The position numbers were made by a program, and so were the translations under genes. Source: Verrucomicrobiota bacterium (lineage in GTDB: Bacteria > Verrucomicrobiota > Verrucomicrobiia > Limisphaerales > JAJOIW01). From it: DNA of 47,434 nt. The first letter of the stretch is position 1. Every line of letters starts with the position of its first letter. Location: the NCBI GenBank assembly GCA_021209225.1, contig JAJOIW010000240.1:1-47434 (forward strand), in the 5' to 3' direction. Under the pieces are notes generated by a model. The model worked only from the letters and a program-made list of their open reading frames with translations. It was not told the DNA's origin and searched no databases. This document shows, piece after piece, positions 1 through 47,434 of the stretch.

Positions 1-809
1 TGGTTCCTGTTGGGAGGCGCACCAGACGCCCAAAAAAAAAATGTGGTGAGTTCATTGCGGACCACTGGTTACTCTACCCCGAATCCGGGATGGCAGTGAG
101 TCGGATGGAAGGATGGACACTTCGGTGGGATCTCTCGCCACTGGGATACTTATCCATTGCAGCACATGGCCATTTGGACGCCCTCCATCTTTCGGTTTGG
201 TATCGCGGAGTGGCGATCATAGTGGATCCGGGGACTGGGGCTTACTATGGGGATGTGGCGATGAGGAACACTCTTGCCTCCCGGGAAGCCCACAACGGAC
301 CCTGTGTTCCTTCGATCCCACTGGCCAGAAGATTGGGGCCATTCATGTGGGTCTCTCAGCACAAGCCACCTTTGATACGCCTGAAAGGAGAAAATAGTCT
401 CCTGGGTCAGGTTTCCACTCCCGATGGACAGATCAAGCGATTTATTAATTGGATCGAATCTCGATCGGGCTGGGTGGTTACTGATCGGGTGATTGGAGCT
501 GATGCGCATTCAGGAGCTCCCTTTTCGGTGAACTGGCAATTCGCGCCCGAGACCATACTCACACAGGTGTCCGAGCGTCGGATTCGGGCGGATCGCCGCG
601 GGGTTTCCATACTGATTGAGGTGGGTCATTCCTGGAAGACTGTTGATCTGGTGGTTAAGGGCGATGCAGATTCAATCAACGGGGAAGCACTCGGGTCCTG
701 TTCCCCGTCATTCCGCAAGGTTCAATTCGGGCCACGGGTGGTATTGACGGGAATAGGTGGGGAGTCTTGCCAATTCGAAACCAGTTTCATACCTTTAGCT
801 CTGGAATGA
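1..809 (+). CDS. Heparinase II/III-like protein, C-terminal part (5' end outside window)
   Basis: This is the C-terminal part of a heparinase II/III-family polysaccharide lyase-like protein, a family often encoded in exopolysaccharide gene clusters. The family signature is visible: a YPESGMAV strand, then a GHLDALHLSV segment containing the conserved His and Asp, then VDPGTGAYYGD. The reading frame is open to the first base, so the start lies upstream. Before the run of ten A at about 32-41 a different frame gives a more natural sequence (WFLLGGAPDAQ), so one A is probably missing there. The stop overlaps the next start as ATGA, which implies translational coupling with the GDP-mannose dehydrogenase and a shared role in an acidic polysaccharide. 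Whether it cleaves polymer or only processes it during export cannot be told. Confidence 0.8.
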   Translation, partial: VPVGRRTRRPKKKCGEFIADHWLLYPESGMAVSRMEGWTLRWDLSPLGYLSIAAHGHLDALHLSVWYRGVAIIVDPGTGAYYGDVAMRNTLASREAHNGPCVPSIPLARRLGPFMWVSQHKPPLIRLKGENSLLGQVSTPDGQIKRFINWIESRSGWVVTDRVIGADAHSGAPFSVNWQFAPETILTQVSERRIRADRRGVSILIEVGHSWKTVDLVVKGDADSINGEALGSCSPSFRKVQFGPRVVLTGIGGESCQFETSFIPLALE

Positions 810-2104
810 GGGTCAGCATTTTTGGATTGGGATACGTGGGAGCAGTGACGTCAGGATGTCTATGGCAGCGCGGATTCGATGTGATTGGTGTCGATGTTCA
901 GCAGGCAAAGGTGGACAACCTGAATATGGGGCAGCCTCTGATTGTCGAGCCGGGTCTGGATATGCTTTTATTCAGCGGGGCGCAGTCGGGCCGAATCCGG
1001 GCAACCACAGATGTGATTGAGGCCGTGAGTCAATCTGAGATTTCCCTTGTCTGTGTTGGGACGCCGAGTCAGGTGAATGGAGCTTTGAATATACAATTTG
1101 TCAGGACAGTGGTTCAGTCAATTGCACAAGGTGTGCGTCAAAAACCTGAGAAGCACATATTAATACTGAGGAGCACAATGCTGCCCGGAAGCACCCGGAA
1201 GCTGGTGGTGGATTTTTTGAATGATTTGATCGAATCGGAGAAGCTGGAAGTTTATTTTTACCCTGAGTTTTTGCGGGAAGGCACGGCGGTGAGTGATTTT
1301 GAGAATCCAAGTCTTGTGGTGATTGGAACCCGGGATGGGAGGACGGTGAGTGAAAAGGCACTGCGGTTGATAGGGAGCACTCCGAATGTGACGAATTGGG
1401 AGACTGCGGAGCTGATAAAGTATGGATGTAATGCTTTTCATGCGCTCAAGATTGGGTTTGCCAATGAAATGGGTCGCATGAGCAAGCATCTGGGCATCGA
1501 TGGGCGGGAAGTCATGAACCTGATCTGCAATGATGAGGTGCTCAATATATCCCGATATTATATGCGCCCTGGAAATCCATTTGGAGGTTCGTGTCTGCCC
1601 AAGGATGTTCGGGCATTGGTGTATGGTGCGCGCATGGCTGGGGAGTCATTGCCGATTCTGGAGAACATACTGGATTCCAATGAGGTGCATTTTCAATCAC
1701 TGGTGCGGCTGGTTGAAGAAGTGGGGGAACACCAGGTATCCATTCTGGGTGTGTCATTTAAAGCCCACACGGATGATCTAAGAGAGTCGTCCATGGTGAA
1801 GCTGGCGCAATTGCTTGTTCAGAACGGGTACAGGCTGCGTATATATGATCCCAATCTGGATCCGGTGAAATTATTGGGAAGCAATAAAAAAGCGGCAGAT
1901 GATTGGATGCCGAATTTATCCGAACTATTGTATGAGGACCTGCGGGAAGTGTTGGGAGACAGGGGAGTTGTCGTGATCTCACAAAAGTGTGCCGACATTG
2001 AACAACTCAAACACATTTTAACACCGGAACATACCATTGTTGATGTGAATTCCTGGCCCGAACTTCAGCTCACACAAGCTGAATACAGAGGGCTCTGCTG
2101 GTGA
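806..2104 (+). CDS. algD: GDP-mannose 6-dehydrogenase (AlgD-type)
   Basis: It oxidises GDP-mannose to GDP-mannuronate with NAD+, the committed step for mannuronate-containing polymers such as alginate. The 432-residue length fits the family. The N-terminus is a Rossmann fold (IFGLGYVGAV, residues 5-14). The catalytic cysteine lies in FGGSCLPKDVRAL at about residue 263, preceded by a SRYYMRPG block. SFKAHTDDLRESSMV and a C-terminal EYRGLCW follow the same plan as Pseudomonas AlgD, which makes GDP-mannose a better guess than UDP-glucose. I chose ATG at 806 because the Rossmann strand begins at once and because it overlaps the preceding stop as ATGA; the frame extends a further 13 codons upstream without homology. 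Substrate specificity is inferred from similarity. Confidence 0.85.
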   Translation: MRVSIFGLGYVGAVTSGCLWQRGFDVIGVDVQQAKVDNLNMGQPLIVEPGLDMLLFSGAQSGRIRATTDVIEAVSQSEISLVCVGTPSQVNGALNIQFVRTVVQSIAQGVRQKPEKHILILRSTMLPGSTRKLVVDFLNDLIESEKLEVYFYPEFLREGTAVSDFENPSLVVIGTRDGRTVSEKALRLIGSTPNVTNWETAELIKYGCNAFHALKIGFANEMGRMSKHLGIDGREVMNLICNDEVLNISRYYMRPGNPFGGSCLPKDVRALVYGARMAGESLPILENILDSNEVHFQSLVRLVEEVGEHQVSILGVSFKAHTDDLRESSMVKLAQLLVQNGYRLRIYDPNLDPVKLLGSNKKAADDWMPNLSELLYEDLREVLGDRGVVVISQKCADIEQLKHILTPEHTIVDVNSWPELQLTQAEYRGLCW

Positions 2105-2159
2105 TAACCCGGTGGCTTATTCATATCCCCACATGCCATGGTTGAAATATAGAATTTCT

Positions 2160-3530
2160 TCAAGGCAGTATATTCAGCCGGATTAATGAATTTTCGGATC
2201 TCAGGAACAGGTGACCATTTGCGAGAACCGGGGCTGTCCACGACGGGTAGTCCATTCCTTGAATCCTGGCGCGACATACTTCGGTGAGCTTGGATGGGTC
2301 TGCTTTGATCAGAGCCAGAATTCCAGTTTCACCCAGGACAAATAATTTCTGGTCGGCGAGGATAGCGGATCCTCGACCCAGACGGGCAGGTGAGTCTGAG
2401 GAGTTACGGAATGATTCGTCGCGTTGCCACTGGATATTTCCTGTTTTCCATTCAACACATCGGAAGCTGGCGTCGGGAGGATTCCTCCCACTGAATGCAT
2501 AGATGTAACCATCGTGCAATACGGGTGTGGTGAAATGGATTTCGAGATTCAATCCTTTCCAGGCTGGGCCCTGGATTTTGATATCCGGGTCAATATTCAG
2601 GAGGATCGATCCTTGTCTATAATAACAGGAGGATATCAGGACCTGGTTGTCAAACACCATGGGGTTCATGGCATTCACCGATTCCGGCACCCGTGCCATA
2701 AACCAATGGGAAAAATGGATCTGACCAGATTCAGGATTCAGAGCCACCAATCCATGCCGCATCACTCCCAGAAGAACCTTGTGCCCATGGATTGTGGACA
2801 TCACCAAGCTCGAGTAATCCGCCACCTTTTCATATCCAGTCCATGAGTAATCCCGATTCCCGGGCCAGCCAATCATTGGGGCTCCATCCCAATTGGATTT
2901 GCCCGCATTCTCCCAGAGAACTTTTCCGGTGGTGGCTTCGAATGCGACGATGCCGGAATTTGGTTGACCTCCCACCATGACGAAGAGCGAGTCATCCTCC
3001 AGAACAGGAGTGCTTCCCACGCCGAAAAATGCCTCTGGCACTTTCCATTTCTCCTGTGTGGCCACTTCCCAGACCAAGGTGCCGTCCTGGAGATTCAAAC
3101 ATGAAAGACGTCCCTCAGCCCCAAATGTAAAACACAGATTCTCAGTCAGAATGGGAGTGCATCGCGGTCCATTATTGTACCCGTAGGGATCGGTGAATTG
3201 ACTCACATAAGAATATTCCCAGATTTTTTCGCCGGTGGTTTCATGCAGGCAGAGCACAATTTCTTTATCTTTAACCCGGTGGTGAAGGACGACCTTGCCA
3301 TCGCGGATGGATGGGGCACTGTAACCCGTTCCAACCTCCAGTTTCCAGCTTAACCGCGGACCCGACTCCGGCCACGAATCAGCAAGTCCAACCTCATCCG
3401 AAATCCCATTTCTCTCCGGACCCAGGAATTGCGGCCAATCAGAACCTATCACCACAAATGAATAATGAACCGACAGAAAAGTGGCCAACGAAAATTGAAT
3501 GAATTTTGAAATATATTTTGACGTAGTCAT
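2160..3530 (-). CDS. Secreted PQQ-like beta-propeller repeat protein
   Basis: A 456-residue protein with a hydrophobic N-terminal signal segment (about residues 10-28) followed by the WPQFLGPERNGIS entry motif typical of PQQ-like beta-propeller proteins in Planctomycetes and Verrucomicrobia. Repeated blades carry the alternation of 'G-K-V/I-L-W' strands with small-residue turns (for example TTGEKIWEYSY, QDGTLVWEV, ATTGKVLWEN, KTGNIQWQR). No quinoprotein dehydrogenase active site or heme motif is seen, so a binding or scaffold role outside the cytoplasm is more likely than an enzyme. It lies 3 bases downstream of a second propeller gene on the same strand, so the two form an operon and are probably paralogues. 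The ligand is unknown. Confidence 0.8.
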   Translation of the reverse strand: MTTSKYISKFIQFSLATFLSVHYSFVVIGSDWPQFLGPERNGISDEVGLADSWPESGPRLSWKLEVGTGYSAPSIRDGKVVLHHRVKDKEIVLCLHETTGEKIWEYSYVSQFTDPYGYNNGPRCTPILTENLCFTFGAEGRLSCLNLQDGTLVWEVATQEKWKVPEAFFGVGSTPVLEDDSLFVMVGGQPNSGIVAFEATTGKVLWENAGKSNWDGAPMIGWPGNRDYSWTGYEKVADYSSLVMSTIHGHKVLLGVMRHGLVALNPESGQIHFSHWFMARVPESVNAMNPMVFDNQVLISSCYYRQGSILLNIDPDIKIQGPAWKGLNLEIHFTTPVLHDGYIYAFSGRNPPDASFRCVEWKTGNIQWQRDESFRNSSDSPARLGRGSAILADQKLFVLGETGILALIKADPSKLTEVCRARIQGMDYPSWTAPVLANGHLFLRSENSLIRLNILP

Positions 3531-3533
3531 TGT

Positions 3534-4946
3534 TTATATGGGATTTGATATTCGGGAAAATGGCTTATCCATGGGTGAATCAAATGCTGTCCGGTGAGGT
3601 TGTATTTTATAGAGATGGGAAATGGATCTTAATATAAGTGCTGAGCGGGCGAGAGCAGGGGTGGACAGGCACATTTCATTCAGTTTATTGGTGTGGAGCA
3701 ATTCGAATTCGGTTCCGGCTTTGAATACAAAGGTTTCTCCCTCCTCGCTTAAGCAAAAGATTTTATCGTCATATGCCCAGGGTGATGCGGTGAATCCGAC
3801 GGGTGGGTCGCGTTGAATTCTGGTTTTTTCGTAGAATTCCATCCCGGTATGGATGTCTCTCGCATTAAAAAACCCAAAATCCCAGAGTGTATAGAGGATG
3901 TTTTTATAGCAGACGGGCGATGGGTTGTAGGGCGATGCGCGGGTGACTCTCCACCGGATGAATGAATTGGATTCCTGATCTGGTTCCAGTCCGATATTTC
4001 CGATGCCGCCTGGGGAGATTCTAAGAATTGGTTGAGATGGAGGCTGTCGGTCTCCCACATATCCCGCACAGATTATCAAATCGTCATTGACGGCAAATGG
4101 GGTGGGGATGGCGATGGTGGACAGGCCCGGCATTTCCCAGAGCAGATTTCCGCTGAGATCGTAGGAGCGAACCCTATTTCGGCCATTGGTGACAATTTCT
4201 GTCCTTTGCTTATTTTTCCAGATGTATGGGGTGGCCCAGTTGCTTGGTTCATCGCGGGGCACAGACCAGAGTACGTTCCCTGAGGTGAGATCCAGACATG
4301 TCAGGCTGGAGGATTCCTCGTTATCATTTTGAAGAATGACGCGATTTTCAAAGAGGACTGGGGATGATGCGGAGCCCCAGTCGAGTCGTCTTTTGCGAGC
4401 TGGGGTTGGGAATTTCCAGAGGGTTTCCCCCTCCTGATTCAGTGCGAAAGCTCCGATATCCGCCACAAAGGCCACGATCGTTGATCCGTCCGTGGTTGGA
4501 GTTTCCGATGCGTAGGAATTCTTCACATGGATGGGAGTGACAGGGGCTCCTTCATGCAAAGTTGTCTGCCAGAGAAGGTGTCCATCGTTCCAATCGTAGC
4601 TGAGCATTTTCCATGTGTGCTTGTTTCGGGATGGTTCTGGTCGTTCACCTCCGAAGTAAAGTCCCTTTTTCGGGGTTTCCTCTATGCCATCGCTGATGGC
4701 GGTGAGAATGAAAATCTGGTCATGGGAGACAATTGGACTGGCCCATCCCCGCCCCGGCACAGGAATTTTAAAGGAGATGTTTTCAGATTCGCTCCAGCGG
4801 ATTGGCAGGCCTGAGTTGTCCTTGCCCAAACCGAGACTCATTGGTCCGCGGAATCCAGGCCATGAGTCCTGAGTAAAACCAGTTATCTGACCCAAAACCA
4901 GTAAAACCCACAGGAGGAGTAACATTTGAATTGACCGAGATTTCAT
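3534..4946 (-). CDS. Secreted PQQ-like beta-propeller repeat protein
   Basis: This is the first gene of the two-propeller operon, 470 residues. It has a clear signal peptide (LLLLWVLLVLGQITGF, about residues 9-24) and a DSWPGFRGP entry motif. Blades include DGHLLWQTTL, EGETLWKFPT, SGNVLWSVP and SGNLLWEM. It shares overall order with its downstream neighbour (entry motif, substrate-like blades, closing strand) but is clearly diverged, so this is an old duplication. It contains the phrase ASETPTTDG, which recurs in this family of extracellular propellers. No catalytic residues are evident. A ribosome-binding site is weak. The upstream 90 bases to rhaM contain the divergent promoters for both directions. 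Confidence 0.8.
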   Translation of the reverse strand: MKSRSIQMLLLLWVLLVLGQITGFTQDSWPGFRGPMSLGLGKDNSGLPIRWSESENISFKIPVPGRGWASPIVSHDQIFILTAISDGIEETPKKGLYFGGERPEPSRNKHTWKMLSYDWNDGHLLWQTTLHEGAPVTPIHVKNSYASETPTTDGSTIVAFVADIGAFALNQEGETLWKFPTPARKRRLDWGSASSPVLFENRVILQNDNEESSSLTCLDLTSGNVLWSVPRDEPSNWATPYIWKNKQRTEIVTNGRNRVRSYDLSGNLLWEMPGLSTIAIPTPFAVNDDLIICAGYVGDRQPPSQPILRISPGGIGNIGLEPDQESNSFIRWRVTRASPYNPSPVCYKNILYTLWDFGFFNARDIHTGMEFYEKTRIQRDPPVGFTASPWAYDDKIFCLSEEGETFVFKAGTEFELLHTNKLNEMCLSTPALARSALILRSISHLYKIQPHRTAFDSPMDKPFSRISNPI

Positions 4947-5037
4947 CCCTCCAGAATAGGGGCATCCTTATAAAAATAAATTTTCTTTTTCAAATTCGTC
5001 GAGATGGTCAGAATGTGGTGGGAATCATGAGGTAGGG

Positions 5038-5373
5038 ATGTTAAGAAAAGCATTTGTCATGGCAGTGCATGAGGGCTGCGAGAAAGAATACGAGTTGAGG
5101 CACAATCCCATCTGGCCTGAACTTGAGTGTGTGTTGCTGGCACATGGGGTGAGGAGCTATTCTATTTTCATTCACCCGATAACCCGTCAATTGTTTGGGT
5201 ATGTTGAAGTGGAGTCTGAGGATCAATGGAAACGGATTGCTGAGACTGAGGTTTGTCAGAGATGGTGGGAATATATGGCGCCACTGATGCCGACAGCTGA
5301 CGGGAATCGGCCTGAGTCACTCCCGTTGCACGAGGTCTTTCATCTCGATTCCGGCAATCCTCATGAGGCATGA
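5038..5373 (+). CDS. rhaM: L-rhamnose mutarotase
   Basis: It interconverts alpha and beta anomers of L-rhamnose. The 111-residue protein follows E. coli RhaM nearly block for block: LRKAFVMAV at the start, EYELRHNPIWPELE (the conserved histidine-containing helix), LFGYVEVESEDQW, and CQRWWEYMAPLMP near the end. The ATG at 5038 follows a GAGGTAGGG purine tract. No other rhamnose catabolic genes are present in the window, so it stands alone here; it could serve a distant rhamnose pathway. The family is short and highly conserved, so the assignment is firm. Confidence 0.93.
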   Translation: MLRKAFVMAVHEGCEKEYELRHNPIWPELECVLLAHGVRSYSIFIHPITRQLFGYVEVESEDQWKRIAETEVCQRWWEYMAPLMPTADGNRPESLPLHEVFHLDSGNPHEA

Positions 5374-5527
5374 AATGATCGATGTGATAGATGAATCCAA
5401 AAGTGAAGTCAGGACGAACTCCTGTTCAGATGGCATCCTGTGCATGGATTCGGGCTTTAAAATGATGGATTTCAGGTGTCATTGACCAGAAACATGAGAA
5501 CACTCATTCAAAAGGGAGATCTTGATC

Positions 5528-6163
5528 ATGATGCAATCCGCTGTAAAGTGTGCCTCTGAATTGCCTTATGAAAGGATCATGACAGCCGGAATACTTACCA
5601 GATTAGCCAATGGCGAGAGAGAGGCCATGCAGGAGTGCATCGATCAATACGGCAATTTGATCTGGGGCATCACGCGTCGGTTTTTTTCCGACATGAGTCT
5701 GGCAGAGGATATTGTTCAGGAAATACTCACTGAGATCTGGAACAAATCCCGGACTTACAATCCGGCTGTTGCCAGCGAATCCACATTTGTTGCCCTGATT
5801 GCACGCAGACGATCCATCGATGCTTTGAGAAAGCTGCGTCGTAGGCCATCCATGGAGCCTCTGCCTGAGACGGATGTTTCAGACCAAGCGAATTATAATT
5901 ATGAGTCTTCTCCCGAGAGGCCGGTTGGTGTGGAAGAGATTTCCAAAGCGATGGGCCAGATATCTGGAGAAACCCGTCAACTTATTGAGCTGTCCATCCA
6001 GGAGGGATTCACACACCAGGAAATTTCAGAACAGTTGAATATGCCATTAGGGACGGTGAAGACAAAAATCCGTCGAGGTTTATTGGAATTGCGCAATCAA
6101 TTGCAGAAGTCGGGATGTCTGGCGATGGAGTCTGGTCCTGCGTCAGGAAAGGAGATGCGATGA
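5528..6163 (+). CDS. ECF-family RNA polymerase sigma factor (SigK-like)
   Basis: An extracytoplasmic-function sigma factor of 211 residues. Region 2 is visible as the DQYGNLIWGITRR helix, then SLAEDIVQEILTEIW and FVALIARRRSIDALRKLRRR. Region 4 is the C-terminal helix-turn-helix EGFTHQEISEQLNMPLGTVKTKIRRGL. I chose ATG at 5528, nine bases after GGGAG at 5514-5518; TTG at 5522 and ATG at 5531 are possible. The stop overlaps the anti-sigma start as ATGA, so the pair is translationally coupled. This pairing with an RskA-like anti-sigma protein fits the SigK group. The target regulon cannot be read from the window. Confidence 0.88.
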   Translation: MMQSAVKCASELPYERIMTAGILTRLANGEREAMQECIDQYGNLIWGITRRFFSDMSLAEDIVQEILTEIWNKSRTYNPAVASESTFVALIARRRSIDALRKLRRRPSMEPLPETDVSDQANYNYESSPERPVGVEEISKAMGQISGETRQLIELSIQEGFTHQEISEQLNMPLGTVKTKIRRGLLELRNQLQKSGCLAMESGPASGKEMR

Positions 6164-6992
6164 ACATGAACAATCCGAACAATCTGGATCGTCTCGAGGA
6201 GTTGCAGGTTGGATTTTTACTTGGTGATTTATCAGCTGAGGAGGAAACTGAACTGGTGCAGCTCGCCTCAAAGCTGGGCTGTCAAGCATATCCTGATGGT
6301 TCTCTTCCGCTCACGCTTGCTGGATTGGATGCCTCTGTGCACTTAGCTCAGAGTGAAGATCTTCCCGAGTCCATCCGCGAGCGACTGGCAGCCGGTTTCC
6401 CTTCCCAGCTCTCTCCCTTGCAAATTCTGCCTCGAGGAGAAAACAATCTGATTGAAGGGCCATTCGGGAATCACCCCGTCACTCGAGCCGACGGAACCCG
6501 AATGTCATGGGCTCAATGGGGCGGCTGGGCAGCAGCTGCCGCCATCCTGTGTTTCTGGCTCGGAAGTGAATTCCTGGGAAAATATTCAGTGCAGAATAAC
6601 TTATCCTTGAAGATCGGGTTGAAATTCTTGAAAGATCTGCTGTGGACAAGGTTATGGCTCCCATGGAAGGGCTTGGCGAATATTCCTCATTAGCTGGCAA
6701 CTTCATTTGGAGTGACAGCCGACAGGAAGGCTACCTTCAGCTTTCCGGGCTGCCAGTGAATGATCCTGCCCAGAAGCAATACCAATTGTGGATAGTTGAC
6801 CCGTCGCGGGATGAGGCTCCGGTTGATGGTGGTGTTTTTGACATCAGGTCGCCAGGAATGAATATCATACCCATTGATGCAAAGCTGCAGGTATCCCGGC
6901 CCAAGGCATTTGTGATCACTCTGGAGCAGCCGGGAGGTGTGGTCAAATCCCGTCAGGAAATCGTTGTCGGTATTGGCTCTTCCCCCATCTGA
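6160..6992 (+). CDS. RskA-like anti-sigma factor, split by a one-base frame break
   Basis: This membrane protein should hold the adjacent ECF sigma factor inactive. The first frame gives a cytoplasmic sigma-binding part (about residues 1-110) and one transmembrane segment (WAAAAAILCFWLGSEF, about residues 125-140). The frame then runs into a stop at 6693. A second frame from about 6606 continues naturally as LEDRVEILERSAVDKV and then the RskA C-terminal domain (GYLQLSGLPVND, YQLWIVD, GVFDI, FVITLEQPGG). A single missing base, most simply one C in the CC at 6605-6606, joins the two into about 277 residues. The ATG at 6160 overlaps the sigma stop and follows AAAGGAG. The break is more likely a read error than a true pseudogene, given the same pattern across the window. 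Confidence 0.8.
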
Positions 6993-7060
6993 TTCAGTAA
7001 ATTGGATGGAATTCGTTTTCCATGTTTGACAGCTTCCGTTCATCTGATATCCAGAATTCC

Positions 7061-7261
7061 ATGGCAACATACGTTTACGAAACCATCCCTCAAAAAAAGG
7101 GTGAGAAAATCAGGACTTACGAAATTCAACAAAAGATGAGTGACGATTCACTCACCGTCCACCCTGAAACCGGAGAAAAAATCCGACGGGTGATATCGGG
7201 TGGCAGTGGCTGGGTGACTCACGGCGCCAGCATCCTTTCCATGAACACGAAAAAACGCTGA
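7061..7261 (+). CDS. FmdB-like small protein lacking the zinc-ribbon cysteines
   Basis: A 66-residue protein laid out like FmdB-family putative regulatory proteins: it starts with MATYVYE, has SDDSLTVHPETGEKIRRVISGG in the place of the usual 'SDDPLTECPECGGKVRRLISGG', and ends in a short polar tail. All four cysteines that would coordinate zinc are replaced, and the protein contains no cysteine at all. The fold core appears kept without metal. It lies 69 bases after the anti-sigma gene on the same strand. I chose the ATG at 7061 because the family begins there; an in-frame ATG at 7022 gives an unrelated extension. Function is unknown; the original FmdB regulatory annotation is itself weak. Confidence 0.65.
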   Translation: MATYVYETIPQKKGEKIRTYEIQQKMSDDSLTVHPETGEKIRRVISGGSGWVTHGASILSMNTKKR

Positions 7262-7275
7262 CACCATCAGTCCTC

Positions 7276-8199
7276 TCAAGTCTCCAGCAGGCTGATTTCC
7301 GGGCGGCAGTTGAATCTCACACCATGGCGGTTGCCTATACCCCGTGTTATATGCATCCAGCGCCGGCCTTCCCATTGGCGCAACCCCTCAATGTGCGACT
7401 TGTCAAACACCGGAGCAAATGGTCGATAGTCCAAAAATGGAATAACCAACTGGCCCCCGTGTGTATGCCCGCTCAGCATCAAATCCCAATCGTATTCATA
7501 TAATGGGATCTTTGAATCGGGATTATGGGCCAAAAGAAACAGTGGCCTTTCCCAATTTTTGCCCAAGTCACCCTCCATTCTGGGGAGTACGAGTTCCGGT
7601 CTCAAGTCTTTGGCCCAGAGGTCGCCAACGCCTGCAATTTCGATGGATTGCTGCCGGACAGTGACAATTTCGGATTCATTCTCCAGGACTTTTATCCCGG
7701 CAGAATTCAGGAGACTTTTAATTGCGTGAGTTGAGTCGTATCCATCGTGGCGGCTTGCCCATGAGCCTCCATCGTGATTGCCCAAGCATGCATAAACCGG
7801 GCAACAAGCGGTGAGTTTGTTTAGTAATTTTCTGTATTGATCGGAATCTTCCACACGCCATGTGATGAAGTCACCGGTTGCGAAAATCAGGTCCGGCTGG
7901 GTGTCGATCGCCATGTCGATTGCAGACGACAGGTATGCATACGGGACTTCACCCGACGCATGCAAATCCGAAATATGCAGGAATTTCAGTCCGCTGGCGA
8001 TTGGCGATCTGAAGCATAAACCGATTTTTTTGTGGGTGATTTCGAGGTTGTATGGCTCGAAATATTTTGTGTACCAGGCCCCCACTGTGGATGCCAGAGC
8101 CCCGGAAAAGATACTTCCGATCAGCCACCGTCGGGACTTAGGAAGGACGGGTTTGGGGCACTCAGTCCCCCTACCTGAATTTATCTGGCCTTCAGTCAT
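7276..8199 (-). CDS. Membrane-anchored calcineurin-like metallophosphoesterase
   Basis: A two-metal phosphoesterase of the YaeI/YkuE type. From the chosen start it has one N-terminal transmembrane or signal-anchor helix (WLIGSIFSGALASTVGAWY), then the metal motifs in order: HISDLHAS, ATGDFI, LGNHDGG, LLAHNPD and SGHTHGGQ. Homologues act on phospholipid or lipid-linked phosphoester substrates at the membrane; the exact substrate here is unknown. It lies directly downstream of lysC on the same strand. The frame extends 33 codons further upstream into lysC; I prefer the ATG at 8199, which follows the lysC stop, but ATG at 8262 (MLKKES) is possible. No clear ribosome-binding site settles this. 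Confidence 0.85.
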   Translation of the reverse strand: MTEGQINSGRGTECPKPVLPKSRRWLIGSIFSGALASTVGAWYTKYFEPYNLEITHKKIGLCFRSPIASGLKFLHISDLHASGEVPYAYLSSAIDMAIDTQPDLIFATGDFITWRVEDSDQYRKLLNKLTACCPVYACLGNHDGGSWASRHDGYDSTHAIKSLLNSAGIKVLENESEIVTVRQQSIEIAGVGDLWAKDLRPELVLPRMEGDLGKNWERPLFLLAHNPDSKIPLYEYDWDLMLSGHTHGGQLVIPFLDYRPFAPVFDKSHIEGLRQWEGRRWMHITRGIGNRHGVRFNCRPEISLLET

Positions 8200-8215
8200 T
8201 CCGGGAGGGTTGGAG

Positions 8216-9433
8216 TCATTCCAGAAAGACTTTATGAATCGCGCGGACTCCTTTTTCAGCATCTTTCTGATCCACCACCACCGAGATGCGAATCTCACTG
8301 GTCGAGATCATTTGAATATTAATATTCTCAGTGGCGAGAGTTTCAAACAGACTGCTGGCGACACCGCTGTGACTTTTCATACCCACGCCAACGATGGATA
8401 TTTTACCAATGCCTTCATCGGACAGTATTTCCCGAACGCCCAATGCCTCGCGGATTGTTTGAAGGAGCTTGAGGGCTTTTGGGATGTCTGGCTTATCAAC
8501 CGTAAAGGATATATCGGTTGTCGGAGGATTGGAGCCATGGCTCACATTCTGCACTATCATGTCCACGTTGATATTGCCGTCGCTCAATGCACGGAAAGCC
8601 CGTGCCGCATATCCCGGCTTATCCTGAACTCCGACCAAGGTGACCTTTGCCTGATTTTTATCCAGGGAGACTCCCCGGATCACCACATCTTCCATACTCT
8701 GTGTTTCTTCTTTCACAATTGTTCCCGGGTTATCATTCAAACTCGAACGAACTTCAAATAGGACTCCAAACTTTTTCGCAAATTCCACTGAGCGTGATTG
8801 CATGACTTTTGCTCCGGAGCTTGCCAGTTCCAGCATTTCGTCGTAGGAGATTTCCTGGAGTTTGGCAGCTGCGGGACAAATTCTCGGATCTGTTGTATAG
8901 ACTCCATCCACGTCTGTGTAGATCTGGCAAATGTCTGCCCGGAGCGCCGAAGCCAAGGCGATGGCCGTCAGATCGGATCCACCGCGGCCCAGTGTGGTGA
9001 GTTGGCCATGGAGAGTTTGTCCCTGGAATCCAGCGACGATCACCACTTTACCTTCCCCCAGTCTCTGATGGATGAGTTGCGGTGTGATATTCTGAATTTT
9101 TGCTTTGGTGTGCACCTCATCTGTGATGATGCCAGCCTGGGCGCCGGTCATGGATATCGCCGGAATATTCATGGAATGCAGGGCCATGGCTGTTAAGGCG
9201 ATGGTGGTTTGCTCCCCCGTTGCCAACAGCATATCCATTTCCCTTTCATCCGGAATATCACTGATCTGCTTCGCCATGGATAGTAAGCTATCCGTCACTC
9301 CACGCATTGCAGACACCACCACAACCACCTGGTTCCCTTCATGGAACCAACGTGCAACCCGCTTCGCAACATTGCGAATGCGCTCAACATCACCTACCGA
9401 TGAACCACCGTACTTCTGAACTATCAGGGCCAT
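8216..9433 (-). CDS. lysC: Aspartate kinase
   Basis: It phosphorylates aspartate, the first step toward lysine, threonine, methionine and diaminopimelate. The 405-residue length fits the monofunctional class. The catalytic domain starts with VQKYGGSSVGD (ATP-binding) and includes MLLATGEQTTIALTAMAL and the GRGGSDLTAIALASAL and YTDVDGVYTTDPR blocks. Two ACT domains follow from about residue 260 (VTLVGVQDKPGYAARAF and ISIVGVGMKSHSGVAS), the sites for feedback control by lysine and/or threonine. No lysine-riboswitch-like structure is seen in the 76 bases upstream. It is the first of two genes on this strand with the phosphoesterase. Confidence 0.95.
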   Translation of the reverse strand: MALIVQKYGGSSVGDVERIRNVAKRVARWFHEGNQVVVVVSAMRGVTDSLLSMAKQISDIPDEREMDMLLATGEQTTIALTAMALHSMNIPAISMTGAQAGIITDEVHTKAKIQNITPQLIHQRLGEGKVVIVAGFQGQTLHGQLTTLGRGGSDLTAIALASALRADICQIYTDVDGVYTTDPRICPAAAKLQEISYDEMLELASSGAKVMQSRSVEFAKKFGVLFEVRSSLNDNPGTIVKEETQSMEDVVIRGVSLDKNQAKVTLVGVQDKPGYAARAFRALSDGNINVDMIVQNVSHGSNPPTTDISFTVDKPDIPKALKLLQTIREALGVREILSDEGIGKISIVGVGMKSHSGVASSLFETLATENINIQMISTSEIRISVVVDQKDAEKGVRAIHKVFLE

Positions 9434-9509
9434 GACCTCAAATTAAAGTGCTCAAATAAACGATGAATTATTTCAGAAAAAAAGATAATTCACGCTCCCA
9501 CCGCAACTT

Positions 9510-10076
9510 TTAGTTCAATTTGAGGAAATTATTGACCAGAGTCCTGCCATTTTCTGTGAGGATACTCTCTGGATGGAACTGCACGCCCCAGATTGGGAAT
9601 GTGCGGTGACGCAGGCCCATGATTTCGCCTTCAGCTGTTTCAGCTGTGATTTCGAGGCAGTCCGGGAGTGATTCCCTTTCCACGACCAATGAATGGTAGC
9701 GGGTGGCGTCAAAGGGTTGAGGCATGTGTTCAAACAAGTCTTTATTATTGTGGAAAATCGCAGAAATCTTGCCGTGCATCAGGCGGTAATTCACTTTCAC
9801 CACCCCTCCGAACGAATGGGCAATGCATTGATGCCCCAGACACACACCAAAAATGGGAAGCTTGCCGGCAAAATACTGAATCACATCATTCGAGAGCCCG
9901 GCTTCATTGGGCGAGCATGGTCCCGGAGAAATCAACAACCTCTCAGGTGCCATCTTTTCGATTTCATCAATGGTAATCTGGTCGTTGCGGCGAATCACCA
10001 GCTCGACCCCACTCTCACCCAAATACTGCACCAGGTTGAAAGTAAATGAATCATAATTGTCGATCACTAGGATCAT
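9510..10076 (-). CDS. trpG: Anthranilate/aminodeoxychorismate synthase, glutamine amidotransferase subunit
   Basis: A class I glutamine amidotransferase that supplies ammonia to anthranilate synthase (tryptophan) or aminodeoxychorismate synthase (folate). The 188-residue protein begins [18 protein letters not shown], has the oxyanion loop [12 protein letters not shown], the nucleophile cysteine in [10 protein letters not shown], and the His-Glu pair in [17 protein letters not shown] block is also typical. I start it at the ATG that begins [11 protein letters not shown]; another ATG four codons upstream (10088) is possible. No partner trpE/pabB is in the window, so TrpG, PabA or a dual-use subunit cannot be separated. 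The gene stands alone, 76 bases from lysC. Confidence 0.9.
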
Positions 10077-10168
10077 AGTCACATCCATTTAGGAAATATT
10101 CCGGTAAAAGTCACTCAAATTACTTTTATTCCTTGGAAAATATGTTCGATTAGAAGGGGACGTGTGAC

Positions 10169-11363
10169 ATGAAGGGAATGGAAAAGATGATGAAAAGATC
10201 AGCAGGATTGAGAGTCGTGCTCTCGGGAAATGCCCAGCCAGGAAATGGCGGTCAGGGACTCAATCTCAAACAGATGATCGAAGGTTATGCAGAGGAGGAT
10301 CCCCATGACATGCATATCTTCTGTCAGGGACCTTATCTGGATTTTCCGGTCACAATCATCGGCCAATCGCCCATATCCCGGTTTGTGGCACGAACTCCTG
10401 GTCTCAGAAGAATGAGAGATTTTCATGTCTCCAAGAACGATGAGTATTTTGATCGCCGGGTGGCGGCCCAAATGCCTGACTGTGAATTATTTCAGGGAGC
10501 GACGGCCAGTGTCTGAAGTCCTTGCGCAAGGCCAGGCAGATTGGTGCCCGCACCCGTCTGGATGCCATCACAACTCACGTGGATGTCTATCACGAGGTGC
10601 AAACTGAAGAATGCAGTGCCTTCGGCATCCGTCCGATCATGTCCGCCTCACAGCGGCTCCAGATGCTCGAGGAATACCAGGAAGCTGACGAAATCCGGGT
10701 CATGTCGAATGTCGTCAGAAAAATGTTCCTGGATCGCGGATTTGATCCGGCGAAGGTTTTCACGCTCACCCCCCCATTCATTGCGATATTTCGGTTGGCT
10801 CAGCATCTGACGGATTGCCGGGGCATGGGGAACCTGAAGATTTCATTGTGGGGTATGCGGGTCTTCTGGAACCAGCCAAAGGGTTTCACTATCTGGTTAA
10901 AGCATTCCGCGAATTCGATGACCCCCGCGCTCAGCTCCAAATGTGGGGGGGGACGGGATCCAGGCCAGTCTTTGAATTCATAGGCAAAAATATGCATGAA
11001 GACCCGCGTATTCAGGTTAAAGAGGGAATGTGTATCCGCACCATGGGATACAGCAAAGTATACGGCCAGATGTCGGTTTTTGTCCATCCTTCTCTGGCGG
11101 ATGGATTTGGCTATGTGGTCTTTGAGGCCATGGCGTGTGGGAGACCGGTCATTGTCACTGAAAACACCGGAGCAGCTGATATAGTTCAAGACGGTATCAA
11201 TGGATTTATCGTCCCGATCCGAGACAGTCAGGCCATCCTGGAAAAACTTCATCTTCTAAGAAATTCGCCAGAGCTTCGCCAGAAAATGGGAGAGGCAGCT
11301 AGAATCAGCGCTCAAAATTTAACCTTTGAGAAATTCCGTCAGAATCTAAGGCAAGCTCATTAA
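10169..11363 (+). CDS. Glycosyltransferase family 4 protein, split by two frame breaks
   Basis: A GT-B retaining glycosyltransferase of about 398 residues once two one-base losses are corrected. The N-terminal half begins LRVVLSGNAQPGNGGQGLN. The C-terminal half has the nucleotide-sugar domain: FIVGYAGLLEPAKGFHYLVKAF, MWGGTG, VFVHPSLADGFGYVVFEAMACGRPVIVTENTGAAD. The first break is at GG 10504-10505, where GGG restores GATGQCLKSLRKARQ. The second is in the C run 10769-10775, where eight C restore TLTPPIHCDISVGSASDG. The ATG at 10169 follows GAAGGGGA. It opens a cluster with a sugar nucleotidyltransferase and an SDR, so it probably builds a surface glycan. Donor and acceptor are unknown. Confidence 0.82.
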
Positions 11364-11496
11364 GTTGGGGACTATTTTGGCCGCTTGAGAAGCTCAGATC
11401 ATCGGAATTTATTCCGTAAATTTTTGTTGGTAAGCAATTTAAAAATGAATTCGGGGTGGAATGGGTAAAAAACATGCCCCGTTGGAGTTAGATTGA

Positions 11497-12198
11497 ATGA
11501 AAGTAGATTCTGGGAGTTTGACGGCAGTGATTCTTTGTGGCGGCAAAGGGGAGAGGCTTCGGCCGTTTACGGATAAGTTCCCCAAGCCGCTTGTTCCGTT
11601 GCTGGGCAAGCCACTCCTCCTGCATCTGGTTGAGTTCCTCAAACTCCAGGGAATCCGGAAGTTTGTATTTTGCGTTGGATATAAAGCCGAGATGATTGAA
11701 GAATACGTGCACTCCAACATCGCAGGTCCAGACATTGAGGTTCACCTGTCCAATGCGGGCGATGTGTCCATCACGCGTCGATTAGCCCATGCATGTCCCC
11801 ACATTCATGGGCCAGCACTCGTCTGTTACGGCGACACCATTGCCAATGTGTCCCTCAATCAGCTGTGTCATTTTCATAATGCTCATGATGCTGAAGCCAC
11901 GATCACGGTTTTCCCATTGCGCTCCCAATTTGGCATCGTGGACATAGCCGGGAACATGGCAGTTGGCTTCCGTGAGAAGCCGGACCTGCCATACCATATC
12001 AATATCGGGTTTTTTATACTGTCCCGCCCTATTGTAGAGAGTGTTCATAATTATGATGAAATGACCCCGTGGCTGGAATCGTTGACCCGGGAGAATAATC
12101 TGTCGGCATATGTCCACAAAGGAAAGCACCTTACTGTCAATACAGAAAAAGAACGTCAATCAGCTGAAGAGGAAATCATTGAATTATATACTCTATAA
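11497..12198 (+). CDS. Sugar-phosphate nucleotidyltransferase
   Basis: A 233-residue nucleotidyltransferase that couples a sugar 1-phosphate to an NTP. The signature GGKGERLRPFTDKFPKPLVP carries the catalytic Arg and Lys of the family, followed by GKPLLLHLVEFLKLQGI and FCVGYKAEMIEEYV. A CYGDTIANV block supplies the metal-binding Asp, and FREKPDLPYHINIGFFIL is the sugar-contact region. It is shorter than RfbA and lacks the RfbF-specific start, so the nucleotide cannot be assigned. It is the middle gene of three (glycosyltransferase, this gene, SDR), which suggests that it makes the activated sugar later modified by the SDR. Confidence 0.82.
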   Translation: MKVDSGSLTAVILCGGKGERLRPFTDKFPKPLVPLLGKPLLLHLVEFLKLQGIRKFVFCVGYKAEMIEEYVHSNIAGPDIEVHLSNAGDVSITRRLAHACPHIHGPALVCYGDTIANVSLNQLCHFHNAHDAEATITVFPLRSQFGIVDIAGNMAVGFREKPDLPYHINIGFFILSRPIVESVHNYDEMTPWLESLTRENNLSAYVHKGKHLTVNTEKERQSAEEEIIELYTL

Positions 12199-12364
12199 AG
12201 ATGCATTCATATATTCAATGTCCGCTTGAAGAAGAATTTTTAAAGAACAAGTCAAATGAAATGGAATCGATAAGTGCGCTCTGAATATTGGCTGGGGTGG
12301 CTTATTTATCAAGTTAGGATAGAAATATTAATTCAATACAAATTAAAGGCAAACTGCTTTGATT

Positions 12365-13321
12365 ATGAAAGGAAAGAAAGTATTAGTAACTGGTGGCAGT
12401 GGATTTATCCCGAGTCATCTCGTGGATCGTCTTCTTGCTGATGGAGCCCGTGTTGGGGTCACCGTCCGCTATGGTAATGTGGTTAAAAATGAGCGTCTGG
12501 CCCATTGCTGGGATGATATTGAAGTGATTGAGGCGGATTTGCGCAATCGCGGTGCGATTCAGGCTGGCATGGAAAGTTTCAAGCCTGAGATCGTATTCCA
12601 TCTGGCGGCATATAACCATGTGGGGCATAGTTTTATCCAGGTGGAGGAATGCTTTGATGTGAATGCCAAAGGCACGGCGAATATGCTGGACTGCTGTCAT
12701 GGTGTTGAGAAGTTTGTATACATGTCCACATCAGAGGTATATGGTCATCAGGAGTCAGTGCCATTTGTTGAAACCATGCGGCCGGACCCGATTTCTCCAT
12801 ATGCGATCACCAAGTATGCTGGTGAATTATATTGTCGTTTGAAGCAGCGGATGGCGGACAGCATACCAATCATTATCTGCCGTCCATTCAATGTATTTGG
12901 GCCATATCAGTCCAGCAAAGCTGTGATTCCTGAGCTGATCGTCAACTGTTTGAAAGGCCGGCCGATTCTCACCACGAAAGGTGAGCAGACCCGTGAATTC
13001 AATTATGTGTCTGACATTGTTGATGGATTGATCAAAGCGGCGCTTCACCCGGGAAAAGAGGACGAGCCCATCAATATTGCGGCCGCTGAAGAAATCTCCA
13101 TCAAAGATCTGGTGGAGAAAATTGCCAGAATCACCCAGACGAAATCCGATCTCAAGGTTGGTGCGGTGCCATACCGCCCGACAGAAATCTGGAGAATGTA
13201 TGCAGATAACACCCGCGCCAAAGAGATCCTGGGGTGGTCGCCCTCAGTTGGACTCGATCGCGGACTGGAGCTTACAGTCGACTGGTTCCGCGAATATTTG
13301 AAAAAACGCGGTGAGCTCTGA
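12365..13321 (+). CDS. NAD-dependent sugar epimerase/dehydratase (extended SDR)
   Basis: An extended short-chain dehydrogenase of 318 residues acting on a nucleotide sugar. It has the Rossmann motif VTGGSGFIPSHLVDRLL (GxxGxxx), an acidic EADLRN turn for NAD binding, the catalytic Ser/Thr in YMSTSEVYG and Tyr/Lys in SPYAITKYAGE, then NVFGPYQSSKAVIPELI. The RPTEIWRMYADNTRAKEILGW block near the end is typical of dTDP-glucose or GDP-mannose dehydratase and GalE-like proteins. Which sugar is made is not decided by the sequence. The ATG at 12365 is preferred to the TTG two codons upstream. A terminator follows at 13350. Confidence 0.85.
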   Translation: MKGKKVLVTGGSGFIPSHLVDRLLADGARVGVTVRYGNVVKNERLAHCWDDIEVIEADLRNRGAIQAGMESFKPEIVFHLAAYNHVGHSFIQVEECFDVNAKGTANMLDCCHGVEKFVYMSTSEVYGHQESVPFVETMRPDPISPYAITKYAGELYCRLKQRMADSIPIIICRPFNVFGPYQSSKAVIPELIVNCLKGRPILTTKGEQTREFNYVSDIVDGLIKAALHPGKEDEPINIAAAEEISIKDLVEKIARITQTKSDLKVGAVPYRPTEIWRMYADNTRAKEILGWSPSVGLDRGLELTVDWFREYLKKRGEL

Positions 13322-13349
13322 TGTGAATCCGAGCCATATGAACTTCTGA

Positions 13350-13376
13350 GCCTGCCTGCCTGGGTGGGCTTTTTTA
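13350..13376 (+). terminator. Rho-independent terminator after the SDR gene
   Basis: GCCTGCC pairs with GGTGGGC (two G-T wobbles) around a short loop, and a run of six T follows at once. It sits 29 bases after the SDR stop codon. Confidence 0.7.
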
Positions 13377-13459
13377 TTGTAAAATATTCAGCTGGTTTGA
13401 TGAGAGATTCAGTAATTCAATGTTTGAAAGAAGGATCGAATCAGATCAGAGTTTTGGAT

Positions 13460-13849
13460 ATGAAATTAGTGAGAGGAACTATTATTGGATTCTCGCTTTT
13501 GGCGAGCCTGATGCTTTTGAGTGGGTGTTTAGCCATGATGGCTGGCGGGGCCGCTGCTGGCACAGTGGCATATGTGAAGGGGGATAGCGAAATGGTTGTG
13601 GATGGCAGTGTGGATCGCGTTCGTTTAAGTGCGGTTGCTGTGGCCGACGAGCTGGGACTGGCATCAATTCAGGACGAAGGAGACCAGACTGCTGCCCATT
13701 TGATATTCCGCAATGCACTGGATGAGAAGCTGACCGTCAGCCTTGAATCCGTCACCGACACATCGACTCGAATCCGCGTTCGCCATGGCGTCTTTGGCGA
13801 TCGGGATAAGTCGACGAGTTTCCTGACCAAGGTGGTATCCCGGTTGTAG
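13460..13849 (+). CDS. DUF3568-like small lipoprotein
   Basis: A 129-residue lipoprotein. The signal segment IIGFSLLASLMLLSGC ends in a good lipobox (LLSGC), followed by a short AMMAGGAAAGTVAYVKGD linker. The rest is a single small alpha/beta domain (VDGSVDRVRLSAVAVADELGL, LIFRNALDEKLTVSLES, TRIRVRHGVFGDRDKS) that matches the pattern of DUF3568 proteins, which have no known role. The frame extends 32 codons upstream into the terminator region, so the ATG at 13460, just before the signal peptide, is the likely start. It ends 30 bases from the convergent purE gene. Confidence 0.72.
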   Translation: MKLVRGTIIGFSLLASLMLLSGCLAMMAGGAAAGTVAYVKGDSEMVVDGSVDRVRLSAVAVADELGLASIQDEGDQTAAHLIFRNALDEKLTVSLESVTDTSTRIRVRHGVFGDRDKSTSFLTKVVSRL

Positions 13850-13879
13850 TGGCACTGTGGGGCATAGGATTTCCGGGAT

Positions 13880-14371
13880 TCAGAGAGTCAGGTTTGCGGA
13901 TTTCTGACGTGAATCCGTGGCTTGTGTCCGGCGGAATTCCTGCAATGCATCCACCAGATGTGGCATATGTGTTGCCAGAATGCGGATTGCCAGGAGACCG
14001 GCATTGCGGGCGTTGCCAATGGAGACGGTGGCTACCGGAACTCCCGATGGCATTTGAACAATCGACAGGAGTGAATCCATACCGTTGAGGGATTTGGATT
14101 GCACGGGTACGCCGATGACGGGCAAAGAGGTGTAACTGGCCACCATACCTGGGAGGTGTGCGGCTCCACCGGCGCCGGCTATGATCACTTTCAAACCTCT
14201 CTGAGCCGCTGAGCAGGCATACTCCGCCATATCCTCCGGGGTGCGGTGAGCGGAAACCACGCGGGCTTCAAAAGATACCGCAAATTCTGCGCAAATTTCC
14301 GCTGCTGCCTTCATCGTAGGCCAGTCGGAATCGCTTCCCATTATAATGCCAACCAAAGGATTTTGACTCAT
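13880..14371 (-). CDS. purE: N5-carboxyaminoimidazole ribonucleotide mutase
   Basis: It moves the carboxyl group of N5-CAIR to make CAIR in purine biosynthesis. The 163-residue class I PurE is complete: [17 protein letters not shown] with the phosphate-binding Ser-Asp, VVSAHRTPE with the catalytic His, [17 protein letters not shown], and [36 protein letters not shown] block closes the fold. No purK is in the window. It is on the opposite strand to both neighbours. Confidence 0.95.
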
Positions 14372-14503
14372 TCCCGGAGTCTAGCCCGCCCCGGGACAGT
14401 TTGTCTTGATGATTTGTCAGAAGTGTTGATTTTTCCAAATCTTATGGAAATGCACGATTCCGAGCTTGAGCTCACGAGGCATCTAGCCCTTTTATAAGGA
14501 TAC

Positions 14504-16686
14504 ATGGACGATAGGGACCAGAATGGGGGCTCAGCATCAAACGATATGCAGCCCCCTCGCAGCATCGGGCTTCAGAATCCACCACCATTCAATTCCCGGA
14601 AAGTGGATGGACCCGCACACCCCGCATTTATGATGTCCTTGACCTGCTCACGGAGGTGATAATCTACGTTTCCATTCTCTTTGGTCCCTGGGCATTTGGA
14701 ACCACTCAGACTTGGGCTATCCAGGTCATGAATGGGATTGGATATTCTCTGGGGGTGCTATTTATCTCAAAGTGGGTGATTCGCATGGTGTACCGATACC
14801 GTCCGCACCGCTGGGGGTTTTCTGATTGCCCAGCTTCGTGGAGGACACGGATTTCAAAAATATTCACTGCTGTCCTGGCAATATTGACGGTGGCGATCCT
14901 GACCTTCTGCTTTATCTCCGCCTGGAATGCGCGCGCCAATTACGTATTGGGGTTTGGGTATTTTGATTATTTTGATGATTTCAACAAAAGCCTGCCGCAC
15001 AGTTATGATGCAGGTGCGACGTGGTCCGCATTTTACAATTATCTGGCCTTAGCCTGTTTTTTCTGGAGTATGCGGGACTGGTTGCTTGGAAAATCCCGTC
15101 GTGAGCGGCATGCATTCATGACTGAGGAAACGGAATCCACTTCTTCGTCCGCTCGTAAGCCGCGGTTTCGCCAATTGGTGTTGCCCGAGAGAATGAAGCG
15201 CCTTTTGTGGGTGATTTCCTGCAATGCGGCCCTCCTGTCGATGGTTTCTATTATTCAAAGACTCGACGGGGGCAACAAATTATTGTGGCTGCTGGAACCT
15301 CGGTGGAACAAAACAAATGAATCCCAGTTTGGTCCATACGCCTATCGCAGCAATGCTGCCCAGTATCTGAATCTGGCGTGGCCATTGTGTTTGGGTTTCT
15401 GGTGGGCATCCCAAAGGGCTTTTTCAGAAAACTTCCGTCGCACGGCGCGGGTTGGTCAGGGGGCGCATGTTGTTCTCCTGCCGATGGCTATAGTTACAGC
15501 CATTGGACCTCTGGTTGCGACAAGTCGCGGCGGCGTTCTGGTTTCCATATTAGGCACCTTTTCTGCCATCATTCTATTCACGTTGTTTGCTCAACGCACG
15601 AACTGGGTGACGCGGATTGGGATAACTGTGCTTTTTTCTGCGGTGATTGGGCTTGGGGCGTGGTTGGGCTGGGAGCCACTTCAGAAGCGGCTGGCAGCTC
15701 CAACATTCAAATTCACGACATCAGCCACAGAATCAACAGCGGATCAGGTTTCCATCTTCACCCGATTCACAGTCCCGGCTGTGGCGGATAAAAAGACGCT
15801 TTATTTACCCATTGTCTCGCCCCTTCAGACCATTCATAGCGGGCCGAAGTCACTCATTTCCCGGATTCTATCTAATGGCGAACTTCAAATATACCTGGTT
15901 GGGACAACGACCGGTGACTACATTATGAAATACATTCCTGGATTCACCGCGCAGTATGCCGGACAGGAGGTGGAGATGCTCTGGGTTAAAACCGATGAAC
16001 TTGCCGTTTATATAAATGGGGATCGGGTTGAAGTGTCCGAGCGCAAGACCGGAAATGCCCCATCGTGGTCCTCTCCTGCAGGAGTGGCATTTCTCTGGAA
16101 TGGGATCGGAAACACTGCCAAAGCCAATGGAGGGTATATTTCCCGCACTCAGGTTTTCACGAAATCGATTGTCCCATCGGATATCTCATTATTTGATTCG
16201 ATGCCCGATCTGGCGAAGGAAAGCGGACTCATCTATTTTAACGATTTCGCCCAGAAAGGTCTCTATTCCTTCCTGAATTCCGACACGAGTGGTCGGGATG
16301 AAATATTTAATACAGCTCAAAAAATAATCCATGATTTTCCTCTTTTTGGTTCCGGTCCGGGATCCTTTCCCCATGTGAACTCAATCTATATGGAAAATTC
16401 CTACCAATATTGGCATTCATATGTTCATGATGATTATCTTGAGACCTTAGCCACCTTTGGAATTGTAGGTTTCTCCATTATTATGGCCATGTTGATGGTG
16501 GTGCTCATTCACTGGTTTGTGGGTTCGGGGATTTTTCAATATTTTCCATTTGCTGCCATGATATTGATTGGAATTGGGGGGTGTCTGGCGCACGCCAAAT
16601 TTGATTTTCCATTTCAGGTCTATTCGATTCTGCACATATTTCTCATCAACTGTTGCTTGTTGATGACCATAGCCCGGAAAGCCTGA
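14504..16686 (+). CDS. O-antigen ligase/polymerase-like membrane protein with an inserted LamG-like domain; one frame break
   Basis: A multi-spanning Wzy/WaaL-type protein of about 727 residues that should polymerise or attach a surface glycan. The N-terminus from the ATG at 14504 (after AAGGATA) is polar; changing GG at 14609-14610 to GGG joins it to LDLLTEVIIYVSILFGPWAFG and a series of transmembrane helices. The C-terminal ligase part has DFPLFGSGPGSF, then a segment with YWHSYVHDDYLETLATFGIVG and more helices. Between them, about residues 410-560, lies a soluble beta-rich insert that resembles a LamG/concanavalin-like domain (VAVYINGDRVEV-type strand, GGYISRTQVFTKSIVPSDI end). The next gene, a secreted TIM-barrel protein, starts 8 bases after the stop. 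The frame break is probably a read error. Confidence 0.75.
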
Positions 16687-16694
16687 AGGTGGAT

Positions 16695-17864
16695 ATGGAT
16701 TGGATCAGGGTATTTTCAGGATTTGCGGTTGTTGTCTGGACGATGACCCAATGTGTCGGACCTGCGCGGCAGGTCGCTGAGTCAAATGCTCACAAGCGTG
16801 TGGACTTTCCCATCGGTCTGTTCGGACCAGGCTCCGTTTCCCAGTATCAGAAGCTGGCCGATTTGGGATTCAATACCATAGTGGCTGGAGTTTCTGCTGA
16901 GGTATTAGACGGGGCTTTCAAAGCTGGACTTTCCGTGGTGGGGCAAGCTGGGACTCAGGCGGGTGCCCGTTTTGATCCTGGAAAGGCTGGTGAATCTATC
17001 CGGTTATTTGATGCTCATCCTGCGCTGAAAACCTGGTATGTCGTCGATGAGCCCGCATTTAATAAGATCGATCCGAAGTATGTATCCCGGGCTGCGGAGG
17101 TCTATCGCGAGGCAGGTGCCACCAAGCCTTTGGCGATCACCATGTGGTTTGCAGAACGCTCCAACCACTATATCGATGCGATCGATATACTCATGATCGA
17201 TCGCTATCCTGTTCCCTGGATGCCTGCATCTGATCTGGGTCAACATGTCAGGTTGGGGAAGCTTGCTGCCGGCTATGACAAACCAGTCTGGGCCATTATC
17301 CAGGCTTTTTCGTGGGAAGTTTATCCGGGTCTGATGCCTCAGGAGATCAACCTGCGTCCTCCCTCGTATGCGGAACTTCGCGCCATGGTATTTGATGCCG
17401 TCGCCCAAGGTGCGGAGGGAATTCTCTTTTTTGGATATCAGGTATCATCCTGGAACCTTGAAGATCATCCTGGAGTCTGGGCATCCATCCAGATCGTCGT
17501 CGATGAACTCAGAAAGTTCATTCCAATTGTGACTGGAGCCAGAATCTGGAGAGCCACCGATGCGCAGTACAAGGTGTATTCTCAAAGATTTAACACGCGT
17601 GGTTTTTCCGCCATATCGCTCGCTTTTTTTGAGGTCTCATTGCGGAAGTCGACCTCTGAGGTCCCACCTGGAGTCTATCTTCTTGCTGTGAATACGACGG
17701 AATTGGACCAGGAAGTATCCATTCGCATCCGCGATCTGCCTGTCTCTGCAGAGCCTCTGACTGTTCCAAGACTGACGGATGAAAAGACCATGCCGATCCA
17801 GGATCAGTGGATTTCAGAACGCTTCGATCCGCTTGAGGTCCATATCTATGGTCCACTTCCCTGA
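16695..17864 (+). CDS. Secreted TIM-barrel glycoside hydrolase-like protein
   Basis: A protein of 389 residues with an N-terminal signal segment (VFSGFAVVVWTMTQCVG) and a barrel-like order: FPIGLFGPGS, LADLGFNTIV, KTWYVVDEPAFNKI, PLAITMW, AIDILMIDRYPV, KPVWAIIQAF, and FDAVAQGAEGILFFGYQ. The Asp-Glu-Pro after the fourth strand resembles the acid/base position of several hydrolase clans, but I do not recognise the family. A beta-rich C-terminal end (about residues 290-389) may be an accessory domain. The ATG at 16695 is preferred; GTG at 16689 is possible. It lies 8 bases after the O-antigen ligase-like gene, so the two are probably co-expressed and act on the same glycan. Confidence 0.6.
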   Translation: MDWIRVFSGFAVVVWTMTQCVGPARQVAESNAHKRVDFPIGLFGPGSVSQYQKLADLGFNTIVAGVSAEVLDGAFKAGLSVVGQAGTQAGARFDPGKAGESIRLFDAHPALKTWYVVDEPAFNKIDPKYVSRAAEVYREAGATKPLAITMWFAERSNHYIDAIDILMIDRYPVPWMPASDLGQHVRLGKLAAGYDKPVWAIIQAFSWEVYPGLMPQEINLRPPSYAELRAMVFDAVAQGAEGILFFGYQVSSWNLEDHPGVWASIQIVVDELRKFIPIVTGARIWRATDAQYKVYSQRFNTRGFSAISLAFFEVSLRKSTSEVPPGVYLLAVNTTELDQEVSIRIRDLPVSAEPLTVPRLTDEKTMPIQDQWISERFDPLEVHIYGPLP

Positions 17865-18284
17865 CGGGAGGTTGATAGTGCGTGGTTTTGGCCTGGTGGA
17901 GGATCCCGACTCAATGGAATTTCTGATTTGATTAAACCACCACCGGGCCCGTTCCCGGCTGATTGGACCTGAATTCACATTCTGATTGGCGGATATCACC
18001 TGATCCAACTGGGACACCTGCCGCTGGGTTTCAATCTGTTGCATAACGAGCACCAGAATAGCACCCCCCACTGGGACACCCGCTGGCCTTGGGGTGGCTT
18101 TTTTGTGGAATTATTTTTGTGGGAAAGGAATAAAAATCGGAGCTAACGGGAAAGGAAGTTGCTATAGATTGGGGACTGTTTAGAACAGAATCTGTGCCGG
18201 CGGGGCGAAGGTCACGGCCTATGTGGCAGGAGTTCCTTCCGATACGGTGGCAGAGTTATCAAAGATAGAAAGACAGAGACGACA
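17865..18284. other. Intergenic stretch with a terminator; no convincing gene
   Basis: This 420-base stretch lies between the TIM-barrel gene and gdhA. A minus-strand frame at about 17814-18071 codes for a short glutamine-rich sequence starting with GTG, but it overlaps the upstream gene, has no ribosome-binding site and no known motif. A Rho-independent terminator lies at 18077-18104. The AT-rich part at 18105-18180 may hold the gdhA promoter, but no convincing -35/-10 pair was found. Confidence 0.4.
18077..18104 (+). terminator. Rho-independent terminator
   Basis: CACCC pairs with GGGTG around a ten-base loop, followed by GC and six T. It lies 212 bases after the TIM-barrel gene and would end that transcript before gdhA. 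Confidence 0.55.
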
Positions 18285-19725
18285 ATGGTCCAGGGACAGA
18301 ATCATCAACCGGCAGCGCAGGATCCTTTTTTACGATCGGTGGAGCAATATTTTGACAAGGCAGCAGCATTCACCAAGTTTCCTGATGGATTGCTGCAGCA
18401 GGTTAAAACCTGCAACAGCGTCTATCGCATGTCATTTCCCGTCGAACATGAGGATGGGCGGATTGAGGTGGTGGAGGCCTATCGGGCCCAACACAGCCAT
18501 CATCGATTGCCGACCAAGGGTGGGATTCGTTTCAGCATGATGGTATCCATGGAGGAGACAGTGGCTCTAGCCTCTTTGATGACCTACAAGTGTGCGATCG
18601 TGGATGTGCCATTCGGTGGGGCGAAAGGGGGGGTGCGGGTGGATCCACACCAACTCACCACCACATTCAAACGGCGATTAGTCCGCAGACTCACCGCTGA
18701 GATGGTCCGCAAGAATTTCATCGGGCCAGAGGTCGATGTGCCTGCCCCCGATTATGGCACCGGTGAGCAGGAGATGGCATGGATTGCAGATACCTATGTG
18801 GCATTGCAGCCCCATCAAATCAATGGATTTGCCTGTGTGACGGGCAAGCCTCTCTCACTGCACGGTATACCAGGAAGAAAGGAGGCCACTGGGTTAGGAG
18901 TCTATTACGGTCTTGATGAATGCATGAGGCAATCGGCCACCATGAAGCGGCTGGGCATGGATCCCGGCCTCGAAGGAAAGACGGTCATTATTCAGGGCCT
19001 GGGCAATGTGGGATTCCATTCAGGGAAGTATCTGCAGGAATCCGGAGGCGCCATCATAGTAGGCGTCGCTGAAAGAGAAGGGGGAGTCTACTCCACAAAA
19101 GGAATAGACATTAATGAATTATTCCTCTACCGGCAGTCACACGGTACGGTGGAGAATTTTCCCGGTACAATTTTTGTTCCTCAGTCGACAGATTTACTGA
19201 CATATCCATGTGACATATTGATTCCTGCGGCGCTGGAGAATCAGATTACGGAATTGAATGCGGCACACATTCAGGCAAAGATCATAGCGGAAGCTGCGAA
19301 TGGCCCAACCACTTCCGGTGGCGAAGCCATACTGAACCAGAAAAACTGTCTGGTGATTCCAGATGTTTTTCTGAATGCGGGTGGGGGTCACCGTATCGTA
19401 TTTTGAATGGCTGAAGAATCTGTCGCATGTCAGTTTTGACCGCATGACCAGTCGCCAGCAGATCAACAATAACAATCGGATACTGGACGTCCTGCAAAGC
19501 ATGACTGGCCGCCAGCTGTCCGTGGAGCAGAAGGCACTCTTCGCTCATGGCACACGCGAAGTCGATTATGTGCATTCGGCACTGGCAGATACGATGACCC
19601 GTGCCTATCAGGATGTGCACGAATGCTGGCAATCCCAGGGGCTGCCGGATATGCGGACGGCCGCCTTTTATTTCGCCATCAACCGGGTGGCCAAAGCCTA
19701 TGAAACTATGGGAATATTCCCCTAA
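18285..19725 (+). CDS. gdhA: Glutamate dehydrogenase (Glu/Leu/Phe/Val family), split by one frame break
   Basis: It interconverts glutamate and 2-oxoglutarate plus ammonia. The catalytic part has PTKGGIRFS, then TYKCAIVDVPFGGAKGGVRVDP with the active-site Lys, and PAPDYGTGEQEMAWIADTY. The cofactor domain has VTGKPLSLHGIPGRKEATGLG and VIIQGLGNVGFHSGKYL. The frame ends early at 19406 after DVFLNAGGG; removing one G from the G run at 19383-19387 restores the family sequence NAGGVTVSYFEWLKNLSHV and a normal C-terminus, for 479 residues in all. The ATG at 18285 is the only good start. The break is more likely a read error than a lost gene. Confidence 0.88.
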
Positions 19726-19741
19726 TGCTTGAAAAGAAGAG

Positions 19742-20481
19742 TTATTCGCTTCCGGTCAGATGTGTGTGACTCAGTGTGCGGAACTGCGCTAATTCCTGAA
19801 GCCAGGCTTGAATATCCGGTTCGTCCAGCCCATTCAGAATCTGAATCCCGGCTGACAGGCCCAGGCGGTTTGCGCCTGCCTGGATAAGTTGGAGGGCTGT
19901 CCGGGTATCGCGGATTCCTCCTGAGGCTTTGACGCCCATTTTTTTACCTACAACCTGACGCATTAATTGCACGTCGTGAATAGTTGCTCCGGCGCGGCCA
20001 AATCCTGTGGAGGTTTTGACGAAGTGGGTTCCGGCATCGCTTGCGACCTGGCATGCGGTGCGTTTCTCCTCGTCCGTGAGCAGACAGGTTTCCAGAATAA
20101 CCTTGACGATGCGGTCCTCAGCCGCCTCCACAATGTCCCGCAACTCGCGATGGATGAATTCCAGATCCCCTAGCTTCAATCGGCCGCAGGTAGGACAACG
20201 TCTATTTCTGAGGCACCATTATCCACGGCTGCCTCGGTTTCATAGCGCTTGACATCCGAATCCATGCAGCCGTGTGGAAACCCCACCACCGCACAAACTT
20301 GGATATTCGATCCCTCGAGCATGGCTGAAGCCAGTGACGTCCAGCCTCCATGAACACAGACGCTGAAGAAATGGTGATGGATTGCTTCCTCGCATAAAGC
20401 TCTTACGTCCGAGGCAGTTGCATCCGGACGTAAAAGTGTGTGGTCAATCACCCCGGCCAGTTCCTGCTTTAAATTATTCAT
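19742..20481 (-). CDS. deoC: Deoxyribose-phosphate aldolase, split by one frame break
   Basis: It splits 2-deoxyribose 5-phosphate to acetaldehyde and glyceraldehyde 3-phosphate in nucleoside salvage. The N-terminal frame has IDHTLLRPDATASDVRALCEEA, CVHGGW, VGFPHG and ASEIDVVLPAAD, then stops at about 20178. The next frame continues LKLGDLEFIHREL, KVILETCLL, HFVKTSTGFGRAGAT with the Schiff-base Lys, and VKASGGIRD. Adding one T to TT at 20178-20179 on the coding strand joins them into about 246 residues. The ATG at 20481 (or 20487) is likely; the frame extends further upstream without homology. It converges with gdhA, 16 bases apart. Confidence 0.87.
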
Positions 20482-20575
20482 TATCATAAACCTATAAAAA
20501 TCCCCGGCCAATTCCAGAAAAACTCTCAGAATATTCTTTTCAAGAGAGGACTTTGCCAGTCGATACCGGAGTGTG

Positions 20576-21001
20576 ATGATTAAGCAGAGTGATTGTGAAT
20601 CTTTATGGGGCGCTGCGTGTGAATACGCCCAATTAGCTTCCGACAAGTTTGTGAAAGAATGGCCGCATTGGTCAGAAAATGAAAAAAAGATGGCACGTGA
20701 AAAAACACGTGAAGAGATGCAGATTCATTTTCTATTTCCAAATCTTCAGGATGGCGAGCGGTATGCGTTATTGGCATTGAAATTTGCCAACAAGAGTGTG
20801 AGCCTGCTGGTCAACAGCCCCACTGTCGGACTCAATGATGAGCAACGGAAAGACCGTGAATTCAAAACCACCGAAGTTGAAAAACTCTTTCTGGAAGCAA
20901 AAAGCCATGTCCTCGCCTGTGGGTTATTCCGCAAACTGTCGCCTGTCCAGCAGAATATCATTCAGGATAAATATCTGAATATTGATTTCCAATTGGATTA
21001 A
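20576..21001 (+). CDS. Hypothetical protein
   Basis: I do not recognise this 141-residue protein. It is soluble, mostly helical and rich in charged residues (WSENEKKMAREKTREEMQ, DEQRKDREFKTTEVEKLF), with no signal peptide or membrane helix. It is divergent from deoC, with 94 bases between the starts, and is followed by a Rho-independent terminator, which supports it as a real gene. GTG one codon upstream is an alternative start. Confidence 0.6.
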   Translation: MIKQSDCESLWGAACEYAQLASDKFVKEWPHWSENEKKMAREKTREEMQIHFLFPNLQDGERYALLALKFANKSVSLLVNSPTVGLNDEQRKDREFKTTEVEKLFLEAKSHVLACGLFRKLSPVQQNIIQDKYLNIDFQLD

Positions 21002-21049
21002 TCCCCGGGTGGGGAGTGTGTCCGACTGCAAATATACATTGATTGTCTG

Positions 21050-21074
21050 TCGCCGAAAGCTGGCGATTTTTTTT
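21050..21074 (+). terminator. Rho-independent terminator after the hypothetical gene
   Basis: TCGCC pairs with GGCGA around a seven-base loop (GAAAGCT) and is followed by eight T. It lies 48 bases after the hypothetical gene's stop. Confidence 0.8.
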
Positions 21075-21205
21075 ATTTATTATATTATCTGGAATGATGG
21101 CGGATTGGTGTTTATCGCAGCGGATTGGATATTGCCGGAATCTCATGTCAGGGCATTGGGCAGCGGATATTTGAAACAGTAAATTTTCCCGGAGATGGGA
21201 ATGAA

Positions 21206-21240
21206 ATGAAAAAGCCACTGGAAATCACTTCGAGTGGCTG
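21206..21240 (-). terminator. Rho-independent terminator of mdh
   Basis: On the minus strand AGCCACT and AGTGGCT form a seven-base perfect stem with a 13-base loop, followed by a T run. It lies 28 bases downstream of the mdh stop. Confidence 0.8.
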
Positions 21241-21267
21241 GAATCGTCTGTTTGGGAGACAGGGAAT

Positions 21268-22260
21268 TCACCTGGATGGGATGAGGTCCGTGAGCATGGA
21301 TCTTTCCTCCACAAGTTCAGCCACCGATGCATCGATTTTCTGTCGGCTGAATTCGTTTATGGACAAGCCTTGGACGATTTCGAGTGAGCCCCCGATATTT
21401 CGGGTGGGGAAGGAGGTGATGATTCCTTTTTCAACGCCGTAGCTCCCATCGGAGCACAGAGCGACACTATGCCAATCTCCGCCTGCAGTTGGCCGGATGA
21501 TGGATTTGACGGTGTCGATCGCGGCGTTGGCAGCTGAAGCAGCGCTGGAAGCCCCCCGGGCTTCTATGATGGCCGCGCCCCTTTTCTGAACAGTACTGAT
21601 GAATGAACCTTTGAGCCAATCCTGGTCGGAGATCACCTGGTTTGCTGGGGCTCCATTGATTTTAGCGTTATAGAAATCCGGGTATTGAGTGGCTGAGTGA
21701 TTTCCCCAGATCGTCATGTTTGTCACTTTGGAAACTGGAACACCAGCCTTTTGAGCCAACTGGGTTTTGGCGCGGTTCTCGTCCAGTCGGGTCATGGCAA
21801 ACCATCTGTCTCGGGGTACTTCCGGGGCGTTGCTCATTGCGATCAGGCAGTTGGTATTGCATGGGTTTCCAACCACCAGGGTGCGAATGTTGCGGGCCGC
21901 ATTTTTCTGGATTGCCTGCCCTTGACCGACGAAGATTTTCCCGTTGATTCCAAGGAGGTCCTTCCGTTCCATGCCAGCCTTGCGGGGAACACTCCCGACG
22001 AGCAATGCCCAATTCACTCCATCAAAACCTTTATTCAGGTCGGATGTGGGGCGGATATAATCTACAAGTGGGAAGGCACAGTCATCGAGTTCCATGACAA
22101 CTCCCTCCAGGGCTTTCAAGGCGGGCTCGATTTCGATGAGGTGGAGAGCGACTGGTTGTTCCGGACCAAAGACTTCGCCACTCGCAATTCTGAACAGCAA
22201 GGAGTATCCAATTTGTCCGGCTGCACCCGTGACCGCCACTTTAATAGTTTCTTTGCTCAT
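21268..22260 (-). CDS. mdh: Malate dehydrogenase
   Basis: It interconverts malate and oxaloacetate in the citric acid cycle. The 330-residue protein belongs to the cytosolic-type MDH group: [26 protein letters not shown] is the NAD-binding start, then [51 protein letters not shown] with substrate arginine, and [11 protein letters not shown] with the catalytic His. A Cys-rich or frame problem is absent; the gene is intact. ATG at 22260 ([10 protein letters not shown]) is preferred to that at 22284. It is followed by its own terminator. Confidence 0.95.
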
Positions 22261-22503
22261 AATTTCGCACTCATTATGAAGCAATTCCCTTTCCTTTCAA
22301 GGAAACTCAGATGCCCATGCGAATGAGCCTGGATTCAAGGAATGCCAGGGTTTCATGGAATTCATGACAAAACATTGGGGAACCTTTTACGATTTGGAAT
22401 TGGAAATCGGCGCCGGAAGGAGCATAGTCCAATTTATGAATTCCATCACAGACGCCAGATTGAGCGCGTGGACACACTCCGATTGGCCGATTAGAAAAGG
22501 AGA

Positions 22504-25500
22504 ATGGCAATGAAATGGATGCATAAATGGAATACCACAAGCCATGGGAGGATGCTTTTGTGGATGGTTCTCGTTGGGAACCTGAATGGAGGTATGGCTG
22601 TGTATGGAGTTGGATTACTGGATTCCCCAGCGAATGGCATGCCATCCAAAGATGTGGGGCTGCATGCTGTTTATGGAGCGAGGATCCATGTCAGTCCAGA
22701 GGAAGTCCTGACAAACAGCTGGGTATTGGTGCGCAGGGACCGGATTGAAAAGATATTGAAGCCGGATGAGAAGGTGCCTTCGGGCTACCGGCAATGGAAA
22801 CTGGGTGAACCAGATATTTATGCCGGATTTATTGAGCCGTATCTGGAAATTGATGTTCCCGCGTCGAATACCTCCAATCCCGGGATTCATTGGAATGAGC
22901 GGGTGCAACCGGATCGACAGGTTTTGAGTGGGGGCCTGCCCGATGAAAAAATGAGGGAGGAACTGCGGAAGCTGGGATTTGGAGCTGCACAACTGGTGCC
23001 TCGGAATGGCCTGGTTCGAGGTTTCAGCAGTGTCATTTCCATGGCCGGCCTATCTGAGGACAGGTCCTTAGCCCGCCCGCCAATTCTTGAGGCGTTGCAG
23101 CGCCAGGTGATGGCATTTGAAGGTGGAAGGAATCCCAATTCTCTGATGGGTCAGATGGCTTTGATGCGACAGGTGTTTCTTGATGCGGAATGGAATGCCC
23201 GTCAGGGGGAGATCATGGGCCCGAATGCTTTGGATCATTTGCATATTGAGCGCAGTCACCCGCGGAATTCCGGGATACCTGCGACCGCATTTCTGTTCAA
23301 GGTCCTCGATGAGGTGGACCACCTCAGGGCAGACAAGATACTCAAAGAATTTGGTATCCGGAATGTGGTCATGGTCGGCACTGGCAGTGAGTTCAAGCGG
23401 GTCCGAGCCATATCCACCGACTACCCGATCATTGTGCCATTGAAATTTCCAAAAGCTCCATCGATTGCCAGCGTTGGGGAGCAGGAGTCGGTGGAACTCC
23501 GTCAATTGATGGAGTGGGAATACGCCCCATCGAATGCTAAGATCCTTCTCGATCATGGACATCGGGTCGCGCTGTCCACTTTTGGAGGTGTCGGGGAATA
23601 TGCCGCTAATCTTAATAAAGTGATGGAATCCGGGGTGTCGCCTGAGCAAGGCCTTTCCATGGTGACCACGACTCCGGCATCCCTGATTGGTTTGGAATCA
23701 GAACTGGGAAAGATTCAGGCAGGATTTCGGGCGAACCTGGTTCTCTCCGATAAGCCACTTTTTGTACCCGGGAAGGTCGGCGAGATTCAAATGTCATGGG
23801 TTGATGGCATTCCCTATCGGGTGGCTGTTGACAAACCTCAGGACCTGAAAGGAACCTGGCTGGTCCAAGGTGATTTCGGATTTGATGGACCCGTGGAACT
23901 CCAGATCACCGGATCAAAAGGGGCCACTCTGCGAATCAATGAAACCCAGGCGGAAGTCTCCCATTTTTCAATGAATGCCGGAGCCCTGCATTTTGTGAGT
24001 CGGCATCCGGCATTCGGGGATGAACCCTTGGTGATATTTTCCGGATCCTTGTTGGACCCGGAGCGAGGCGAAGCGAGTCGAATGGTGGGACGCACGGTTC
24101 ATCTGGATGGATCGGGAATCGATTGGGTGGCCGACTTTCAGCCGAAGTCCTCCGCCATTGGCAAGGACGAATCCCCTGGGCAAGAAGGAATAAAAGCATC
24201 CGGATTGCTCCAGTCCTGGACAGGATATTGGGATGGACGGGTTTCGGAATCAGGCCGGCAGAAGGACATTTCAATGACTCTATATCAGCGGTCCGATGGG
24301 CAAATTTATGGGCATCTGGAGGAGGATGGAAAGACAGTTCCCATGATGGCTGTCACCACATCTCCCCAAAGCCTCACTGCGCAGTTTGATCCAGACAGGA
24401 AGTATATAAAAATTTATCTGCGCCCTGGGGAACAGAATTCCCTTTCCGGCTGGGTGACATCGGGAGATTCATCCGCCCAGTGGGCGCTCAAAGGCTCGTT
24501 ATTGGGTCGCGTCGGGAATCCGAAGCCGGCAGCCAGGTCCCCGAAATTAGTCGGGCGGTGGCAGCTAGACGTCCGATTGCCGGATGGAGGCACCGCATAC
24601 CCCGTGATCGATCTGAATTATGAGTCCGGGGATTGGACCGGAACCCTTCTGATGGAGGGGCGTCCCCTTGAGGTTATTCAAATCTGGAGCCTTGGCCCAT
24701 CCGCGGCGGATGATGATGGAATATTCATATTGGCGGAGGAAGCCAACGCGCAACCCCATTCTGATGCGTCACCAGGCCGCCAAACGGCCCGGTTGCAGCT
24801 GGAGGTCAGCGATCAGGGGCGGGTTGTTCAAGGCTCTGTCACCTGGGCGGACAAATCCGCTCACATAACCCTGTCCAAAGGCCTCTCCGCTGAAGCCATT
24901 GAAAGTAAAAAAATCGATCACTTCTCAGGGTCAAGCGGGACCTTCTGAATCCAAACCATTCATCTCCCCGCTGGCTGTCCCATTTGGGCCCTATGGAATG
25001 GAGTCTTTGCCCGCGATGGAAAGTGTCTGGGTGCAGGGAGCAACCATCTGGACCAGCGGACCGCTTGGAAAATTGGAATCGGCGGACATGATGACGCATG
25101 AAGGTCAGATAATTTTTGTGGGTACGCACGAACAAGCTGCTCAAACAGCTGAGTCGATGGCGGGTGTCCCATGGAGAATTATGGATGGGGCCGGGAAACA
25201 TGTGACGCCGGGATTGATTGATTGTCATTCTCATACAGGAATTTCCCGTGGAATCAACGAAGTTGGGCAAGCCGTGACGGCTGAAGTGAGGATAGGTGAC
25301 AGCACAGATCCGGATGATGTGAATTGGTATCGACAACTGGCAGGTGGACTGACCACCGTCAACACGCTTCATGGCTCTGCCAACCCAATAGGTGGCCAGA
25401 ACCAGGTGAATAAAATCCGTTGGGGATCTCTGCATCCGGATGAGATGCATTTTGCGGGAGCTATTCCCGGCATCAAATTTGCACTGGGGGAGAATGTCAA

Positions 25501-26491
25501 GCGAAGCCAAAACCGCTACCCCAATACCCGCATGGGAGTTGAAAGCCTCTTCCGGGAACGCTTTTCTGCGGCATTGGAATACCGCCGCCAATGGGAGCAA
25601 TTTCAAATGGGAATCACTGCCATGCTCCCCCGCCGCGATCTGGAACTTGAGGCCCTGTCCGAAATACTCGACGGCCGGCGATTGATTCATTGTCATTCCT
25701 ACCGCCAGGATGAAATTCTCATGTTGTGCGGGATTGCACGTGAGTACGGATTCCGCATAGGCACCTTTCAGCACATACTCGAAGGCTATAAAGTGGCCGA
25801 GGCCATCCGCGAGCATGCGATTGGTGGGTCCGCTTTTTCCGACTGGTGGGCATATAAAGTGGAGGTTCAGGATGCGATTCCTTATGCCGGAGCCATCATG
25901 CATAAGGCTGGTGTCCTGGTGTCATTCAACTCGGATGATAGTGAAATGGCCCGGCGCATGAATCTGGAAGCTGCCAAAGCTGTCAAATATGGCAACCTCA
26001 GCGAAGTGGAAGCTCTGAATTTTGTCACCATAAATCCGGCCAGGCAACTCATGATCGATACTTCTGTGGGGTCTCTGGAGAAAGGAAAGGATGCTGATTT
26101 TGTTTTATGGTCGACTCATCCCTTTTCAACCGCCACCGTTTGTCAATCCACCTGGATTGATGGGCGGGAATATTTTTCGATAGAGAAGGACCGGGACCAC
26201 CGCGCAAAAATTGCGGCTGAGAGAAAGCGGCTCATGGCCAGGGTTTTTGGCCCAGCCAAGACGGAACCATCGAAAAACTCCCCAGAGAAGGAGGAGAATT
26301 CCCAAGGGGCGCCCAAGCAATCCGGAGACGATCTATCATCGCCATTTGAATATTGGGAAAACCGGATCGTATTCCAGCGCAATCTTCAGATGTACCGTCT
26401 CGGTATGGATCCGACCCGATCCTCTTGTGGAGAATGTGGCGTTCGCGGTCATCAGCTCATCAACCCCATATCAGAACCTGTCCAACCATGA
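22504..26491 (+). CDS. Secreted two-domain amidohydrolase (degenerate plus active domain); one frame break
   Basis: The N-terminal frame (22504-24948) has a signal segment (MLLWMVLVGNLNGGMAVYG), a first amidohydrolase-like domain that lacks the HxH metal motif (AGFIEPYLEID where 'GxIDxHxH' is expected), then a beta-rich region (about residues 440-800). The second frame (from about 24899) has an intact domain: TPGLIDCHSHTG with HSH at 25226-25234, RRLIHCHSYRQDEIL, FQHILEGYK and SFNSDDSEMARRMNLEA, ending NPARQLMIDTSVGSLEKGKDADFVLW. Removing one A from the A7 run at 24907-24913 fuses them (ESKKSITSQG) into about 1328 residues. The ATG at 22504 follows AAAAGGAG. The next gene overlaps its stop as ATGA. 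Substrate unknown; a cyclic amide or peptide is a family-level guess. Confidence 0.75.
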
Positions 26492-27897
26492 AGTATCCAT
26501 ACCAACCAATTCCAAATATGAATCCTTTGAATCTGAGCAGAAATTTCTGGTGCACTGGATGGGTGCTTTCTGGGTTCATAGCCTTGGCATCGACAGGCTG
26601 GTCCCAGGATCTCGGGCATAAAGCGGCACCGCAAAAATCCCCTATCGTTTTATCTGGGGGAGCTATCCATACCGTCAGTGGGAACATCATTCCCGCAGGC
26701 TTTATTGAGTTTGAAAATGGGATCATTCAGCGCATTGGCTCTGGACCAGTTGGCGACAGGGCAGGTGTTCAGAAGCTGGACGTCACTGGATTGCATATAT
26801 ACCCCGGACTGATTCATCCATATACCCAGTTGGGAATGAAGGAAATCAGTTCTTTGAGTGATCCGACCGACGTTGAGGAATTGGGATCGCGGACCCCTGA
26901 AGTTCGGGCAACGGTGACCGTGAATCCGGATTCGACGGTGATCCCGGTGAGCCGCAGCAATGGCATCCTGCTGGCGGGTGTTTTTCCGACTGGCGGGCTC
27001 ATATCGGGTCGTGCTGGGATGATCCGTCTGGATGGATGGACCACGGTTGACATGACAGTTCTGCGGTCAGCCGGGCTCGTCATCAATTGGCCGAATATCC
27101 GCCCTATCTCAGCTTCATGGATGAAGGATTCTGCCGAGCAGCAAAGAAAAAAATCACGTGAAGAGATGCTTTCGCTGACAGATTATTTTGACCAGGCTCT
27201 GGCTTATTATAAAGCGAAAGCTGCTGGGATACGCAGTGAAGCGGACATTCGATTCGATTCCATACGTGGGATATTTCCGGCGGATTCAGGGGCTCAGCCG
27301 GAGGAACAGGTCTTTGTAGTGGCTCAGGACTTCGATCAGCTGGTCTCATCCGTCCAGGTGGCGCGACGTTATGGCTGGCGATTGGTTCTCATTGGTGCTG
27401 AAGAGGCGGATTTATGCCTGCCCATGCTCCGGGAAAATCAGGTGAAGGTCATTCTTCTCAATACCCATAGACTCCCCCGTCGCGAGGACAGCGATTATGA
27501 TGAAGCCTGGAAACTGCCATTGAGGCTTCAGGACAGTGGAGTGACCTGGTGTCTGGGCAATCAGGAGATGTTTGGCAACGAACGGAATTTGCCATACCAC
27601 GCTGGAGCCACTGTCGGGTTCGGTTTGACCCCGGATCAGGCAATCCGCTCCATTTCCCTGTCCGTGGCGGAAGTCTTCGGAATTGAAAAAAATTACGGGT
27701 CCCTGGAAGTTGGAAAATCAGCGACACTCATTGTGACCACTGGCTCGCCATTGGAAATCATGTCGGAAATCAGGCTGGCATTTATTGATGGGCGACAAAT
27801 TGATCTGAGCAGCAAGCACACGCGGCTCCGTGACAAATATGAAGCTAAATACCAGCAGCTGGGCCCTTACCCGGTCAATGCCGCACCTTCGGAGTAA
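26488..27897 (+). CDS. Exported amidohydrolase-fold protein without metal-binding histidines
   Basis: A protein of 469 residues. It has a signal segment (WVLSGFIALASTGWSQ) and an amidohydrolase-like frame: VLSGGAIHTVSGNIIPAGFIEFENG is the usual beta-sandwich start, but the metal motif reads YPGLIHPYTQLG, with Gln in the place of the second His. The end, DQAIRSISLSVAEVFGIEKNYGSLEVGKSATLIV, is the classic C-terminal block. No HxH and no aligned catalytic Asp is evident, so it may be an inactive partner of the enzyme encoded upstream. The ATG at 26488 overlaps that gene's stop as ATGA; ATG at 26518 is a possible alternative. Confidence 0.72.
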   Translation: MKYPYQPIPNMNPLNLSRNFWCTGWVLSGFIALASTGWSQDLGHKAAPQKSPIVLSGGAIHTVSGNIIPAGFIEFENGIIQRIGSGPVGDRAGVQKLDVTGLHIYPGLIHPYTQLGMKEISSLSDPTDVEELGSRTPEVRATVTVNPDSTVIPVSRSNGILLAGVFPTGGLISGRAGMIRLDGWTTVDMTVLRSAGLVINWPNIRPISASWMKDSAEQQRKKSREEMLSLTDYFDQALAYYKAKAAGIRSEADIRFDSIRGIFPADSGAQPEEQVFVVAQDFDQLVSSVQVARRYGWRLVLIGAEEADLCLPMLRENQVKVILLNTHRLPRREDSDYDEAWKLPLRLQDSGVTWCLGNQEMFGNERNLPYHAGATVGFGLTPDQAIRSISLSVAEVFGIEKNYGSLEVGKSATLIVTTGSPLEIMSEIRLAFIDGRQIDLSSKHTRLRDKYEAKYQQLGPYPVNAAPSE

Positions 27898-27951
27898 ATC
27901 CATTATCCTATTGGCGACACCTGCCACTCTTGGCAGACTCCTCTCAGCAAT

Positions 27952-28977
27952 ATGAAATGTCTGGTGACTGGAATCAGCGGATTTATAGGTGGCCATGTGG
28001 CTCGGGATCTCATTCGTCGAGGACACCAGGTGCGTGGATTCCATAGGCAAGGCGCCGATCTCCGGGCCGTCGCCGATCTGGAGTTTGAATCCTTTCCCGG
28101 CGACCTCACAGATCGGGACGCCGTCATGGACTCGGTTCGGGGTTGCGAGCAAGTCTACCATGTCGGAGCAGCCTACTCTTTGTGGATGAGGAATTACTCC
28201 CCCATGTATGCCGCCAATGTGGATGGGACACGTTTCATTTTTGAAGCAGCCGCCCGGCATGGAGCTGATCGGGTCATTTACACCAGCACCGTTGGATGTG
28301 TAGGTGTGCCTCACAGGAGAAACCGCGATGCCTCAGGCCGTGTGATCCCAACCAATGAGAGCGCATTCCTGCCGGAATCCGCCATGTTGAATCCCTACAA
28401 ACATTCCAAATGGCTCGCGGAACAAATAGCTCTGGAAAAAGCCGCTGCGGGTCAACCCATTGTCATAGTCAATCCAAGTGCCCCAGTGGGCCCGGGCGAT
28501 ATCAAACCAACCCCTACCGGACAGGTCATTCTCGACTTCATCCGGCGCAAAATGCCGGCTTACCTCGATACCGGCCTGAATTGGGTGGATGTGCGGGATG
28601 TGGCCGCTGCCCATTTCCTCGCCGGTCAGGTGGGAGTTCCAGGGCAAAGATATATCCTCGGAAACCAGGAAGGTAACTGGACCATGAAACAATTTCTCGA
28701 GTGCCTCTCCGACCTGACCGGGCTCCCTGCGCCCAGGTTTCAGGTGCCTTATGCTGTCGCCTGGACGGCTGCCCTGGTGGATGAATCCATTGCCCGATGG
28801 ACTGGGCGTCCTCCCACAGCGCCTATGGGTGGAGTCCGCATGGCCAAAAATCTGATGTGGTTCGATCCCTCCAGGGCAGTCCGAGAATTGGGCATGCCAC
28901 AGAATCCACTGAAGTCCGCTCTGCTCGATGCGGTCCAGGACCTCCGAATCCGGTTTAATCTTCCGGAATCCCGTTGA
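27952..28977 (+). CDS. hpnA: Hopanoid-associated sugar epimerase (HpnA-type SDR)
   Basis: An extended SDR of 341 residues. It begins MKCLVTGISGFIGGHVARDL with the NAD-binding GxxGxxG. The catalytic part has VIYTSTVGCVGVP and NPYKHSKWLAEQIAL (YxxxK). The HpnA group shows the strings VNPSAPVGPGDIKPTPTG and RKMPAYLDTGLNWVDVRDVAAAH, which are clearly present. HpnA is linked to hopanoid lipid gene clusters, though its exact step is not established. No squalene-hopene cyclase or other hpn gene is near, so it stands alone here. It overlaps the convergent flippase gene by 23 bases. Confidence 0.85.
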   Translation: MKCLVTGISGFIGGHVARDLIRRGHQVRGFHRQGADLRAVADLEFESFPGDLTDRDAVMDSVRGCEQVYHVGAAYSLWMRNYSPMYAANVDGTRFIFEAAARHGADRVIYTSTVGCVGVPHRRNRDASGRVIPTNESAFLPESAMLNPYKHSKWLAEQIALEKAAAGQPIVIVNPSAPVGPGDIKPTPTGQVILDFIRRKMPAYLDTGLNWVDVRDVAAAHFLAGQVGVPGQRYILGNQEGNWTMKQFLECLSDLTGLPAPRFQVPYAVAWTAALVDESIARWTGRPPTAPMGGVRMAKNLMWFDPSRAVRELGMPQNPLKSALLDAVQDLRIRFNLPESR

Positions 28978-30296
28978 TTTTCATTCCCTCTGCTGCACCT
29001 CCCCGCCTCAGCCGAATCGCCAATCCGGAACAGAGCAGCAACATGAAACTGAAAAATCCAATAGTCTGAATAACCCCGACGAGAGTCGACGGAGTACAGA
29101 TTGCCAGATAAACCGCATAGACGGCTGCGATGGAAACCAACAGTCCAAAATGCCGATATTCCCGCATCGCTATCAGTTGATTGATCAGAACATTTGCCAG
29201 ACATAGGGGGGTCATGCACCAGACAAACCATGGGGCCAGTCGGCAGATCCCTGAAATCCGTGCCTTCTGATCACTGTGCATCGATCCTATTGCCTCCGAA
29301 AATATACGAGGTTCCCAACTCCCATCCATCAAATTCATCCCGATCCAACCCGTGACTGTCACCACCCCACACACAACCCCTGCCATACCGACCGTCGCCA
29401 GCAAGGACGCCCGAACCACCCTCCCCGCGGAAAAGCCCGATCCCATCATCTGAACCACTTTCGGAAACATCACCTGCGCTATCGGAATCGTGAATATCAC
29501 CAACCCACGCCCGCACAGCCCCGCCGCCCCATATTGCCCAGTCAGGTCAGGCTCAAATTTCGCCCGCACCACAATCATGTCATACCCCAGAAAAAAACGT
29601 CGATGACCCCAACCCCAACGTCAACGGCATAATCCTCTTCAACCACTCCCCCCACGAAAACCCCTCACCATCCCCACTCGCCGACTTCTCCACGCGCCAC
29701 CAACACAAGCCCAATGCCCCACAAAATCCAATCAATGCCGCCCCAACAGCCCCGGAAACCCCGAATCCGCACACACCCACCAATATGCTCGCCGCGCAGA
29801 ATCTGCCAAAACCGTTGGCAATGGTGGCGTTTCCCAGCCAGAAGAATTTCTGCTGTCCCTGCAGAATGCCCATCCACACAGGCAGCCACAACTGCGGCAG
29901 GGCTGCGGTCAAGGTGAGCCAGAGTGGCCAGGTGGAGGGGGATTTGAGTTGGGAGGCGAGGAGGTTTTGGGTGATGAGGAGGGTGAAGGCGGCGAGGATC
30001 CAGATGGAGGTGATGGCTGAGAGGACGTTTTTGGCGGTGAGTGAGGTGAGGGATTTTTGGAGGGGTGTGGAATCGGAGGCGGATTGTTGGGCGAAGACGG
30101 TTTGGAGTCCGAGGGCTGGGATCATGGCGAGGTTGAGGGTTTGGAAGAGAGCGTTCATGAGGCCGTATTGATCATCATTGAGCCATCCGACGGCGACGAC
30201 CTGAACCAGGAACATGAAAGCGCCTCCGAGGGTTGTGGCGGTCATGAGCCATCCGCTGGCTTTGAGGAAGGATGGGGGTTTGGGGTTGCCGGTCAT
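28955..30296 (-). CDS. Polysaccharide flippase-like membrane protein, split by one frame break
   Basis: A multi-spanning protein of about 446 residues (MATE/MVF-type, Wzx-like). The N-terminal frame has WLMTATTLGGAFMFLVQVVAV and several helices, with LPQLWLPVWMGILQGQQKFFWLGN typical of the family. It stops after STFFSG at about 29580. Removing one A from A7 at 29591-29597 gives STFFLGYDMIVVRAKF, and the second frame goes on with YGAAGLCGRGLVIFTIPIAQVMFPKVV and more helices. The ATG at 30296 overlaps the peptidase stop as ATGA. It likely moves lipid-linked sugars for surface polysaccharide. Its coding strand changes from C-rich to G-rich within the gene, which is unusual. Confidence 0.8.
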
Positions 30297-31442
30297 GGTT
30301 GAGCGAGGAGGAATCGGGTCAGTTGAGAATGGGCGAGATGGAGGGAATTGAGGTCGATCCATTCATTTTGAGTGTGAGCCTGAGCGATATTGCCTGGGCC
30401 ATAGACGACGCATGGGGTTCCGTTGGAGCGGATGATGGCGGCATCGCAGAAGTAGCTGACCCCTAATGGGCATGTGTCCCCGGTGAAATGCATGAGGGAT
30501 TGAACGAAGGGGTTGTGTGGGTCGGTTTCCATAGGGGGACAGTCCACTCCTTTGGAATCGGCGAAATCGAGGTGGAGACCGGCTGAGAGGGCGAGCTGAG
30601 ACATTTCCTGTTGGAAGGACTGAGCGGATTCGCCTGGGAGAGTCCGGCGATCGACATCAATGGAGCATAAGTCTGGCACGATATTGTTCTGGAGGCCGCC
30701 GGAGATGCGGCCAATATTGAGGGTGGGGTGTCCGAGCAGGGGATGGGAACGGCTTTGCAAAATGGTCTGGTAATCGTTTCTGAGGAGGTGGATGAAGTCG
30801 GCCATTTTATGAATGGCATTGACACCTAATTGAGGGGTGGCGCCGTGGGCAGCCTGGCCGTGCAGGGTCATTTTCATCCAGAGGTTGCCTTTGTGGGCTG
30901 TGACGCAGTGGCAATCGGTGGGTTCGCCGATAATGGCCAGGCTTAAAGGTGGCAGGTGGGATGCGAGAGCGCGGGATCCGAGTTGTTGGCATTCCTCATC
31001 GACCAGACCGACGAAAAGGACATCCGTTTCAGCGAGTCCCCGGGTGGTGCTGGCGACATCGGCAATGGCCTGGAACATGGCGGCGACGACTGCCCTTGGT
31101 ATCGCAGGCGCCGCGGCCGTAAAGTTTTCCATCGCGGATTTCCGGTTGGAGTTGCCAGGATTCGGAGACGCTCACCGTATCCAGATGAGGCATCAATCCA
31201 ATGGTATGGCGGGCGGGCTGCTGTCGTGCGGGAAGGGAAATCAGAACGTTCTGGCGCCCCTGCGCCACATCCTGAAATTCGACATATAACCCCAGATTTC
31301 TGGCTTTTTCTGCCAGAAATTCCACCATTCGGGACTCTCCGGACTGCGAGGATTCCAAGGCATGGAAAGCTGGGTTGATGCTGGGGATGGCGACCAGGTC
31401 GCAAAGAAGTTGTGTCAGGGAATCCGGGTTGAGAGCACTCAC
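30293..31442 (-). CDS. M20-family metallopeptidase (ArgE/DapE type), split by one frame break
   Basis: A two-zinc amidohydrolase of about 382 residues. The first frame has LCDLVAIPSINPAF, GLMPHLDTVSV with metal ligand His-86 and Asp-88, and LYGRGACDTK with the bridging Asp. It is out of frame after that. Removing one G from GGG at 31093-31095 on the coding strand gives CDTKAVVAAMFQAI, and the second frame has DVLFVGLVDEECQQLGSRAL with the catalytic Glu, IIGEPTD, MTLHGQAAHGATP, GGLQNNIVPD and AHTQNEW with the last His. The start is GTG at 31442. The type matches acetylornithine deacetylase or succinyl-diaminopimelate desuccinylase; the substrate is not decided. Confidence 0.85.
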
Positions 31443-31566
31443 GATTCCGGAAGTTATTCACGGACCGAGGATTTGTCGAGACGCGCCAAACAGAAAATGT
31501 CGATGATTGAGGGATTGAATGTGGCAAATTGATGTCTTTTGAATCGGATGGGATGCGTGGTTGAGT

Positions 31567-31575
31567 TGTGAATAA
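31567..31575 (-). promoter_or_regulatory. DnaA box
   Basis: The minus strand reads TTATTCACA, a full match to the DnaA consensus TTATNCACA, 312 bases upstream of dnaA. Confidence 0.5.
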
Positions 31576-31820
31576 CAAGCGGATAAAACTGTAACAGGTT
31601 TGGCTTTGCACAATGGATCACAATCCTTAATACTCCTCATTGCTCAGCGGGCCAAGCGACGGTGGTGGCAACTCGAAGTCACCTAAGTTGCTGAACCTCA
31701 ATCAATCAATACAGAGACAGATCGGTCAGCTTTGGCTCCCATTCATCACGCGGGTTCTTGTCGTTTCAGCTCGACGAGCACTCTGGCTTATCGGGACATT
31801 TCTGGCAATCAGGGTGGCAT

Positions 31821-31837
31821 GGTGTGAATATCACACC
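31821..31837. promoter_or_regulatory. Dyad element upstream of dnaA
   Basis: GGTGTGA and TCACACC form a perfect seven-base dyad with a three-base centre, 49 bases upstream of the dnaA start. It contains a DnaA-box-like nine-mer with one mismatch. It could be an operator for dnaA; the regulator is unknown. Confidence 0.4.
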
Positions 31838-31886
31838 TCCGCTTTCGCATCGATTATTACGGACAGGTTACAGGGATTTGAATTTA

Positions 31887-33427
31887 ATGCACGATACCAC
31901 AGAAACAGCATGGTCGCGAACGCAGCAGAAGCTTAAGAATCTTCTCAATGAGGAGATCTATGGCATGTGGTTTGCGCCGATTCGACTCGTAGAGTATTCC
32001 GGAGACACCATTATTTTGGGGATCCCCAACAATTTTTTGAAGATTGGCTGCGGGACAATTATTTTGGGTTGTTGACGGATGCGGTTGGTCACACCTTTGG
32101 GAAATTCAAACAGATTGAATTTCGGGTTGTGGGAGCCACTGAGGTTCAGGAATCCGATGCGGTGGGAGGCACAGGCAACAGCAGTTGGCCCGAGGGGGCT
32201 GGGTCCTCGGAATTGGGAGAAAGGGAAGGTGGGGAAGAGAGTGGTGAGGCCAGGGTGCCATCGACGATTGAAATGCGGGATAAAAAGGGTCAGGAAACAA
32301 AGCGCTTTGGCTCTCCGGTCGCGCATTCCAGTCGTAACGGTGGAACGGCATCGTCCTCAGCAAACGGGTATGCAGGAAGGAAGCCGCAGGCGCGCGAGAG
32401 TTTACCCTCGACATTCAATCCGCAGTATACCTTTGAGAATTTTGTTGTGGGTGAGAATAATGCCCATGCCCATGCGGCGGCGAAGGCGGTGGCAAGCAGT
32501 CCGGGACAATCGTTTAACCCATTATTTTTGTATGGTGGGGTGGGATTGGGAAAGACTCATTTACTTCAGGCTGTGGGTCAGGAGGTGTATTCAGCCAGTG
32601 AGCGCAATCGGGTGACCTATGTGTCCTGCGAGATGTTCACCAATGAGTATATCGGTGCTCTGCAGAACAACGAGCTGCCCCGTTTCCGCAAGAAATACCG
32701 CCAGCTGGATTTGCTGCTGATCGATGATATCCAGTTCCTGCTTGGCAAGGAGCGTATTCAGGAGGAGTTTTTTCACACCTTCAATTCGCTGCATGAATGC
32801 CGAAAGCAGATTGTGCTGACCTCGGATCGTCCACCCAATGAATTGAAGGATCTTGAACAGCGGTTGATTTCGAGGTTTGAGTGGGGACTGACCGTGGATG
32901 TTCAGCCACCCGATGTGGAGACCCGGTTGGCTATTCTGAAAAATAAAGCCCGCAGCTACGAGAAGGAGGTGCCGGAAGAGATTTTTTTATTCCTGGCGGA
33001 AAGGATCAAGACAAACATACGTCGGCTTGAAGGGGCGCTCGTGCGTTTGGTTTCATTGGCGAGTCTGACCGGGAAACCTTTGACTGTGCCTGTGGCGGAG
33101 AAAGTATTGAGTGAGATTCTTCAGGAGGAACAGAGGCAGGTTGTGAGTGTGAAGTTGATCCAGAAGGTGGTTGCTGAGCATTTTGAAATTCGGCTGGAAG
33201 ATATGAAAAGTCGCCGGCGTCCGGAGAATATCGCCTTTCCGAGGCAAGTTGCGATGTTTCTGACTCGTGAAATGACGGAATTGTCCTTGAGTGCCATAGG
33301 TGAAGAGTTTGGTGGACGCGACCATGGAACCGTTCTGCATGCCCATCGACTGGTCAAGGACCGCATGGAAATCGATTCCAAAACCCGCGAGACGACCAAC
33401 TATCTGATGAAGATCATCAGTCGGTAA
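31887..33427 (+). CDS. dnaA: Chromosomal replication initiator protein DnaA, split by one frame break
   Basis: It melts the replication origin. The N-terminal frame from ATG 31887 gives domain I ([21 protein letters not shown], then [14 protein letters not shown]) and then runs out of frame. The T run at 32033-32038 has six T where seven would give [16 protein letters not shown] and the frame of the rest. Domain III has [15 protein letters not shown] (Walker A) and [12 protein letters not shown] (Walker B). Domain IV has [14 protein letters not shown], the DnaA-box-binding signature. A disordered linker (about residues 90-160) follows domain I. The whole is about 513 residues. The broken frame in an essential gene points to a read error. 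Confidence 0.92.
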
Positions 33428-33432
33428 AACCG

Positions 33433-34227
33433 GTGAAAAGTTATCTGGACTTGTTGGAGCGGGTGCTGGAACAAGGGACCCGCAAGGTGGACCGGACCGG
33501 TGTCGGCACACTCAGCCTTTTTGGTGCCCAGATGCGATTTGATCTCGCGGATGGTTTTCCGCTGGTCACAACCAAGAAAGTGCACCTGAAGTCTGTGATA
33601 TACGAATTGCTCTGGTTTCTGCGGGGGGACACGAATATCCGATGGCTTCAGGAAAACGGAGTGACCATCTGGAACGAGTGGGCGGATGAGCAGGGGAATC
33701 TCGGGCCTGTGTATGGGCAGCAGTGGACTGGCTGGCGGACTGCGAATGGTGAATGCATTCATCAACTGGATCAGGTCGTGCGGGACATCTGCACCCATCC
33801 GGATAGTCGTCGACTGATTGTAAGTGCCTGGAATGTCGGGGAAATTCCGCAGATGGCATTGCCTCCATGCCACACCTTATTTCAGTTTTATGTATGTGAA
33901 GGGCGCCTGAGCTGTCAGCTCTACCAAAGGAGTGCGGACATGTTTCTTGGAGTCCCGTTCAATATTGCCAGTTATGCCCTGCTCACCATGATGGTGGCTC
34001 AGGTATGTGGGCTTAAGCCAGGCGAGTTCATACACACATTCGGAGATTACCATATCTACACCAACCACCTGGACCAGGTGAAGCTTCAGTTGTCCCGGCA
34101 GCCGCGGGCCTTGCCCACCATGTGGATCAATCCTGATGTGCGTCAACTCAGCATGTTTCAATATGAGGATTTCCGATTGGTAAATTATGATCCCCATCCG
34201 GCGATCAAAGCGCCGGTGGCGGTCTGA
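33433..34227 (+). CDS. thyA: Thymidylate synthase
   Basis: It makes dTMP from dUMP with methylenetetrahydrofolate. The 264-residue protein matches the ThyA length and numbering exactly: [37 protein letters not shown], the catalytic cysteine in [13 protein letters not shown] at residue 146, [19 protein letters not shown] and [10 protein letters not shown]. It starts at GTG, 5 bases after the dnaA stop, and is followed by folA; these three lie in one operon-like series. ThyA and FolA work in one cycle, as ThyA oxidises the folate that FolA reduces again. Confidence 0.96.
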
Positions 34228-34246
34228 TGCGAGGTCCATTTCCAGC

Positions 34247-34759
34247 ATGAAGCCCCATCCCGAGAAAGCATCAGCATTTCCATTTATCGCCATTGCGGCT
34301 ATGGCTGAGAATAGAGTGATTGGAAAAGCTGGCTCGATCCCATGGCACCTCCCGGAGGACTTCCGCTGGTTTCGGAAGATGACAACTGGGAAAATCATTA
34401 TTATGGGGAGAAAGACATTTGAATCCATCGGAACCCCCCTGCCGGGACGGACGACCTGGGTTCTCACCCGACAACCCATCCACGTGCCGGGCGTAGAGGT
34501 TTTTCATTCATTGTCGGAACTTATTGCCCGGATTCCCGACAATCTGGCCGCTCAGCCGGTCATTTGTGGTGGGGCAGAGATCTATCAGCAAACCCTCCAT
34601 CTCTGTTCCGATATTTACCTCACCATTGTCAATACCACGATCCCCGGGGGGGACACTTTCTTTCCTGAGATTAATGAATCCTTTGAATCAGCCGAAATTA
34701 TCATGGACCGCAGCGATTTCCGGGTTGTCCATTTTAAAAACAGACTCTATAGTGAATGA
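34247..34759 (+). CDS. folA: Dihydrofolate reductase
   Basis: It reduces dihydrofolate to tetrahydrofolate with NADPH. The 170-residue protein has IAAMAENRVIGKAGSIPWHLPEDFRWFRKMT, with the catalytic acid at Glu-37, then IIMGRKTFESIG (NADPH binding) and VICGGAEIYQQTL. Its N-terminal extension of about 12 residues is longer than usual. The ATG at 34247 is chosen since no other start keeps the frame; it lies 19 bases after the thyA stop. It regenerates the folate that ThyA uses. Confidence 0.93.
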   Translation: MKPHPEKASAFPFIAIAAMAENRVIGKAGSIPWHLPEDFRWFRKMTTGKIIIMGRKTFESIGTPLPGRTTWVLTRQPIHVPGVEVFHSLSELIARIPDNLAAQPVICGGAEIYQQTLHLCSDIYLTIVNTTIPGGDTFFPEINESFESAEIIMDRSDFRVVHFKNRLYSE

Positions 34760-34833
34760 AGTCTTTGGTTTTTGCAGGATTTCGGTTTGACCAGCGTTCA
34801 AATTGGTAGGAGCTTTGTTCCTACTCACTCGAT

Positions 34834-35694
34834 ATGGATAGTTCAACTCCAGATGCATACGTCTATTGCTTCGGGGTGGGCGACGGCTGGCCGAATAAAG
34901 AGCGAAACCATTCATCGTTTCTTTATCGCCTTGAGGTGAACCCGATCCTTGTGGATTGTGGTGAGCCGCTCAGTCGCACCTACCTCAATGCAGGGTTTTC
35001 GTATGACGAATTCGATGCCATACTGCTCTCCCATTTTCATGGGGATCATTTTGGTGGATTTCTCATGTTTCTCCAAGGTCTGTGGCTGCGGGAAAGACGC
35101 AAGAATCTCAAGGTTTATATGCCCTCGGATGGGATTGCGGTGGTTGAGAACCTGATTCAGGTTGCCTGTCTGTTCAAGGAGCTGATGCCTTTCAAGCTGG
35201 AGTTTGTGCCGATCCGGGACCGCGAGGAGTTCACGATTGGGGCCCATACCATCACCCCGGTGCGAACCACACATTTAAACTCACTGAGGGACCAGTTTCA
35301 CCATTTGTATCCGTTGAGGTTTGACTGCTTTGCCTTTGGCATACGCAGCAAGCATCGTTATATAGTGCACAGTTCAGATATCGGGGCTCCGGAGGATCTG
35401 ATTCCTTTGTTGAACCGGCCTGTTGATTTCATGATGTGTGAGTTAGCGCATTTCAACCCGGCAAAGCTCTTTGAAATGTTGAGTCGGTATCCAATTGGGC
35501 AACTGCGACTGACTCATCTGCCTCCTTTTCTTTGGGAAAATTCGCAGGAGGTCATTGATTTAGGACAAAAGTTGTGCCCGGGCTTGAATTTTTCGATTGC
35601 CGAGGAGTGTTGTGCATTGGAATTGCCCGGCGACAAAAGTGTGATGCTTTCCCAGTCACTCGATATTTCCAAGATGTCCTCATCCCGTCGATAG
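34834..35694 (+). CDS. Metallo-beta-lactamase-fold hydrolase (RNase Z-like)
   Basis: A two-metal hydrolase of 286 residues. The metal motif HFHGDH is at residues 67-72, preceded by VDCGEPLSRTY (Asp-41) and followed by TTHLNSLRD and VHSSDIG with the bridging Asp. The domain order matches the RNase Z/beta-lactamase group, but the RNase Z exosite is not clear. Its substrate is unknown. It lies 74 bases after folA on the same strand and one base from the convergent Rieske gene. Confidence 0.78.
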   Translation: MDSSTPDAYVYCFGVGDGWPNKERNHSSFLYRLEVNPILVDCGEPLSRTYLNAGFSYDEFDAILLSHFHGDHFGGFLMFLQGLWLRERRKNLKVYMPSDGIAVVENLIQVACLFKELMPFKLEFVPIRDREEFTIGAHTITPVRTTHLNSLRDQFHHLYPLRFDCFAFGIRSKHRYIVHSSDIGAPEDLIPLLNRPVDFMMCELAHFNPAKLFEMLSRYPIGQLRLTHLPPFLWENSQEVIDLGQKLCPGLNFSIAEECCALELPGDKSVMLSQSLDISKMSSSRR

Positions 35695-35695
35695 G

Positions 35696-36043
35696 TTATT
35701 CCGGCTCACTGTCTGGCATTTTATCTTTTGGTTCGAGGCTGACCCAGATGGAGTCACCTGATTCGACAACTTCAAAAGAATCCACATGCCAGATGGATCC
35801 GGTCACGCATCTTCCGTCCATTCCTTTAAATCCCCATTGATGCCATGGGCAGTAAATGACTTCATGCAGGATGGTTCCTTCGCTCAATGAGGCACCCGCA
35901 TGTGGGCAAAAGTCGTCAATGCAGAATAAGCGCTTGGAATGGAAGTCACGGAAGATGGCGCGGCGGTTTCCCTGGATCCGGATGACCATCCCTTTGCCAG
36001 GCTCCAAATCGCTCGAGTGGGCCACCATTTCAAATCCATGCAT
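35696..36043 (-). CDS. Rieske [2Fe-2S] ferredoxin-like protein
   Basis: A 115-residue single-domain Rieske protein. The cluster ligands are C46-P-H48 (CPHAGASLSEG) and C65-P-W-H68 (CPWHQWGFKGMDG), spaced as in nitrite reductase small subunits and dioxygenase ferredoxins. The VTGSIWHVDSFEVVESGD strand follows. No oxygenase or reductase gene is near, so it could serve an unlinked partner. It is single on its strand. Confidence 0.88.
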   Translation of the reverse strand: MHGFEMVAHSSDLEPGKGMVIRIQGNRRAIFRDFHSKRLFCIDDFCPHAGASLSEGTILHEVIYCPWHQWGFKGMDGRCVTGSIWHVDSFEVVESGDSIWVSLEPKDKMPDSEPE

Positions 36044-36222
36044 AGTGGTTGAAGTTTAGGAGTGCGATTGAACCTGATCCACAACATTTCCGCGGTGATT
36101 TCATTGGATTGGTCAGATATTTTTCTTGCCAGATTGGAGGAAACGGGAATGATTTGGGTCCATATTGATCGGGCTGCGGGAGCATGTGCCGGACGTTGTG
36201 GCTGAGAAGCAGCGAGAGGATG

Positions 36223-36579
36223 ATGGAGATATTTAAAAAGTTTTCGTTTGATGCGGCGCATTATTTGCCGACTGTTCCGGAGGATCATAAGTGCCGTCGA
36301 TTGCATGGGCACACCTTTTCAGTGACGGTGTGGGTGGCGGGTGAGGTGGACCCAACCATCGGATGGGTTGTGGATTTTGCCGAAATCAAACAGGCATTCG
36401 CCCCATTGATGCAACGGCTTGACCACCGGCTTCTCAATGAAATTCCCGGACTGGAAGTTCCCACAAGCGAAAATATTGCCATCTACCTCTGGCGGGAAAT
36501 AAAACCGCAGTTGCCAGGGCTTTCCCGGATCATGGTCCAGGAAAATGAATCCTGTGGAGCCGTCTATTCCGGGGATTAA
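36223..36579 (+). CDS. queD: 6-carboxytetrahydropterin synthase (QueD/PTPS family)
   Basis: It converts dihydroneopterin triphosphate to 6-carboxytetrahydropterin for queuosine, or a related pterin. The 118-residue protein has FSFDAAHYLP with zinc ligand His-13, then HKCRRLHGHTFSV with the catalytic Cys-24 and zinc ligands His-28 and His-30. WVVDFAEIKQ and LDHRLLNEI follow, then VPTSENIAIYLW and VQENESCGAVY. The start is ATG 36223 or 36220. The end overlaps the convergent glycosyltransferase by four bases. No other que gene is in the window. Confidence 0.88.
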   Translation: MEIFKKFSFDAAHYLPTVPEDHKCRRLHGHTFSVTVWVAGEVDPTIGWVVDFAEIKQAFAPLMQRLDHRLLNEIPGLEVPTSENIAIYLWREIKPQLPGLSRIMVQENESCGAVYSGD

Positions 36580-37763
36580 ATCCTCAATTTCACTGGTTTA
36601 GTCGGGGTTGAACTGAGACTGGATTTTTTTTCCAGAGCAGCCTCATAAGATTGCAGTGTTTGGATGGCAAATTTGTCCCAGTGAAAATCGAGAGCCCTTT
36701 TGGCAGCCCAGCCGGATGCCTCGGTGAGATCCGATTGGTTTTGAAGCCAGTGAATGAGAACATTGGCCAAACTTTTCCAGTCACCCCTTTGGACCTGCAT
36801 ATCCTGTCGAAGCAGCATGGATGGTCCTGGAACGGAGTAGGCAGCGACGGGAATACCAGCCGCCATCATTTCCAATACCCCAAATCCGAAACTCTCCAAA
36901 TGTGAGGGGAAAAAACCAACCGTCGTGCCTTTCAGAAGATCCAGGATCGACTCAGGTGAGAATTCCGGGACCACTTCCAACAACCTGTGCATCGAAGAGG
37001 GAAATTTCGCATACACTTCTTCCGCAGTTTTAAATTGGCCTTTGGTGCCAAGCAAACGGAACCTGACATGGGGGATGACTTTGGAGATGTATCGAACCAG
37101 ATGAGGCATCTCGACAGCTCCTTTGCGTTCATCAAATGTTCCAAGGAAGGTGATGACTGGAGATCGCGCACATCCCGGGCGAACCGCCTGGAGTTGAGCA
37201 AGACGTTCATCAGTCAGTCCATGAGGAATGACAAGTATCTTTTGACCATCAATTCCGTATTCCTCCAATCGAGCCTTATCATCCGGGTTTGGAACATTAA
37301 CCACATCAGCCTCCTCGCATGTCTTTTGCGCCGACTCGAACCGCCGCATTAAGATTTTGCGCCTGCCCGAGGATTTCACCAGCTCGCCAACCCATCGGCG
37401 CAGATTGGGGAACTTCGGAAAGTCGACATGCACCAAATGGTGGGTCAACAAACACGAACGCGCCACCTTCAGCTTGTCCGGCACTACGGCATCCGACGAA
37501 TATGGAAGAAATGTGTGATCAAAATCCACAACATCAAAGTCCCGCTGATTCTCCCTCATGAATGCACTCAATGCGGCTGGAAAATGTATCACTTTTTCCC
37601 CATCCGCCATCGCACCCAGTCCCTTTGGACCGCCTAATTCATCCGGAGAGACAAGGCGGCAGTCAGCTCCATTTCTCTGAAGAGCTTCAAATGTTTCGAT
37701 ATACAACTTTGATGTGCCGAGTTTTTTACTCAGGATTGTCGGGCAGCATAAGAAAATTCTCAT
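36576..37763 (-). CDS. Glycosyltransferase family 4 protein
   Basis: An intact 395-residue GT-B glycosyltransferase. It has VIPHGLTDERLAQLQ, VITFLGTFDERKGAVEMPHLVRYI at the domain start, FRLLGTKGQ, and the donor-binding FFPSHLESFGFGVLEMMAAGIPVAAYSVPG (E-x7-E type). An LLTHHLVHVDFPKF block is in the acceptor half. No signal or membrane helix is seen. It is alone on its strand; donor and acceptor are unknown. Confidence 0.85.
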   Translation of the reverse strand: MRIFLCCPTILSKKLGTSKLYIETFEALQRNGADCRLVSPDELGGPKGLGAMADGEKVIHFPAALSAFMRENQRDFDVVDFDHTFLPYSSDAVVPDKLKVARSCLLTHHLVHVDFPKFPNLRRWVGELVKSSGRRKILMRRFESAQKTCEEADVVNVPNPDDKARLEEYGIDGQKILVIPHGLTDERLAQLQAVRPGCARSPVITFLGTFDERKGAVEMPHLVRYISKVIPHVRFRLLGTKGQFKTAEEVYAKFPSSMHRLLEVVPEFSPESILDLLKGTTVGFFPSHLESFGFGVLEMMAAGIPVAAYSVPGPSMLLRQDMQVQRGDWKSLANVLIHWLQNQSDLTEASGWAAKRALDFHWDKFAIQTLQSYEAALEKKSSLSSTPTKPVKLRI

Positions 37764-37962
37764 GAATGGATGTGATTGACCCCGGTTTTTTTGTTTCAGT
37801 AGAAATGGTCAGGTTGCCACTGTGAGCTTCCTGAGTCATTCGGCATATCATTACAGCTACTTGAGCCCGTGCCGGAATAGATCCCGGATTTTCAGGACGT
37901 GTGCACGTTTCCATGAAATCGTCCGCGGGTCAAGGGAACTGGATTGGGGAAGTGATGAACTT

Positions 37963-40010
37963 TCAAGGTTGACTATTCAGGAGTCGGATGTTGGCGATCA
38001 GTTCCTGAATACGTTGGGCTGTCGATGGGTCATCCAGTTGTTTTGCAAGAATCAGACATTCCTCGTAGATCTGGACAGCAGTTTCCCATTGCTTTTGCTT
38101 TTCGTGGACTCTGGCAAGCGTGAGCAGGTAGGGCCCGTATTGTCTTTCACTGATTTTGACTGCCATGGTGGCCGCATCCAACGCTTTTGTGTCATCCATT
38201 GGGCTTTCGGCGCTCTGTTCCATGTACATCCAGGCCAGGGCATTCCACGCTTCCGCAAAATTCTGTTGCAATCCCACGGCGCTCTGAAAATGCTCAGTCG
38301 CTTGGTTCAGTTCTCCTTTTTCGCTGGCAATCTGACCGCGGAAAAACTCAATTTGAGCCTTTTCCACAGAGTTTGTGTTTGGGTCATACAGCCTGGAAGC
38401 TTTGGCGAAAAGTTCCTGAGCCCGGTCGAGTTGATTGGATTCGTAATAAAGTTGTGCTGCTGTCACGGTCGCGTAGGAGATTTCGTCGACAGAATTGGTG
38501 CGTGACTCATTCGGGTTGGAGAGGACTTTTTCAAATTCAGCCAGGGCTTGAGAAGTATTTCCGATGTCGATGAGGTAGGTGGCGAGCAGATTCCGCAAAT
38601 TGCTGTCATCCGGGGATGAAGTCAGTTTCCACTCGAGCGCCTGGATTTCCGAGACGATGGCGTTGAATTGGGCAGCCTGATCCAGGGTGAAGAGATCCTC
38701 TGAGGATTTGGTCAGAACCTGCAGCATCAATTCGGCCATTTCTTCGGTGGAATTCTGTCCGTAAATCACTTTGGTTGGTGGGCTGGATGGGTTCTGAGGA
38801 TTGTCGGCGGAATTGTCAAAGGTGTAGTCAAATTCGATGATGGTGCGGGCTGGCAGGAAAACAGTTTTATCGCCCAGGAACCGGTATTCATCCTGCCAGT
38901 CAAAATCCCAATTCGGGATGGAGATCAGTGGTTTCGAGGTTCCATCGGCAAGGTGTGCTCTGGCCTGGATGTTTTTTGCCAGGTAATGAGCATGTGGATA
39001 GATGCTGATGACTTCGGCATCGACTGGCAGTTGAAAACTTGCCTTGACATGGTAATCCTTCTCACCAGGCGGAATTTCAATAATCTTATTCCTGAATACC
39101 AGAGGATATGGTCGATAGACAGGTGGCTTATCGGCAAAATAAAAGCCGATTTCCACTTGCAGGTTTTCCGGCTTTCCCGTCGTTTGCATGTGAACCTGAA
39201 GGACCAGGTCCAGTGGGGCCTCCAGTGGCCAGGCAATGCCTTCGGTTCCTGCGTATGGGGCCTTTCCTGGAGTCCAACCATGAAATTGTCCGAATGGGAG
39301 GCGGGCATCACTGAGAGACATGATTCCCGGAAATCCAGGGTTTTCATCGAGTGAATCCAGTTCCCGGGAACTCGCAGTCACATCCGTCAAAGGACCATGT
39401 GATGCACGACCTTTGGATTCAAGGGTCGAAAATCCACTGTTCTCACGAATTTTTGATCTCCCAACTCTTCCAGTGGAATGACAAAATTGCGATAGATATC
39501 CGGGCCCTCGGCTGGGATCACAAACTCCTGAGGCAACCTTACAATCAGGTCAGGCGGTCCCAATTTCCATCCATCATTGAACTCAGGCACTGCCGGTGCT
39601 TTCTCAGGATTTCCTTCAGGCGCCCCATCCGTGTGCCATTGTCGGATCAAGCCTTTTTCAGTGGCTGAAAGAATTCGTTCATTGATAAAAGTCCCCTTGG
39701 CCTGATCAGGCAACCAGGGCGGCATATATCCCGATTCGATCACTTCGACAATCTGCTTGGACCTCTTCGCAATATCGTCATAACTCAATAAACTGAATGG
39801 GGCTGACTGGCCGGGTCTGTGGCATTCACTGCATCGCGAAAACAGGATCGGAGCCACATCCTCGGCAAAAGTCACTTGTCCTTTGGGTCGCGGTTTGTAA
39901 ACGTTCTGATCGGCTCTGGAGCTCTGATCGGCATCTTCACATGCCACAACTGCTAGGGCACATATCCCGATCATCACCAGGACTTTCGACCAGTTTGGAT
40001 TCCCATTCAT
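37963..40010 (-). CDS. Cytochrome c / copper-monooxygenase-like / TPR lipoprotein, split by one frame break
   Basis: A protein of about 682 residues. It starts with a signal segment and lipobox (LAVVAC, Cys-24), then a c-type heme motif CSECH (60-64) in FAEDVAPILFSRCSECHRPGQ. A domain like copper type II ascorbate-dependent monooxygenase follows, with His pairs in KVVHHMVL (about 203-204), LQVHMQ and YPHAHYLAKNI. The rest (about residues 430-682) is TPR repeats (ALAEFEKVLSNPNES, AQELFAKASRLYDPN, ATEHFQSAVGLQQN). The frame stops at VVHHMVL; one more base in the AAA run at 39389-39391 gives MVLLTDVTASS and joins the halves. It is a secreted redox protein; the substrate is unknown. Confidence 0.8.
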
Positions 40011-40223
40011 TACGGGTATCCTATCACAGCCTCAGCCCCGGATCACTTAATTTTCCAGTCGCCCCCGGAAGGAATTCTTCAAACGCGTTGAAAAAAAACT
40101 CAGGAAATTCCTTAATCCGGACGATTGGATTCTAAAAGGGGAAACCAAGCGAAATTGATTCAGAGAGAGAGGCTTTGAATTTCAATGGTTGCTATTCATT
40201 CATTCAAATGAACAGAGGGATAT

Positions 40224-41833
40224 ATGACTAAAGAGGAAACCATATCAAAGGTTATCTCTCAGGCGGGATCTGAGGACACCACGCCTTTGCATAAGGTTAT
40301 TGAGTTGATCAAATCAATCAGTTCCGCGACCGGCAAAAAGGATATTTCTGGATTGATGGAGTTTATTGAGAGGGATGCGGAAGTCTCGGGCAGGGTATTA
40401 CGTACGGCTTTCCCATCCGACGGGACAGAAGAAAAGGATGGGGTCGAGGTACACACCATAGAACAGGCAGTCAAAATCATTGGCTTGGACAAAATAGTCT
40501 CGGTGTTGATGACGATTGTCGCGGCCCAGGAACTGAACCGGAATATTTCCTACCCCAGCAAACTGGAGTTATTATCCCTGTCCATACTTACTGGTCTCGT
40601 GGCGCGGAATTTTTCGACAAATTCCGGGATTCGCGACGCGGATATCTGTTTTGCCTCGGGCCTATTCCGGCATTATGGGGACATTTTGCTGTCACGATCC
40701 TTGCCTGATCAATACAGTCTGGCCTGCCATTTAGCTCAGGACGCTCAGATTTCCCGTGAAGACTGCTTTCGGAAAATCTTTGGCATTGGATCCATGGAAT
40801 TGGCTCGATACGTTCTCGAGCACATGAAAATGCCTGGCACGCTGTGGAAATCCATTCGGGAGGTGGATGATCCGGACATGGTTGACCCAGTGACACTGGC
40901 GGGCAGTTTTGCGGGTGAGGTGGGAGAAATTATGAATTCTCAAGGGTTGGAGAGATCCAGATACGATTCTGAGATTTCGGATCTGATTACCCGTTACCAG
41001 GAAGCCAGTGGTATCAATATCAGAGCTTTCAACCAGATATTCACCGAACTGAATACTGAGTTGCAGGATTTACAATCCTGTGGAGGCATTCCGGAACTGG
41101 CACCTCATTTAAGCAAGCGCCTGCAGATCATCACCAGTGGATCAGATGAAGAATTTCCGGAAGCGCCTGCTCTTGAGGTCAATCTTTCCGAATACAACCG
41201 GCAGGCAAAAAGCGATGCAAACTCCCAGCTTCCCGGTCTGCCAGAAGTGCCATACAGTGAGTTGACAGACAAAGGGTTTCATGGCCCGCGATCCCGATTA
41301 GCCAGGTCCAAAGCATTTTTTCACGAGGGAATTCACAAAATAGTCAACTTCACCTGCGACCTGATGCACAGTCACGAAGAAATTACTTCTGAAATCTGCA
41401 AAGTGGCGATGGCGGGATTCCGCGCCAGAAATGTCTTCTTTTTTGCTCCATCCGGGTACGAGGATTGCTTTTTCAGCATCCTTAATTTTGGGCCAGAAGC
41501 CGGTAAATCCGGATCAGTTCCCAATTTTTCTGTTTTGATGGTTCTTTTCTCGCTCGAGCTGTCAGCTCGAAAGAACCAGTTTTAATAGGCTTGGAGGAAT
41601 TAAACAAGGAACCGCAAGCAATTCAGGCATGGATTGGCGCGAGTGAAGAACTGTCCCCATTAATTGCCTGGCCGCTGAAGAATAGGGATACAGTCAGCGC
41701 CCTGATTCTGATATCCGGTGGGGACCAATACGCCATGGATGAATTTGAGATCTCCTCCCGTCAAATGGTGCAGTTTTTCCGCTTTGCTTCCCTGTGTTTG
41801 AACACACGCAAAGTATCCACACAGAATAATTAA
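40224..41833 (+). CDS. HDOD-domain protein with C-terminal GAF domain, split by one frame break
   Basis: A signalling protein of about 536 residues. The N-terminal half (about residues 20-210) resembles an HDOD domain: ISSATGKKDISGLMEFIERDAEVSGRVLRTAF, EQAVKIIGLDKIVSVLMT, and FASGLFRHYGDILL. The C-terminal part (about 375-536) has a GAF-like frame. The first frame ends at 41585, but one more T in the T run 41533-41536 gives SVFDGSFLARAVSSKEPVLIGLEEL and then LIAWPLKNRDTVSALILISGGDQ. It has no DNA-binding or output domain. HDOD proteins often control motility, stress or c-di-GMP pathways; the input here is unknown. ATG 40224 follows AGAGGGA. Confidence 0.72.
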
Positions 41834-41840
41834 TCAGACT

Positions 41841-42050
41841 ATGAAGAGGGAGGCACGCGTCGCTCCAGGCATGCCGGTTTCCAGGACAACCGGGAATTCT
41901 TCCATCGGCTCATATCTGGTGCAGGTTTTCGATCCTCAGCGCAAGGCCGCGGAACATGATACGGCAATGCGTTGGGAACGGCGACGGGACAATCCGCGTT
42001 TTAAAGTTTTTTTCAACCGGCTTCAGGGTCCGGAGGAATCGGGCGGATAG
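41841..42050 (+). CDS. Small hypothetical protein
   Basis: A possible 69-residue gene on the same strand, 7 bases after the HDOD gene. It is rich in Arg (AMRWERRRDNPRFKVFFNR) with no known motif. Its ribosome-binding site is not good. It may be an accidental frame. Confidence 0.3.
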   Translation: MKREARVAPGMPVSRTTGNSSIGSYLVQVFDPQRKAAEHDTAMRWERRRDNPRFKVFFNRLQGPEESGG

Positions 42051-42387
42051 CAAAGTCTGTTCGTAATGAATCGCTTATAATACCCGCCGCACCTCACCCC
42101 GCACGATTTATTGAAGCAGCGTGGCGGTAAGCCTGGCATCCGGTCTTCTATGGACCCTCCCGACCCCACTATTCATCTTGCCTCCAAGAGAATCCTTTCG
42201 TAGCCTGAGGTCTTGGCTCCGATCCATTTTCAATGGATCTATCCGACAAAAACTGAATGGCACCAGGTGACTTCAATTCGTTTCGTGGAATACATTTTCA
42301 GACTTGGTCAGCAGTCCAACTCTCACGATGCCGCCATGATTATGACTTTCCGGGTTGAAGAATGATTGGATCGGCCGAGTTGTCAAT
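42051..42387. other. Intergenic stretch
   Basis: This stretch has no convincing gene, RNA or repeat. It lies upstream of the SGNH hydrolase and probably holds its promoter. A short imperfect dyad (CCATTTTCAATGG) is at about 42225. Confidence 0.35.
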
Positions 42388-43704
42388 ATGAGAGCAAAAC
42401 CAAATTTATCGCGAATGGTCCGGTTGTGGAGCTGCCTGATCTTCAACCTGGGCCTCTGGATTGGAGGGCAGAACCATGCCAGCCAGTTAGCCCATAATCT
42501 CCACTCTGGAGTTCCTCAAAAAGTGGTTTTATATGGAACCAGTCTGACTGCTCAGGGAGCTTGGATTGAACCATTCAAAAATTTTCTGAACCTGAATTTT
42601 CCTGGATTGGCTCAGGTCATCAACAGTGGTGAGAATGGGTCCATATCACGTCAGGGCCTGGCAAATATCCAGCAACGCGTCATCAGTCACCAGCCGGACA
42701 CGGTCTTCATTGAATACGCCGCCAATGACAGCGAAATCGCCTTTCGCTTGAGTCCTTCTGAGTCCCGATCCAACCTGGAGGGCATGATTCAGGCTATAAA
42801 CAATTCCCTGCCTGGCACAGAGATTATTCTGATGATTATGAACCCTCCCCTGGAACCGTTCCTGTCCACCCATCCAAATTGGGCTGCTTACAATCAGCAG
42901 TATCGGGAAGTTGCTTCCGAACAAAACCTCCTGTTGATCGATATGGAGGAGGCATGGCTTCAAGTTCTGGCACAAAGCCCAGCAAGCCCGGCCATTACGA
43001 TCCCGGATGGTATCCACCCATCGCTTGCCGGAGCATTGGCCGTGACGTTCCCTATGATCATCGAAGCTACATTGCTGAATAACCGGGACGCAGCTCTCGC
43101 CTATACCATCCCGAATCCTTCACCTGCGCCTCCGCCGACATCTCCTGACCCGGTGAGAATCCAGAAGAATTTTGCCTACAACGATGCACTCCTTGGCATC
43201 AAACTCATCCTGCACTCCGGAATTTCTCTCGAAGGTAGAATTTCATTGCCGTCGAACCAGAACTATTTAGCCCACCATTTTGTGAGGATCAAACCATCCG
43301 GAGAAATTTCGATTCAATGGATCCCACCCGGAAGCACAGAAATTTACATGGGAGATGTGCTGCATCAGGAATCCTTCATCCTGCATGCCCTGAATTACTA
43401 TCAGGAATCCTGGAGCTTCCGGCTGCCAACCACTCAACCAGCCCCCAACTCCCCATTGGCTGGGTATGCGGTGTTCGCCTCAACATCGGACAAACGCCCG
43501 CTCGGGCTTCCACAATTCTTGAAATTCAATTCCTCTCAAAGCAATTCCAGCCCGCAGATTGAATGGGCTCCTCAATCCGGTCAGCCCAATTCCCACATTT
43601 TCGTTCCCATTCATTCTGGTGAAATGGATCTGGATTACCCATGGTTCATCCAGTCATTCAGCGCATATTATAGGAACCGATTTGGAGCCAACATAAGCAA
43701 CTGA
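42388..43704 (+). CDS. Secreted SGNH/GDSL-family hydrolase
   Basis: A protein of 438 residues with a signal segment (LWSCLIFNLGLWIGGQNHASQ) and an SGNH hydrolase domain. Block I is VVLYGTSLTAQGAW with Ser as the nucleophile. Block II has NSGENGSISRQGL, block III is EYAANDSE, and block V is DGIHPSLAG with the catalytic Asp and His. The C-terminal half (about residues 250-438) after a proline-rich linker is beta-rich with no known family. SGNH proteins are esterases; deacetylation of a glycan is a likely role. The ATG at 42388 is preferred to the TTG 11 codons upstream. Confidence 0.8.
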   Translation: MRAKPNLSRMVRLWSCLIFNLGLWIGGQNHASQLAHNLHSGVPQKVVLYGTSLTAQGAWIEPFKNFLNLNFPGLAQVINSGENGSISRQGLANIQQRVISHQPDTVFIEYAANDSEIAFRLSPSESRSNLEGMIQAINNSLPGTEIILMIMNPPLEPFLSTHPNWAAYNQQYREVASEQNLLLIDMEEAWLQVLAQSPASPAITIPDGIHPSLAGALAVTFPMIIEATLLNNRDAALAYTIPNPSPAPPPTSPDPVRIQKNFAYNDALLGIKLILHSGISLEGRISLPSNQNYLAHHFVRIKPSGEISIQWIPPGSTEIYMGDVLHQESFILHALNYYQESWSFRLPTTQPAPNSPLAGYAVFASTSDKRPLGLPQFLKFNSSQSNSSPQIEWAPQSGQPNSHIFVPIHSGEMDLDYPWFIQSFSAYYRNRFGANISN

Positions 43705-43834
43705 TGCGGCTATGCGGAATTTTTCCTCCGGTCTTTTGCCTGGCTCAGAATATCGTTGATGATTGCGGGATTGCGGTTTAGCTTCCTCCGTCCCGTCATG
43801 GCATTGGGACATTGAACCATCACTTTTAGATCGC

Positions 43835-45967
43835 ATGTCAGCACATAAGCCTTTGACCACAACACAGATGACCGACCTGATCAATGGGTTGCATCGATTG
43901 GCACATAACCTGTGGTGGACCTGGAACCAGGAAGCTCAGGAAGTCTTTCAGGAACTTTCGCCCCGTGCCTGGCGCAATTTATTTCACAACGCCGTCGCCA
44001 TCCTCCATGAGGTCTCGGATTACGAACTCCGTATCCGATTGCAAAATCCATTTTTTGCCCAAAAAGTCACCGATGCCCTGCATAAATTTGAGAAATACCT
44101 GAACGAACCTGCAACCTGGGCCTCTGAGCATATGCCGCATTTGAAAGAGGCTCCCGTTGCCTATTTCAGTGCAGAATTCGGATTTCATGAAACGCTTCCC
44201 ATTGCAGCCGGGGGGCTTGGGGCACTGGCTGGCGATCATACCAAATCGGCAAGTGATCTGGGTCTGCCATTCTACGGCATGAGCCTTTTTTACCGCGAGG
44301 GCTACTTCCAGCAATCCATCGATCAGGACAATTGGCAGACAGAATTTTATTCCCTTTTAAATCCCAAAAACCTTCCCATCGAACAGGTTGTCAATGCCAA
44401 AGGTGAGCCTATAGTCTGCACCGTTGAAATTGGCAGAAACATCGTCCATTTCCAGGCCTGGCGCGTCAATGTCGGGCGGGTTGAAGTCTTTCTTCTGGAT
44501 ACGAATCGTCCAGAGAATGAACCACATTTCAAGGATTTGACCCTGAGAGTGTATGGTGGTGATTCGACAACCCGGATTATGCAGGAGGTACTTCTGGGAG
44601 TTGGGGGCGTGATCCTGTTTCGCAAACTGGGCATTCATCCAGGGGTTTTCCATATGAATGAAGGTCATGCCGCTTTCCTGACCCTGGAGCTTGCCCGTGA
44701 GAAGATAGCTGAGGGCGTTGGGTTCGACCATGCGATTGAAGCTGTGAAACAGGAGTGTATTTTCACCACTCACACTCCGGTCGAGGCTGGTCACGATCGG
44801 TTCTCCGCGGACCTCATGCATTATGTTCTCGGCAGGTACGCCTCACATCTGCAGGTGGATTTTGATCAGCTGATGGACCTTGGGCGGGTTCACAAAGGCA
44901 GCAGTCAGGAACCATTCTGCATGACGGTTTTAGCTCTAAGGTGCTCGCGTGCGGCGAATGGGGTCAGCGAATTACATGGGGAAGTCAGCCGGGAAATGTG
45001 GCAGGCCCTCTACCCGGGGCGATCCATCAAGGATGTCCCCATTGGCCATATCACCAATGGAATCCATCTCATGGGCTGGATGAAAGGTCCCCTCCGGAAC
45101 TTCTGGAAACGCCATCTGGGAGACTCCTGGGATCGAACCGTAAATGAAACGGAATTCTGGCAGAAGCTCGAGGATCCGGAATATATCTCAGATGAGGAGT
45201 TGTGGGCGCTGCGCTATGAATTGCGCCGCGAAATGATAGAATTCACCCGTCGTCGACTTTTGCTGCAGGAGCATTATCTGGACCGTCAACACTATATCGC
45301 ATTCGATCATCTGTTAAATGTGGACGCACTCACCATCGGCTTTGCCCGACGTTTCGCCACATACAAAAGAGCCCCCCTCATTTTCCAGCAATTCAATAAA
45401 ATCATCGATCTCGTTCGGGATTCCCGTAGGCCCATCCAATTTATTTTTGCTGGTAAAGCGCATCCCAGAGATGAAGAAGGCAAGAAATTCATCCAGCATA
45501 TTATACATTTGAGCAAGTATTCAGAACTCAAGGGACATTTGGTTTTCATAGAGAATTATGATGTCCATGTGTGTCGTCAGATGGTTTCGGGCTGTGACGT
45601 CTGGCTCAATAATCCAAGACGTCCACTCGAGGCTTCGGGAACATCCGGGCAGAAGATTTCCTGCCATGGTGGTCTTAATCTGAGTATTCTCGATGGATGG
45701 TGGCGGGAAGGATATGATGGCCAGAACGGGTTTGCCATTGGCCCCGACTCACATCCGGAAAGTGTGGAAGAACAGGATCACATAGATAGTGAGAATCTAT
45801 ACAGGACACTGGTTGAGCAAGTCGTGCCTTTATTCTTCCAACGTGATGCCAATGGCATCCCAAGAGCGTGGTTGAAAAAAGTGCGTCATGCCATGGCGAC
45901 TCTCACTCCCCAATTCAATACCTGGCGGATGGTGAAAGAATATTCCAGAAAATATTACACCTTCTGA
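43835..45967 (+). CDS. glgP: Alpha-glucan phosphorylase (short GlgP type)
   Basis: It splits alpha-1,4-glucans by phosphorolysis to glucose 1-phosphate. The 710-residue protein is the short bacterial/archaeal type. It has LHRLAHNLWWTWNQEAQEVF, VAYFSAEFGFHETLPIAAGGLGALAGDH, FHMNEGHAAFLTLEL and HTPVEAGHD. ALTIGFARRFATYKRAPLIF follows. The PLP-binding part is LEASGTSGQKISCHGGLNLSILDGWW, with the Lys kept and some loop residues changed from the usual 'GTSGMKAALNG'. GRAP-type regulators are not seen. ATG at 43835 is preferred; an in-frame start 24 codons upstream has no homology. Confidence 0.92.
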   Translation: MSAHKPLTTTQMTDLINGLHRLAHNLWWTWNQEAQEVFQELSPRAWRNLFHNAVAILHEVSDYELRIRLQNPFFAQKVTDALHKFEKYLNEPATWASEHMPHLKEAPVAYFSAEFGFHETLPIAAGGLGALAGDHTKSASDLGLPFYGMSLFYREGYFQQSIDQDNWQTEFYSLLNPKNLPIEQVVNAKGEPIVCTVEIGRNIVHFQAWRVNVGRVEVFLLDTNRPENEPHFKDLTLRVYGGDSTTRIMQEVLLGVGGVILFRKLGIHPGVFHMNEGHAAFLTLELAREKIAEGVGFDHAIEAVKQECIFTTHTPVEAGHDRFSADLMHYVLGRYASHLQVDFDQLMDLGRVHKGSSQEPFCMTVLALRCSRAANGVSELHGEVSREMWQALYPGRSIKDVPIGHITNGIHLMGWMKGPLRNFWKRHLGDSWDRTVNETEFWQKLEDPEYISDEELWALRYELRREMIEFTRRRLLLQEHYLDRQHYIAFDHLLNVDALTIGFARRFATYKRAPLIFQQFNKIIDLVRDSRRPIQFIFAGKAHPRDEEGKKFIQHIIHLSKYSELKGHLVFIENYDVHVCRQMVSGCDVWLNNPRRPLEASGTSGQKISCHGGLNLSILDGWWREGYDGQNGFAIGPDSHPESVEEQDHIDSENLYRTLVEQVVPLFFQRDANGIPRAWLKKVRHAMATLTPQFNTWRMVKEYSRKYYTF

Positions 45968-46246
45968 AAGGCCCGGGAATTACTCGGACTGCACAAGTCG
46001 CTGCCTCCGCAGGTACAATACACCTGCGGACTATCCGCAAGGCAGAAACGTACACATCGAATTCATGAATCCAACGGGTTCCCCATCCGATGCATGGCAG
46101 CCATTCTCCCGCATCAATATTTGATGCAGGCCCCTGAGTGCCATGCATCCATCGTTGATCCCGGTGCAACCCGGCCGGGAGATATTGAATACATCGCACC
46201 GGATTGCATGAATACATCGCCCATGTTGGAATAATATCGCAATTTG

Positions 46247-47287
46247 ATGAGCACCACTGAAAGAACCAAAAAGTCAGATATCCGATCATTGTCTGAATCA
46301 GATCTTCAATCCTGGATTGTGGAGCATCAATTCCCTGCCTACAGGGCCAGGCAGGTGCTGGATTGGCTTTATGCAAAACGGGCCGGATCATGGGATGACA
46401 TGACGAATATCCCCGGGGACCTGCGCAAACTCCTCCACACACACTATTCAATTGAATTGCCGGTTCTCGTCCGGATGCAGGGATCCCGGGACAGCACCGC
46501 CAAATTCCTGTGGAAATTCCACGATGGAGCCATGGTGGAAAGCGTTCTCATTCCTGCAAACACGGCCCATTCCGGGGACCAGAGCGACCGCCGCACTCTC
46601 TGTGTCTCCACTCAGGTTGGCTGTGCATACGGATGCCGGTTTTGTGCCAGTGGCCTCGATGGATGGAAACGCAATCTGCTTTCCCACGAAATTGTGGGTC
46701 AGATCATTGCCGTGGAGAATTGGGCCGCTTCACAATCCCAATCCTCACATCCGGAAACTGCCATCAATAACCTCGTCTTCATGGGCATGGGTGAACCATT
46801 GGCTAATTATACAAACCTCATTCCCGCATTGAATATATTAAATTCCTCCTGGGGAATGAACATAGGCGCGCGGAAAATAACGATTTCCACGAGTGGTCTG
46901 GCCCCGATGATAGAAAAGCTTGCGGACGAACCCCAACAGTTCCGTTTGGCCATCTCACTCCACGGAGCCACGGATCCAGTGCGGGATCAAATCATGCCCA
47001 TCAATAAAAAATATAACCTCACCCGCCTCACCAATGCCTGCCTGTATTTTCAAAAGAAAAAAGGAAAAATGATCACTCTGGAATATATACTGATTGAAAA
47101 TATCAATGATTCACCAGATCAGATTCCTCACCTGGCCCGCCTGGCCAAAAGACTCCATGCCAAAGTCAATCTTATCCCGTATAACTCAGTGGACGGGCTC
47201 GCCTGGAGACGACCATCTGTGCAGGTCCAGGAGGCTTTTGCTTCAGCACTTCTGAATCACGGGGTGACGGCAACTCTGCGGCGAGAG
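46247..47287 (+). CDS. rlmN: 23S rRNA (adenine-2503-C2)/tRNA methyltransferase RlmN, C-terminus lost at a junction
   Basis: It is a radical SAM methyltransferase. The cluster motif is C126-x3-C130-x2-C133 in [38 protein letters not shown] and [21 protein letters not shown] follow, then [15 protein letters not shown] and VNLIPYNSV. Homology ends at GVTATLRRE, where the family goes on with a 'DIDAACGQL' block holding the methyl-carrying Cys. The frame goes on past 47287 into foreign sequence, so the C-terminus is not real here. Both ends of the gene's true sequence lie beyond the join. Confidence 0.88.
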
Positions 47288-47434
47288 GTCTTGATATTGA
47301 CAACGTTGAGGCGGTCTTTAACTACGACATGCCTACTCATGAGGAATATTACGTACACCGTATTGGCCGTACAGGTCGTGCCGGCAAAGAGGGTACGAGC
47401 TATACCTTTATCACTAATCGCGATTATCACTTGC
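47278..47434 (+). CDS. DEAD-box RNA helicase fragment (both ends missing)
   Basis: The last 157 bases code, in a frame one base off that of rlmN, for motif V (ARGLDIDNV) and motif VI ([10 protein letters not shown]) of a DEAD-box RNA helicase, with [14 protein letters not shown] between and [14 protein letters not shown] after. The fragment has no start and runs off the window. Its codon use (many GGT, CGT, TAC) is unlike its neighbours. It shares about ten bases with rlmN at 47278-47287. It is likely a chimeric join and not part of this genome's locus. Confidence 0.85.

Follow-up and report, generated by a model that had tools for sequence, protein, structure and literature searches.

Single-base indel errors as the very likely source of frame breaks across a Verrucomicrobia draft genome

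Why do conserved bacterial genes, dnaA included, change reading frame in the middle of well-recognizable family sequence? The question is raised by the window, a stretch of 47,434 nt that constitutes an entire contig (C208) of G000, a Verrucomicrobia draft genome of 3,287,451 bases in 248 contigs (57.7% complete, 0.9% contaminated). From the sequence of this window, the original prediction had proposed at least thirteen frame breaks, about nine of them base losses and four base gains, all located at homopolymer runs and all ascribed to read errors (nanopore, 454 or similar) and not to decay. We report here how these breaks were placed, how widely they occur in the draft and in its relatives, and which explanations they support.

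Frame breaks in the genes of the window

After masking of stops, the three-frame translations of the gene-bearing strands were scanned with Pfam, and a break was accepted where an intact homologue from relatives gave collinear tblastn matches on both sides in two frames. A frame-aware aligner narrowed the break intervals to 3-72 bases and assigned their phase, coding-potential segmentation being by itself too coarse for placing breaks. Regarding the comparison genomes, none is nearer to G000 than the same order: full-length DnaA matches in same-order relatives show about 51-68% identity, and a DnaA scan across GTDB genomes found no close relative, the nearest named records being Verrucomicrobia metagenome genomes. 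Nine of the thirteen proposed breaks were bracketed by collinear matches in two frames, in the following genes:

6170..6992, plus strand: RskA-type anti-sigma factor, adjoining its sigma factor gene; break in 6567-6608, loss, longest run 4
10154..11363, plus strand: group-1 glycosyltransferase in three pieces; breaks in 10498-10509 (GT-1, loss, run of 3) and 10755-10835 (GT-2, loss, C7 at 10769)
18280..19725, plus strand: glutamate dehydrogenase, gdhA; break in 19382-19387, gain, G5
19742..20486, minus strand: deoxyribose-phosphate aldolase, deoC; break in 20186-20191, loss, no run longer than 2
28961..30299, minus strand: polysaccharide flippase-like gene; break in 29581-29604, gain, A7 at 29591
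30296..31457, minus strand: M20 peptidase; break in 31085-31126, gain, run of 3
31888..33427, plus strand: dnaA; break in 32024-32044, loss, T6 at 32033
37963..40010, minus strand: cytochrome/monooxygenase-type protein with TPR repeats; break in 39388-39396, loss, run of 3

In four of these genes, the Pfam match itself is split over two frames at adjoining profile positions. Indeed, PF00208 is found as 2-185 and 193-241 in gdhA (where the homologue L140 aligns across the break), PF01546 as 2-38 and 38-204 in the M20 peptidase gene (intact in L169, L171 and L172) and PF01791 as 6-101 and 111-226 in deoC, with 57% and 63% identity to L245 on the two sides, while the DnaA_N and Bac_DnaA domains of dnaA, a gene intact in at least ten relatives, lie in different frames. 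The C part of PF10099 in the anti-sigma factor is in frame 3, L184, an intact homologue, matches the gene in two frames, and the ORF is intact in several relatives. Three intact relatives of the glycosyltransferase (ORFs of 443-528 aa) align through three successive frames; intact homologues of the flippase (L169, L170, L172 and L249) and intact ORFs of the cytochrome protein align in two, collinearly for the flippase. On either side of the breaks, the pieces retain about 30-68% identity to intact relatives. Alignment to relatives, the check suggested with the original prediction, returned intact frames at these nine breaks, and the breaks are not shared by relatives.

The flippase and M20 peptidase genes (28961-31457) are also neighbours in relatives (L169 and L172), forming a pair conserved in this order, and genes for thymidylate synthase and dihydrofolate reductase directly follow dnaA (31888-34760). 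An antisense "break" at 31086 on the plus strand was discarded as a shadow of the M20 break.

The four other proposed breaks are of lesser or undecided strength:

22504..26491, plus strand: double amidohydrolase-like gene; probable frame change between 24869 and 24948, gain, A7 at 24907
14504..16686, plus strand: O-antigen ligase (Wzy)-like gene; probable break between the ATG at 14504 and about 14548, loss, G5 there
40224..41833, plus strand: HDOD protein; likely break in 41507-41585, loss, T5 nearby
1..809, plus strand: heparinase II/III-like gene, its 5' end cut by the contig; proposed break at A10 (32-41)

The amidohydrolase gene has single open frames of 902-1091 aa in eight relatives, and its coding signal changes frame near 24900. 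Its break is not tightly bracketed because about 350 extra residues (23823-24995), absent from the four relatives checked, lie between the two halves. Some breaks might instead mark the border of two ordinary neighbouring genes, each with a start of its own, which is possible for the amidohydrolase pair and for the tail of the HDOD gene; in the former, an ATG at 24998 stands 50 bp past the upstream stop, and the extra stretch foreign to relatives also fits such a view. However, both halves are within one frame in all four relatives checked, no clear Shine-Dalgarno-like sequence precedes this ATG, and the explanation is inapplicable to the nine sites at which one domain or homologue is split, making it an unlikely one. 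In the Wzy-like gene, the open frame runs for 47 codons before a start codon appears, at 14656, whereas homology to L166 begins upstream of it, at about 14548, and the ATG at 14504 is in another frame. For the HDOD protein, it is the coding signal that argues for a break: PF08668 lies in the first frame, coding log-odds shift to another frame after about 41500, and a search of 245 genomes yielded no homologue of the C-terminal part. Finally, in the heparinase-like gene PF07940 is found in frame 3 only, the frame in which relatives align as well, from base 9 on; only 31 bases precede the A10 run, frame 1 there does not score clearly better and the alignment favours neither frame, leaving this case undecided.

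Frame breaks across the draft genome

The genome-wide rate was estimated on 486 kb of G000 (the window and 40 other contigs) plus four genes of three families, using as queries 1,256 ORFs from the relatives G049 and G022. With the same method, 12 breaks were found in 98 kb aligned in G000 versus one in 315 kb in the two same-order relatives (none in 150 kb of G022 searched with G049 proteins, and one in 165 kb of G049 searched with G022 proteins), which corresponds to a rate about 40 times higher in G000 (conditional binomial p about 3e-7). The window is not exceptional in this respect, as 3 breaks in 13.3 kb do not differ significantly (p = 0.22) from 9 in 85.1 kb on the other contigs, and the nine sampled breaks outside the window are spread over seven contigs. 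Moreover, the coordinates of successive profile segments revealed eight frame changes elsewhere in G000: two in secA, two in alaS, three in uvrA and one in a second uvrA. Of these genes, secA lies on contig C156, alaS on C147 and the uvrA genes on C117 and C133. The eight breaks fall in about 10.5 kb, a density above that of the blast estimate, in which breaks close to gene ends or in weakly conserved parts are missed. In relatives, alaS is one open frame in eight of eight genomes, and the main secA is likewise in one frame in eight of eight, cut by a contig end in one.

Could these genes be genuinely decaying, relaxed selection in the lineage having turned them into pseudogenes? Conserved genes are indeed out of frame, and decay could be under way at a single one of these loci. 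DnaA, AlaS and SecA are, however, required by any bacterial cell, and the genes for all three are hit; dnaA is present as a sole copy, and no second intact copy of dnaA or alaS was found in G000. Nonsense codons, which decay should produce alongside indels, are not raised, with 4 in-frame stops per 45 kb in G000 versus 15 per 190 kb in relatives; hence only indels are in excess. In addition, family sequence is kept on both sides of the breaks. G000 thus resembles genomes with pseudogenes of recent decay in having frame breaks in recognizable genes, but departs from them in its lack of a nonsense excess and in the involvement of essential single-copy genes, and we consider decay very improbable.

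Breaks that are draft-wide, rare in relatives and not accompanied by raised nonsense are what indel errors predict, while decay and programmed recoding predict otherwise. It is therefore very likely that the frame breaks are assembly-wide single-base indel errors, and not the product of decay, recoding or slippage. The view that errors and not decay underlie the breaks, already put forward in the original prediction, is hence supported.

Homopolymer runs, phase and the origin of the errors

The five run coordinates quoted in the original prediction proved exact (C7 at 10769-10775, G5 at 19383-19387, A7 at 24907-24913, A7 at 29591-29597 and T6 at 32033-32038), and the phases over all thirteen sites amount to nine losses and four gains, as it had claimed. 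The contention that every break sits at a homopolymer did not hold: runs of at least 5 are present at only four of the nine localised window breaks, the longest run being 2 in deoC, 3 in GT-1, M20 and the cytochrome gene, 4 in the anti-sigma factor, 5 in gdhA, 6 in dnaA and 7 in GT-2 and the flippase. Considering the 18 localised sites together (nine in the window and nine on other contigs), runs of at least 5 occur at nine versus 1.6 expected from random intervals of the same length, and runs of at least 6 at eight versus 0.5 expected. Runs therefore matter at the breaks but leave part of them unexplained.

As about half of the localised breaks lie at runs of 5-9, the organism might also tolerate the breaks, or even make use of them, by slippage during transcription or by ribosomal frameshifting, in the manner of certain insect endosymbionts that have long A runs. 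Bacterial slippage has been described, chiefly where about nine A or T follow one another (PMC1088944), and no slippery run of about 8-9 A/T is present at the nine localised window sites, whose longest runs are of 2-7. Furthermore, no run above 3-4 is present at deoC, GT-1, M20, the cytochrome gene or several of the sites outside this contig, some of the runs consist of C or G, the direction is mixed, and the genome, with about 52% G+C, is not AT-rich. Known cases of programmed frameshifting or slippage (dnaX, prfB, IS elements and the poly-A genes of Blochmannia and Buchnera) are similar in that the transition is at a run in some instances. In G000, unlike in these systems, the breaks are absent from relatives, whose frames are intact, they affect many unrelated genes in both directions, and they have no common slippery motif, as judged by run length. 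It has been proposed that singleton frame transitions with blastp support are to be expected from sequencing errors, shared and clustered ones being the mark of programmed events (PMC3711429). To slippage or frameshifting as the explanation of these breaks we accord practically no credence, and it is just as improbable that a free-living Verrucomicrobia lineage truly carries hundreds of single-base frame breaks in essential genes and reads through them by slippage or recoding.

Under the preferred explanation, namely indel errors, single-base insertions and deletions would have survived in the poorly polished consensus of a metagenome assembly, probably of low coverage and probably made from long reads. 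Wrong run lengths would explain about one in two localised sites, and single-base errors at ordinary positions the rest, the errors being spread across the whole draft genome; we infer that they sit in the reads or the consensus, and not in the DNA itself. Homopolymer indels are the dominant residual error in long-read sequence (PMC12007338), and errors in metagenome assemblies are gauged by frameshift truncation, which soil nanopore data show more often than HiFi data (PMC13087279). With the residual indels of nanopore, PacBio, 454 and Ion Torrent assemblies, G000 shares single-base phase errors, their enrichment at runs, the inclusion of essential genes and the truncation of predicted proteins (PMC12007338; PMC13087279).

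G000 differs from such assemblies in several respects, two of which, the short runs at many sites and the undepleted long runs, also speak against the error reading. Roughly one localised site in two has short runs only, and gains about equal losses overall: outside the window the phase is reversed, with eight gains for one loss, so that the window and the other contigs together give 10 losses and 12 gains. Moreover, long runs are not depleted in G000 relative to its relatives, contrary to what early nanopore data show and to what a plain homopolymer-compressing platform would cause, A/T runs of 7 being even in excess. While error as such is supported, the platforms named in the original prediction are not singled out by these data, given the reversed bias and the undepleted long runs; any homopolymer-limited method would fit if its consensus rested on low coverage, and no single platform appears to be indicated. 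A GGCC motif at GT-1 and deoC hinted at methylation-linked base-calling errors, which were dropped as a cause, the motif being missing at seven of nine short-run sites.

Contig end and use of the draft genome

The end of the contig shows an irregularity of another kind. From about 47,275 on, the rlmN frame loses its resemblance to RlmN, and the final 155 bases or so (47275-47434) contain, in another frame, C-terminal motifs of DEAD-box helicases (RGLDID...; PF00271 and PDB matches). This helicase-like stretch occurs once in G000, and the plasmid-collection matches listed are in Vibrio, one carrying the annotation of a helicase gene. The last 155 bases or so are probably chimeric, joined at a short shared stretch.

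Regarding the completeness of G000, its low value (57.7%) may be partly owed to broken marker genes. Since rpoB and rpoC have no match in G000, it also partly reflects real absence, and not broken frames alone.

These findings are first of all a result on data quality: gene counts, pseudogene calls, protein trees and completeness derived from G000 are unreliable, and scans of draft genomes for strange genes should begin with a test of the genome-wide frame-break rate. As for the bacterium itself, the broken genes of the window should not be read as dead genes, and the real organism most likely possesses them intact.

Follow-up and report, generated by a model that had tools for sequence, protein, structure and literature searches.

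The window, by which we mean the whole 47,434-nucleotide stretch analysed here (contig C208), belongs to a MAG (G000; 3.29 Mb, 248 contigs, 57.7% complete) and carries a gene for an O-antigen ligase-like membrane protein (Table 1). A Pfam scan of this open reading frame matched Wzy_C (PF04932) at the C-terminus (E=2e-9), with family scores of 37.8 and 41.0 bits, above the curated cut-off of 31.7, in agreement with the preliminary description, which had proposed a protein of the Wzy/WaaL type. The Wzy_C family covers polymerases and O-oligosaccharyltransferases besides ligases, and judged by sequence the window protein could be any of the three. Its named relatives come mostly from Limisphaerales, Pedosphaera and other Verrucomicrobia MAGs, which makes Verrucomicrobiota the very probable source. 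The same genome encodes a second Wzy_C protein (L002, contig C129, 624 aa), which, like several of the relatives, carries C-terminal TPR repeats. The ligase gene is surrounded by polysaccharide genes, including a heparinase-like C-terminus, a UDP-sugar dehydrogenase (by sequence) and a GT4 glycosyltransferase, with a nucleotidyltransferase and a GDP-mannose dehydratase-type epimerase as further neighbours. A polysaccharide flippase-like protein (28955-30362; PF01943, weak) is split over two adjacent ORFs.

Table 1. Features of the ligase locus in window coordinates; residues are numbered as in P0001.
Feature	Position	Strand	Remarks
Wzy_C / O-antigen ligase-like membrane protein	14656..16686	+	676 aa from GTG
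N-terminal membrane part, nine helices	14656..15693	+	predicted, 9-sequence AlphaFold2 model; conserved in 61 relatives
R338 of the SRGG motif	15526..15528	+	at least 90% conserved in alignment A2
R392, just before the insert	15688..15690	+	invariant in alignment A2
Whole insert relative to insert-less relatives	15694..16293	+	200 residues replacing 9-11 (18 in one); alignment
LamG / ConA-like domain proper (putative)	15739..16191	+	insert profiles and motif register
Return linker from LamG domain to conserved SGR	16192..16293	+	second domain of ~150 aa instead in eight relatives
R594, first residue after the insert	16294..16296	+	Arg of the large periplasmic loop; invariant in alignment A2
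H638-x-D640-xx-E643	16426..16443	+	invariant in A2; proposed catalytic His position of WaaL-type enzymes, by motif
Secreted/lipoprotein-like protein with distant GH158 similarity	16653..17864	+	downstream neighbour, not part of the insert

The ligase frame is open from 14515 to 16686 and, after its stop at 14512, has no standard start codon before the GTG at 14656. Because homology to the relatives continues upstream of this GTG in the alignment (TRTPRIYDVLDLLTE / RTPxxYxxxDxLTE), it is likely that the true start lies in another frame further upstream, or that the contig contains an indel. Indels in the contig are also suggested by the broken frames of the nearby glutamate dehydrogenase and DeoC genes. 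By translation, each of these genes (18285-19725 and 19742-20646, respectively) is split over two frames, as is the GT4 gene (10522-11363), which may reflect either an indel-prone contig or pseudogenes. The corrected length of 727 residues given in the preliminary description is reached from the ATG at 14504, which stands in a different frame from the ligase ORF, by means of one one-base frameshift between 14504 and ~14611; the extension upstream of the GTG agrees with the homology, while the length itself depends on this frameshift. The question of the start has no effect on the insert.

Residues 394-593 of the protein form a stretch that gives it ~190 extra residues at a single site. Between L393 and R594, 45 aligned relatives hold 9-18 residues (18 in L028 and 9-11 in the rest), and 16 others carry a homologous insert of 192-352 residues at the identical site. 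Two forms of the insert occur among the aligned proteins: LamG alone (192-217 aa; ten proteins, including that of the window) and LamG followed by a second domain (339-352 aa; seven proteins, plus L146). The class-wide search gave the same picture, as relatives of ~500 aa matched the query up to ~346 and again from ~540, as separate pieces. Thus the layout described earlier, with a domain set between the N-terminal helices and the C-terminal ligase motif, corresponds to a clean presence/absence difference at one site.

The second domain (~150 aa, in L052, L007, L009, L040, L050, L051, L095 and L146) looks beta-rich by eye and gave no match in Pfam; towards its end it shows a weak resemblance (E=0.04) to the module next after LamG in the tail-fibre-like protein L091.

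An unusually long but ordinary ligase loop that resembles LamG by accident could be suspected, since Wzy/WaaL proteins vary in their large periplasmic loops according to the literature, and since the window insert taken alone has no significant Pfam match. This explanation is extremely unlikely. Because insert-less relatives hold 9-18 residues at the site, the usual loop does not include the insert, and those relatives (9-11 residues at 40-50% identity) retain the entire ordinary loop beyond the site. In addition, the inserts as a family show similarity to LamG and to ConA-like proteins with solved structures, as detailed below.

The beta-rich, LamG-like region previously placed at 15721-16200 lies inside the insert, and the motifs quoted for it fall at LamG motif positions: VYINGDRVEV corresponds to the 'lYvNGxxl' strand, and SRTQVFTKSIVPSDI to the last strand before '..ALxxxEI'. 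The Pfam check suggested for the insert gave a divided result, in that seven of the 17 inserts of the family matched Laminin_G_3 (PF13385; best 5.4e-7), while the window insert itself gave no match at E up to 10 and is assigned through its relatives. It scored 87 bits (E=8e-26) with a profile built from the remaining 16 inserts, whereas 1000 shuffles of the window insert reached at most 6 bits (E 0.5 or worse), so that its likeness to the family is not due to chance. By BLASTP, it aligned with the insert of L052 over 162 columns (4e-12).

The profile of the inserts matched the N-terminal lectin domain of pneumococcal NanB (1.3e-6), with most of the domain aligned and the YxNG and ALxxxE motifs in register. 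A second profile, to which tail-fibre relatives had been added, matched NanB, a pentraxin, an S-layer protein, NanC and PAPP-A, and judged from their names no proteins of other folds appeared at E up to 0.01; we take NanB, pentraxin, NanC and PAPP-A to be all ConA-like. These profiles point with high confidence to a LamG/ConA-like fold for the insert family, which the window's own copy would share. An AlphaFold2 model built from nine sequences, the window protein and eight relatives lacking the insert, showed the LamG region as strands and coil with a pLDDT of ~20-40, a low confidence explained by the lack of insert-bearing relatives, and hence of depth, in the alignment, so that the model speaks neither for nor against a jelly roll; a single-sequence model of the window protein had a pLDDT of 40.

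The membrane part is modelled much better, with pLDDT mostly at 80-95 for the N-terminal helices in the nine-sequence model. Helices are predicted at residues 19-46, 62-90, 119-144, 178-203, 226-259, 270-288, 291-311 and 317-346, and, C-terminal to the insert, at 593-622, 630-649 and 656-671; together with a short first helix that the GTG start truncates, this amounts to ~12 membrane helices. The insert would thus follow helix 9 and precede the large loop's conserved Arg, with the conserved His in the same loop. R594 and H638 are invariant among 32 aligned relatives, and R392, R594, H638, D640 and E643 are invariant in insert-bearing and insert-less proteins alike. Roles for the His and Arg have been described in WaaL and PglS (PMC12800693). 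A Foldseek search of the nine-sequence model against the PDB returned no match at E up to 0.001, including no solved WaaL, and PDB sequence searches with the whole ligase protein or the family profile gave chance matches only.

Averaged over the relatives, the N-terminus, loops C3 and C4 and the C-terminus, on the side opposite the insert, carry a net positive charge, and two presumed cytoplasmic loops are charge-neutral. Because of these positive segments, and of the helix count, the insert is very probably located on the periplasmic side, in line with the outer position predicted earlier.

A check of relatives for the same layout had been suggested, and the layout was found there: a profile search identified 20 ligase loci with the insert, all with open frames, in 17 of the 320 genomes of the order, of which 148 contain the ligase core at E up to 1e-10. 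The insertion of the domain is therefore real and recurrent, and the LamG layout is not unique to the window protein. Two further loci with a strong insert-profile match (L147 and L148) were rejected as insert-bearing ligases and are excluded from this count, as they encode tail-fibre-like proteins. The insert-bearing proteins belong to families f1, f6, f8, f15 and f75, and none was seen outside the order among 286 genomes across the class. Judged from open-frame lengths, two genomes (G331 and G333) apparently harbor one insert-bearing and one insert-less copy each. On the core tree the presence of the insert changes state five times, with root and direction not set, and a single clade of insert-bearing ligases was not rejected (p-AU 0.175); one early gain and several gains both fit.

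In two close pairs the dN/dS of the insert was 0.18 and 0.09, compared to 0.27 and 0.23 for the core, and the insert is thus under purifying selection. In distant pairs, for which dN/dS is unreliable because dS is saturated, insert identity was clearly below that of the core (e.g. 33-36% versus 55-58%); the insert appears to diverge faster than the core, as a specificity domain would.

Outside the ligases, the best matches of the insert profile in the order were three tail-fibre-like proteins (56-79 bits), while the next LamG proteins scored at most 36 bits; a fourth tail-fibre-like match (L160) came from another order of the class. For L088, one of these proteins, a PHROG tail fibre was matched, and terminase, portal, major head and tape-measure genes lie on the same contig; tape-measure genes are also present on the contigs of L149 and L160, the latter with a head gene as well. 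For comparison, the source genome itself has 27 LamG matches at E up to 0.001. In phage databases, tblastn of INPHARED phage genomes with the window insert or that of L052 found nothing significant, and scans of IMG/VR with two tail-fibre LamG modules found no relatives.

Tail-fibre-like proteins with LamG modules were also noted at L164 (phage DNA in G334), L165 (G531), L091 (G329) and L166 (G221). Their LamG modules are closer to the ligase inserts than are the other LamG domains of the order, and phage structural genes lie close to L164, L165 and L166.

A grouping of the window insert with the tail-fibre LamGs in the LamG tree was set aside, as its support was weak and accompanied by a long-branch warning, and as in pairwise comparison the window insert scores 48.5 bits with the L052 ligase insert but 31.2 bits with the tail LamG of L091; one clade of ligase inserts was not rejected in this tree (p-AU 0.13). 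Judged from these sequences, it is possible that the ligase insert descended from tail fibres. We consider it very doubtful that the LamG domains of the ligase and of the tail fibres of phages of the same hosts are a single interchangeable module by which both recognise the same class of surface glycan. If they were, the enzyme building the coat and the phage reading that coat would have a common sensor through domain swapping.

These relationships bear on whether the insert has any function, as it could be a passenger: a LamG module that is mobile, possibly of phage tail-fibre origin, and sits in a tolerant surface loop. The patchy distribution with its five state changes, the tail-fibre-like nature of the closest non-ligase relatives and the faster divergence of the insert would all fit such a passenger. 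A functionless module nevertheless seems improbable, given the low dN/dS in the two close pairs, the retention of open frames at all 20 loci in 17 genomes, and the elaboration of the insert with a second domain in one family.

The explanation that we favour, and consider rather probable as a whole, is that of a Wzy_C transferase bearing a LamG domain, which would most likely be a glycan-holding module. The host enzyme would be a periplasmic glycan transferase (O-antigen ligase, related polymerase or O-oligosaccharyltransferase) whose large periplasmic loop has taken up, at its start and ahead of the conserved Arg and His, a beta-sandwich of the LamG/ConA-like kind. Acting as a built-in carbohydrate-binding module (CBM), the domain may grip the undecaprenyl-diphosphate-linked glycan or the acceptor glycan near the active site and thereby raise its local concentration or set the choice of substrate, while catalysis would proceed as in the insert-less relatives. 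In its specific form, as a CBM for the lipid-linked or acceptor glycan, this assignment is tentative and draws on analogy with GT-C enzymes, as the CBMs of EmbC, AftD and ORF12 bind the acceptor glycan, with direct contacts to the acceptor polysaccharide in EmbC and AftD (PMC11127046). On the other hand, the CBM of ORF12 binds O-polysaccharide and yet is dispensable for activity (PMC11127046), which counts against such a role, as does the fact that the majority of relatives manage without the insert.

The putative secreted or lipoprotein-like protein encoded directly downstream could be a different partner for the domain. This ORF has no Pfam match of its own; a profile of it and two relatives showed distant similarity to GH158 (9oro, E=1.7e-5), and a conserved Cys follows a hydrophobic stretch in a lipobox-like manner. 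Since LamG domains mediate protein contacts as well as sugar binding, and since the GH158-like ORF recurs beside the ligase (L035, L087, L090, L092, L101 and L102), the insert might be a docking domain for this neighbour, for a chain-length regulator or for an export component, rather than for a glycan. We regard docking as unlikely, because the significant profile matches of known structure include sialidase lectin domains, which bind glycans, and because the GH158-like protein also adjoins insert-less ligases (L035, L092, L101 and L102). The neighbour therefore does not explain the insert, and a link between the two was dropped.

Glycan recognition by O-antigen ligases and Wzy-type enzymes is poorly understood, partly due to their varied substrates and enzyme sequences. 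The enzyme described here may have acquired, within its own structure, a means of holding its sugar chain. Because the lectin-like domain is present at one exact site in some of these naturally occurring enzymes and absent from others, the effect of periplasmic glycan binding on chain choice, length and rate becomes testable. The layout has probably escaped annotation because Pfam scans of the full-length insert-bearing proteins give LamG matches below the cut-off or none. No paper describing LamG within a ligase was found in the open library searched, where its absence proves little.

Several known systems can be compared with the window protein. Like WaaL (CAZy family GT121; that of C. metallidurans is 7TPG/7TPJ), the PglL/PglS O-oligosaccharyltransferases and the Wzy polymerases, it matches PF04932 and has ~12 predicted membrane helices. 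It also has, as do WaaL and other Wzy_C proteins, a conserved Arg and His in the large loop between model helices nine and ten; unlike them, it bears an additional LamG domain at the start of this loop. By profile, the insert shares its fold family with Laminin_G_3 (PF13385), with the lectin domains of NanB-type sialidases and with LamG modules found in phage tail fibres, but those domains normally occur in secreted, surface or virion proteins and not inside a polytopic membrane glycosyltransferase. Like the GT-C enzymes EmbA/B/C, AftD and Citrobacter ORF12 (GT136), the window protein would, by prediction, be a membrane glycosyltransferase with lipid-linked donors and with a beta-rich domain of carbohydrate-binding type in the periplasm (PMC11127046), although its catalytic family differs, as does the type of domain (LamG versus the Ig-like CBM of the GT-C enzymes). 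The position differs as well, as the CBM of ORF12 follows helix 11 towards the C-terminus, whereas the domain of the window protein interrupts the loop right before the conserved Arg. Finally, the bimodular WadA (GT121 and GT25) shows that ligases can carry extra domains, being a Wzy_C/GT121 ligase fused to an additional glycan-related domain (PMC10920833), an arrangement that the window protein would share; in WadA this is an appended glycosyltransferase domain, while in the window protein a lectin-like domain appears to be inserted in the catalytic loop itself.
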